Below are positions 1 to 39,982 of a DNA stretch of 39,982 nt, one piece after another; within the stretch, counting starts at the first letter, position 1; every line of letters starts with the position of its first letter. The translations under genes and the position numbers were made by a program. Source of the DNA: Promethearchaeia archaeon (GTDB lineage: Archaea > Asgardarchaeota > Lokiarchaeia > Sigyniarchaeales > SOKP01); contig JAHQWP010000070.1 in the NCBI GenBank assembly GCA_029856235.1, positions 1 through 39,982 on the forward strand. Direction: 5' to 3'. The notes under the pieces were generated by a model. It ran no database searches, was not told the DNA's origin, and saw only the letters and a program-made list of their open reading frames with translations.

Positions 1-910
1 GTTCTAAATCCGATAGCGCTTTTTTCATCTTATTAAGATACTCTATGCTTTCTTCAAAGCGATCCCTATCTCTGATGTCAATAAAATAGAATAGTAAATC
101 TGCTTCGAATAGATAAATTTGAGCTTTATTAAGATACTTTTCATGATACTTCTTTTGTCCCCCTAAATCCCATAAAAAAATGGTTGCACCTAACGCTTCT
201 ATTGAACTCACATCTGCACCTCTGGTTGGGCTTAGTCCAATCAACTTTGAGAATTTTCTGTCAACTGAAAATAAAAAACTTGTTTTTCCACTATTATCCA
301 AACCAGCAAACAAAATTTTCATTTTTCTTTGGGAGGATATCGGTGTGGAAGGAGTTTTTTCAATAGTAACAATTTTTTTTAAAAGTCCATTAAAATCGGA
401 CTCAACCTGTTCTTGTGGGGGAAATTCAGTAATTATTTTTTTATCAAATTCAGAAAAAAAATCTATTACAATGTTTTTAAGCCTATTTATGTTATTATAG
501 AGAAAACTTCTCCTTTTCTCGTCTATCAAAATACAGAAAGCGCTCGCTGTTGGGATTTCAGTTGATTCCATATCGATAAAATGAAAGAAAGTAAGAGATG
601 TTAGTTGAAGATCTGGAAAGGGAATAATTCCAAAGTATTGGTATTTTTTCAAAACCTCAATTTCTTTGTTATATACAGCTCCGTCCCCTATTAAAAGAGA
701 TATATTTTTAATAGCTATCTGGATATAATCCCTCAAAGAGATAGTAAGTATTTTGTTAGCATTATCCTCTGTTTTTTTAATTTCTAATTCCTCCATCTCT
801 AAAGGAGGAGGAAACATGTAAATTGGTTGAGGCCCTAGTGTATCGAAAGCGCAAAAGACTAGTCCTTTGATGATTGAAGATTCAATTAATTTATTGAATT
901 TTTTTTTCAA
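1..910 (-). CDS. Longin-like domain + Arf/Rag-like small GTPase (3' end outside window)
   Basis: Reading the minus strand from a TTG at 910 gives 303 open codons running off the window. No in-frame ATG lies between the upstream stop and residue 32, so TTG is the best start; the shared domain begins around residue 12. Residues 12-140 match the N-terminal domain of the GTPases at 6524 and 21671: 'LGPQPI' at 25-30, 'LLIGD' at 72-76 and 'GIIPFPD' at 94-100. The GTPase follows with G1 GLDNSGKT (193-200), a G2 threonine at 219 in SPTRG, and G3 WDLGGQ (237-242). G4, G5 and any C-terminal domain lie beyond base 1. By analogy with 6524-7936 a roadblock/longin tail is expected, but it cannot be seen. 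The gene is divergent from the AIR-synthase-like gene at 993. Confidence 0.85.
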   Translation of the reverse strand, partial: MKKKFNKLIESSIIKGLVFCAFDTLGPQPIYMFPPPLEMEELEIKKTEDNANKILTISLRDYIQIAIKNISLLIGDGAVYNKEIEVLKKYQYFGIIPFPDLQLTSLTFFHFIDMESTEIPTASAFCILIDEKRRSFLYNNINRLKNIVIDFFSEFDKKIITEFPPQEQVESDFNGLLKKIVTIEKTPSTPISSQRKMKILFAGLDNSGKTSFLFSVDRKFSKLIGLSPTRGADVSSIEALGATIFLWDLGGQKKYHEKYLNKAQIYLFEADLLFYFIDIRDRDRFEESIEYLNKMKKALSDLE

Positions 911-964
911 TAGTCTGGAGTTTCTTGTATTTTATTTTCTAATAATAAAAGGTAGGAAATTTAA

Positions 965-973
965 TTATATATA
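965..973 (+). promoter_or_regulatory. TATA box of the 993 gene, likely leaderless transcript
   Basis: The T/A alternation 'ttatatata' is centred about 24 bases before the ATG at 993. That is the usual archaeal TATA-to-start-site distance, so transcription probably begins at or next to the start codon. No Shine-Dalgarno sequence is visible before this ATG, which fits a leaderless mRNA. Confidence 0.5.
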
Positions 974-992
974 GCTTTATTCTAGAACATTA

Positions 993-1949
993 ATGCTAGA
1001 AAAAATTGCAGACTACATACGAACCAACAAAAATATTCTTGAAAAAAAAGAGCTTAATCCTATTGTCCGTTTCATTAGCACAAACTCTTTTAAGAGTCCT
1101 CGTATCTTTTCCGACGTAGGACAAGATTCTGCTGCCATTGATAACAAGAGTGAAATGTACACCTTGGTTACAACGGATAGGATTAAAACAAGTTACATTG
1201 AAAACTATCCTTTTGGTGCAGGATTTAGTTCTATCTTAGTTGGAGTTGATGATATTTTTGCTTGTGGCGGGACACCATTAGCTGCAACCATCATTATTTC
1301 CTTTAAAGAACAAACCATCGGCCAAAAAATGATTGAAGGAATTTGTAACGGTTCAAACAAGTTTAAAGTTCCGATAATTAGAGGCCACACTAATATGAAA
1401 GATTATTACGAGTTAAGCTCCACTTTAGTCGGTGAAATAAAAAAGATAGATTATATTCCAGCAGACAACGCCCGAGAAAACGATAATATTATTTTAGCTG
1501 TAGATTTTGATGGCCAAATAGGGAAAGCTAGTAATCTACATTGGGACACTGTTACGCACAAATCTTCCGAAGTCGTATTAAACAAAAGGTTAGCTATGAA
1601 CATCATCGCTAAAGAACATCTTGTTAACTCTTCAAAAGACGTGTCAAACGGAGGGATTTTCGGTACAATTTTACAGCTTTTAAAATATTCTAATGTCGGA
1701 GCAGATATCAATGTTGAAAAGATCGTTGTTCCTCCTAAACTAGTAGAAAAGGGTTATCAACTAGAAACCTATGTTCAAATGTTTTTAACCACTTCTTATA
1801 TTTTAACTGCACCAGAAGAAACATCTCAGGAAGTAATAAAGACTTTCAACAAGCATGACATGTCAGCCGCTGTTATTGGAAGGATTAGAAATGAATCGGA
1901 TTTAAATATTACTGATAGTAAAGATTCAATGAAAGTTTTAGAATTTTGA
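993..1949 (+). CDS. AIR synthase-related protein (PurM/HypE/SelD/ThiL superfamily)
   Basis: The 318-residue product has the PurM-superfamily layout. A first nucleotide-binding strand carries 'GQDSAAI' (43-49), in place of the usual GDDAA. 'VGVDDIFACGGTPLA' (83-97) matches the conserved 'vNDi.a.Ga.Pl' segment. 'RGHTN' (130-134) corresponds to the GGHT loop, and 'DVSNGG' (216-221) to the second-domain D-x-S-x-GG motif. These enzymes bind ATP and make phosphorylated or acyl-phosphate intermediates. The overall form recalls the 'methanogenesis marker 2'/sll0787-type branch, whose substrates are unknown, more than ThiL or SelD; no Cys/Sec active site typical of SelD is seen. The SLOG-family gene begins 32 bases downstream on the same strand, so the two are probably cotranscribed. 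The superfamily call is firm and the exact function is not. Confidence 0.75.
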   Translation: MLEKIADYIRTNKNILEKKELNPIVRFISTNSFKSPRIFSDVGQDSAAIDNKSEMYTLVTTDRIKTSYIENYPFGAGFSSILVGVDDIFACGGTPLAATIIISFKEQTIGQKMIEGICNGSNKFKVPIIRGHTNMKDYYELSSTLVGEIKKIDYIPADNARENDNIILAVDFDGQIGKASNLHWDTVTHKSSEVVLNKRLAMNIIAKEHLVNSSKDVSNGGIFGTILQLLKYSNVGADINVEKIVVPPKLVEKGYQLETYVQMFLTTSYILTAPEETSQEVIKTFNKHDMSAAVIGRIRNESDLNITDSKDSMKVLEF

Positions 1950-1981
1950 TTATAAAAAGGACAAAAAAAAGTTGATATTTT

Positions 1982-2542
1982 ATGAATTTTGATTTTAAAA
2001 GAAACTTTAAGGGAACTATTTCTATTATTGGGACGAGCGAAATCGATTCTGCAACAAAAAAGCTAACAATTGAATTAGGACGATTATTAGCTAAAAATCA
2101 TTTCGCAATTGCTTGTGGAGGTCTATTTGGTGTTATGGAAGCCGTATGTAAAGGCGCGAAACAAGAAGGTGGCTTTACAATTGGAATAATACCTTTTGAA
2201 GATAAGAGTAAAGCGAACAAGTATATAGATGTTGTGATTCCTGTTCCTTTTTCTCAAGCTCGAAACGTTATTGTCGTGCTAAGTGGTGATGCATGTATTG
2301 CCATAGAAGGAAAAGCAGGAACGTTATCTGAGATGTGTTTTGCTTGGATATATGGAAAACCAATCATTGCACTAACTGGAGAAATCAATGGATGGTCATC
2401 GAAGATGGCAGGAACAAAAATTGACGATAGGAGGAATGACATAATTTATGGTGCTAAATCGGCTCAAGAAGCGGTTGAAAAACTAAATGAAATATTTAAA
2501 TCTAACCCTAATGTTGCATACGATATGCCTACAGAGTTCTAA
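1982..2542 (+). CDS. SLOG-superfamily protein (TIGR00725 / LOG-DprA related)
   Basis: The 186-residue product has a Rossmann-like SLOG fold. 'GGLFGVME' (46-53) corresponds to the GG-x-x-G-x-M nucleotide-binding turn, followed by 'GIIPFED' and 'SQARN' (91-95). 'GKAGTLSE' (110-117) takes the place of the PGGxGTxxE signature of LOG cytokinin phosphoribohydrolases and the GGGxGTLSE of TIGR00725 proteins. The conserved E117 remains, but the first glycines of the loop are replaced by 'EGKA'. Members bind nucleotides or nucleotide-like ligands; the substrate of this branch is not established. It starts 32 bases after the AIR-synthase-like gene, which suggests a joint metabolic or cofactor role. Its length is normal for the family. 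Confidence 0.75.
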   Translation: MNFDFKRNFKGTISIIGTSEIDSATKKLTIELGRLLAKNHFAIACGGLFGVMEAVCKGAKQEGGFTIGIIPFEDKSKANKYIDVVIPVPFSQARNVIVVLSGDACIAIEGKAGTLSEMCFAWIYGKPIIALTGEINGWSSKMAGTKIDDRRNDIIYGAKSAQEAVEKLNEIFKSNPNVAYDMPTEF

Positions 2543-2649
2543 AAACTACAAAGCTTATTAATGGCTAATTAAGTAAACTAATTTTTGGGGGAATATCCCT
2601 TTTAAAATTAAAAAATAGCTAAAGGTTTTAATATTTAAGTTTGAGATAA

Positions 2650-2658
2650 TTTTATAAG
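2650..2658 (+). promoter_or_regulatory. TATA-like element upstream of the Rag-like GTPase
   Basis: 'ttttataag' lies about 75 bases before the TTG start at 2730 in an otherwise AT-rich gap. With a start site about 25 bases downstream it would leave a leader of roughly 45-50 bases. That leader contains 'aaggtg' about ten bases before the TTG, a partial match to the archaeal Shine-Dalgarno sequence. Confidence 0.35.
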
Positions 2659-2729
2659 AATGAGTGCAATATTATCTTACATAAGAATATATACAAAAAT
2701 TACATTGTCTATTTCAAGGTGTAACTATT

Positions 2730-3698
2730 TTGGCAATTCAATTTTTAACTAAGGATGAGAAAGATAAGAAAAAGGTTGTCTCCGCATCGAAACTACTCTT
2801 TACAGGCTTAGACAATGCGGGTAAAACGACAATCATTTATGGTATCCAAAGAGAATTCTCTAAAATAGCTTTCCTAAAACCAACTCGTGGAGCCCAACGA
2901 AGAATTTTCGAGTTCATGGGAAGAGAAATTGCAGAATGGGATCTAGGAGGACAAATCTCTTATCGAATTTCGTATTTGAAAAACCCAGGTAAATACTTCG
3001 ATGACACAGAAATAGCTATTTACGTAATAGATATTCAGAATCGAGTAAGGTTACCTGAAGCAATAAGCTATTTAAAAGATGTTGTAGAGCAATTCAAGAA
3101 ACTCGAGATCGCTCCGCCTATTTACATATTTTTGCATAAATACGATCCTGCTTTAAGGCGAAATGCACTAAATGAAATGAAAAATCTCGAAGTAGAAATA
3201 AAAGAAAAAGTAAAGCGCAATGTAGAATATAAACAAATCTTTTATTATAATACAAGCATCTACGATCTCCCATCAATTATAAAAGCAATGTCAGAAATAT
3301 TACTAAGCTTATATTCAAAGTCAGAATTAATTGAAAAAACAATCATCGAATTTGGTAAGAAAACGTACTCTGATGGAATTGTTTTGCTTGATGACAATTC
3401 TTTAATCATCGGAAGCTATTATAAGGATGATGAAACTAAGAATTTACTATCTGCAAGCACTCCTTATTTTCTAACCCTTAATGATAGCTTTGTTTTTACT
3501 GAAGTCCAACCCAGTCGCAAGGAAGAAGATAATCACATGGTTGTCCAAAGATTTGGAAGAAACTTCTTGTTTAAGCAACTGTCTTTAAAAGAAGGTATTA
3601 ACCCTTATTATATTCTCATGCTCAAACAAGACACTCACATTAATAAAGAAGATATTGCTTGTTTTTCTAACTTACTAAAAGAGATACTTTATAGCTAA
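2730..3698 (+). CDS. Rag/Gtr-like small GTPase with C-terminal roadblock/longin-like domain
   Basis: The 322-residue product starts at TTG, with AAGGTG upstream. The GTPase core has G1 GLDNAGKT (26-33), a G2 threonine at 52 in KPTRG, G3 WDLGGQ (70-75), G4 'HKYD' (136-139) and G5 'TSI' (175-177). A histidine in place of the first G4 asparagine is typical of Rag/Gtr GTPases, which carry 'HKxD'. The stretch around G5, 'FYYNTSIYD', also closely resembles the RagC segment as I remember it. Residues 190-322 form an alpha/beta domain ('SDGIVLLDDNSLIIGSY' near 204) in the place where Rag proteins carry a roadblock/longin domain used for dimerisation. There is no lipidation motif and no N-terminal longin domain. 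A zinc-ribbon/roadblock gene lies next downstream. The architecture is read directly; a Rag-type role is inferred. Confidence 0.82.
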   Translation: MAIQFLTKDEKDKKKVVSASKLLFTGLDNAGKTTIIYGIQREFSKIAFLKPTRGAQRRIFEFMGREIAEWDLGGQISYRISYLKNPGKYFDDTEIAIYVIDIQNRVRLPEAISYLKDVVEQFKKLEIAPPIYIFLHKYDPALRRNALNEMKNLEVEIKEKVKRNVEYKQIFYYNTSIYDLPSIIKAMSEILLSLYSKSELIEKTIIEFGKKTYSDGIVLLDDNSLIIGSYYKDDETKNLLSASTPYFLTLNDSFVFTEVQPSRKEEDNHMVVQRFGRNFLFKQLSLKEGINPYYILMLKQDTHINKEDIACFSNLLKEILYS

Positions 3699-3766
3699 CT
3701 CTTTTATTTTTTATATTTGTTTTTGTCAATATTAATAAAATTGTATTTTTTTACTAGTATTATAGT

Positions 3767-3780
3767 TAAAGGTTTATAAA
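3767..3780 (+). promoter_or_regulatory. BRE/TATA promoter of the roadblock gene
   Basis: 'taaagg' followed directly by 'tttataaa' is a good BRE plus TATA pair, centred about 50 bases before the ATG at 3825. The predicted start site near 3800 leaves a leader of about 25 bases. The gene therefore has its own promoter even though the upstream GTPase is on the same strand. Confidence 0.5.
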
Positions 3781-3824
3781 AGTAATATTTCTGATTTCAA
3801 TAACTGACAGAAGAGATAAGTAAA

Positions 3825-4841
3825 ATGATTATTTGTTCCAACTGTGGGACTACAAACAACGAAACGGATGGTCGCATCTGTAGAAAATGTGGCGCGCTAC
3901 TTCCCAGTTCCAATAAACCCCCAAGGATAAAAATCTCTCCCAAAAAAGCCGTAAAACCACAATTGGATGAAAAGAGAGCGCCACCTGAAAAAGAGAAACA
4001 AGTAGCTACTCCTCAAAGAAAAGAACCGAAAAAAAAACCTGCCGCTAAACCAAAAATTTTAGATCTTCACGAAATTCCTAAACCTGAAAATAAAGTCAAG
4101 GAAGGGTTATTAGAGGATGAAATAGAAAGCGAGCTTAGCGACCCTGATGATGAAAACAATAAGGAATTTTTGCAAGAGATCACACCACAACCTTTTAGAG
4201 GTTCAATTATTGTAGATAAAAGCGTTTATGGTAGTTCTAAGCAAGTTAAGGTCTCAACGGGTTCAGAATCTCGATCTTCTAAAAGTACCTCTACCTCATC
4301 CCGCCAAATAGAATCTACTCTCTTAAAACAGAAGCAATTAGAAGATGATATGACAAAGGTACTTTCTTTTCTTTCAAAAAAAATTACTGTAAAACCACTG
4401 GAAACGATTCAAAAAGAAGTAAAGATCAAAGAAAAACCTGTAAAAGTCATACCCCCTTCAAGTATGAGTGAGATTCTAAAAGATCTTCTGAAATTGGATT
4501 TACATATCGAAGCCTCTGCAATTATTAAGAAAGATGGTACAATCCTCGCCTCTGCGATTAGTTCGAGGATATCAGATTCCCTCTTTGCTACGATTGGTCA
4601 GAATTTATCAATGATTGGCAACGATATAATTGAAGGTTTAAGTGCTGGAACACTAATGAATATATCTATTAGAGGATCTCATGGAGTATTAGATCTTGCA
4701 CCTATTGGCTCAAAAGAGACTTTAGGAAATGATATGATTTTAATAATTCTTTCAAACCCTAAAGTGAAAAGTGGAATAATTCATTTTGCTGTATCTATTG
4801 TTAAAAAACAAGTAACACAATACTTAGGATTGTCAAAATAG
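3825..4841 (+). CDS. Zinc-ribbon, charged linker and roadblock/LC7 domain protein
   Basis: The 338-residue product begins with a four-cysteine zinc ribbon (C4, C7, C19, C22). A long K/P/E-rich and then S/T-rich stretch follows (about 28-165) and is probably disordered. The C-terminal part (about 213-338) has the roadblock/LC7 pattern: an amphipathic helix, 'EASAIIKKDGTILAS', a central helix, 'GTLMNISIRGSHGVLDLAPI', then 'DMILIILSNPKVKSGIIHFA' and a final helix. Roadblock proteins dimerise and act as platforms or regulators for small GTPases, as with MglB and the Ragulator LAMTOR subunits. The gene follows the Rag-like GTPase but has its own promoter. A role as its scaffold is inferred from fold and position. 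Confidence 0.82.
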   Translation: MIICSNCGTTNNETDGRICRKCGALLPSSNKPPRIKISPKKAVKPQLDEKRAPPEKEKQVATPQRKEPKKKPAAKPKILDLHEIPKPENKVKEGLLEDEIESELSDPDDENNKEFLQEITPQPFRGSIIVDKSVYGSSKQVKVSTGSESRSSKSTSTSSRQIESTLLKQKQLEDDMTKVLSFLSKKITVKPLETIQKEVKIKEKPVKVIPPSSMSEILKDLLKLDLHIEASAIIKKDGTILASAISSRISDSLFATIGQNLSMIGNDIIEGLSAGTLMNISIRGSHGVLDLAPIGSKETLGNDMILIILSNPKVKSGIIHFAVSIVKKQVTQYLGLSK

Positions 4842-4858
4842 GATACATCGCTTGGATT

Positions 4859-5656
4859 TTAGAGTAATTGTTTCTGAATAATTAGTTTTGAGACTTTTTC
4901 TGTTTTAAAATATTGCATGTTAATCATTAACTCTTGCAAAAACGAATTTAGATTATTTATTCCCACTAAAGGGACAGAATTATCATTAATTTTAATCCAA
5001 TTAGTTTCTAATGTCACCATAATTGGAATTAGAGTAAAGGGTAGTCTTTTACGGATTTTAAAGTTCATTCCTAACAGTTTTTGTATTAAATCTGAAAGCG
5101 TTTCAGGATTTTTTTTTAAAGCGACGACTCTTTGATACTGTAAATTAGCGGCTTTATTCATCGCGCCGTAAGAGTCTTTCCTTTTCCATTGTTTAGCATC
5201 TATAATGAGGATATGATTTTGGTAAATCCCTATAACATCAATTTCGTATCGTTTTTGAGATGTTTCGTATTTCAAATTCGATCTATCTGAGAACCTAAAA
5301 TTTTTAATTGTTCTATAATTGTTTTGAGATAAAATTTCTTGAATTAAAGCTTCAAATCCGTCGTAATTTAATAAAAGAGATAACTGGTTAACATCTAACT
5401 CTAAAAATTGTAGACCCCTAGTGATAAAAATGATTTTATCTATTACAATGTAATTAATGTAATTTCCCTTCTGAATTGAAATAAAATCGAACCTTTCCAG
5501 AAACTCTCGGAGTTCTAAATCGTTAAATTTTTTGAAAAATGTTATATCTGATATCTCAAACCATAACTCGGTTACTTCAGAATCTCCTTCTTTTAGAAGA
5601 TTGTAGATTTCTAAGAAAAATTGTTTTAGCGATTGAATAGAAAAGAAATCAGACAT
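4859..5656 (-). CDS. PD-(D/E)XK restriction-endonuclease-like protein
   Basis: The 265-residue product has the archaeal restriction-endonuclease-like core in its second half. 'GFEALIQEILSQNNY' (100-114) supplies the usual N-terminal helix with E102. 'YEIDVIG' supplies the metal-binding D140, and 'ILIIDAKQWKR' gives D153-x-K155 followed by the typical Q/W. The first 95 residues are helical and not recognised. It resembles Mrr-like or Holliday-junction-nuclease-like proteins that act on DNA, but no methylase or partner is nearby, so restriction is not implied. It ends 18 bases from the end of the convergent roadblock gene and is read in the same direction as the ATP-cone gene upstream of it. 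Confidence 0.75.
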   Translation of the reverse strand: MSDFFSIQSLKQFFLEIYNLLKEGDSEVTELWFEISDITFFKKFNDLELREFLERFDFISIQKGNYINYIVIDKIIFITRGLQFLELDVNQLSLLLNYDGFEALIQEILSQNNYRTIKNFRFSDRSNLKYETSQKRYEIDVIGIYQNHILIIDAKQWKRKDSYGAMNKAANLQYQRVVALKKNPETLSDLIQKLLGMNFKIRKRLPFTLIPIMVTLETNWIKINDNSVPLVGINNLNSFLQELMINMQYFKTEKVSKLIIQKQLL

Positions 5657-5725
5657 AATCTATTTTATGTTAATAATCTAAAAGAATAGATGGAGAGTTA
5701 AGATATAATGATTAATTGCCCTGAT

Positions 5726-6151
5726 TCATTTAGAATGGTTGGAATCCTCAATTAATTTTTTAACTTCTTTAAATTCATATATAACCCCTGCGTAAATGAA
5801 TTCTTTCAATTCGTCCAGATCGTGACAGTCTTCGATTTTCTTTTCCAAATCTTTATAGGGAAATCCGATTCTTGTATTTTTTAAACGCGCAATCTCAAAA
5901 CCAAATTTAGAGAGTGTATAACTAACTAACTCCCTTATAAGAGGTGCAGTTAAAATTTTAAGGTTAGATGATGTTATAAAACGAAAAACATCAAGCGTGA
6001 CTTTTTCCGCATCTTGCTCAGATAGTTCCGTCTCATTTCGTAATGTGGTATAAATTCTGTTAGGATCAAATTTGTTTTTTTTCACGATCCCCGATTTTTT
6101 ATCTTTAAAGAGCACTTCTGGTAATGATTCATAAATTTTTTCTTCAAACAT
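5726..6151 (-). CDS. Stand-alone ATP-cone domain protein
   Basis: Read from the ATG at 6151, the product has 141 residues. An in-frame ATG at 6220 would add 23 hydrophobic, AT-biased residues that do not fit the domain, so the shorter form is preferred. The pattern is that of an ATP-cone: 'GIVKKNKFDPNRIYTTL', 'LSEQDAEKVTLDVFRFI', 'LTAPLIRELVSYTL', then 'FEIARLKNTRIGFP'. ATP-cones bind ATP/dATP allosterically in ribonucleotide reductases and in the NrdR repressor. Here no reductase domain and no NrdR zinc ribbon is attached. About 35 charged residues follow the domain. It may be a regulatory subunit acting in trans. Neighbouring genes give no clear link to nucleotide reduction. Confidence 0.7.
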   Translation of the reverse strand: MFEEKIYESLPEVLFKDKKSGIVKKNKFDPNRIYTTLRNETELSEQDAEKVTLDVFRFITSSNLKILTAPLIRELVSYTLSKFGFEIARLKNTRIGFPYKDLEKKIEDCHDLDELKEFIYAGVIYEFKEVKKLIEDSNHSK

Positions 6152-6523
6152 TGTAATACAAGATGAGTTTGTCCATTTGATGATTATAGTTAAGAAAGTA
6201 ATTATTCGCAATAAATACAATTATTAATTTTTTATTAATTCACTTTAAATATTAAGATATTAGTACTCGAAGAATTTCCATGTTTACTTCAAGGATTACT
6301 AGCAAACCAAGATTACTTTATCAAATTCATTAGATTTGCTTATTTTTTTAAAAAAATAAAGATTTAATTAAAAATTCTTTCTTAATATATTAAAATAATA
6401 TAATATTTTAAATCGGTTTAAAAGAACTAGGAAAAGTATAATTATATCTTTTGATTTAAAAGTAGCGAATCTTTGCTTTCTTTCTTTTAAATCTTTACGA
6501 AAATCAATGAATTTCATAGAATT
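6152..6523. other. AT-rich divergent intergenic region
   Basis: These 372 bases separate the divergent ATP-cone gene and the longin-GTPase gene. No convincing open frame or RNA gene is visible. The stretch is very AT-rich, with runs of A and T around 6340-6400. A possible TATA element for the plus-strand gene lies near 6438-6446 ('taattatat'). The promoters of both genes presumably lie here. Confidence 0.5.
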
Positions 6524-7936
6524 ATGTCAAAACCAATGAATAACGTCATCAAATCAGTCGTTTTAAGTTTGTTTAACGATGATGGACCAACACCAATAAT
6601 TTATTGGCCAGAAACGATGGATGAGTCTTCAAGGCTTTTAATTGCTATGAAAACAATCTCTCTATTGATGGGCGATACAGTATATCAAAATGGCACTTCT
6701 ACTGAGGATGTAAATTATTTTGGAATCCTCCCTTTTCCTGATTTAAAATTAAACGGGTTAACTTACTTTTTTTTAATATTAGATCCATCAGCTCGTGGAA
6801 ATGCTAAAGCTGCTACTATAACTGTTCTAATTGACGAGGATGATCGCGTTTTTTTCTATGAAAACATGAAATACCTCCGGGTTATAATTGATAGTGCCGC
6901 GTCAAAGGTTCAAATAGCTAAGACTTCTGAGGAAAATGAAACTATAATGGGAGAATTAAAAGATGAATTATTCGAATTTACAAGCGAAATAAAAGACCCT
7001 TTTTCGCTATTTCGACAAATTAAAATTCTTATGACTGGTTTAGATCGCGCGGGAAAAACGAGTTTTCTCCACGCTGTTAAGAAGCAGTACTCTGAAATCA
7101 TTAAAACTCTTCCTACAAAGGGAGTAGCGAGAAGCGATGAAAAGATTTTTGAGGAACAAAATTCTACAATATCTATATGGGATCTTGGTGGCCAAAAAAG
7201 TTACCGTGAAAAATTCCTTGAGCAGCGAAAAATATACTTATACAACGTAGATTTACTTTTTTTCTTTATAGATGTCCAAGATTTTGCAAGAATAAACGAG
7301 TCTGTTGAGTTGTTTACAAAAGTCATTGATTCACTAGAAGAACTAGAAGAATATCCCCCAATCGTTATTTGTCTAAATAAGTGTGATCCAGATATAAAAA
7401 ATTCAGACGATATAAGATCTAATATCAATACAATAATTGAACAAATTCATGAAATCTCGGAACCATTTTTCATAAAAATTTTTGAAACGTCTATATTTGA
7501 TGGATTTTCGTTAATATCTGCTTATTCCTACGGATTATCACAATTATCTCCTAACAGAAAATTATTTGAAAATCAATTGAAACATTTTGCGAAGAAAATA
7601 AACTCAGATGCTATACTTTTACTTAACGAAAATGGCATAATATTGTCAAATTTCTCTGAATCCGGCATTTCTGAAAAGGTATTTGAAATATCAGCACCTC
7701 ACTTTCAAACCTTATATAAGACTTTTAAAGAATTTAAACTGCTCAAACAGGATTTTCTAGTTTCTTCTGGAATAACGGACGAATCAAAAAAAATAATATT
7801 TAAAAGGATATTCGTTGAAAAATATAACCTCTACCTATTACTTTTTATGGAAAAAGACCTAAATCTAGATAAAATTGAAAAAAATTTACCTAAATTATCA
7901 AAAAATCTTAAAGATTTAATTCAAACCTATATTTAG
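6524..7936 (+). CDS. Three-domain longin-like / Arf-Rag-like GTPase / roadblock-like protein
   Basis: The 470-residue product has three parts. Residues 9-123 form a longin-like domain with 'DGPTPIIYWPE' (20-30), 'AMKTISLLMGD' (41-51) and 'GILPFPDLKLNGL' (67-79). After a linker the GTPase has G1 GLDRAGKT (172-179), a G2 threonine at 198, G3 WDLGGQ (219-224), G4 NKCD (265-268) and G5 'ETSIFD' (301-306). Residues 328-470 form a Rag-type C-terminal domain ('SDAILLLNENGIILSN'). The G1 form is Arf-like, while the G5 region and the domain order resemble RagC. The same N-terminal domain occurs at 1-910 and at 21671-22720. It probably acts at a membrane or scaffold as a nucleotide switch; the partner is unknown. 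ATG at 6524 is used, and another in-frame ATG follows four codons later. Confidence 0.85.
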   Translation: MSKPMNNVIKSVVLSLFNDDGPTPIIYWPETMDESSRLLIAMKTISLLMGDTVYQNGTSTEDVNYFGILPFPDLKLNGLTYFFLILDPSARGNAKAATITVLIDEDDRVFFYENMKYLRVIIDSAASKVQIAKTSEENETIMGELKDELFEFTSEIKDPFSLFRQIKILMTGLDRAGKTSFLHAVKKQYSEIIKTLPTKGVARSDEKIFEEQNSTISIWDLGGQKSYREKFLEQRKIYLYNVDLLFFFIDVQDFARINESVELFTKVIDSLEELEEYPPIVICLNKCDPDIKNSDDIRSNINTIIEQIHEISEPFFIKIFETSIFDGFSLISAYSYGLSQLSPNRKLFENQLKHFAKKINSDAILLLNENGIILSNFSESGISEKVFEISAPHFQTLYKTFKEFKLLKQDFLVSSGITDESKKIIFKRIFVEKYNLYLLLFMEKDLNLDKIEKNLPKLSKNLKDLIQTYI

Positions 7937-7972
7937 TTTATCTTGAAAAAGTAAAATAGAAATAGTAAATTA

Positions 7973-9193
7973 TTAATTAAAATTTTCGTAGGCTTTTCTC
8001 TTTTTTTTATTAGATCTAACTAATAGACCTACTCCAATAATAACAGCTCCTGCTATAGATCCAATCACGATTAAGACGATTATTTCCGTTAATTTTGAGT
8101 CCGAATCTAACACCGTTATTTTCATGTTGTAATTAAAAGTATAAGCGTCGTGATCGTATGCTACTGGTGATGGAATATGAGGGAACTCCGAAGCATAATT
8201 ATATCCCGGTGATGCTCCAGGGATAAAAAACCAGGCTCCTATATTTAAATTAAACCTAAAAACATCTATTTTTTTGTAGGAACTTGCAACTTGAGGTTCA
8301 CAAGCAATCCATCCGATGTCCGGTATGTAGTATTCGACCCAAGCGTGACCTGGAACATTTGTGCTTCCCGCTGAAGAAGCGGATAAATCAAAAACTTTTC
8401 CAACTGGAGGAATATTATTATTCTCGGTTTGAAGCAAGATCCCAGTCACCTTTCTAGCTGGGATTCCCTGAATTCGCAATAACGTAATCATTAAGGAAGA
8501 ATATTCGCTACAGTCCCCTCTTTTGTTATCAAAAGCCCATGAGGCTCCTTGCTCTTCAGCTGGAAGAGTACCATCGTAGGCCAAGTAATCTGAAACATTC
8601 TGACAAATCTTCATTGCCATCTCGAGGGGATTATCGCTAGGATTTACGATTCGATTTGACGCAGCAATTAAATCGGTATCATTTATATCGTAATAAGTTT
8701 CGGAATTATTACAATACAAATCGAATATTTCATCTGATGTATTGTAAGTACCTATGTCTGAATCTTGAATGTTCCCAAACTCGACTTCGTTGAGCTTTAT
8801 GATATACTTTTGATTTAAAGTAATTGTCTCAGATGTGCTTAAAGAAGCGTTAAACAAATCGTAGGTGTTATTAAATTTATCTAATTTGCCTACTATAAGA
8901 GAGTCGTATCCGGTAATGGAATTATATAAGAGTTCAGTTTCTTGATAAGGGGCACAATACTGGGTAAGAGTAGAATTAGGTTGGCGATCGTTAAAACGAG
9001 CAACTTTAAAATAATAATTTTGAGGAGATAACCTAGTATGGGTAAATGTATAATTTATTTCTACTTGATATGTAACGCTTTGATTAACTTGATAATTAGA
9101 CACCCCATCAACGGCATTAAGGTTAATTTCGCTTCTAACACTCGTTGGAAAGAGAAATATTATTAAGAGAAATGCGACTTTATAAGCTTTCAT
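7973..9193 (-). CDS. Secreted, membrane-anchored transglutaminase-like protein
   Basis: The 406-residue product starts with a signal sequence (hydrophobic 7-16, likely cleavage around 20). A beta-rich N-terminal region rich in N-x-S/T sites follows (about 24-185), then a transglutaminase-like cysteine-protease core. The nucleophile is C228 in 'RGDCSEYSSL' and the histidine is H283 in 'PGHAWVEYY'. The third catalytic position is probably E299 in 'WIACEPQ', where aspartate is commoner. A C-terminal helix (about 389-412 region, ending before 'RSNKKKRKAY') anchors it with a basic cytosolic tail. Archaeal members are thought to cut or crosslink surface proteins, but the substrate is unknown. The gene converges with the longin-GTPase gene. 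Confidence 0.82.
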   Translation of the reverse strand: MKAYKVAFLLIIFLFPTSVRSEINLNAVDGVSNYQVNQSVTYQVEINYTFTHTRLSPQNYYFKVARFNDRQPNSTLTQYCAPYQETELLYNSITGYDSLIVGKLDKFNNTYDLFNASLSTSETITLNQKYIIKLNEVEFGNIQDSDIGTYNTSDEIFDLYCNNSETYYDINDTDLIAASNRIVNPSDNPLEMAMKICQNVSDYLAYDGTLPAEEQGASWAFDNKRGDCSEYSSLMITLLRIQGIPARKVTGILLQTENNNIPPVGKVFDLSASSAGSTNVPGHAWVEYYIPDIGWIACEPQVASSYKKIDVFRFNLNIGAWFFIPGASPGYNYASEFPHIPSPVAYDHDAYTFNYNMKITVLDSDSKLTEIIVLIVIGSIAGAVIIGVGLLVRSNKKKRKAYENFN

Positions 9194-9321
9194 TATAATT
9201 CTAAGTTTTTTAATACTATTTTAGTAGAGTATAAAAATCTCTCTTTTTATTTCTTCGTGTATTTTTCATAAAGAAGAACATTATTAAGACAGAATTTTTA
9301 TTATGTTAATAATTAAAATTT

Positions 9322-9326
9322 GTGAT
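9322..9326 (+). promoter_or_regulatory. Shine-Dalgarno GTGAT before ATG 9333
   Basis: GTGAT ends six bases before the ATG at 9333. It matches the complement of the archaeal 16S rRNA 3' end. This supports 9333, rather than the later ATG at 9500, as the true start of the longin/winged-helix gene. Confidence 0.5.
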
Positions 9327-9332
9327 AATACT

Positions 9333-9988
9333 ATGGGTAAGGTACTATTATCTACAAGATTTTTCTAATTGATAGCGAAAATGGAATTTCTCTTTTAGAG
9401 GCTACTTTTAGATCTTTAAAAGAAGATAATCAGAGTACAAGAGTTATTCCTGGTTTCTTCAAAGAAATAAATCAGATAATTGATAAAATACAAGATGCAA
9501 TGGTTAAAGGCAATAATAAGGAAGACATGACTAGGGTTGTAGAGTCTGAAAATTCAACCATTATCATTATCTATCATCCCCCTTCAAGAATCTTGTTTTG
9601 CTCCATTTCAGACCCAGATGACGATGTAGATAAAACAATTGAAGTGATTCATAAAATCTCGAGTCGTTTTTGGAAAAAGCATCAATCAGATATAAAAATA
9701 TTTCGAACTACATCAGAGAAATCTCGTTTTCAAACAATTATAGCCGATATCGAGAACTTGTGTCAAGGAGGTAAAATAGCAGAAGTTTTTCCGAAATTAT
9801 TGGTGGTAAAGAAGGTATTAGAAAAGATAATGTCTATGGGAATGATAAACGAAGAAGATTTCCAAGTTGCTATACGATGTACAGGAGACGCTTCTCCATT
9901 AAGAATTTCACGAATGCTAGCTAAACCTCGCAATGACATAAATATTGTGTTAAAAAAACTAGAAGAACTCGATATTGTAAATTTTTAA
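9333..9988 (+). CDS. Longin-like + winged-helix protein with apparent N-terminal frameshift
   Basis: An intact frame starting at ATG 9500 gives 162 residues, but the same frame is open back to 9341 and reads 'GTIIYKIFLIDSENGISLLE', a typical longin first strand and turn. ATG 9333, with a Shine-Dalgarno sequence, is one frame off. Adding one A in 'ggtaaggt' near 9339 would give 'MGKGTIIYK' and a 218-residue protein. The restored protein has a longin-like fold (1-140: 'VIPGFFKEINQIIDK', 'RILFCSISDPDDD') and a C-terminal winged-helix-like part ('LRISRMLAKPRNDINIVLKKLEEL'). It resembles the cytosolic end of the large receptor at 14425-18600. Either the sequence lacks one base or the gene is damaged. 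A GTPase-regulator role is inferred. Confidence 0.65.
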
Positions 9989-10075
9989 AACTCTTTAAAC
10001 TCCAAATCAAAGAATATTGAAATAGAAAAAAATAAAAGTCTTCTAAATTTATCTCATTTACCTTGTAATCAACTT

Positions 10076-10081
10076 GGTGAT
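10076..10081 (+). promoter_or_regulatory. Shine-Dalgarno GGTGAT before ATG 10091
   Basis: GGTGAT ends nine bases before ATG 10091. It favours this ATG over the in-frame TTG two codons earlier as the start of the L13e-like gene. Confidence 0.5.
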
Positions 10082-10090
10082 TCTTTGATT

Positions 10091-10695
10091 ATGGAAGATA
10101 GTAAAAATATCGTAGCGATGGCAATATCCCCGGCAAAAGATGCTCATCATCGCAATGGGAAAGGATTTTCTTTGTCGGAAATAAAAGAAGCTGGCAAAAC
10201 CGTGGAATTACTAAGAGAGTTAAATCTTAGCATCGATTTTTTCAGAAAATCTAAACACGAAGCTAATGTTGAAGAGCTAAAAAAGCTAAAACCAGCTAGT
10301 AAGAAGTAAAAAAAAAGAAGCCTTACGAGTTTAAAGAAAAGAAAAGAACTCCTTTCAAACCAAAAGTAGAAAAACCGAAAAAGAAACCCGTTAAAGCAAA
10401 AGTAGCCACGCAGAAGCCTAAAGCAGTTAAAAAGGCACCACCTCCTAAGAAGGAAAAAGTTAAAAAAGAACCAAAACCAGCAAAGATAGAACTTTCTGAA
10501 ACTGAAACGACGAAGTTGACTTCGTTATCCGGATTAGGTCCTGCGACTGCAAAGAAATTTGAAGAACTTGGAGTAAGCTGCGTTGAAGAGCTTGTTAACG
10601 AGGATTCAACTGAATTAGCGGCGTTAATTAAGGGAGTATCCGAAGAACGAATAGCAAATTGGATCAATGAATGCAAAGAATTGCTAAATAAATAA
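10091..10695 (+). CDS. Ribosomal protein L13e (eL13)-like with HhH C-terminal extension, apparent frameshift
   Basis: The first frame (10091-10309) encodes an L13e core: 'GKGFSLSEIKEAGKTVELL', then 'LNLSIDFFRKSKHEANVEELKKL'. This matches the eL13 pattern 'GFtl.ElkeAG...a..igi.vD.rRrnks.e.l..Nv..Lk'. It stops at TAA 10307, directly before a run of nine A. From about 10309 another frame is open to TAA 10693. It encodes a Lys/Pro-rich linker and a helix-hairpin-helix domain ('LSGLGPATAKKFEELGVSCVEELV'). One extra base near 10307 would join both into a protein of about 201 residues. eL13 is a large-subunit protein of eukaryotes and some archaea; the HhH tail is unusual and may bind nucleic acid. 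A homopolymer sequencing error is the likeliest explanation, but a true mutation or frameshifting is possible. Confidence 0.7.
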
Positions 10696-10740
10696 CTCTT
10701 TCCCTATTTTTTATACATAATATCAAATAGCGGTTTAACA

Positions 10741-11235
10741 ATGGAATATAACTATTACTCTTACGAAAAGCCCGAAGGTAAAATAATCGTCCAAAAATTA
10801 CCTAAGTGGTTTATAGAGGTAAAATTTGAGGGTAATGAACTAGAAGGGAATATAACCCTTCATTCTCAGAACGATTACGACGAGATTTATGGCTCTAACG
10901 CTAAATTGGAAATCTCTTGGGAAACAAAATATAGAAATACTTTATATTTCGGCAAAGAAGTTCAGAAATCAATAGAATTGTATAACGCTATTGGTTTCGC
11001 TATTACTAAAAAAGAAAATGCTTGGCTTCTTTCGCATGAATTTGTCTCATGGTTTGGACAAAGAACAAAAATGATGAGGAAACGATATTACCGAGAAAAA
11101 TGTATCCATGGAATTTTTTATTGCGATATAACTGAGCGCCTAATTAATATCCACTATAATGTAATTGATAAACATTACGAGAATTTTAAACCATTTATAG
11201 TTAAATCACTTTCTACAATTGTTTGTCACGAGTAG
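10741..11235 (+). CDS. Hypothetical protein, 164 residues
   Basis: I do not recognise this family. The product has many aromatic residues (Y, W, F), no signal peptide or membrane segment, and a mixed alpha/beta look. The N-terminal half alternates like beta strands ('KIIVQKLPKWFIEVKFEGNELEGNITLHSQ'), followed by helices around 75-90. The C-terminal half contains 'HGIFYCDITERLINIHYNVI' with two cysteines in the last third. It begins 45 bases after the L13e-HhH gene on the same strand and ends two bases before the end of the convergent methyltransferase gene. Codon use looks like its neighbours. The open frame is convincing; the function is unknown. Confidence 0.6.
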   Translation: MEYNYYSYEKPEGKIIVQKLPKWFIEVKFEGNELEGNITLHSQNDYDEIYGSNAKLEISWETKYRNTLYFGKEVQKSIELYNAIGFAITKKENAWLLSHEFVSWFGQRTKMMRKRYYREKCIHGIFYCDITERLINIHYNVIDKHYENFKPFIVKSLSTIVCHE

Positions 11236-11237
11236 TT

Positions 11238-12002
11238 TTAATCGTTTTTAATTTTTTCTTTAACGACTTTTTGCGATAAGATGAAAAAGTTATCTTTTCT
11301 ATTAGGTCCACCCCTCTTTGCTATTACCTTGATAAGATAAATTTTCAGCAAGTTCTTAATTTCTTTAAGAGAAAAAAAGTGGTAAAAACGATTATAAGTC
11401 AAGTTCATATTTGATAGGGTCCAAGGGATAAGTTTATCTCCATATTCTAGTATACCTAAGTTTTTTTGCTTTGCGATATGTTTTGGAATAAAAATTCTTC
11501 TTATTCTGTCAATAATGAAATTAAAACGATATTTTTTCTGATATCGACGCCATACTGTAAGGACGAAAAATCCGTTATCTTTTAATACACTATAGAGCTG
11601 GAATATGGTCTCATTACGAAGAGTCTCCGTTTTTATGTGATGAATCGTAGCGATAGAAAATATGTTTTTAATCGTATTAGGTCTTAATGGTAAAGCCTTT
11701 ACGTCGCTAAGAATCAAGTTGACGAAATTAGGATTAAATTTTGATTTAAAATTTTGTTCATCTAATCGTTCTCGTGCTAACCTTAAAAGTTCTATAGAGT
11801 TATCTATTCCAACTAATCTACTATTAGGGTGTAGAAATAGATCGAAATTTCTGCCATTTGCACATCCTAGATCAAGATTGTAACCTTCAAAATGAATTCC
11901 TTTGTCGATTAATTCCTGTAAAAAGATTTCTAAATCTTTCCAGTGATGTCGTCGCTTGTTATGATAATCTTTTGCGAAAAAATCGTAGGAATTCTTTTCC
12001 AT
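11238..12002 (-). CDS. Class I SAM-dependent methyltransferase, Trm9/ALKBH8-like
   Basis: The 254-residue product has motif I 'LDLGCANGRN' (43-52), an acidic 'GIDNS' after strand 2 (65-69), and motif 'LILSDVKALPLR' (96-107). 'FSIATIHHIKTETLR' (115-129) then leads to 'LYSVLKDNGFFVLTVW'. The 'S-I-A-x-I-H-H-x-x-T-x-x-R' and '..VW' combination is the signature I associate with Trm9/ALKBH8-type tRNA wobble-uridine methyltransferases. The last 90 residues are longer and more basic than in a minimal enzyme and could bind RNA. Start at ATG 12002. A methyltransferase is certain; tRNA as substrate is likely but not proven here. Confidence 0.75.
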   Translation of the reverse strand: MEKNSYDFFAKDYHNKRRHHWKDLEIFLQELIDKGIHFEGYNLDLGCANGRNFDLFLHPNSRLVGIDNSIELLRLARERLDEQNFKSKFNPNFVNLILSDVKALPLRPNTIKNIFSIATIHHIKTETLRNETIFQLYSVLKDNGFFVLTVWRRYQKKYRFNFIIDRIRRIFIPKHIAKQKNLGILEYGDKLIPWTLSNMNLTYNRFYHFFSLKEIKNLLKIYLIKVIAKRGGPNRKDNFFILSQKVVKEKIKND

Positions 12003-12171
12003 CTTAAATTATGACTGATTTTTTAATTATAAAATTTTATTAATATTAATATTATAACGAATTTTTAACTATTTAGGATTAGGTTAGATTAACTGTAAAA
12101 TTAAGATATGCTAACTGTTATCGTATTAAATTTATCACCTGAGCAAATATAATAAATAACACGAGAGTAAA

Positions 12172-13752
12172 ATGGAAGATCTAAAAACTATAATCTCAAA
12201 TCTAGTTGATGCATTAAAAGAAGAAATTAATGAGTTATATAAAATCTACGAGTTGTATTTATCCGACCTAATACTCTCAAAAAATGTAAATACTTCAATA
12301 AATATTGATTCATGCTTAGAAAAAGATGCGACCAACAATATCCTTTCCATAATAGCAGCTACAAATTCTGCGTTGATTACAATAGGAATCGATAAAAGTA
12401 AATTGACAGCAGATCATGAGTTATACCAAGAATTTTATGAGCAGAAGAAAAGTCAATATACTAATTTTTTATCTTTTCTCCAATTAGGATTGAAAGAGTA
12501 CATCAATAAACATCTATTTACAATAATACTAGAGTACCTAATGGAAATTGATAACAAGATAATCGAAAATTTAGACCTTTTTGATTTGTTACCTCACGAT
12601 TTTCGCAATAAATTGAATAGATTTAAGAATAATAGCAATATTTCAGGGAAAGTTATTAATCTTTTAGGTATATTTAGTAATGACCTATTATCTTATTTTA
12701 ATCCATCAGATTTAACATTTAAAGCGGAACTTTTGCAAATTGAGGATCCAATAGAATCCCTATCTGAAGAAGATATATTGAAAGAATTACAGGAAGCTCG
12801 CCAAGAAAATATAGAAGCAATCTCTCATAGCTCAAACGAATTAAACAGCGATCTAATGCTGAAAAAGACAAAGAATTCTTCATTACTGAATTATTTCGTC
12901 AGCATTCCTAAATTAAATCAATCTATTACGAGTAAAATTAATATCAATATAAAACAGTTGAGAAAATTTATATTATCCTCTCCTGAATTTCTTGATTTAG
13001 AAAATTTGTATTATGCAATTAATACTTTTAAGATGTTAGGGGAGGAACTACAACTAGAACCAGGATATGTTGAAAATATCGTAAGTAATTTTATTAGTGG
13101 AAAAATATTTAGCACTGGCCGTTACCATAAACCATCTCCAATTAGTATATATCACGGACTCTCCGTCCTTTCTGAGTTAGATTTATTGAATAGTTCAGAT
13201 CTTATCGATTTACTTGATATTGAAATGTTCTTAGAAAATGAACTCAACCCTTTCATTCCAGAAAAATTAAGTCTTAATTTTTTCACCCTTTTAAGCTTGA
13301 AACTGCTAAAAAAAAGAGGAGGAATTATAACAGACAAAAGTTACCTCATTGATCCTCTTATAAAGCTTGATTTGTTCAATTTGGAGGGATTTAAGTCATC
13401 AGATTTGTATTATTACTTAAGTTCGTTGAAATTAGTAGATGATACATTTGATTTTAACAATTTGCAAGGTCAATATTTAAACTTTTTAGAGGAAAAAAAG
13501 CTCCCCGATGGATCTTTTAATGGATCCACTACAGAAACAGCTAGAATATTATTAACACTAGTATTACTGAATTCAAGTGGTAAAGAAATAAGCATCATTT
13601 CTGAGTTATTAAAGTTCTTAAATCAGAATTTAAGCTTTTTTATAGAAAACCAAGATTTTGATGATTTTAAGTGTTTTAGTAACAAAATCGCCTTTAAAAT
13701 CGAATTGCGCATGCTATTTTGGATGTTAATCGCGCTCTCTCAATATTTTTGA
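12172..13752 (+). CDS. Large helical protein with alpha/alpha-toroid-like C-terminal half
   Basis: The product has 526 residues and is almost entirely helical, Leu/Ile/Asn/Ser-rich, with no signal peptide. The first 230 residues look like long helices. From about 310 there are repeated pairs: 'SPISIYHGLSVLSELDLL' and 'LPDGSFNGSTTETARILLTLVLL'. The latter recalls the 'Q-x-x-DGG(W/F)' turns followed by helix pairs in prenyltransferase, terpene-cyclase and complement-type alpha/alpha toroids. No catalytic DxDD, and no zinc ligand set of a protein prenyltransferase, is evident. It may be a scaffold or a divergent toroid enzyme. It stands alone between a divergent methyltransferase and a convergent cysteine-cluster gene. 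The coding call is firm; the fold is inferred. Confidence 0.6.
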   Translation: MEDLKTIISNLVDALKEEINELYKIYELYLSDLILSKNVNTSINIDSCLEKDATNNILSIIAATNSALITIGIDKSKLTADHELYQEFYEQKKSQYTNFLSFLQLGLKEYINKHLFTIILEYLMEIDNKIIENLDLFDLLPHDFRNKLNRFKNNSNISGKVINLLGIFSNDLLSYFNPSDLTFKAELLQIEDPIESLSEEDILKELQEARQENIEAISHSSNELNSDLMLKKTKNSSLLNYFVSIPKLNQSITSKININIKQLRKFILSSPEFLDLENLYYAINTFKMLGEELQLEPGYVENIVSNFISGKIFSTGRYHKPSPISIYHGLSVLSELDLLNSSDLIDLLDIEMFLENELNPFIPEKLSLNFFTLLSLKLLKKRGGIITDKSYLIDPLIKLDLFNLEGFKSSDLYYYLSSLKLVDDTFDFNNLQGQYLNFLEEKKLPDGSFNGSTTETARILLTLVLLNSSGKEISIISELLKFLNQNLSFFIENQDFDDFKCFSNKIAFKIELRMLFWMLIALSQYF

Positions 13753-13768
13753 AGAAGGAGAATAGTAA

Positions 13769-14386
13769 TTATCTTTCTGAATTAAATATCGTTAAAATAA
13801 AATTTTGCACTGAAGGCACAATTGCTCCTTTTCTGACGCCTTCGTTCCATTTTTTAATCAAAACTGTGTTTTTAGCTAAATCTTGAAGCACCCTCTGACC
13901 CATCTGGGTCCAAATATCATTATCGATAACGGGTGCTTCTTCTCCTATCCCTCCGCAATATTGAAGTCCTTTTTCAGTGTAATTTACTTTAATCGCGTTT
14001 TCATCTGATTTTTCTGTGCTAACAAGAAGTTTGAATGTAAAAGGAAAAGTCCTGCAAAAGTTAGGTCGAAAATTGTAAATTGAGCATCTATTTTTGATGT
14101 TGTTATAAAAGTAACATTGACCGTCGGATTTTTTCTTAAGCCCAGTAAATGCTAAACCTCTTTCTGTTTCAATAGGAGGAACTACCATTCGTTTAATTTC
14201 TTTAATTGTTGGTTTTTTATCGAACACATAGAACCCTAAAATTTCAATAATTTCATCTTGGGTTAGATTTAAGCCATCTTTAATGCGGAGAATATCTGAA
14301 TAAGTAGCGTTAACGAGCGTGTTTAAATCAGTACAACATTTTCCACAATGTACGCATTCAAACCTTAAATCATTTGGAGTATCCAT
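13769..14386 (-). CDS. YkgJ-family cysteine-cluster protein (zinc/iron-chelating domain)
   Basis: The 205-residue product starts with 'CVHCGKCC' (C11, C14, C17, C18). It later has C91 ('GQCYFY'), C101 ('NRCSIYNFRP') and C111 ('NFCRTFPF'), the pattern of the YkgJ/PF03692 family: C-x2-C-x2-CC ... C-x(n)-C-x2-Y-x2-RP-x2-CR-x-FP. These proteins bind zinc or an Fe-S cluster, and their biochemical role is mostly unknown. The last 60 residues are a less conserved helical extension. It ends 17 bases from the end of the convergent helical-protein gene and follows the large receptor gene on the minus strand, from which it is separated by only 38 bases. Confidence 0.82.
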   Translation of the reverse strand: MDTPNDLRFECVHCGKCCTDLNTLVNATYSDILRIKDGLNLTQDEIIEILGFYVFDKKPTIKEIKRMVVPPIETERGLAFTGLKKKSDGQCYFYNNIKNRCSIYNFRPNFCRTFPFTFKLLVSTEKSDENAIKVNYTEKGLQYCGGIGEEAPVIDNDIWTQMGQRVLQDLAKNTVLIKKWNEGVRKGAIVPSVQNFILTIFNSER

Positions 14387-14424
14387 AATTAAATTAAAAA
14401 AAAAAATAAAAATTTTCTATTATT

Positions 14425-17400
14425 TTATTTTGTTGATGGTATAATAACTTGCTTCTTTATCAAAGTCTCTATACCATCTATAACAACATTTTGATTTTTT
14501 TCGTGAATAAGTTCAAATATAGTATCCAAGTGAAATTCATTTTTGCTTTTAGCAATCGAATAGATAACGTTCAAAATCCTGATTTCCATGGAATTTAATT
14601 CGCTTTCTTTTCTCATTTTGGCTATGAATTCTGCATTATTTATCGTAAATGCTTCTTTATAGGATAATTCTATATATTTATTTATAATTGGGGGAAATTT
14701 TTCTTCGAATTCATGAATAGCTCCATCCCAATTTCCGATCAGTTCAGATAATTCCAACATTGCTCCCAAAGAGAGATCTGAAATCTGATTTTTCATTCTT
14801 TCTGAAGCTCTTTCGGTAAGAATAAAGATAATACGTAAATCCTGCCGGTCACAAATCAAACAATAGAAATATTTAAAATCAAGCTCTAGGATCGTTCGCG
14901 TTCCATCTTCTTCATCCACCTCAACTACTTCTCCACCTTCTCCTCGTTTCCCTACCATTTCTTGGCCAACAGTTATAATAGCTTGAATAAATCCTGCAAA
15001 AATCTCCTTTTTATGTTTCTCCAAGATAGAATAACTTTTAGTATAGAGTGGTATTCCACTGTCTTTATGAATCGCTACAATTGCTTGAATGTTTTCGATA
15101 TCTTTAAACCTTTGGGTTCGAGATAATAATTCTGCTTCTCTTTTTCTTCTTCTTGGTAAAATTACATAAGATCTCAAGCTGAGTACGCCTAGAACACCAA
15201 TTATTACAGCTGAGATTACGACAATAATCCATATGATAAATATGGGAAATTGAGGTTCCCCAATAACTAAAAGAAATGAAGCTTGTGTTGTTTTATATAC
15301 TGTTCCCTCTTTTGAGATGATTAAATTGAATATAAAGTTGCCCTGTAAATTTTCTGGGAGAGATACTGTTAGTTGATATATACCTGGAGATATTTCCTCC
15401 AATTCACCAACTCCATAAGTCCACTCGTATAATACCGATGCATTTTCGATAGGGAGACTAGTTTCAATATCTAACAATTCGATTTGAAGTACTAAAGAAC
15501 CTCCTATCTCCGCTTTTATGGTTGGGTTTGAGTCCTCGTGATCAACTATATCGACTTCAAACTCAATTCGATCGATCAAGATTTCGAATCCAAAAGTCTG
15601 CGTTCTATAGTTAGGATGTTCAAACCTTAAATAGATGAAATTAATTCCAGAAGAAAAGAAATCAGGAGAGCATTCAATAGATGTGTTATACCAGAAATTG
15701 AAGAATTCAGTCAGGTTTTTTTCGTATGATTCGCTAATCCAGGTAAAATTTCCTCCGGAGATATAAACCTCGTCTATGTTCGACATCGCTTTGGCAGAGA
15801 TATTTAGAATATCAAAAAAGGTGACTTCGTGCAGAGAATTATCTTGAATATTAAGCGTATTGAGATACACTGAAAGATTTACCGATTGCTCAATAATTTG
15901 AAACTGGTATACGTAATATTGAGGTTCATACTCAGCTGCCGAAAAACTAAAATTAATTTGGTAAATACCAATATCATCAATATATAACGTACTAAATTCA
16001 ATATCATACACTCCATTACCAAGATTCTCAATCGAATAATGAGATGGATCACTTATACTAATGTTAACTGTTGCTCCATCAATACCGTTGCTACTAAAAT
16101 CAGTAAACTTAAACTTGATAGTACTATTTGCGTGTAATTCTATATTATATTCTGATTCAAGTCTTTGTAAATTAGTTTCTTCTCCTAGGTTTATTTTTAG
16201 GGTGAGATTACTTTCTATGAATCCTAGTTTCGACGAACCTATTAAAATCTCGTACAATCCTTTCGAAGCTAAATCAGTAGTATCTAAAATTGTCTCATAC
16301 ACACCAATAGCAGCTTCAGTAAAATTGAGAGTAGATCCTCCCGTCCAATTATAAAAAACCGTTGCCTCTGAAATTGATAAGTTGTTTTCTGGATCAGTTA
16401 GAATAACTCTTATAGGGATGATGTCTCCTACAAAACCCTCAGTTATTAGGTCAATTTTTGCATCGTCAGGTTTTAACAATTTTATTTGACTCTTGTGATT
16501 TACAATGAAGTTTGATTTAACACCACCTAACGCAGTTCCATTAGTCCAGAATAAAGTATAGTCAAATTGACCCCCTGTAGTATTTAGCGCAGAGAATGTT
16601 ACTTCTGAAAAGAATACTGTTCCATTTGATAAGGGTGAATTCACTTCTGAATACCACTGATTTCCATCGGGATCAAATATCGTTAAATTTACTTCTGTTA
16701 ACTCAATATTTATAGGAATTCGACCACTGTAGTTTACTTGAGTTTTAATCCGTGTTGATTCACCAGTAACAAAACTAGTGTGTGTCCATTCACCTTGTTT
16801 TAATAATTTAGTATTTGATTGACTTAAAAAATTAGGCGATGTTGCTTTAAAAGTCCACCAACCAGGAAAAATTGCATAAGATCTATTAATTTTAAGTAAT
16901 ATATCTCCAACCTTGCCATCTTCGAAGGGTATTTCTTGTAGAGTAGGATCCAATACTGATATGATTTCCCAATCGTTTGGTTTATTGATATCAAATTCAA
17001 TATCAGCATATTGATTAGGGATATATAAATTATGATAATATTTCCAATATATAGTGCCATTTTCTAATATATCGTATAAAACACCTTCAGTGGTTTGTTG
17101 ATTAATCTTTGATTTCACATTGTGATATCCATAAACAGTCGTATTCAAATCAAATTCGAGGTGAGGTGAAGTAGTATTTATTGTTAATGTAATAGGATCC
17201 GTATCCCAAATTTGGTTAATTGTTTGATTTGATGACCCCCAATCTGAACAATCTTGTAAGGTCTGTGAATTAATAGTTAAATCAACTCCAGGTTGAGTGG
17301 CGTTTGTTTTAGTTGTTACAACCAAAGAAATATTATCAAACCATACAATATTTGTAAAACCATCTTCAATCGCCCATCCACTTGTATAAGTGTAGCCCGA

Positions 17401-18600
17401 ACCAATTATAAATCCTACTGAAATATTGAAATTTTTTAAATCTCCCTTAAAGATATTCGTCGTATTATCCCACGAATCTGTATATAATTTTCCAGATGAA
17501 AGCCATTTCTGTTTACCCAATTCAGAAATATCTAACATTCCCTTACTAAAGATTTTTTCATTATTTATCTTAACATAGATGTAGTGATCATTCGTAGGCA
17601 ATGCATATTGGCAATAATAGTCGAAACTTAAATACGCTTCAACAAATGGACCACTATCAATAGTAAATTCTTGGAATAATTCGGAATAAGCACCAGTATC
17701 AAAATCAACTTCAAGTTCATTGACATATGCTCCATATAAAGCAACATACATAGCTGAAGCGTTATCTACTTCTCCAGGACCGTAATCGTTCCAACAATCA
17801 ATACCTACATCATAATTAAATTGCCAACTGGCAGAATTTATATCAATATTCGAGCTTGAATTCATAAATTCATAATAATCAATATCATAACCATAATAAT
17901 GATCTTTGTTATCAGAATCGTAGTCAAGTTTTATTGTATCACCAATAATCCAAGGAGAGTAGAAATTATATATATTTGATGAAGTACTATTAATATAATA
18001 AGAACTTGCTTCGTCGGAATCAGTTATGTAAACCCAATCATAACCATATTCAAACTGTAATCTAGAAAAATGAACTCGAATATACTCTGCTCCTGATACG
18101 GTAATCTCATCTTGAGGAGAAAGCCAGTCAGGATTGTGATTACCATAAGGATGTGGTGTACCATAGATATCCATTGTATCATATACTCGATAAATAATAG
18201 GTGATTCAAAACCAGAATTATTTATCCAATTTCTTTTATCTACTATATTTATTAAGTTATTTTCCACCTTATTTGCTTTCCAATCGTGCCCAGAATCAAG
18301 ATAATAATTTAAAGTAAGTTCTTCTTGATTAGTTAAAGAAACTTCTTGATCATACTTATATAACTTTCCATAATCGGTTACATTTAAAGCATTTTCATTA
18401 CCTTCAAATAAAACGGGATCAACATCTGCAACTGAGGGTATTTGAGGGGTGTCATTGAAATCTCTGTTTATTTCTGTACTATTATTGGAATTTGGAATGA
18501 GAAAACTACTCGAAAGAAATATTGCTGATAAAATTATAATACTTACAAATCCTAAAACTGACTCTTTTTTTAAAAGTAATTTATTTGAAACCATTTTCAT
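14425..18600 (-). CDS. Giant single-pass receptor: CUB-like and Ig-like exterior, cytosolic longin-like domain and winged helix
   Basis: The 1391-residue product has a signal or anchor helix at about 16-36. Residues 150-260 look CUB-like ('YIRVHFSRLQFEYGYDWVYI', 'IIGDTIKLDYDSDN'). A jelly-roll-like stretch follows to about 430, then several Ig-like beta segments to about 1110 with many N-x-S/T sites. A transmembrane helix lies at about 1119-1142, followed by 'RRRKRE'. The inside part (about 1165-1300) reads 'AIVAIHKDSGIPLYTKSYS', 'IFAGFIQAIITVGQEMVG' and 'FYCLICDRQDLRIIFILTE', a longin/roadblock-type pattern. It ends with a winged-helix-like segment (1335-1391). This suggests sensing or adhesion outside coupled to a small-GTPase platform inside. 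Topology is read directly; the ligand and GTPase partner are inferred. Confidence 0.78.
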   Translation of the reverse strand: MKMVSNKLLLKKESVLGFVSIIILSAIFLSSSFLIPNSNNSTEINRDFNDTPQIPSVADVDPVLFEGNENALNVTDYGKLYKYDQEVSLTNQEELTLNYYLDSGHDWKANKVENNLINIVDKRNWINNSGFESPIIYRVYDTMDIYGTPHPYGNHNPDWLSPQDEITVSGAEYIRVHFSRLQFEYGYDWVYITDSDEASSYYINSTSSNIYNFYSPWIIGDTIKLDYDSDNKDHYYGYDIDYYEFMNSSSNIDINSASWQFNYDVGIDCWNDYGPGEVDNASAMYVALYGAYVNELEVDFDTGAYSELFQEFTIDSGPFVEAYLSFDYYCQYALPTNDHYIYVKINNEKIFSKGMLDISELGKQKWLSSGKLYTDSWDNTTNIFKGDLKNFNISVGFIIGSGYTYTSGWAIEDGFTNIVWFDNISLVVTTKTNATQPGVDLTINSQTLQDCSDWGSSNQTINQIWDTDPITLTINTTSPHLEFDLNTTVYGYHNVKSKINQQTTEGVLYDILENGTIYWKYYHNLYIPNQYADIEFDINKPNDWEIISVLDPTLQEIPFEDGKVGDILLKINRSYAIFPGWWTFKATSPNFLSQSNTKLLKQGEWTHTSFVTGESTRIKTQVNYSGRIPINIELTEVNLTIFDPDGNQWYSEVNSPLSNGTVFFSEVTFSALNTTGGQFDYTLFWTNGTALGGVKSNFIVNHKSQIKLLKPDDAKIDLITEGFVGDIIPIRVILTDPENNLSISEATVFYNWTGGSTLNFTEAAIGVYETILDTTDLASKGLYEILIGSSKLGFIESNLTLKINLGEETNLQRLESEYNIELHANSTIKFKFTDFSSNGIDGATVNISISDPSHYSIENLGNGVYDIEFSTLYIDDIGIYQINFSFSAAEYEPQYYVYQFQIIEQSVNLSVYLNTLNIQDNSLHEVTFFDILNISAKAMSNIDEVYISGGNFTWISESYEKNLTEFFNFWYNTSIECSPDFFSSGINFIYLRFEHPNYRTQTFGFEILIDRIEFEVDIVDHEDSNPTIKAEIGGSLVLQIELLDIETSLPIENASVLYEWTYGVGELEEISPGIYQLTVSLPENLQGNFIFNLIISKEGTVYKTTQASFLLVIGEPQFPIFIIWIIVVISAVIIGVLGVLSLRSYVILPRRRKREAELLSRTQRFKDIENIQAIVAIHKDSGIPLYTKSYSILEKHKKEIFAGFIQAIITVGQEMVGKRGEGGEVVEVDEEDGTRTILELDFKYFYCLICDRQDLRIIFILTERASERMKNQISDLSLGAMLELSELIGNWDGAIHEFEEKFPPIINKYIELSYKEAFTINNAEFIAKMRKESELNSMEIRILNVIYSIAKSKNEFHLDTIFELIHEKNQNVVIDGIETLIKKQVIIPSTK

Positions 18601-18770
18601 AATATCCCCTGTTGTAGATTAAAATAATTATAAAATTTATAAAAACTAAAATTAATAAATTTAAGTTTTAAGTAGAAGAAGGAACTATAGATTAGGAAGA
18701 TTTTTTTACAGACTTCATCCAAAAATATTATGATAAGAACGCTGGATTAAGCAACTATTCTATTAGATAT

Positions 18771-19094
18771 TTAGTTGGGAATATCGTTTGCAATTTCTGA
18801 TTTAAGTAGATTAACATATGTAAGCTTCTCGCTATTAGTTAACGAGTTTACTTGAATTCCCCTACTTGAATAAAAATCTGGAGGCATTTTATCAAATAGG
18901 GAGAGTATGAGGATAATGGAATTCTTCACGAACTCTTTGTTTCTTGTTCGCTTCAATACTTTCATTAGTCGAATAAACGATTTATTTTTCCAAATTTCTG
19001 TTGTATCTCTGTTTGTATCTTGATTTTGAAAGTATTCAATTATACTTAGATAATAATCAAGTTCATAGTTCTCGTTGTTAGTTGACATGTTCAT
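18771..19094 (-). CDS. Small hypothetical protein, 107 residues
   Basis: I do not recognise it. The product is acidic at the start, then helical with basic stretches ('RLMKVLKRTRNKEFVKNSIILILSLF'). It has no signal peptide, membrane helix or cysteine motif. Its composition (N, E, K, I) matches the surrounding genes, and the region lacks a competing open frame. In-frame ATGs at 19094 and two codons later are both possible starts. It lies 170 bases upstream of the giant receptor start on the same strand, so cotranscription is possible but not obvious. Confidence 0.45.
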   Translation of the reverse strand: MNMSTNNENYELDYYLSIIEYFQNQDTNRDTTEIWKNKSFIRLMKVLKRTRNKEFVKNSIILILSLFDKMPPDFYSSRGIQVNSLTNSEKLTYVNLLKSEIANDIPN

Positions 19095-19279
19095 TATTCT
19101 TAAACCGTATTCTTAAATATATTATCTTAGATTTTGTTTTTAAATAAGTGGAGAATCATAGTTTTTTGTTACTATATTGCGCATGTTTTCTTTTTATTAG
19201 TCTACTTAATTCTTGCTTATTAGGAAAACAAACCTTATGATGTTCAATTTAAAAATTCGTAAGGGCGTTTTATTTGCTT

Positions 19280-19306
19280 ATGTGATATTTAGATATCATA
19301 TCACAT
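19280..19306. repeat. Inverted repeat (9-bp arms) downstream of the PfkB gene
   Basis: 'atgtgatat' and 'atatcacat' flank a 9-base spacer, about 30 bases past the PfkB stop codon. On the plus strand it is followed by a T-rich run. It could be a transcript-end hairpin or a protein-binding site; the sequence alone does not decide. Confidence 0.45.
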
Positions 19307-19335
19307 CTAATTTTTTTAGCGAAGGAGTTAGAAAA

Positions 19336-20334
19336 TTAGACTTTTTCTAATTCTGGAGGAATATACTCATAAGTTTTGTGAAACCGCTTTTTAACGCTTG
19401 CAATGTCATAAGTTTGCGTTTGAGCACCGCTAGTCTCAACAACAAAAGATCCTAATATGGAACCTAATCTACAAGCGTCTAATAGCTTCATATCTAATAT
19501 TAATCCAGTTAAAAATCCTGCGCGATAAGCATCTCCTGCACCCGTAGCGTCGACATTGTTCTCAGGTATTGCAATGGGAATCTCTACGCGCATTAACTCA
19601 CCAGAATCCGCTTTATATATCAATTCGGATCCTTTAGATCCTTTGGTTTTAATTATTGTATTGACAAGTCTAAGAATGTTCTTTTCGTTTAAATCTGTTT
19701 TATTTAATACTTGATTTATTTCAAATGAATTTCCTATTAAAATTTCAGATTTTTCTAATATATCTAATAAATCACTTTTGGAAAAGAGTGGTGTAACTTG
19801 TCCGGGATCAAATATCATTGGTATTTTTAAATCACTCAATTGATCTGCAAATTTTTTCATTGCATCAACACTTTGGGTTGAATTTATGGCGTAAGCGTAT
19901 TGTTCTGGGTCTTTAATTTTCAGCCGTAAATCTATGTTCTTATTCTCATCTAAAGCACCGCCATGAAAAATTATCATTTGATTTGATTTCTTATCGTTTA
20001 CGATGTAACATGCTGCGGTAAACAGATCTGCTTGTACATCAACATTTAAATCAATGTTGGGGAATTTTGTTATATGATCTCTATAACCCAGAGTATTAAA
20101 GTCATTTCCTACAGAACCCAGTAACAAGACCGTTGATGTATTAAGTAATCCAAGATTGTACGCAATATTTCCGGCTGTACCGCCGAATCGTTGGACGCGA
20201 CTATTAGCAGTAACAGTACTTTGGTATTCTTCTTTCTCGTGATCTATGGAAACAGCATTTACAAAATTTTCTTCGAAACTCATAATATAGTCAAATGCAA
20301 GTGAGCCCAAAACGATGATCTTATCCCGTATCAT
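19336..20334 (-). CDS. PfkB-family sugar/nucleoside kinase
   Basis: The 332-residue product has the ribokinase-fold signatures. 'RFGGTAGNIAYNLGLL' (49-64) is PfkB signature 1, with GG at the sugar site. 'GNSFEINQVL' (211-220) is the N-x-x-E motif that positions magnesium and phosphate. 'DATGAGDAYRAGF' (262-274) is signature 2, with catalytic base D268 and the GAGD anion hole. It phosphorylates a hydroxymethyl group of a sugar or nucleoside using ATP. The N-terminal 'VLGSLAFDYIMSF' recalls adenosine/inosine-guanosine kinase-like archaeal members more than phosphofructokinase, but substrate residues cannot be assigned confidently. The gene is divergent from the glycosylase gene, with about 137 bases between. 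Confidence 0.85.
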   Translation of the reverse strand: MIRDKIIVLGSLAFDYIMSFEENFVNAVSIDHEKEEYQSTVTANSRVQRFGGTAGNIAYNLGLLNTSTVLLLGSVGNDFNTLGYRDHITKFPNIDLNVDVQADLFTAACYIVNDKKSNQMIIFHGGALDENKNIDLRLKIKDPEQYAYAINSTQSVDAMKKFADQLSDLKIPMIFDPGQVTPLFSKSDLLDILEKSEILIGNSFEINQVLNKTDLNEKNILRLVNTIIKTKGSKGSELIYKADSGELMRVEIPIAIPENNVDATGAGDAYRAGFLTGLILDMKLLDACRLGSILGSFVVETSGAQTQTYDIASVKKRFHKTYEYIPPELEKV

Positions 20335-20471
20335 AATGACATTAACCTTAATTAAACCTTAATAAAGCTATATTAATATAATTTTAAGCATTCAATAAAG
20401 ATTTTGTGAATAATTGAACTTATTAAATTAAAGAGTTTTGCTTTTAAAATATCAAATTTTCTTTAAAATAT

Positions 20472-21098
20472 ATGAGAGAACTCATTAAATCAATTGAATC
20501 TTTAAAAAATAGCGATGTCTCAAATACTGTAAATGAGCGGATTGACCAGTTTTCCTCTGTATCCGAATCAGGAATAAACGAAATTTTTAAAGAACTTTGT
20601 TTTTGTATTATGACGGCTAACTGTGGAGCTAAAAAATGCATAGAAGTACAACAACGGATAAATAATCGTTTTTTAACATGTTCTGAAGATGAGTTAAAAT
20701 TTTTTTTTAAAGAATTTGGTTATCGTTTTCCAAACATTAGAGCTAAATATATTCTTGAAGCTAGGTCGTATTTATCAGAGTTAGAGAATAAATTAGCTTC
20801 AAATATCGATGGGAATGATTTAAGAGATTGGATAGTGAAAAATATTAAGGGATTAGGCTACAAGGAAGCAAGTCATTTTTTAAGAAACATAGGTTACCCA
20901 AATTACGCGATTATAGACTTTCATATTATCGATCTTCTGGTGAAATACAATATTATTGAAAAGCCTAAAACCCTTACAAAGAAGAAATATTTAGAAATTG
21001 AAATCATTCTTCAAGAAATTGGAGATAAGATAGATCTTGATTTGGATAAGTTAGATCTATATTTATGGTACATGGAAACAAATGAAGTACTAAAATAA
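20472..21098 (+). CDS. ogg: 8-oxoguanine DNA glycosylase/AP lyase, Ogg2 type
   Basis: The 208-residue product has the size and motifs of the archaeal Ogg2 (MjaOgg-like) family. The helix-hairpin-helix is 'IKGLGYKEASHFLRNIG' with the Schiff-base lysine K131, and the catalytic aspartate is D149 in 'AIIDFHI'. The N-terminal helical part has 'FKELCFCIMTANCGAKKC', where family members have '..L.FC.LTaN..a..'. It removes 8-oxoguanine opposite C and cleaves the AP site, as the first step of base excision repair. It ends with a short '..WYMETNEVLK' tail; these enzymes end with a Lys that contacts the base, also seen here. It converges with a small hypothetical gene nine bases away. Confidence 0.88.
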   Translation: MRELIKSIESLKNSDVSNTVNERIDQFSSVSESGINEIFKELCFCIMTANCGAKKCIEVQQRINNRFLTCSEDELKFFFKEFGYRFPNIRAKYILEARSYLSELENKLASNIDGNDLRDWIVKNIKGLGYKEASHFLRNIGYPNYAIIDFHIIDLLVKYNIIEKPKTLTKKKYLEIEIILQEIGDKIDLDLDKLDLYLWYMETNEVLK

Positions 21099-21107
21099 GA
21101 GATGTAG

Positions 21108-21380
21108 TTACTTTGATAAATTATCTAAAGGTAAATCCAAATCGACTTCAGCACTTTTAAGTTTTTTCATGAACTCTACTGTTCCTAATTCGTTAACCAT
21201 TAACTCCAATAGATTTTCGTACAATGCTTCAATATTATCTTGTCCCATATTGAAATATGTGTTTTCAATAGGGAGAGTAATTCGTAGAATTTCATAGAGA
21301 CCTTGAATGCATTCTTTGATGTTTTCAAAGTTATTTAGAGCCTTCTTAGTTGATTCATATACAATATCTTCATATGTCAT
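21108..21380 (-). CDS. Small helical hypothetical protein, 90 residues
   Basis: I do not recognise it. It is an acidic, all-helical product ('YEDIVYESTKKALNNFENIKECI', 'DNIEALYENLLELMVNELG') without membrane or metal motifs. It could form a helical bundle or coiled coil. It starts at ATG 21380 and ends nine bases from the glycosylase stop on the opposite strand. Its open frame and composition resemble real neighbours, and no other gene occupies the space. Confidence 0.45.
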   Translation of the reverse strand: MTYEDIVYESTKKALNNFENIKECIQGLYEILRITLPIENTYFNMGQDNIEALYENLLELMVNELGTVEFMKKLKSAEVDLDLPLDNLSK

Positions 21381-21670
21381 AGTTTATTCTTACGCCATTT
21401 ACGTTTAACTTGTTAAATTAAGAAATAATTCGAAATTTAAAAATTGCAAGATAATTTTACAATTTCATGACTAAAGAACATATTAAATGAAACTATAAAA
21501 GGATAAACCCACTGAATGAATATAGTTTTAGTAATTTTAAAAATCTAAAAATTCTGGATTATATTTCTATAAACTCAAATATAAATAATTTTAATTTTTT
21601 AAATATATATTATCTTTTAAAAGGAGAATAAAGGGAATTAAACTAACTTCTATTAGGAAGAATAAATGAT

Positions 21671-22720
21671 ATGAAGAAACTAATTGATGCTGTAATTTAT
21701 ACCGATATTCATGATGAGTTAGGTCCAGACCCAATCCATTGGACTCCCCTAGATTTACCCGAATCGATAAGAATGCTTGTTGCTATTAAAACTGTCACTA
21801 TTCTTACAGGAGACCAAGGTTCTGTGCCAGATTCTCTATTAATAATTCCCTTCCCTTCATTAAAACTTAAAGGATTAATAAGATACATAGAAAGAAAAGA
21901 TAACAGCAAGAGAGGAGGATTTGCGCGTTCAGCGATCACTTTTTTGTTTAAAGAAGCCGATGATGTAGTTTTTTATAAATATATGAGTTATTTAAAGGCT
22001 CCATTTGACGAAACCACAAGAAAAATAATTAATTTAGAGGAACAGAATACCGATAAGGAAAATATTTTTGAAGAAATTAATTACCTAAGAAATAGTGTAG
22101 GTCAATTATTAGAGGATTTTAGAGCTAAAGAAATTTCATTTCCAGCATCAATTGAATTTCCTGAAAAAATAATAAGAGACGAAAAAATCGTTGATTATAG
22201 ATTCAAGCTCGTAGTTGTAGGTGATCCTGGAGTCGGAAAAACTTCTACTATTTTACGTTTTACAGATAACGCATTTCTAAGGACATATGTTCCCACATTA
22301 GGTGTCAGCATTACTGAAAAAATCATTCAAGCTAATAATAAAGTAATAGAAACTATATTATGGGATATTGCAGGGCAAAATAAATTCCAAACAATGAGAA
22401 GACACTTTTATCAGGGTTCAGAGGCTATATTGCTTATTTTTGATTTAACTAACAGAACCTCCTTTACCAACATAAAAAATTGGTATGAAGACGTGATGAA
22501 AAACATGGATAAACATCACCATCAAATGATAGGATATATTTTTGGTAATAAAACAGATCTTACTGATGTGCGAAAAGTTAAATTAGTTGAAGCGTTAGCA
22601 TTAGCTAAGGAATTAAATCTTAAATATATTGAAACCTCTGCTATGACAGGGAAAAACGTAGAATATGCTTTCTATGATATAGCAGAGTCAGTAGTACAAT
22701 CAAGATTAGAAAAACAGTAA
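21671..22720 (+). CDS. Longin-like domain fused to a Rab/Ras-like small GTPase
   Basis: The 349-residue product has the shared N-terminal domain in residues 1-118: 'ELGPDPIHWTP' (16-26), 'AIKTVTILTGD' (38-48), 'IIPFPSLKLKGL' (58-69) and 'KRGGFARSAITFLF' (80-93). A short helical linker follows, then a Rab-like GTPase with G1 GDPGVGKT (184-191), a G2 threonine at 209 in YVPTLG, G3 WDIAGQ (231-236), G4 NKTD (283-286) and G5 ETSA (311-314). All nucleotide-binding elements are present, and Q236 is the catalytic glutamine position. There are no C-terminal cysteines for prenylation, so membrane contact, if any, would come through the longin part. A nitroreductase gene follows after 11 bases. Confidence 0.87.
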   Translation: MKKLIDAVIYTDIHDELGPDPIHWTPLDLPESIRMLVAIKTVTILTGDQGSVPDSLLIIPFPSLKLKGLIRYIERKDNSKRGGFARSAITFLFKEADDVVFYKYMSYLKAPFDETTRKIINLEEQNTDKENIFEEINYLRNSVGQLLEDFRAKEISFPASIEFPEKIIRDEKIVDYRFKLVVVGDPGVGKTSTILRFTDNAFLRTYVPTLGVSITEKIIQANNKVIETILWDIAGQNKFQTMRRHFYQGSEAILLIFDLTNRTSFTNIKNWYEDVMKNMDKHHHQMIGYIFGNKTDLTDVRKVKLVEALALAKELNLKYIETSAMTGKNVEYAFYDIAESVVQSRLEKQ

Positions 22721-22731
22721 AGGTATTAACC

Positions 22732-23304
22732 ATGGATATAGAAGAAGCAATACATAAAAGAAGAACAATTAGAAGATTTAAGCAAGATCCTATTCCAAGC
22801 GACACGTTAAAAAAATTAATCGATTACGCTCGAATAGCACCTGCAGGCAGCAACATTCAATGCGTTGAATATGTAATTGTAGAAAGTCCTGTAATGACAG
22901 AAAAGATGTTTCCACTAGTAAAATGGGCATCATCTCTCCCTAAAGATGAAAGAACACCTGAAAGTGGAAGAGAACCAACGGCGTATATTATAGTTCTTGT
23001 AAACACGGATATTAAGAAATCATACTTTGACTACGATGTCGGAGCTGCTGTTGAGAATATATTACTTGGAGCTGTGAGTTTTGGAATAGGAAGTTGTTGG
23101 ATGGGTAACATCAATGGAGCTAAGATTAGATCTTTACTCGAAGTGCCTGAAAATTACGAAATTAAACACGTAATTAGTTTAGGTTATCCGGATGAAACTT
23201 CCAAAATAGAACCTTATGAAGGCTCTTTCAAGTACTGGAAAGAAGGAAACGAGATGCATGTTCCTAAGCGAACATTGGACGATGTAATTTTTAAGGTTTT
23301 ATGA
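22732..23304 (+). CDS. Nitroreductase-family flavoprotein
   Basis: The 190-residue product has the family hallmarks. 'IHKRRTIRRFKQDPI' (7-21) contains the arginines that bind FMN phosphate. 'ARIAPAGSNIQ' (34-44) is the A-P-S-x-x-N/Q-type flavin loop. 'VGAAVENILLGAVSFGIGSCWMG' (101-123) is the central dimer helix and flavin contact, and 'LGYPDE' follows near 150. These enzymes are homodimeric FMN proteins that use NAD(P)H to reduce nitro compounds, quinones or flavins; the substrate is not predictable. It begins 11 bases after the longin-Rab-like GTPase and is likely in the same transcript, although a functional link is not obvious. Confidence 0.87.
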   Translation: MDIEEAIHKRRTIRRFKQDPIPSDTLKKLIDYARIAPAGSNIQCVEYVIVESPVMTEKMFPLVKWASSLPKDERTPESGREPTAYIIVLVNTDIKKSYFDYDVGAAVENILLGAVSFGIGSCWMGNINGAKIRSLLEVPENYEIKHVISLGYPDETSKIEPYEGSFKYWKEGNEMHVPKRTLDDVIFKVL

Positions 23305-23759
23305 AAGTAAAAATTTGCCCCCAAAAAATTCTCTCTATCTATTGAAATAATCAGAATGATTATTCAATAGAATAAAATAACCTAACCCCACCCAAAGATT
23401 TTTGTCTGTAATTGTAATCTTAAACTTAATTAAAATGTCAAACTATCTTAATAATCTATCGTCGATATAAAATTTAAGCTTTATTCCCCAATTTTGAGGA
23501 AAAGTTATTAGAGTATTTAAAGAACCTCCTCAATCTTGGAGAAATGTCGTTGAAAACTCTAATTTTCGAGCTCAGTTCTTTAATTTAATAGAAATTTCAT
23601 ACAATCATTAGGAAATATCTATGTATCTACGCATATATTTTTATGGAATTAAAATATTTTATTCTTTGCAGATTTATAAATTTAAATAAAATTTATGATG
23701 ATTATATTTATAAATTAAAAAACAGATAAAAAACATCGAATGAAAGTTGTGTTTTAATT
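23305..23759. other. AT-rich intergenic region with a palindrome and TATA-like elements
   Basis: These 455 bases contain no convincing open frame and no tRNA-like fold that I can see. A hairpin lies at 23339-23370. Two copies of a 'tttataaat' core occur near 23672 and 23709, the second about 50 bases before ATG 23760 and therefore a plausible promoter of the winged-helix gene. A small RNA here cannot be excluded. Confidence 0.5.
23339..23370. repeat. Imperfect inverted repeat, 14-bp arms
   Basis: The left arm is 23339-23353 and the right arm 23357-23370, with a 3-base loop and one bulged A. It lies about 35 bases after the nitroreductase stop, a position that suits a transcript-end hairpin, though a regulator-binding palindrome is equally possible. 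Confidence 0.55.
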
Positions 23760-24338
23760 ATGGAAGACAACAATTCTCCCCGAATAAAAACTACTGGTAA
23801 AATACCTCGTTCGAAAGAAAATACCTTTAATATAAGGGATCTTTCGATGCGAGAATTTGAAGCATTTATGATTCTAATAATGCACGATGGAGTAGAACAT
23901 TCAATTTTGAAGCGTTTAATTGATTTAGAATTTGATCACCAAAGCCCTACTAAAGGATATGATTATATTAACAATTTATGTAAAAAAGGATTCGCTCATA
24001 AGAAGAGAACAACGGTAAAGGGAAAGCAGGTAACAAGAATTTATGTAAGAACTACTGTTCGGAAGAAGTACGAAAAATATATTCTTCCAACCGTAAGTAA
24101 TGTAGAGGAATCCTTAAATGATATAATTAAAGAGTATGTGGACGGTATTAAGGAAGAAACGAAGATTCGTGAAAAATTTAAGACCTACACAGAAATTCTT
24201 ATCCTTTCAATAAATGATTTAATAACTAATACACCCGCTATGTCTTTGAGCAGTCAACGCTTTCAAAAAAAGGTTTACGATACAATATGGAAATATTATC
24301 GAGCTGAAATATTAAAATACGAAGTATTTTCAAAGTAA
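23760..24338 (+). CDS. Winged-helix-like DNA-binding protein, 192 residues
   Basis: The product begins with a polar tail. A segment that looks like a winged helix follows (about 27-105): 'MREFEAFMILIMHDGVEHSILKRLIDLEF', then a recognition-helix-like stretch ending 'YINNLCKKGFAHKKRT', and a wing 'TVKGKQVTRIYVRTTV'. The second half (110-192) is a long helical region that may dimerise. No effector domain or metal site is apparent. It resembles archaeal MarR/PadR-type regulators in layout, but I cannot place it in a named family. It sits after a long intergenic region with TATA-like boxes and before the 7-TM gene pair. Confidence 0.55.
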   Translation: MEDNNSPRIKTTGKIPRSKENTFNIRDLSMREFEAFMILIMHDGVEHSILKRLIDLEFDHQSPTKGYDYINNLCKKGFAHKKRTTVKGKQVTRIYVRTTVRKKYEKYILPTVSNVEESLNDIIKEYVDGIKEETKIREKFKTYTEILILSINDLITNTPAMSLSSQRFQKKVYDTIWKYYRAEILKYEVFSK

Positions 24339-24520
24339 ATTTAAAGTTATAAAAAGAGAAGATATGAGATAAGATCATTTGAGTTCTCTACTTCTCTAGA
24401 AAACTTTTTTTTTAAATTCATTTAAACATACAAAAGTGTAATTTAAATTAAAAGCAAATTCTTTAAAATCCTACTAAAATTAATTTTAAAATATACAAAT
24501 CTAAAATTTTTAGAAGCACT

Positions 24521-25243
24521 ATGTTATTTCAAAACGCTCTCATTCAAAGAATAACAGCAGTTTTAATTTTCCAAGTGTGGCCTATATTTTTTTTGTCATA
24601 CCTTGCTTATAAGTTGTTAAAGAGGGCTAAAAATAGGGTGACCTATATACTTAGTAGCATTTTTATTTTCAATGCCCTTGCTTATTTCTTGGTGGATCTT
24701 TCAGTATTTTTCATATATACACCTTACGCATATCTTTTATACATAGTTGCTATGTATTTCTTCATATTTGGAAACAGTATATTTATTATTTTTAGTTGGG
24801 TGCTGGTTAAACTTGACGATAAATCTACTAATAGGATATTTTATTTAGTAGTTACATTTTATGGAGTTATTTCGACTTATATTCTATTTATTGGCTATTT
24901 GTTGAGAGGAATTAGATACGATTCAAGTACTGGATGGATTCCTACTTATAGTTGGTTCTTATTTATTCTAAGCTGGATTTTTCTTTTGATATTTTTAGTT
25001 CTACCACAAATTTTTCTGTCATTTAAATTGGTGAAAGTATTTGAGGGTGTAGTATTAAAAAGGAGGATTCTGCTATTTTTATTAACCGTGTTTTTTGAAT
25101 TAGTGATGATGTTTGCCTTGTTTCTCTATCATACATGGGTGGATAATCAAGTTTATCGAATTCTTTATATTTTTATTTTTCCACCTTTAGCCTCCGTTGG
25201 AGCTTACTTGATTTATCGGAGTTTTGTAAGAGAATTGAAATAG
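24521..25243 (+). CDS. Seven-transmembrane protein, first of a tandem paralogous pair
   Basis: The 240-residue product has seven hydrophobic helices at roughly 9-32, 41-64, 70-96, 106-127, 143-170, 182-203 and 212-232. Basic residues lie in the loops after helices 1 ('KLLKRAKNR'), 3 and 5 ('KVFEGVVLKRR') and at the C-terminus. The positive-inside rule therefore predicts N-terminus out and C-terminus in. The last helix has no lysine, so it is not a retinal rhodopsin. No catalytic motif is seen. The next gene is about equally long and colinear with it, and shares 'FSWVLVKLD', 'FKLVKVFEGV' and 'LFLYH'. It may be a receptor or membrane sensor resembling the 7-TM input regions of some histidine kinases; the function is unknown. 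Confidence 0.7.
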   Translation: MLFQNALIQRITAVLIFQVWPIFFLSYLAYKLLKRAKNRVTYILSSIFIFNALAYFLVDLSVFFIYTPYAYLLYIVAMYFFIFGNSIFIIFSWVLVKLDDKSTNRIFYLVVTFYGVISTYILFIGYLLRGIRYDSSTGWIPTYSWFLFILSWIFLLIFLVLPQIFLSFKLVKVFEGVVLKRRILLFLLTVFFELVMMFALFLYHTWVDNQVYRILYIFIFPPLASVGAYLIYRSFVRELK

Positions 25244-25333
25244 AAATTGCCTTAACGAATAAAAACAAATTATTTTTAACCCTAAAAATGTTAACTTTAA
25301 ATTATGATAGATAAATTATTATAAAGACAAAAC

Positions 25334-26056
25334 ATGATATTTCAAGATTCATTCGCTCAAAGAATTATCGTTGTATTAATTGTCCAAATATGGCCGATAT
25401 TTTACGGTTCTTATTTTGCCATTAAATTATTAAAGCGAGCTAAAACAAGATCAACCTATTCTCTTAGTAGCTTTTTTATTTTGCTTTCTCAAGCATATCT
25501 TCTAGCTGCGATCTCAATCTTTTTTCTAAATACTCCTCTGTCATACTTCTTTTATATATTAGGAATATATTGTTTCGTTTTCTGCCACTGTTTTTTTGTT
25601 ATTTTCAGTTGGGTCCTTGTTAAACTAGACAATAAATCTACTAAGTGGAAATTTGGTTTAATTCTTGTCTTTTACGGAATTGTATCGACTTATGTCTTTT
25701 GGTTAGGATATTACTTCAATGGGATAACGATTGATTTAACAACAAACTGGGTACCGAACTACAGTTGGGATTTTCTCATGTTTAGTTGGATTATATTTTT
25801 AATCTTTTTAGTTATACCCCAAATTTATTTCTCATTTAAACTTGTAAAAGTCTTTGAAGGAGTTATACTGAAACGTAGACTTAATATGTTCATCTTAGCC
25901 GTATTTCTGGAACTCTTAGTAGTTTTTTCATTATTTTTATACCATTATTTGTTTGATAACCAGATTTACCGGACATTCCATGTTATAGTGATGCCCATAA
26001 TTTCCACCACTGCTGCTTTTTTAATCTATAAGAGTTTCGGTAAGGAGTTAGAATGA
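25334..26056 (+). CDS. Seven-transmembrane protein, second of a tandem paralogous pair
   Basis: The product has 240 residues, exactly the length of the preceding protein, and aligns with it end to end without obvious gaps. Shared segments include 'QRI', 'WPIF', 'KLLKRAK', 'LSS', 'VIFSWVLVKLDNKSTKW', 'YGIVSTYV', 'NWVPNYSW', 'KVFEGVILKRR' and 'LFLYH'. The loop-charge pattern again predicts N-out/C-in. The gap between the two genes is 90 bases and contains a possible TATA element, so the copies may be transcribed separately. Keeping both copies after divergence suggests distinct roles or a heterodimer. No named family is recognised. Confidence 0.7.
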   Translation: MIFQDSFAQRIIVVLIVQIWPIFYGSYFAIKLLKRAKTRSTYSLSSFFILLSQAYLLAAISIFFLNTPLSYFFYILGIYCFVFCHCFFVIFSWVLVKLDNKSTKWKFGLILVFYGIVSTYVFWLGYYFNGITIDLTTNWVPNYSWDFLMFSWIIFLIFLVIPQIYFSFKLVKVFEGVILKRRLNMFILAVFLELLVVFSLFLYHYLFDNQIYRTFHVIVMPIISTTAAFLIYKSFGKELE

Positions 26057-26083
26057 AAAAAAGGTTAATCGTTCTTTCTTAAC

Positions 26084-26824
26084 TTACGATGTTTGAAGTG
26101 CCTTTAAAGCGATTTCTGTTGAAATCTTTGCTTCTTCAAGAGTAACCATTCCAATCGAAACACAACAAATATTGTGTTGTGAAATGTAATCGAAAGCTTT
26201 CTCTAGGTCTAACTTACCTGCTGCTAATGTTTTCATTCCGATAAAATGCTGATCCTTATGATTATCTATAATTTGCTCAAGCTTTTTTTGATCTCCCATA
26301 AACATTCCTTGAGCGTTAAATGGTATTAAAAAGGTCTTTACAGAAGGTAGATTTTCGAACGCGTATTCTAAGGTTGAAACGGGATTATGAGCTGCTACTC
26401 CCGGTATTATTCCTAAAGATTCAATTTCGTCTATAAGGTTAACTAGTTTCTCATCTTTCTTATCTGAAACCATTCCATGAGCGAAAATTAATTTTGCGTC
26501 AAGTTTGGCTAACTCATCGATTAACGGATCAGGTCCTGGAAATGTGGATCCCGTAATAACGAAGTCATTGTGAGTTTCTACCATAATTTTAACTGCTTCA
26601 CCGACTTTTCCCGCAGGTACTAATTCTATTCCGCGTCCTCCAGCTTCATAACTCGCTTCTAGTATCTCTAAAACTGCTTCAATATCATTCAAGAATCTTT
26701 TGCGGTATATTCGCGCGTTTTTACCAAATTGAGCTGCCCCTAAGAATGGTGATGTTCCTGTGGTAACTCGCGGGATTTGTTGACCTTCTATTTCATAAAA
26801 AATAATTCCTTCACCAAAGTTGTA
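26084..26824 (-). CDS. TIM-barrel protein, aldo/keto-reductase-like, unresolved start
   Basis: Starting from a TTG at 26692 gives 202 residues, but coding continues upstream in the same frame to 26824 ('GEGIIFYEIEGQQIPRVTTG', then 'TSPFLGAAQFGKNARIYRKRF'). The true protein should therefore be about 245 residues. No ATG, GTG or TTG exists in that extension, and an 11-base tandem duplication sits at its edge (26821-26842). The body reads like a TIM barrel: 'RGIELVPAG', 'DFVITGSTFPGPDP', 'KLIFAHGMV', 'IIPGVAAHNP', 'FLIPFNAQGMFMG', 'FIGMKTLAAGKLDLEKAFDYI' and 'VSIGMVTLEEA'. The last two recall the strand-7/8 region of aldo/keto reductases, but the catalytic Tyr/Lys set is not evident. The enzyme activity is unknown. 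Confidence 0.65.
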   Translation of the reverse strand, partial: YNFGEGIIFYEIEGQQIPRVTTGTSPFLGAAQFGKNARIYRKRFLNDIEAVLEILEASYEAGGRGIELVPAGKVGEAVKIMVETHNDFVITGSTFPGPDPLIDELAKLDAKLIFAHGMVSDKKDEKLVNLIDEIESLGIIPGVAAHNPVSTLEYAFENLPSVKTFLIPFNAQGMFMGDQKKLEQIIDNHKDQHFIGMKTLAAGKLDLEKAFDYISQHNICCVSIGMVTLEEAKISTEIALKALQTS

Positions 26825-26842
26825 TTAGTTTTGTATTAGTTT
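26821..26842. repeat. 11-bp tandem duplication at the 5' edge of the TIM-barrel gene
   Basis: 'tgtattagttt' occurs twice in direct succession. On the minus strand it abuts, and supplies the stop that limits, the open frame of the TIM-barrel gene, just where its start codon would be expected. Confidence 0.7.
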
Positions 26843-26990
26843 TTTTAGCAAAATTTATCACATTTAATGAATCTTTATGAGCTCACTAAAAACTTTAATA
26901 TTAAATATCGATGATTAAATTCAATTATTTTTTTTTACTTTTTATTTGAAAATAAAGATTCAATATATTGTCTTCGTTAACTTAACTAAA

Positions 26991-27965
26991 TTAAACAATT
27001 TTTTGCTTCAAAGTTGCAAAAAAGTCTGCTAAATCGATATTTCCACCGCTTATAATTATACCGATTCTTCTGTCTTTAATAAACGATGGATCAATATTAC
27101 TTGATAATAGTCCTGCTAAAGATACTGCTCCAGATGGTTCAACGATAAGTTTCATGCGCTCCCAATAGAACCTCATAGCGTCAATAATTTGCTCTTCAGT
27201 CACCGTAATAATTTTATCAACATTTTCTTGTATTATGGGGAAAGTTAATTCCCCTACGGAAGTCCTCAAGCCATCAGCTATAGTATTTGGGTTTTCCACA
27301 GGCACTCGTTTACCAAGTTGAAACGATCGAAATGCGTCATCTGCGTTTTTAGGTTCAACACCAATAACTTTTGTTCTTGGATCTATTCCTTTTGCAGCTA
27401 TCGAACATCCACTAATCAAACCACCGCCACCAATTGGAACAAACAGTAAATCAATTGGATCTATGGAATTCATCAATTCATAAGCGGTTGTCCCCGCACC
27501 AACAATAACACTATTATCATCAAATGGGTGTACTAGCTTGTAATTATACTCATGTATCAATTCTTCTGCTTTTTTAGCTCGATCACCTGGATCGTTTCCA
27601 CACAAAACAACTTCTGCTCCGTATCCTTTTGTAGCTTGAATCTTGGAAGGGGTTGCATTATTAGGCATTACGATTGTAGCTTTTATTTGTAGTATAGTTG
27701 CCACCAAGGCAACGGCTTGGGCAAAATTCCCTGATGAGTGTGCAATAATTCCTCTCTCTCTTTCAACTACTGGAATATGACTGATGCAGTTCCATGCTCT
27801 TCTAAATTTAAACGATCCCGTTCTCTGAAAATTTTCACATTTTACAATTACACGTTTTGCTCCCGTAATCGAATCTAAGGTTCTACTCGTCATTACAGGC
27901 GTAATATTTGCTATACGAGAAACTACTGTATAAGCGTTTTTGATGCTCTTAAAAATTTTTATCAA
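26991..27965 (-). CDS. PLP-dependent threonine/serine dehydratase-like enzyme (fold type II)
   Basis: The 324-residue product has the hallmarks of the threonine ammonia-lyase/serine racemase family. The PLP lysine is K53 in 'QRTGSFKFRRA'. 'SSGNFAQAVA' (77-86) is the substrate-carboxylate loop, and 'PIGGGGLISG' (177-186) is the glycine loop that holds the PLP phosphate. 'IISGGNIDL' near the end carries the residue that contacts the pyridine nitrogen. It would deaminate threonine or serine to 2-oxobutyrate or pyruvate. It lacks the C-terminal regulatory ACT domain of biosynthetic IlvA, so a catabolic or racemase-like enzyme is more likely. It is transcribed away from the hydrolase gene at 28122. 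Confidence 0.87.
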   Translation of the reverse strand: MIKIFKSIKNAYTVVSRIANITPVMTSRTLDSITGAKRVIVKCENFQRTGSFKFRRAWNCISHIPVVERERGIIAHSSGNFAQAVALVATILQIKATIVMPNNATPSKIQATKGYGAEVVLCGNDPGDRAKKAEELIHEYNYKLVHPFDDNSVIVGAGTTAYELMNSIDPIDLLFVPIGGGGLISGCSIAAKGIDPRTKVIGVEPKNADDAFRSFQLGKRVPVENPNTIADGLRTSVGELTFPIIQENVDKIITVTEEQIIDAMRFYWERMKLIVEPSGAVSLAGLLSSNIDPSFIKDRRIGIIISGGNIDLADFFATLKQKIV

Positions 27966-28121
27966 CTCCTCATTTAAATGTTATATAATGGTATCTGGAA
28001 TAATAAGTCCTAACGATTTATTCTTGTTAGTATAATTAATACATGTAATCTTAAAAAAAATAGTAAAATTACGAAAGATAATTCTTAAATTATAAATATA
28101 ATCAAGAATAATACGATTATT

Positions 28122-28934
28122 ATGCCATATATAGAACTTGACAAAGGTTATAAGATTCACTATATAGAAAAAGGAGAAGGGAAGAATTTAGTGTTCATTC
28201 ATGGTTTTTTAGGGTCTACATGGTTATTTGAAGCACAAGTAGAACTGTTCTCAAGTAACTATCATACGATAGCAATAGACCACTTAGGTCATGGAAAAAG
28301 TGATAAACCAGAATCAGAGTCATATGAATTAGCAGAATTAACGCAATATTTAGAGGAAGCGCTTTCAAAAATAATAGGCGATGAAAAGATTATTCTTGTA
28401 GGTCATTCGATGGGCGGTATGATTAGTTTAATCTACGCTACAAATCCCATTTTAGCTAAAAGATTAGAGGGATTAATTTTAATGTCAACAGCACCCAACC
28501 TTAATAATCCCGGTTTAGTCCAATACATTAAAGACTTAAAATCTGGAGAAATGTCTCTCAAAGATAGAGAAACGATTGAAACGATTTTTATTGGACTCTG
28601 CTTCCAGCGAAAAGCAAGGAAAGAACAAACAGAATTAATTAAAGAATTTGTAGATTTAACGCTTCAAAACGAAGAATATGTAGGGCTCCGAACGATGGAA
28701 TCTATTGTAAATAACTTCAATGTGGAAAATAAACTAAAAGACATTAGTACTCCTACTTTGATATTATCAGGGGATAAGGATATTTTTATACTTCCAGACG
28801 AATCAAAATCGATGGCCCAGAAAATTCCTAACTCCACATTGGTAATTTTAACTCCAAAGATTGGACATATGATCCAATATGAGGCAACTAATGAGTATAA
28901 TAAAGCAATAGAATCATTTTTAGAAGAATTATAA
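28122..28934 (+). CDS. Alpha/beta hydrolase
   Basis: The 270-residue product has 'VFIHGFLGSTW' (24-34) with the HG oxyanion-hole turn and the nucleophile elbow 'GHSMGG' (S96). The acid is D220 in 'LSGDKDIF', and the histidine is H249 in 'IGHMIQYE'. 'AIDHLGHGKSDKP' (51-63) is the usual strand-4/loop segment. A short cap region lies between about 125 and 195. The triad is complete, so it is a serine esterase, lipase or C-C hydrolase; the substrate is unknown. No signal peptide is present, so it is cytosolic. It converges with a polytopic membrane protein gene, and a palindrome lies in the gap. Confidence 0.87.
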   Translation: MPYIELDKGYKIHYIEKGEGKNLVFIHGFLGSTWLFEAQVELFSSNYHTIAIDHLGHGKSDKPESESYELAELTQYLEEALSKIIGDEKIILVGHSMGGMISLIYATNPILAKRLEGLILMSTAPNLNNPGLVQYIKDLKSGEMSLKDRETIETIFIGLCFQRKARKEQTELIKEFVDLTLQNEEYVGLRTMESIVNNFNVENKLKDISTPTLILSGDKDIFILPDESKSMAQKIPNSTLVILTPKIGHMIQYEATNEYNKAIESFLEEL

Positions 28935-28993
28935 ATATTTTTTTTTATTAACTATTATTTCGTGAATAATATTTGAAATATCTGAATATCTGA

Positions 28994-29014
28994 AATTATT
29001 CAGACTGAATAATT
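28994..29014. terminator. Perfect 10-bp palindrome between convergent genes, followed by T runs
   Basis: 'aattattcag' and 'ctgaataatt' flank a single A. It is 60 bases after the alpha/beta hydrolase stop and about 18 bases beyond the end of the membrane-protein gene on the other strand. T-rich sequence follows it on the plus strand ('tttactttttttttat'). A transcript-end element is plausible; the nearly absent loop also fits a dimeric-protein site. Confidence 0.45.
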
Positions 29015-29031
29015 TTAATTTTACTTTTTTT

Positions 29032-29727
29032 TTATATAAATATGATTTTTTCGAAGAGAAAATAGAAAAAGGATGCACTTCCTAAATATAGGAGCATTAT
29101 ACCAAAAGCAGCTATAATCAACATTAAGTAATGTTGAGTTTTTATTTTTTCAAAGTAGTAAAATGTGCTTAGACCTAGTATTACTTCAGGAATAATAATG
29201 TAGATGGCTAAATGATCTAGAAATAGAGTGACATTTTGAGGGTACCACGATTGAAGCATCCACATAGTCTGTTCGGCAACGACAAAAATACCGAATGAAA
29301 GTAATCCTACGACAACAAAGGTTTTAACAGGGGAATAGTTCTCTTTTACTTTCAGTCCAATGTAACAAAGTAAAAACAAGGGGATAGCCCACAATCCTGC
29401 CATATATCCCGAAACTGTACCAATTTTAAAAAATCCATCCTCTGGAAAGACTAATATGTTTAATTGAGCCGATAGGAACCAATCAGGCCATATTTGGAAT
29501 ATACTAATTAAAAAAACAAAAATCCATAGCTTAACCCATTCATTATATTTCCAAAACAATCCTCCTAATAGAATTAACAAATTGTAACAAACTACAAGTA
29601 AGAACAATTTAATTCCTATCGCAATTGGGAATTGTATTAATAAAACAGCAAAACATAACCCTATGAAAATAAGATGGATGATAATAAAATCTTTAGTCGC
29701 TTTTGATGGATTTGTATTTTTCTCCAT
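29032..29727 (-). CDS. Polytopic membrane protein, about seven helices
   Basis: The 231-residue product has a polar basic N-terminus and about seven hydrophobic helices (around 14-35, 37-58, 66-82, 104-124, 134-152, 166-190, 198-225). Basic stretches 'GLKVKENYSPVK' and 'YFEKIKTQ' mark cytosolic loops. 'IWPDWFLSAQLNILVFPEDGFF' (79-100) is a distinctive loop/helix that faintly recalls the conserved P-x-E-x-x-FF motif of lycopene-cyclase-type membrane proteins; I regard that as weak. It starts at ATG 29727 with 'GTGAT' three bases before it and a TATA box about 27 bases upstream. The function is unknown. Confidence 0.65.
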   Translation of the reverse strand: MEKNTNPSKATKDFIIIHLIFIGLCFAVLLIQFPIAIGIKLFLLVVCYNLLILLGGLFWKYNEWVKLWIFVFLISIFQIWPDWFLSAQLNILVFPEDGFFKIGTVSGYMAGLWAIPLFLLCYIGLKVKENYSPVKTFVVVGLLSFGIFVVAEQTMWMLQSWYPQNVTLFLDHLAIYIIIPEVILGLSTFYYFEKIKTQHYLMLIIAAFGIMLLYLGSASFFYFLFEKIIFI

Positions 29728-29748
29728 AATATCACAAATATTAAAGAA

Positions 29749-29759
29749 ATATATATACT
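29749..29759 (-). promoter_or_regulatory. TATA box of the 29727 membrane-protein gene
   Basis: On the minus strand 'agtatatatat' is centred about 27 bases before the ATG at 29727. The mRNA would begin at or just before the start codon. Confidence 0.45.
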
Positions 29760-29801
29760 TTTAAAATACTTTAAATAAACAAAAATTCTATTAAAAACTA
29801 A

Positions 29802-29806
29802 GTGAT
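29802..29806 (+). promoter_or_regulatory. Shine-Dalgarno GTGAT before ATG 29811
   Basis: GTGAT ends four bases before the ATG of the second alpha/beta hydrolase and supports that start. Confidence 0.4.
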
Positions 29807-29810
29807 ATAA

Positions 29811-30641
29811 ATGTCAATTGATGTTAAAAAGTTAAGAGAAGATTTTAAGGAACCTTTCGAGTTAATTACTACTTCTGATGGAATTACATTATTTTTACGA
29901 AAATGGGAATCCCAGAGTCCATCAAATAAGGCTATCCTCATTTTACATGGGATAACTGCGTATAGTGGACCATACGAAATGTTTGCTAAGGCAATCTCAA
30001 AAACGGGATTTACTGCTCTCGGTTTAGATCTAAGAGGACATGGGTTATCTGACGGAAATAGAGGCGATTATCCTAGTAAAGAGAGATTAATAAACGATCT
30101 TATCGAAACTATCTCATTTCTAAAGAAAAATTATAGTACACTATTAATATTTGGACACAGCTTAGGAGTTCTTACCGCTCTACTAGCAAAACTAAATAGT
30201 AAAGAAAAAATTGACGGGTTAATATTATTGAGTGCAGGTAAAACTGTAAATCCGGGCGTGTACAAAAGTCCTTCAGTTCTAGAGAAATTGAAAATATTGA
30301 TGAGTTCTATTTTTCACCCTAGCAAACCTGTGATAAGTTATTATCGAGAGGGTATTTTAGGCTTAGACGATCCGTTATTTAATTTCAAATATACACTACG
30401 ATTTATGAGACTAGTGGGTTTTAAAGATATAGACCTTTCAGAAGAAATAGATTGTCCAATACTTCTTGGTGTTGGAGAACACGACGAATTATTCTCTGTT
30501 GAATCAGCTCAATCGCTACTCGATGAACTTCCTTGCAAAGATAAGAAATTCTTTATAATGCCTGGCGCTAAGCATGCTGTGGAATTTAATGAGGAAGTGT
30601 TCAATGAAACTAAATCTTGGTTAACTACTAAATTCTCATAA
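29811..30641 (+). CDS. Alpha/beta hydrolase, monoacylglycerol-lipase/lysophospholipase-like
   Basis: The 276-residue product has 'TTSDGITLFLRKW' (20-32) and 'AILILHGITAYSGPYEMFA' (41-59), then 'GLDLRGHGLSDGNRG' (71-85). The nucleophile elbow is 'FGHSLG' with S117. Downstream are 'LLGVGEHDELF' with the acid and 'PGAKHAVEFN' with the histidine. The 'R-G-H-G-x-S-x-G-x-R-G' stretch is typical of Hydrolase_4 (serine aminopeptidase S33/monoacylglycerol lipase) proteins, which cleave acyl glycerols or lysophospholipids. In an archaeon, substrates would be fatty-acyl esters from food or other cells, or a different ester. A hydroxyacyl-CoA dehydrogenase gene begins about 32 bases downstream, so the two are probably cotranscribed. 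Confidence 0.85.
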   Translation: MSIDVKKLREDFKEPFELITTSDGITLFLRKWESQSPSNKAILILHGITAYSGPYEMFAKAISKTGFTALGLDLRGHGLSDGNRGDYPSKERLINDLIETISFLKKNYSTLLIFGHSLGVLTALLAKLNSKEKIDGLILLSAGKTVNPGVYKSPSVLEKLKILMSSIFHPSKPVISYYREGILGLDDPLFNFKYTLRFMRLVGFKDIDLSEEIDCPILLGVGEHDELFSVESAQSLLDELPCKDKKFFIMPGAKHAVEFNEEVFNETKSWLTTKFS

Positions 30642-30673
30642 TATATCCAAAGTTATTATTAGTGAGATTTGGT

Positions 30674-31525
30674 ATGACAACGGAAATTAAAAAGGTTGGG
30701 ATTGTCGGAGCTGGTTTTACCGGAAAACAAATAGCCGCTCAAACCGCTTTAAATAATTTCATTGTAAGTGTTTATGATCCCAATTCAACGATATTAGAAA
30801 ACGCTGAGAAATACATTAAAGGAGTGTTAAAGCGCAATAAGCGATTGGACGCGATCCAAAATGTTCTGTATTACTCAGAGATAGTTAAAGCGTTAAAGGG
30901 CGTTGATCTAGTTGTTGAAGCAGTTCCTGAGAATCTGGAGTTAAAAAAGAAAGTTTTTTCGCAGATAGATGATATTACACCAGCTCATGCAATAATAGGG
31001 ACAAATAGTTCTTCTTATCCTGTTTCAAAAATTGAGTCAGCGGTCAATAGAAAAGATAAAGTGTTAAATTTGCACTTTTATCCCCCTATTCCGACGCGCC
31101 CAATGGTAGATATCATGCGAGGCTCTGAAACAAGCGATGAAACCTTTGAAATTGGTAAAAATTGGATAAAAAATATCGGATGCGAACCTATCGTAGTTAA
31201 AAAAGAATGTTTAGGTTTTGTTTTTAACAGAATCTGGCACACTGCGAGAAAAGAGGCTTTAAACATGTGGGATAAAGGATATGCCGATATAGAAACGATT
31301 GATACCGCATGGAAAATTTTTACAGGAATGAAAATGGGTCCTTTTGTCTTAATGGATGGAATTGGTTTAGATACTGTATATGCTGTACAAATGTCTTATT
31401 TCGAAGAAAGTCGAGATCCCCGCGATAAACCACCAGATGCTCTCAAACAAATGGTAGAGAAAGGAGATCTTGGTATGAAAACGGGAAAAGGATTCTATAC
31501 ATGGAAAAAAAAGAAAAAATCCTAA
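30674..31525 (+). CDS. 3-hydroxyacyl-CoA dehydrogenase-family enzyme
   Basis: ATG 30674 is preferred over an in-frame GTG at 30662, because the Rossmann strand starts at once ('KKVGIVGAGFTGKQIA'). The 283-residue product has the dinucleotide loop GxGxxG, 'VDLVVEAVPENLELKKKVF' (the HAD signature with catalytic-region Glu), 'IGTNSSSYPVSKI', and 'VLNLHFYPPIPTRPMVDIMRG'. 'GFVFNRIWHTARKEALNMWDKG' and a GxGFYxW ending close it. The histidine in 'LHFYPP' corresponds to the family's catalytic His. It oxidises a 3-hydroxy acid or acyl-CoA with NAD+. The 'FYPP' rather than 'FNPP' and the single short C-terminal domain also allow L-carnitine- or 3-hydroxy-acid-dehydrogenase activity. The AEC carrier is convergent, three bases away. 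Confidence 0.83.
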   Translation: MTTEIKKVGIVGAGFTGKQIAAQTALNNFIVSVYDPNSTILENAEKYIKGVLKRNKRLDAIQNVLYYSEIVKALKGVDLVVEAVPENLELKKKVFSQIDDITPAHAIIGTNSSSYPVSKIESAVNRKDKVLNLHFYPPIPTRPMVDIMRGSETSDETFEIGKNWIKNIGCEPIVVKKECLGFVFNRIWHTARKEALNMWDKGYADIETIDTAWKIFTGMKMGPFVLMDGIGLDTVYAVQMSYFEESRDPRDKPPDALKQMVEKGDLGMKTGKGFYTWKKKKKS

Positions 31526-31528
31526 TAT

Positions 31529-32464
31529 TTAACCATTTAAAAGTAAAATTAAGATCCAAATAAGGCCAAAACTGATTATTATTGTAAGATTTACCGTCAT
31601 CGTAACTAATTTTTGATCGTATCCATTTTCTACCGAAAATGGGATAACAGCAAGACCAACCGGAAGGATCAATGATAAACAGATAATAATTCTGAAAAGA
31701 GGGCTGAAAATGGATGAGGCTAATAAGAAAAATAAGCTTAACCCTACAACAAGTCCCACGCTATATCTTAATATCAAAACTTTTATTATTGATATCCATT
31801 CTGATTTTCTGAATTTAAAGTGAAGAAATATACCTAACAATAACAATGCCAGAGCTGTGTTAGCCCTCGCAATAATATCTATTAGGTCTGAAACAAAACT
31901 TGGAATTAAAACTCCTGTAAAATTGATAATTAGTGCAATAATGTAACTTAATAATGGAGTGGATCTTATTAACCGCTTCAATATATATTTAAAATTAATT
32001 TTTACGACATTATCTTGGTTTTTTGGCGAATAAATGGTTCCCAAAATATAGCACAATATGAATATTGTAAAGGCGTTTCCTGCATCAACGAGAGTAATAT
32101 ATTGCATCCCTGCTTGACCCCAGATACCTTCTACTAAAGGGAAAAAAAAATTCGCGACATTGAATCCTACCATTGTCATGATCATAGCTCCTTTTATGTG
32201 AGAAGGATGTTTTCGAAAAGTTAATACACCAATAAATGCCATAATGAAGCCAAACGCTATACTAATTAGAGGGAGGAGTGCCAACGATATATCAAATTGG
32301 ATTGTGGTAGTAAATTTGAGAATTACAGCTGGAAGAGTAATATTAAAAATGATTTTAGCAATTGTGTCACCATCAGTTTCTCTTAATATCTTTAATTTTT
32401 TAACTATATATCCAATAGCTACTATTAAGATTGATAATAAAAAAACTACATTTACGTCTGCCAT
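31529..32464 (-). CDS. AEC-family (auxin efflux carrier-like) transporter
   Basis: The 311-residue product has about ten hydrophobic helices in two five-helix halves. The N-terminal 'LLSILIVAIGYIVKKLKIL' and 'TIAKIIFNITLPAVILKFTT' show the AEC signature of a broken helix with 'N-x-x-L-P'. 'MVGFNVANFFFPLVEGIWG' follows at about 100-118, and 'NTALALLLLGIFLHFKF' in the second half. Prokaryotic AEC proteins carry organic anions such as malate and malonate, or other carboxylates. Between a hydroxyacyl dehydrogenase gene and a beta-keto-acid cleavage gene, a carboxylate substrate would fit; this is inference from position. Confidence 0.82.
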   Translation of the reverse strand: MADVNVVFLLSILIVAIGYIVKKLKILRETDGDTIAKIIFNITLPAVILKFTTTIQFDISLALLPLISIAFGFIMAFIGVLTFRKHPSHIKGAMIMTMVGFNVANFFFPLVEGIWGQAGMQYITLVDAGNAFTIFILCYILGTIYSPKNQDNVVKINFKYILKRLIRSTPLLSYIIALIINFTGVLIPSFVSDLIDIIARANTALALLLLGIFLHFKFRKSEWISIIKVLILRYSVGLVVGLSLFFLLASSIFSPLFRIIICLSLILPVGLAVIPFSVENGYDQKLVTMTVNLTIIISFGLIWILILLLNG

Positions 32465-32582
32465 GTGCGCTAAATTTTTACTCTTGCTTAATTGGTAAAT
32501 AAAATATTTAAAACAATTAAATAATTATCTACCTTGTTTTCATGTTATGAAAGAGAAGAAATTATAATTAAGGTTTGAAAAA

Positions 32583-33500
32583 ATGAAACCAAACTTATTA
32601 ACAGATAAAAAGGTTATAATAACTGCCGCTATTACAGGCGGAATTCACGGTAAATGGGCTAATCCATCACTACCCTTAACCGCTGAAGAACAAGCACAAA
32701 GCGCTTTAGAATGCTATGAAGCAGGAGCATGTATTGTTCATATTCATGTCCGTGGAGATGACGGTCAAAATACTCCAGATTTAACATATTACGGTAATTC
32801 TATCAAAAAAATTGGTGAAAAGTGTCCAGTAATAAGACAAATAGGAAACGGCATTGGGGCGCGAGTTGTTGAGCACCACTTTACTACTAAATCTGGTAAT
32901 AAAAGAATGACAACTGAAATCGTCCAACCAACCCTAGAAGAACGCCTAAACCTTCTCAATATAGATCCTGAACCGGAGATGCATACTATTAACGCTGGCT
33001 CATTTGAATTTAGAACGCCGTACGGGGGTGATTTGTTTAAAAATCCTCAAGAGTTTAACCGCAAATACATAAAAAGGTGTAATAAAAAGGGATTTGGTAT
33101 AGAAATAGAAGTATACGATTCGAGTCACATTACTAATGTTTTAGAATTTGTCGAAACGGGACTATTAAAACCACCCTTACATTTCAGCTTAGTTTTAGGA
33201 ATTAAAGGAGGTGCCGAAGCTAATCCTGCTAACCTCTTACATATGGTTGATCAATTACCAGAAAACTCAACATGGCAAGTTGTAACTGTAGGTAAATTCA
33301 ATTTGAGAACTACAGTAATGGCAATGTGTATGGGTGGAAATATTCGAACTGGTTTAGAAGACACGATCTATTATCAAAAAGGTGAGCTTGCTCAAGGTAA
33401 CGCTCAATTAGTAAAGAGGATGGTTAGGATCGCAAACGAAATTGGAAGAGAAGTCGCTACCGTTGATGAAGCCAAAAAGATGTTAGGCATAAAGAACTAG
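32583..33500 (+). CDS. Beta-keto acid cleavage enzyme (BKACE, DUF849 family)
   Basis: The 305-residue TIM-barrel product has the BKACE hallmarks: 'KVIITAAITGGIHGKWANPSLPLT' (10-33), the zinc ligands H53 and H55 in 'IVHIHVRGDDG', 'MHTINAGSFEF', 'GIEIEVYDSSHI', 'LHFSLVLGIKGGAEAN', and 'GKFNLRTTVMAMCMGGNIRTGLEDTIY' near the end. BKACEs condense a beta-keto acid with acetyl-CoA to give acetoacetate and a new acyl-CoA; the founding member acts on 3-keto-5-aminohexanoate in lysine fermentation. The substrate group varies among subfamilies and cannot be told here. A dehydrogenase that could make the keto acid and a possible carboxylate carrier are immediate neighbours. Confidence 0.88.
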   Translation: MKPNLLTDKKVIITAAITGGIHGKWANPSLPLTAEEQAQSALECYEAGACIVHIHVRGDDGQNTPDLTYYGNSIKKIGEKCPVIRQIGNGIGARVVEHHFTTKSGNKRMTTEIVQPTLEERLNLLNIDPEPEMHTINAGSFEFRTPYGGDLFKNPQEFNRKYIKRCNKKGFGIEIEVYDSSHITNVLEFVETGLLKPPLHFSLVLGIKGGAEANPANLLHMVDQLPENSTWQVVTVGKFNLRTTVMAMCMGGNIRTGLEDTIYYQKGELAQGNAQLVKRMVRIANEIGREVATVDEAKKMLGIKN

Positions 33501-33615
33501 GGAAAACCAAATATTGATATGTCTTCTTCAACATGACTTATTTTTTGGATATTACTTTTTTCTCATACTAACACTTATTAATTGAAGTTAGATCATAATA
33601 ATTAGCACCATTATA

Positions 33616-33621
33616 GGTGAT
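33616..33621 (+). promoter_or_regulatory. Shine-Dalgarno GGTGAT before ATG 33625
   Basis: A full GGTGAT ends three bases before the ATG, which fixes the start of the two-TM zinc-ribbon protein. Confidence 0.5.
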
Positions 33622-33624
33622 TTA

Positions 33625-34065
33625 ATGACAAGAAAAAATATTACATGGTTTGGATTTAAAATAACCCAGAAACAATCTGTATTCATATTTATACTATCGA
33701 TTATAGGACTTTTCATTACAATATTTTTGTTAATGACGCTAGTATCCTCCTTAATGATGAGCTTCATGTATTACCCCCCTTATTATTATCCAGACAATTA
33801 TATTTTTCAGATGATTATTAGCATGCTTCCTTATATTCTAATATTGACTGTGGCATTTTTCATGTGTCTCTATTCTCTGATTCAATCTAGGAAAATTGCT
33901 AAAAACTACTCCGATTTAATTAACCCTGTATTAGAATCGAGACCAGTTCCTCGATATACTGAAGCAAAACCAACCTCTATAGCTCAATTCTGTCCTAACT
34001 GTGGCAAAGTAATGAAAGGTAATGAGAAATTTTGTACTAATTGTGGGCAAGAAATAAGATACTAA
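33625..34065 (+). CDS. Two-TM membrane protein with C-terminal zinc ribbon
   Basis: The 146-residue product has membrane helices at about 17-43 and 62-88, separated by a Tyr/Pro-rich stretch ('MYYPPYYYPDNY'). A cytosolic linker follows, then a four-cysteine zinc ribbon ('FCPNCGKVM', 'KFCTNCGQEI') at the end. Such small membrane proteins with zinc-ribbon tails are common and mostly uncharacterised in archaea; the ribbon may bind protein or nucleic acid. It starts at an ATG with a full Shine-Dalgarno sequence. It converges with the GPH transporter gene about 80 bases away and is probably an independent unit. Confidence 0.75.
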   Translation: MTRKNITWFGFKITQKQSVFIFILSIIGLFITIFLLMTLVSSLMMSFMYYPPYYYPDNYIFQMIISMLPYILILTVAFFMCLYSLIQSRKIAKNYSDLINPVLESRPVPRYTEAKPTSIAQFCPNCGKVMKGNEKFCTNCGQEIRY

Positions 34066-34147
34066 AATTATTGAAATTGAAGGATTTAAATACTACTTTA
34101 TAATATTATTTAAATTCAAATTAAAAAAAAAAGAAAAGTTATAGTAA

Positions 34148-35563
34148 TTATTTTAAATCAGGATGTTTTTGTAATTCTTCTCTCATTTTCTCAAGTCTTT
34201 CTCCATGTAAATCATAAGATTTGAAGAAAAGAATAGATCCTACAAGTGCTATCGAGGGAAATAGAAAAATTAATGCTTTCAAACCGATATCCCTCAAAGC
34301 TGGATCAGTAATGATAGGTGCATATTCACTCCAACCAGTTCCTGAAAAGATAATAGCTATTGTTGTAATACCAAGGATTGTTGAAAACCGGTGGATAAAC
34401 GCGTTGACACCGTAATAACTAGCAGCTCTCTTCACACCAAATTTAAGGGCATCTTCTTCAATAACATCAGCATGAATTAAATCAACAAAAAATAATGCTG
34501 CTGAGAGACCAAATCCGATAGTAAAAAAAATAACCATAGATAATATTCGACTCATATCTGTATTTGATAAGAAAATCAACGGAAATAATGTTATGATCCA
34601 GATTGTTAAACCCATCATCAATCCTTTCCGAGTTCCTATTTTAGCTCTAATTCTACTTTGTATTGGCATAAAAACTGCAGCAGAAAGCAATGCTATCATC
34701 AACGTAACACCAATCATAAGGGATCCCTCAATGTGTCCAAGAACATATATTGCGAATAAAGGAAACACAGTTAATAACAAATTAAAACAGTACCAGATGA
34801 GCATGTTTCCTAAAGTGAATTTAATGAAAGTTCTATTTGAAAAGGTAATTTTCAACGATTTAATAAAGGAGGGTCGTTTTTCGAAGGTTGTTGTATCTTC
34901 GTCTTTCTCCTTAACAGAAAGGAACACGAACAAGATGGCCATTATTAATACAATTACAAACAAAATTAGACCTGCCATTATATACATTGATCTAATACCT
35001 GCAACTTCTGCAGGGTATCCTGGATCAAGTTTATCAAGAGTCGGAGCTAAAGGAGATATTACGAAAGTAGGAACAAGAGAAGCAAGAATTACGGCAATCA
35101 TTGTAAAACTCTTTAAGAACACGTTAATTGCGGCTCTATCTTTTTCGACTGGAAACATCTCAGGAAAAACAGCATTAGTATTTACTGAAAACATTGTATA
35201 AAAGAATTCAAACACAAAAATTATAAAGATAAAGTAAATAAACTCAAAGCCCGCAGGAACTGTATATAATAGCACCATCATTAACGATAACGGAATAAAC
35301 GAGATAATTAAATAGAATTTCCGTTTTCCTAACTTACCTTTTTGTTTTGTTCTTTCACTCAATGCTCCTAAGATGGGATCATTAACCATATTCCATACTC
35401 CCCATATAATAAAGCCAATCCACATTTCAAACATGCTTAGACCTACAACAGCGAAATAAAAAGTAAAAACGTATATGGTAAATGCTTGATATGTCATCTG
35501 ATCTGGAAAGCTACTCGTAGCAAATAAAGCCTTTTCTTTAAAAGATAATTTTCTTTCACTCAT
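34148..35563 (-). CDS. GPH-type (MFS_2) sugar:cation symporter
   Basis: The 471-residue product has about 12 membrane helices. Its N-terminal part, 'KEKALFATSSFPDQMTYQAF', 'WNMVNDPILGALSERTK' and 'GKRKFYLIISFIP', matches glycoside-pentoside-hexuronide:cation symporters. These use 'G.GN..Dp..G...D.T.s.wG..RP' at the same place; here 'VNDPILGALSERT' carries the conserved aspartate. A long second-half segment 'SAALFFVDLIHADVIEEDALKFGVKRAASYYG' is the family's typical 'R.G....' loop. Substrates are usually sugars or related solutes taken up with Na+ or H+. No sugar enzyme is adjacent. Confidence 0.82.
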   Translation of the reverse strand: MSERKLSFKEKALFATSSFPDQMTYQAFTIYVFTFYFAVVGLSMFEMWIGFIIWGVWNMVNDPILGALSERTKQKGKLGKRKFYLIISFIPLSLMMVLLYTVPAGFEFIYFIFIIFVFEFFYTMFSVNTNAVFPEMFPVEKDRAAINVFLKSFTMIAVILASLVPTFVISPLAPTLDKLDPGYPAEVAGIRSMYIMAGLILFVIVLIMAILFVFLSVKEKDEDTTTFEKRPSFIKSLKITFSNRTFIKFTLGNMLIWYCFNLLLTVFPLFAIYVLGHIEGSLMIGVTLMIALLSAAVFMPIQSRIRAKIGTRKGLMMGLTIWIITLFPLIFLSNTDMSRILSMVIFFTIGFGLSAALFFVDLIHADVIEEDALKFGVKRAASYYGVNAFIHRFSTILGITTIAIIFSGTGWSEYAPIITDPALRDIGLKALIFLFPSIALVGSILFFKSYDLHGERLEKMREELQKHPDLK

Positions 35564-35783
35564 TTTTTTTCCCTAACATCTATATAAAATTTTATTACCT
35601 TTGATCACATTATATTTTATTTAAAATTATGCTTAATGATGATCATGACAAGTCTCTAATAGAATATAATAATACTAAATTATCTTTTAGTTCAGTTTTT
35701 TAACTTTTGATCCTTAAAGAAATAAAAACTCTAATATCACAAAACTTTTATTTAATTCAAAAACAAAATTATAAATTAGAAAA

Positions 35784-36368
35784 ATGGGAGATATAAATCT
35801 AGAAGCATTATATTTCGAAAATGGAGGACCTCAAAATACAGATAAAGCTTTAGAAATCGCGAAAAAATACGCTGAGCAGTTTGGTATAAAGGAGATTGTT
35901 ATCGCTAGTACCACTGGTATGACCGCTCAAAAAGCTAAAGAAATTTTTGATCTTAATAAATATAAGCTGATAATTGTCACTCATTCGTATTATTTCGGTG
36001 GAAAAGATAAAAGACAAGAATTTTCTGAGGAATTAATAGAAAATTTGAGAAAAGAAGGCTTAATTGTATTTTCCGCGACACACGCATTTGGTTCAGTCGA
36101 AAGAAGTCTTCGCATGTCTTTAAAACAATGGGCACCGGTAGAGATAATGGCCAAATATCTCAGAGAAAATTTTAGTCAAGGTACAAAAGTGTGTATGGAG
36201 ATTGCAACCATGGTGGCTGATGCGGGATTAATCTCAAACATTGATGATGATATCATTTGTGTGGGAGGAACTGGAAGAGGAGCAGATACTGTATGTCTAA
36301 TCAAGCCCATGACTACGAGTTTATTTCATCAGTTAAGAGTCAAAGCAATATTGGCTAAACCTCTCTAG
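35784..36368 (+). CDS. Pyruvate-kinase C-terminal-like alpha/beta protein
   Basis: The 194-residue product is a single alpha/beta domain. 'LYFENGGPQNTDKALEIAKKYAEQFG' is followed by 'IVIASTTGMTAQKAKEIF', matching the 'vvasttG.TA..la' pattern of the pyruvate-kinase C-terminal domain. Further on are 'KLIIVTHSYYFGG', 'GLIVFSATHAFGSVERSLR', 'VCMEIATMVADAGLI' and 'ICVGGTGRGADTVCLIKP'. The stand-alone form is a widespread archaeal/bacterial family (COG1751-like) without the catalytic barrel of pyruvate kinase, and its function is not known. It could bind a phosphorylated ligand at the 'TTGMTA' turn. It is divergent from the GPH transporter and is followed by the Atg22-like transporter on the same strand after about 100 bases. 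Confidence 0.8.
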   Translation: MGDINLEALYFENGGPQNTDKALEIAKKYAEQFGIKEIVIASTTGMTAQKAKEIFDLNKYKLIIVTHSYYFGGKDKRQEFSEELIENLRKEGLIVFSATHAFGSVERSLRMSLKQWAPVEIMAKYLRENFSQGTKVCMEIATMVADAGLISNIDDDIICVGGTGRGADTVCLIKPMTTSLFHQLRVKAILAKPL

Positions 36369-36460
36369 AAATAAAATTCCGTAGAATTTTAGTTCAGTCG
36401 ACACAAAATTTATAAGAAAATAGAATACAAAATCTATTAACAAAATTTAACTTTTAAAAT

Positions 36461-36465
36461 GTGAT
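36461..36465 (+). promoter_or_regulatory. Shine-Dalgarno GTGAT that decides ATG 36470
   Basis: The GTG at 36461 could be read as a start codon, but as part of GTGAT, four bases before ATG 36470, it fits better as a ribosome binding site. Confidence 0.45.
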
Positions 36466-36469
36466 TAAA

Positions 36470-37834
36470 ATGTCGTTAGATGTAAATAACGAAGAAATAG
36501 AATTAGAAACTACAACATCTAAGAGAAATGTGTTTTTTTGGGCGATGTACGATTTAGCAAATACGATTTATTCCATGGTAATTGTTAGCCTAATAATTAA
36601 TCGCTATGTGCTAGTAATAGGCCAACTCGAATATGGAATGTCGTATGGTGAAGCTAACTTTCTCTTTGGTGTAGTTGCGTTTATTATGCAGATAGGAATA
36701 GCAATTTGTATACCTTTTTTAGGAGCACTCAGTGATAATGTAGGAAAGCGTAAACCTTTTGTTATAAGCTTAACAGGAATTATCCTTCTTTTTGCGAGTT
36801 TACTTGGATTTTTCCATGATCTTACCTTAGTCTTCTTGTTTTATATTATTGCTAATGTCGCTTATCAATTTAGTTTACTGTTCTATGATGCAATGCTTCC
36901 ATTCATTGCTAAACGAGGAGACATTGGAAAAGTAGCCGGCTTTGGAGTTGCTTGGGGTTATTTTGGGACAATTATTTCCCTCTTTATCATGCTACCATTA
37001 ATAAGTAATGATATTAGTTCCGATCCTTTACAAGGACCTGTAGTATATGGTTATTCAGGTAGTTGGTTCACATTTGTTCTACCAATGATTCTGTTTTTAG
37101 TTTTTACCATACCATTTATTTTTGTTCGTGAAAAGCAGAAAAAAGGCAAAAGACCTCCCGTAGGTAAATTAGTTGGTAATGCTTTTAAGCAGTTACTTAG
37201 TACGTTTAGAGAAATAAGAAAACATAAATCAATGTTAATCTTTATTTTTGGCTATTTCTTTATTGCTGACATTGCTAATGTAATCGTTATATATATGACT
37301 CCACTTGTTACTGATGGGTTAATTATTGGAGGAGGATCATCCACATGGGCAATACTTTTTATAATAATCGCCACATTTTCAGCAGTTATCTTTACTTACT
37401 TTGTTGGAAAGTTTGGTCAAAAATACGGAGGAAAGAAAACTTTTTATCTCGTAGGCGCATTATGGGGTGTTGCATTATTAATTGGGATTGTATTGGTCTT
37501 TACAACTCCATCCATCGATATTGGTGGAAATATTCCTTTCATATTTAGTATTATCATGGGGATAGTGGCGGGACCAGCTCTTGGTGGAACATGGACAGCG
37601 CAACGGATTATGGTAGTAGAACTTGCTCCTAAAGAAAAATTCGGAGAGTTTTTTGGATTTTCTAAATTAAGTGGAAAACTCTCTTCGGCAATTGGTCCAT
37701 TTATCTGGGGCACTGTTATGTTAACTTACGATATAATAGGTAAAGCAGCGTACGGTTGGGCGATGATCTCTGTAGGTCTAATAATGGCAATGGGAATAAT
37801 TATCTTAAGTTTTATCAAAAAAGAATCTTCATAA
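36470..37834 (+). CDS. Atg22/UMF1-like MFS transporter
   Basis: Read from ATG 36470 (an in-frame GTG lies three codons earlier), the 454-residue product has about 12 membrane helices. The N-terminal 'VFFWAMYDLANTIYSMVIVS' matches the 'WalYD.ANsaf...i' signature of Atg22/UMF1-type permeases. 'PFLGALSDNVGKRKPFVI' is the MFS loop-2/3 motif with D and RK. 'YFGTIISLFIMLPLI' and 'FLVFTIPFIFVREKQKKGKR' precede the central cytosolic loop. 'MGIVAGPALGGTWTAQRIMVVELAPKEKFGEFFGFSKLSGKLSSAIGP' is the second-half family motif. Yeast Atg22 exports amino acids from the vacuole; prokaryotic substrates are mostly unknown. Confidence 0.85.
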   Translation: MSLDVNNEEIELETTTSKRNVFFWAMYDLANTIYSMVIVSLIINRYVLVIGQLEYGMSYGEANFLFGVVAFIMQIGIAICIPFLGALSDNVGKRKPFVISLTGIILLFASLLGFFHDLTLVFLFYIIANVAYQFSLLFYDAMLPFIAKRGDIGKVAGFGVAWGYFGTIISLFIMLPLISNDISSDPLQGPVVYGYSGSWFTFVLPMILFLVFTIPFIFVREKQKKGKRPPVGKLVGNAFKQLLSTFREIRKHKSMLIFIFGYFFIADIANVIVIYMTPLVTDGLIIGGGSSTWAILFIIIATFSAVIFTYFVGKFGQKYGGKKTFYLVGALWGVALLIGIVLVFTTPSIDIGGNIPFIFSIIMGIVAGPALGGTWTAQRIMVVELAPKEKFGEFFGFSKLSGKLSSAIGPFIWGTVMLTYDIIGKAAYGWAMISVGLIMAMGIIILSFIKKESS

Positions 37835-38047
37835 GGACATCCTTAAATATCTTTTTTTTATTTTTTTTATTTTAAATATGGTTATACAATGACTTTACAT
37901 AAAAAAAATGTAAAGAAAATCAATATTCATAGAAGCGCTTTCCCTACTTTTTCGCTATTCATTTAATAAAAAATTAGAGATATTTTTATAAGCGTTTATC
38001 TTATTTTTAGCTTATAATTTTATAATAAAAATAGGTATTAATTGATC

Positions 38048-38839
38048 ATGAAAGTAATAGAAATAGAGGGTATTGGAAAAAAGTATTCCCTAAAGCTGGG
38101 TAGAGCCGGGTACGAGAATGTTGAGGATCTTTCGAAATTAACCGTAGATCAAATAAATGAATTGGCAAAGAAAATAAGGATTTCACCCAAACTTGTAGAT
38201 AAATGGCAAGAACAAGCCGATCTAATGGCTTTGAAAGGTATTGGCGCAGAATTTGCAGAAGCATTAAACAAAATAGGGATCGACTCCGTAAAAGAGTTAT
38301 CTAAAAGAAATAGTGCAAATGTGTTGGAGAAAATTAAAGCTCTTGATAAAAGGAGGCCGAATATTATAAGAAAACTACCAACAAAAGCTCAAGTTGACTC
38401 TTGGATTAAACAGGCAAAGGATCTCTATGAGGTAAAAAAAGTTAACAAAACTGCGAAAATGAACGTCATCGATATTGAAGGAATAGGTGAAACCTATGCA
38501 AAAAAGCTAACGAAAGCAGGTGTCGTGAAGCTTGAAGACTTAATGACTCTTACTAAGGCAAAAATCAAAGAGTTATCCGTCAAAACCAAAATTTCCGCAA
38601 AAATGATAGATAAATGGCAAGAGCACGCCAACCTCATGAAAATCGACGGAATTGGACCTGAATATTCTGACGCACTTAACCAAATCGGAATTGACTCCGT
38701 CAAGGAATTAGCAAAAAGAGCACCTCAAGGAACTTTAGATAAAATTGTTGAATTTGATAAATCCAGACCAAATGTTATTCGAAAAATTCCAAAATTAGAA
38801 GATGTTAAAAGCTGGATAGCGCAAGCTAAAAAGATGTAG
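38048..38839 (+). CDS. Tandem DUF4332-like helix-hairpin-helix protein
   Basis: ATG 38048 is preferred over the in-frame TTG at 38042. The 263-residue product is an internal duplication, about 1-132 and 138-263, each half with two HhH motifs. The first is 'IEGIGKKYSLKLGRAGYENVEDL' or 'IEGIGETYAKKLTKAGVVKLEDL'; the second is 'LKGIGAEFAEALNKIGIDSVKEL' or 'IDGIGPEYSDALNQIGIDSVKEL'. Both halves share 'KWQE.A.LM', 'RRPN' or 'SRPN', 'IRK(L/I)P' and 'SWI.QAK'. The hairpins have the G-I/V-G turn that binds the DNA or RNA backbone. It is basic overall and has no enzyme domain, so a nucleic-acid-binding structural role is likely. TATA-like elements lie at 37983-37991 and 38011-38028. Confidence 0.85.
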   Translation: MKVIEIEGIGKKYSLKLGRAGYENVEDLSKLTVDQINELAKKIRISPKLVDKWQEQADLMALKGIGAEFAEALNKIGIDSVKELSKRNSANVLEKIKALDKRRPNIIRKLPTKAQVDSWIKQAKDLYEVKKVNKTAKMNVIDIEGIGETYAKKLTKAGVVKLEDLMTLTKAKIKELSVKTKISAKMIDKWQEHANLMKIDGIGPEYSDALNQIGIDSVKELAKRAPQGTLDKIVEFDKSRPNVIRKIPKLEDVKSWIAQAKKM

Positions 38840-38908
38840 CATTTCTTTAATATAAATATTAATTTTTCTTTTTATAATATAACCTAAAAGAACTTATTTT
38901 TTTTTTTT

Positions 38909-39154
38909 ATGAAAATGAGACAGATAAATCCTCCAAATTTTAAAAAACTCTCACAAGAATTGCAAACATATATAGATAATAATAGAACTGGCAGCATTCT
39001 TTGTGTTGTTTATCATTAAGGTAAAACAGTTTATCGAAATAAATTTGGTTGGAAAGATAAAGAAAAACAGATTCCAATTGCTTTTGATGATATCTTCCGA
39101 ATATATTCAATGACTAAACTAATTATTCAAGTTGATTTGATATATAAACATTGA
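38909..39154 (+). pseudogene. Broken serine beta-lactamase-like hydrolase (N-terminal fragment)
   Basis: From ATG 38909 the frame reads 'INPPNFKKLSQELQTYIDN', then 'ILCVVYH', a stop at 39017, then 'GKTVYRNKFGWKDKEKQIP' and 'DDIFRIYSMTKLI'. That is the N-terminus of a class C beta-lactamase/EstB-type hydrolase up to the S-x-x-K nucleophile motif. The stop replaces a codon where the family usually has a basic residue ('H-K/R-G-K'). After about 12 further codons the frame ends, and the remaining 300 or so residues of a normal enzyme are missing. No frameshift is needed to read across. This is a decayed gene, with a nonsense change plus loss of the 3' part. Confidence 0.75.
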
Positions 39155-39254
39155 CTTTTTTGTCGTTTCTAGATTAAAAAAAAATTTTTATATTTAAAAA
39201 GCAGTATTAATCGATTTACTATAATCTAAGAATAATTAGTAAAAAAATGAATAA

Positions 39255-39982
39255 TTAAATAATATCTAATTTTTTTCCAACTTTTTCTATGGCGCTTAAA
39301 GCCATGTTTAAATCTTCTTTCGTAAGTAATGCGTTCATCTGTACCCTTATTCGGGATAATTCTCTTGCTACCATTGGAAAGACGATTGGTGTTCCATAGA
39401 TTCCTTCGTCTTCAAAAAGAACTCGTGCTAGTTCTTGTGCCTTTCCAGGATCTCCAATTATCAATGGAATTATAGGAGTTGAGGATCTTCCTGTATCGTA
39501 TCCCATACTTTGAACTTCTTTTTTGAAATAATTCGTGTTTTCCCACACTCGTTTGACGTGTTCGGGCTCGGTTTCGACTACATCAATCGAAGCGATGTTA
39601 GCAGCTACAATTCCAGGGGGATGTGCAGTACTTAAAAGGTAAGTTCTGCTTTTGTTGGCACAGAATTCAATTAAATCTTGTGAACCGGCTACAGTCCCTC
39701 CAAATACACCGAATCCTTTACTCATTGAACCACCTTCAACATGAACTTTCCCTTGTAGATTAAAATGAGCAACGATACCTCTTCCCTCTCCCAATACGCC
39801 TTCTCCGTGACAATCATCAACGAAAATCATGGCTCCGAAATCTTCCGCAACTTTTGCTATACCGTCTAGTGGAGCCATATCTCCATCCATTGAGAAGACT
39901 CCGTCAGTAATAATACAGATTCTTCTTGGTTCTTGCTTTTCAGCCTCTTTTAATTGTCTCTCTAAATCTCCAACATCATTGT
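39255..39982 (-). CDS. kbl: Alpha-oxoamine synthase / glycine C-acetyltransferase-like (Kbl), 5' end outside window
   Basis: The C-terminal 242 codons of a fold-type I PLP enzyme are present. 'IITDGVFSMDGDMAPLDGI' (39935-39870) and 'IFVDDCHGEGVLGEGRG' carry the Asp-x-x-His that binds the PLP ring. 'EGGSMSKGFGVFGG' contains the Schiff-base lysine. 'LLSTAHPPGIVAANIASI' and '..STPIIPLIIGD..' finish the family pattern, as does a C-terminal 'GIYGTPIVFPMVARELSRIRVQMNA'. It joins acetyl-CoA and glycine to 2-amino-3-ketobutyrate (threonine catabolism) or makes 8-amino-7-oxononanoate (biotin). The 'I-x-x-x-x-V-x-x-x-x-x-R-x-R-x-Q-x-x-A' end is common to the family, so the choice of kbl over bioF is tentative. 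Confidence 0.8.
   Translation of the reverse strand, partial: NDVGDLERQLKEAEKQEPRRICIITDGVFSMDGDMAPLDGIAKVAEDFGAMIFVDDCHGEGVLGEGRGIVAHFNLQGKVHVEGGSMSKGFGVFGGTVAGSQDLIEFCANKSRTYLLSTAHPPGIVAANIASIDVVETEPEHVKRVWENTNYFKKEVQSMGYDTGRSSTPIIPLIIGDPGKAQELARVLFEDEGIYGTPIVFPMVARELSRIRVQMNALLTKEDLNMALSAIEKVGKKLDII

Follow-up and report, generated by a model that had tools for sequence, protein, structure and literature searches.

Organization of the locus

The window, i.e., the whole analysed stretch of 39,982 nucleotides from a Promethearchaeia archaeon (contig JAHQWP010000070.1), carried three Rag-type GTPase genes (A, B and D) within 8 kb at its left end (Table 1). The initial annotation had placed three GTPases here that were wholly or partly recognised as of Arf/Rag type, and this was borne out, as the Pfam family Gtr1_RagA was matched by the gene A fragment (E = 2.1e-9; Pfam Arf, E = 4.9e-17), by gene B (E = 2.9e-24, 86.2 bits with the cut-off at 22) and by gene D (E = 1e-24, 87.7 bits, same cut-off). 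Intact relatives of gene A are about 500 aa long and also possess a C-terminal domain; the full-length orthologue L102 matched Gtr1_RagA with E = 3.9e-20. All 36 members of the A/D family matched Gtr1_RagA at E ≤ 0.1, and the gene B family profile matched RagA (6wj2, E = 1.3e-17) and PDB 8yl2 (E = 3.4e-110, profile positions 8–314 of 316). The profile alignments to RagA and Gtr1 extended into the C-terminal, roadblock-like dimerisation domain. The C-terminal domains of B and D were homologous (hhalign 97.8%), and the Pfam roadblock family itself was listed for one of the 36 A/D family members. As judged by Pfam and PDB profiles, A, B and D belong to the Rag-type GTPases. In a tree of Rag-type sequences, for which the tree tool flagged long branches, A and D were sister paralogues and gene B was not firmly placed. 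A and D do not form an operon, and strands alternate along the neighbourhood.

Table 1. Coordinates of the genes and features in the window.
Feature	Position	Strand	Basis or remark
Gene A: Rag-type GTPase, N-terminal longin	2-910	minus	Incomplete at contig end
Gene A parts: longin; G domain	~356-910; ~2-337	minus	
AIR-synthase-like neighbour in conserved block	993-1949	plus	24/34 assessable loci
SLOG/TIGR00725 neighbour in conserved block	1982-2542	plus	32/39 assessable loci
Gene B: Rag-type GTPase with C-terminal Rag domain, without longin	2730-3698	plus	Pfam, PDB profiles
Rbl: zinc ribbon, variable linker, roadblock domain	3825-4841	plus	Pfam, PDB
Rbl parts: zinc ribbon; roadblock domain	~3825-3899; ~4437-4838	plus	
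NERD-domain neighbour in conserved block	4859-5656	minus	48/48 assessable loci
Gene D: longin, Rag-type G domain, C-terminal Rag domain	6524-7936	plus	Pfam
Gene D parts: Folliculin-like longin; G domain; C-terminal Rag domain	~6524-6973; ~6995-7513; ~7526-7933		
Codon of D Arg91	6794-6796	plus	Aligned with human Folliculin catalytic Arg164
Transglutaminase-like neighbour	7973-9193	minus	Transglut_core E 1.4e-23
Putative longin-like/winged-helix protein	9347-9988	plus	ATT start by orthologue alignment; 45/46 assessable loci
Large membrane protein ("receptor"), conserved C-terminal domain	14425-18600	minus	Hydropathy; family-level neighbourhood only
Gene E: longin with RG loop (Arg81) fused to Rab-type GTPase	21671-22720	plus	Family-level linkage only

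The roadblock protein annotated downstream of gene B (Rbl) was likewise confirmed. Robl_LC7 was matched by 11 of 20 Rbl orthologues (best E = 4.5e-5), with the window copy under the cut-off (E = 0.014), and the PDB roadblock protein 7f8m was matched with E = 8.4e-5. No sequence match was found between the Rbl roadblock and the Rag C-terminal domains. PDB "Cake" matches of Rbl were discarded as repeats of a single 15-residue match.

Among the remaining genes, the transglutaminase-like protein contains a strongly hydrophobic segment at residue 371 and is probably membrane-anchored. A longin/winged-helix gene had been annotated from position 9333, which lies in another frame than the gene and was discarded as the start; the first usual start codon occurs at 9500. 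The gene itself stood, with the winged-helix family TrmB matched by 15 of 21 orthologues (best E = 0.0011). The longin assignment remained weak, the window copy alone among the 21 orthologues matching Clat_adaptor_s (E = 0.0061), with no PDB match below E = 0.3. For the presumed receptor with a longin-like domain, hydropathy agreed with a membrane protein (hydrophobic segments at residues 17 and 1122), but no longin family was matched by its C-terminal domain; we take the approximately 250 residues following the second segment to be cytosolic. Between this domain and the putative longin encoded at 9.3 kb, hhalign detected a faint likeness (probability 10.9%, E = 0.0028). The longin–Rab-like GTPase proposed at 21671 (gene E) was corroborated: it is of Rab/Ras type (Ras, E = 2.8e-48), and the longin in its N-terminal extension is homologous to that of D (hhalign 99.4%).

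A putative Folliculin-like longin domain with a conserved arginine

The longins of A and D were homologous to each other (hhalign 99.7%), and 132 of 152 profile positions aligned with the deposit 8yqg ("Longin domain", E = 0.0032). An analogy to Folliculin had been drawn beforehand and appears to fit gene D better than could be foreseen. The window copy of gene D matched Pfam Folliculin with E = 0.003 and 17.8 bits, under the Pfam cut-off of 23.3 and over about 60 residues; the family was matched by 28 of 36 A/D members (best E = 1.1e-5), and no longin family other than Folliculin was found among the matches listed for them (25 of 27 families). At E ≤ 0.01 the Folliculin profile gave a match in 42 of 56 genomes (over the cut-off in 11) and in 0 of 14 control genomes. 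Gene D was the sole such match in its own genome; the top two matches overall were frames of 379 and 322 aa (G047 and G052), not D-sized. The single D longin found no PDB match by phmmer. No DENN family was present among the Pfam matches, the remainder of D consisting of the G domain and the Rag C-terminal domain.

When the D-longin profile was aligned with human FLCN residues 153–201, a weak score of 4.9 bits was obtained, reached by 6 of 5000 shuffles, and FLCN Arg164 fell on Arg91 of D. The A and E longin profiles gave no match to this segment. The RG loop (the arginine and the following glycine) was present in 44/44 D sequences, 8 shorter D frames being excluded, and at order level the D-R91 column held arginine in 12/12; among E-type sequences the corresponding column was arginine in 11/11. 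In A, this column held arginine in none of 19 sequences and in none of four at order level. Arginine occurred elsewhere in the loop in 9 of the 19, and two columns further on in three of the four order-level sequences, so that A may not have lost the function.

FLCN Arg164 is reported to be catalytic toward RagC, and the FLCN and FNIP2 longins contact the G domains of RagA and RagC (PMC7063858). An arginine finger was also observed for SMCR8 Arg147 (PMC8213707), and in DENN GAPs the finger is predicted between longin strands 4 and 5 (PMC12803157). In one FLCN–Rag structure, however, Arg164 is oriented away from RagC, and the use of such fingers by Rags has been questioned (PMC8213707, PMC7063858). 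The apparent resemblance of the D longin to eukaryotic Folliculin, together with the putative equivalent of its catalytic Arg164, looks new. Among the matches listed for Asgard/Lokiarchaea Rag, folliculin and longin, in a search with little coverage of subscription journals, no published account of such an arginine or of the neighbourhood was found; among the papers covered, "asgard" and "folliculin" co-occurred in just two, PMC10933270 and PMC9481161, in the latter within reference titles.

A different role of these domains would be that the A and D longins serve as platforms for nucleotide exchange or scaffolding, like those of TRAPP, Mon1-Ccz1 and Ragulator, or as autoinhibitory lids, the RG loop being structural. 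The presence of the same module on the Rab-type gene E and the retention of a longin without the arginine in A are consistent with it. As the loop kept in every D sequence compared, up to order level, coincides with the catalytic loop of FLCN, we consider this role unlikely, though the most serious of the alternatives.

Conservation of the Rag neighbourhood

Conserved clustering had been set beforehand as a test of a linked system, and it was observed for A, B, Rbl and D, whose neighbourhood is conserved above control regions in the family and partly to order level. Beside D, Rbl was present in 47/47 and B in 40/41 assessable Lokiarchaeal loci, and Rbl was the next mapped gene after B, on the same strand, in all 40 loci showing both. 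In two order-level relatives D retained 9–10 neighbours and control anchors 0–3, and at family level 13 neighbours were kept for D in G028 as against 8, 8 and 0 for controls. The six control stretches were hand-picked from larger contigs, hence non-random, and five anchors were searched (the sixth, L153, was left out); several control contigs were short, 5–11 kb (L159, L162, L163, L166 and L171). For the L155 anchor no order-level orthologue stood out, and it was removed ahead of the neighbour count; the L152 anchor shared just about 31% identity with its order-level counterparts, and its zero counts therefore carry little weight. Conservation within the genus was discarded as evidence because the right half of the window was kept there too (G007, G002), and the order-level comparison with controls was relied on instead.

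The arrangement varied among genomes. B, Rbl and D stood in tandem in G040, with gaps of 119 and 53 nt; in G042, A and B lay together, separated from D by about 80 kb. Rbl was present in G040 and G048, and none was found in G046, G050 and G042. In four genomes of family f4, neither B, Rbl nor a clear A was found beside D.

The clustering of the GTPases claimed for the window stood in part. Under uniform gene placement that took no account of contig ends, 40% of random placements brought 4 of 70 Arf-like GTPases within 22.7 kb, and mere clustering of small GTPases was discarded as evidence (p = 0.40). Three of 11 Rag-type GTPases within 7.9 kb were reached in 0.2% of placements (p = 0.002), a statistic in which A and D, as sister duplicates, are not independent.

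The AIR-synthase-like, SLOG, NERD, methyltransferase and transglutaminase genes were likewise kept in place, and some of these conserved neighbours are enzymes with no Rag link known to us. The block could thus be kept for its enzymes, its replication position or its regulation, with the Rag genes adjoining by old duplication and without joint function; the sister relationship of A and D and the alternating strands fit such an origin. The invariable adjacency of B and Rbl, their tandem with D in G040 and the persistence of A beside B where the block splits in G042 speak against it, and we regard it as rather improbable.

The receptor was found in 21 of 30 assessable loci, and gene E lay on the A side of the block in G020 and G030; in G046 and G042 the surroundings of the block showed neither these two nor PfkB and Ogg, and the G050 contig was too short to judge these four. 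The proposed surface sensing and gene E were therefore not supported as parts of the set. A single Ragulator-like signalling system made up of the receptor, the longin protein and all four GTPases is very improbable: the receptor's C-terminal domain is well conserved and weakly like the 9.3-kb protein, but it matched no longin family, its gene was not seen next to the block in G046 and G042, and no Ragulator-type scaffold was identified among the window ORFs scanned.

A putative Rag module with a built-in GAP

We favour, tentatively and with somewhat less than even confidence, a reading in which three paralogous Rag-type GTPases make up one conserved module, where A and D would form a dimer with a built-in GAP, accompanied by B–Rbl. 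A and D, products of an old duplication, would most likely dimerise by way of their C-terminal Rag domains in the manner of Gtr1 and Gtr2, which would bring both N-terminal longins together. The D longin could then offer the Arg91 finger to a GTP-bound Rag active site and make hydrolysis faster. Within FLCN:FNIP, FLCN is catalytic and FNIP is not, and the A longin, without the arginine at that column, would take the part of FNIP. B and the adjacent Rbl would probably constitute a third switch, a Rag–roadblock pair, on which the A:D unit might act. The genes, their domain relationships, the conserved neighbourhood and the arginine, present in D and missing from that column in A, are what the sequences show; the pairing, the GAP chemistry, its substrate and any nutrient or membrane link are what we infer.

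As the D domain appears Folliculin-like and carries its arginine, such control of Rags may predate eukaryotes. A bolder version, which we think doubtful, takes A:D as a self-contained Rag switch with an FLCN:FNIP-like longin pair fused on. FLCN-type Rag regulation would then be older than eukaryotes, eukaryotic Folliculin could descend from a Rag-borne longin, and, with the RG-loop longin also on E, GTPases that carry their own GAP would be a design general among archaea.

Rag proteins sense nutrients in human cells, and Rags together with longin GAPs help to decide eukaryotic cell growth. The Lokiarchaeal set bears on the origin of both, and a Rag pair from a prokaryote, one partner of which carries an arginine of Folliculin type, would be a small and expressible system for asking whether Rag-GAP chemistry is older than eukaryotes. 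Genome layout has been described as a poor guide to the regulators of individual Asgard GTPases (PMC10933270, section 13); the conserved neighbourhood eases this matching, with B–Rbl and A–D as concrete candidate pairs.

Comparison with known systems

The Rag-like GTPases described for Candidatus Prometheoarchaeum syntrophicum MK-D1 (Tran et al. 2024, PMC10933270) include fusions with a longin, with an RB domain and with both, the GTPase lying in between; a Rag-like heterodimer via RB domains is predicted, and one Rag-like pair is reported in an operon, with otherwise no general linkage of GTPase and RB/longin genes. These Rag-like GTPases have the same architectures as the window genes, and the longin–GTPase–roadblock layout is thus already published, whereas neither a conserved three-Rag neighbourhood nor a Folliculin-type arginine in a fused longin is described in the parts of the paper covered.

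Compared with eukaryotic RagA/C and yeast Gtr1/Gtr2, the window Rags match RagA and Gtr1 over the G domain and some of the C-terminal domain; unlike them, A and D have an N-terminal longin, and there was no sign of TOR or a lysosome. As in Folliculin–FNIP (FLCN:FNIP2), a Folliculin-like longin with an RG loop (D) stands beside a related longin without it (A), but D had no DENN match and its longin is fused to the GTPase itself. The Ragulator comparison of the initial annotation was not supported: Pfam matches of the 30 window ORFs scanned included one stand-alone roadblock protein and no LAMTOR1-like scaffold. Rbl, a zinc ribbon with one roadblock domain, shares that domain with Ragulator/LAMTOR2-5 and archaeal roadblock proteins and is encoded directly after a Rag-type GTPase. 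That GTPase, gene B, has a near full-length relative of solved structure in the "GTP-binding protein" 8yl2.

Results

The contig of 39,982 bases is complete in the window and belongs to a draft genome of 3.75 Mb. Its genes are listed below in the order in which they occur across the first 19 kb, followed by further features.

Features of the window and related genes in relatives
Feature	Coordinates	Strand	Remark
A (Rag-type GTPase)	2-910	minus	truncated at contig end
AIR-synthase-like gene	993-1949		best match 'methanogenesis marker 2' at 221 bits, under cut-off of 365
SLOG gene
B (Rag-type GTPase)	2730-3698
Rbl (zinc ribbon and roadblock)	3825-4841
NERD gene		minus
ATP-cone-like gene	5726-6220	minus	weak match
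D (Rag-type GTPase)	6524-7936
Transglutaminase-like gene		minus
Putative longin/winged-helix gene	start 9347
Helical/HhH gene	10085-10695		frame-split in window
Gene of no assigned family
Methyltransferase		minus
Second gene of no assigned family
CxxCxxCC protein		minus
Large membrane protein (receptor)	14425-18600	minus
E (Rab-type GTPase)	21671-22720
Two adjoining 240-aa hydrophobic proteins	24521-26056		visibly alike, no Pfam match; probably a tandem duplicate
E-like longin-Rab genes in relatives	L081:3809-4819; L083:15216-16229; L092:12486-13490; L085; L089

The putative longin/winged-helix gene had ATT at positions 9347-9349 and no in-frame ATG, GTG or TTG before 9500. Many orthologues started with M at this position, others extended upstream with L, V or I there, and several loci gave only a 162-aa frame under the usual start codons; from these sequences, ATT appears to be the start codon. 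The helical/HhH protein, with an L13e-like N-terminus, was encoded by a single 203-aa frame in the relative G007 and by two frames near 10303 in the window, a split reflecting either sequencing error or decay. In many more distant loci an ATP-cone-like gene of ~38-51% identity lay on the opposite strand relative to D, as if a paralogue had replaced it.

A protein scan with D revealed 51 loci, all labelled Candidatus Lokiarchaeota or Lokiarchaeia. Counting for each gene only loci in which the contig reached far enough or the gene was found, Rbl (47/47), NERD (48/48), B (40/41), the putative longin (45/46), the helical gene (41/42), the methyltransferase (38/39) and CxxC (31/33) accompanied D, with SLOG (32/39), AIRS (24/34) and the receptor (21/30) being less constant. 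A was found beside D in at least 21 of 33 assessable loci, a lower bound because the loci extend only 10 kb from D and in some genomes (e.g., G009 and G034) A is more distant. B and Rbl were adjacent among the mapped genes and on one strand in all 40 loci that showed both, with 101-302 nt between tblastn hit ends in 39 of them and 2,409 nt in one. In G034 and G031, two tandem copies of B preceded Rbl (L073:13895-15927, L080:887-2806). By our own reading of the matches listed, with G040 counted as having D, at least 42 of 58 genomes carried D, at least 35 carried A and at least 31 both.

On the A side, archaeosortase H was located upstream of A in relatives (G007:C91:14131-15207, corresponding to L062, and L107:45-1118; the L107 copy matched NF041736 with 317.9 bits vs. 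a cut-off of 200). It also adjoined A in the order-level relatives G046, G050 and G042; the window contig ends before that position. E-like genes, 44-59% identical to E, were present beyond A in five relatives (G007, G002, G021, G030 and G020), so longin-Rab genes flank the cluster in some genomes.

The initial annotation had suggested a possible Rag/Ragulator-like set spread over 18.6 kb and proposed comparing gene order in relatives; this comparison showed the clustering to be kept in the family and, in part, at order level, above control anchors. G046 kept 11 and G050 10 of 17 genes from the first 20 kb, D included, and in G042 the kept genes formed two groups of 5 and 4 hits ~80 kb apart. 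At the same level the control anchors, for which some counts come from short contigs, kept the following numbers of other genes: 0, 0 and 0 (ValRS), 2, 3 and 2 (clamp loader), 3, 2 and 0 (RpiA), and 0 and 0 (L152, a poor anchor). In the family-level G028, controls kept 8 (clamp loader), 8 (RpiA) and 0 (L152) genes vs. 13 besides D for the window. Since controls also keep neighbours at family level, it is the order-level conservation that stands out. With G007 as the reference, genes flanking the block on both sides had no counterpart, except paralogous GTPase hits, in G046, whose contig extends only ~7 kb past the block in either direction. Counting against the conservation, the searches found no Rbl in G046, G050 or G042. 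The order B-Rbl-D occurred on one strand in G040 (gaps of 119 and 53 nt). Also counting against it, four genomes of family f4 showed neither B nor Rbl next to D and no clear A there (weak 40-41-bit hits in G039 and G041); on one flank, the contigs of G043 and G045 stop less than 2 kb from D.

A midpoint-rooted G-domain tree was built from 71 sequences, comprising the A, B, D and E families and 27 additional GTPase loci from the window genome. The Rag-type clade (support 99/94) contained 47 rows, eleven of them from this genome. A and D were sisters (99/98) and E was placed in the other half, with several long branches flagged. Profile comparisons showed that A, D and E share a homologous module at the N-terminus (99.7%, 99.4% and 96.3%) and that B and D share one at the C-terminus (97.8%); controls with unrelated neighbours gave at most 6.7%, and the B C-terminal vs. 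B G-domain comparison 49.4% over 31 columns. The N-terminal module matched 8yqg, deposited as 'Longin domain', over 132 of 152 profile positions (E-value 0.0032). The B family gave a nearly full-length match to 8yl2, a protein of solved structure (3.4e-110), followed by matches of comparable strength to Arl3, RagA and Gtr1 (1e-17 to 1e-14), and the D family matched 8yl2, 8zla, RagA (5.7e-20), Gtr1 (1.4e-17) and Arf1 (9.2e-16).

Pfam Folliculin was matched by 28 of 36 A/D-family proteins at E-value ≤ 0.1 (best 1.1e-5), and no other longin family appeared among the best 25 of the 27 families listed. Among 56 genomes, 42 had a match at E-value ≤ 0.01, 11 of them over the cut-off; no match occurred in 14 control genomes, and D was the sole one in this genome. 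The orthologues counted here do not amount to independent observations. Many hits were D genes by position (e.g., in G033, G025, G024 and G028), and others, including the two strongest, lay in frames that differed in length (about 170-435 residues). D does not belong to Folliculin, because no DENN domain was matched in it.

Residues 153-201 of human FLCN (Folliculin) were taken from PDB 6ulg, where Arg164 is the arginine in the motif KDSLARG. The profile of the D longin aligned this motif with the loop of D at a low score (4.9 bits), reached by 6 of 5000 shuffles; the A and E longin profiles gave no match to this segment. In D the loop was mostly DxxARG, with ExxARG or SRG in a few sequences. 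The arginine was carried by 44/44 D sequences, after exclusion of fragments shorter than 440 aa, and by 11/11 E-type sequences. None of 19 A sequences had arginine at this column and 9 had it elsewhere in the loop. At order level it was present in 12/12 D and 0/4 A sequences, with 3 of the latter having arginine two columns on. Judging from the sequence, the arginine of D would sit between two strands, ahead of a helix. In the available part of one report (PMC7063858), FLCN Arg164 is the reported catalytic residue toward RagC, yet it faces away from RagC in the structure of the complex; the longins of FLCN and FNIP2 make contact with the two Rag G domains. Excerpts of another (PMC8213707) present SMCR8 Arg147 as an arginine finger and state that doubts have been raised about such fingers acting on Rags. 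For monomeric DENN GAPs, a preprint available in part (PMC12803157) predicts a finger between longin strands 4 and 5.

Discussion

We propose a mechanism in which A and D would pair via their C-terminal domains, the D longin would provide Arg91 either in trans, to A or B, or in cis, the A longin would complete the platform and B-Rbl would act as a linked switch; the pairing, the chemistry and the output all belong to this inference. The receptor and E would be accessories at most, at family level only.

In the portions of literature available to the search, no description was found of the conserved three-Rag neighbourhood or of a FLCN-type arginine asymmetrically absent from the sister A. Rag-like GTPases of Asgard archaea that carry fused longin and RB domains are of a kind already known: the available parts of earlier publications describe longins and roadblocks fused to GTPases in Lokiarchaeum (PMC4917890) and the same GTPase-longin/RB architectures in MK-D1 (PMC10933270).
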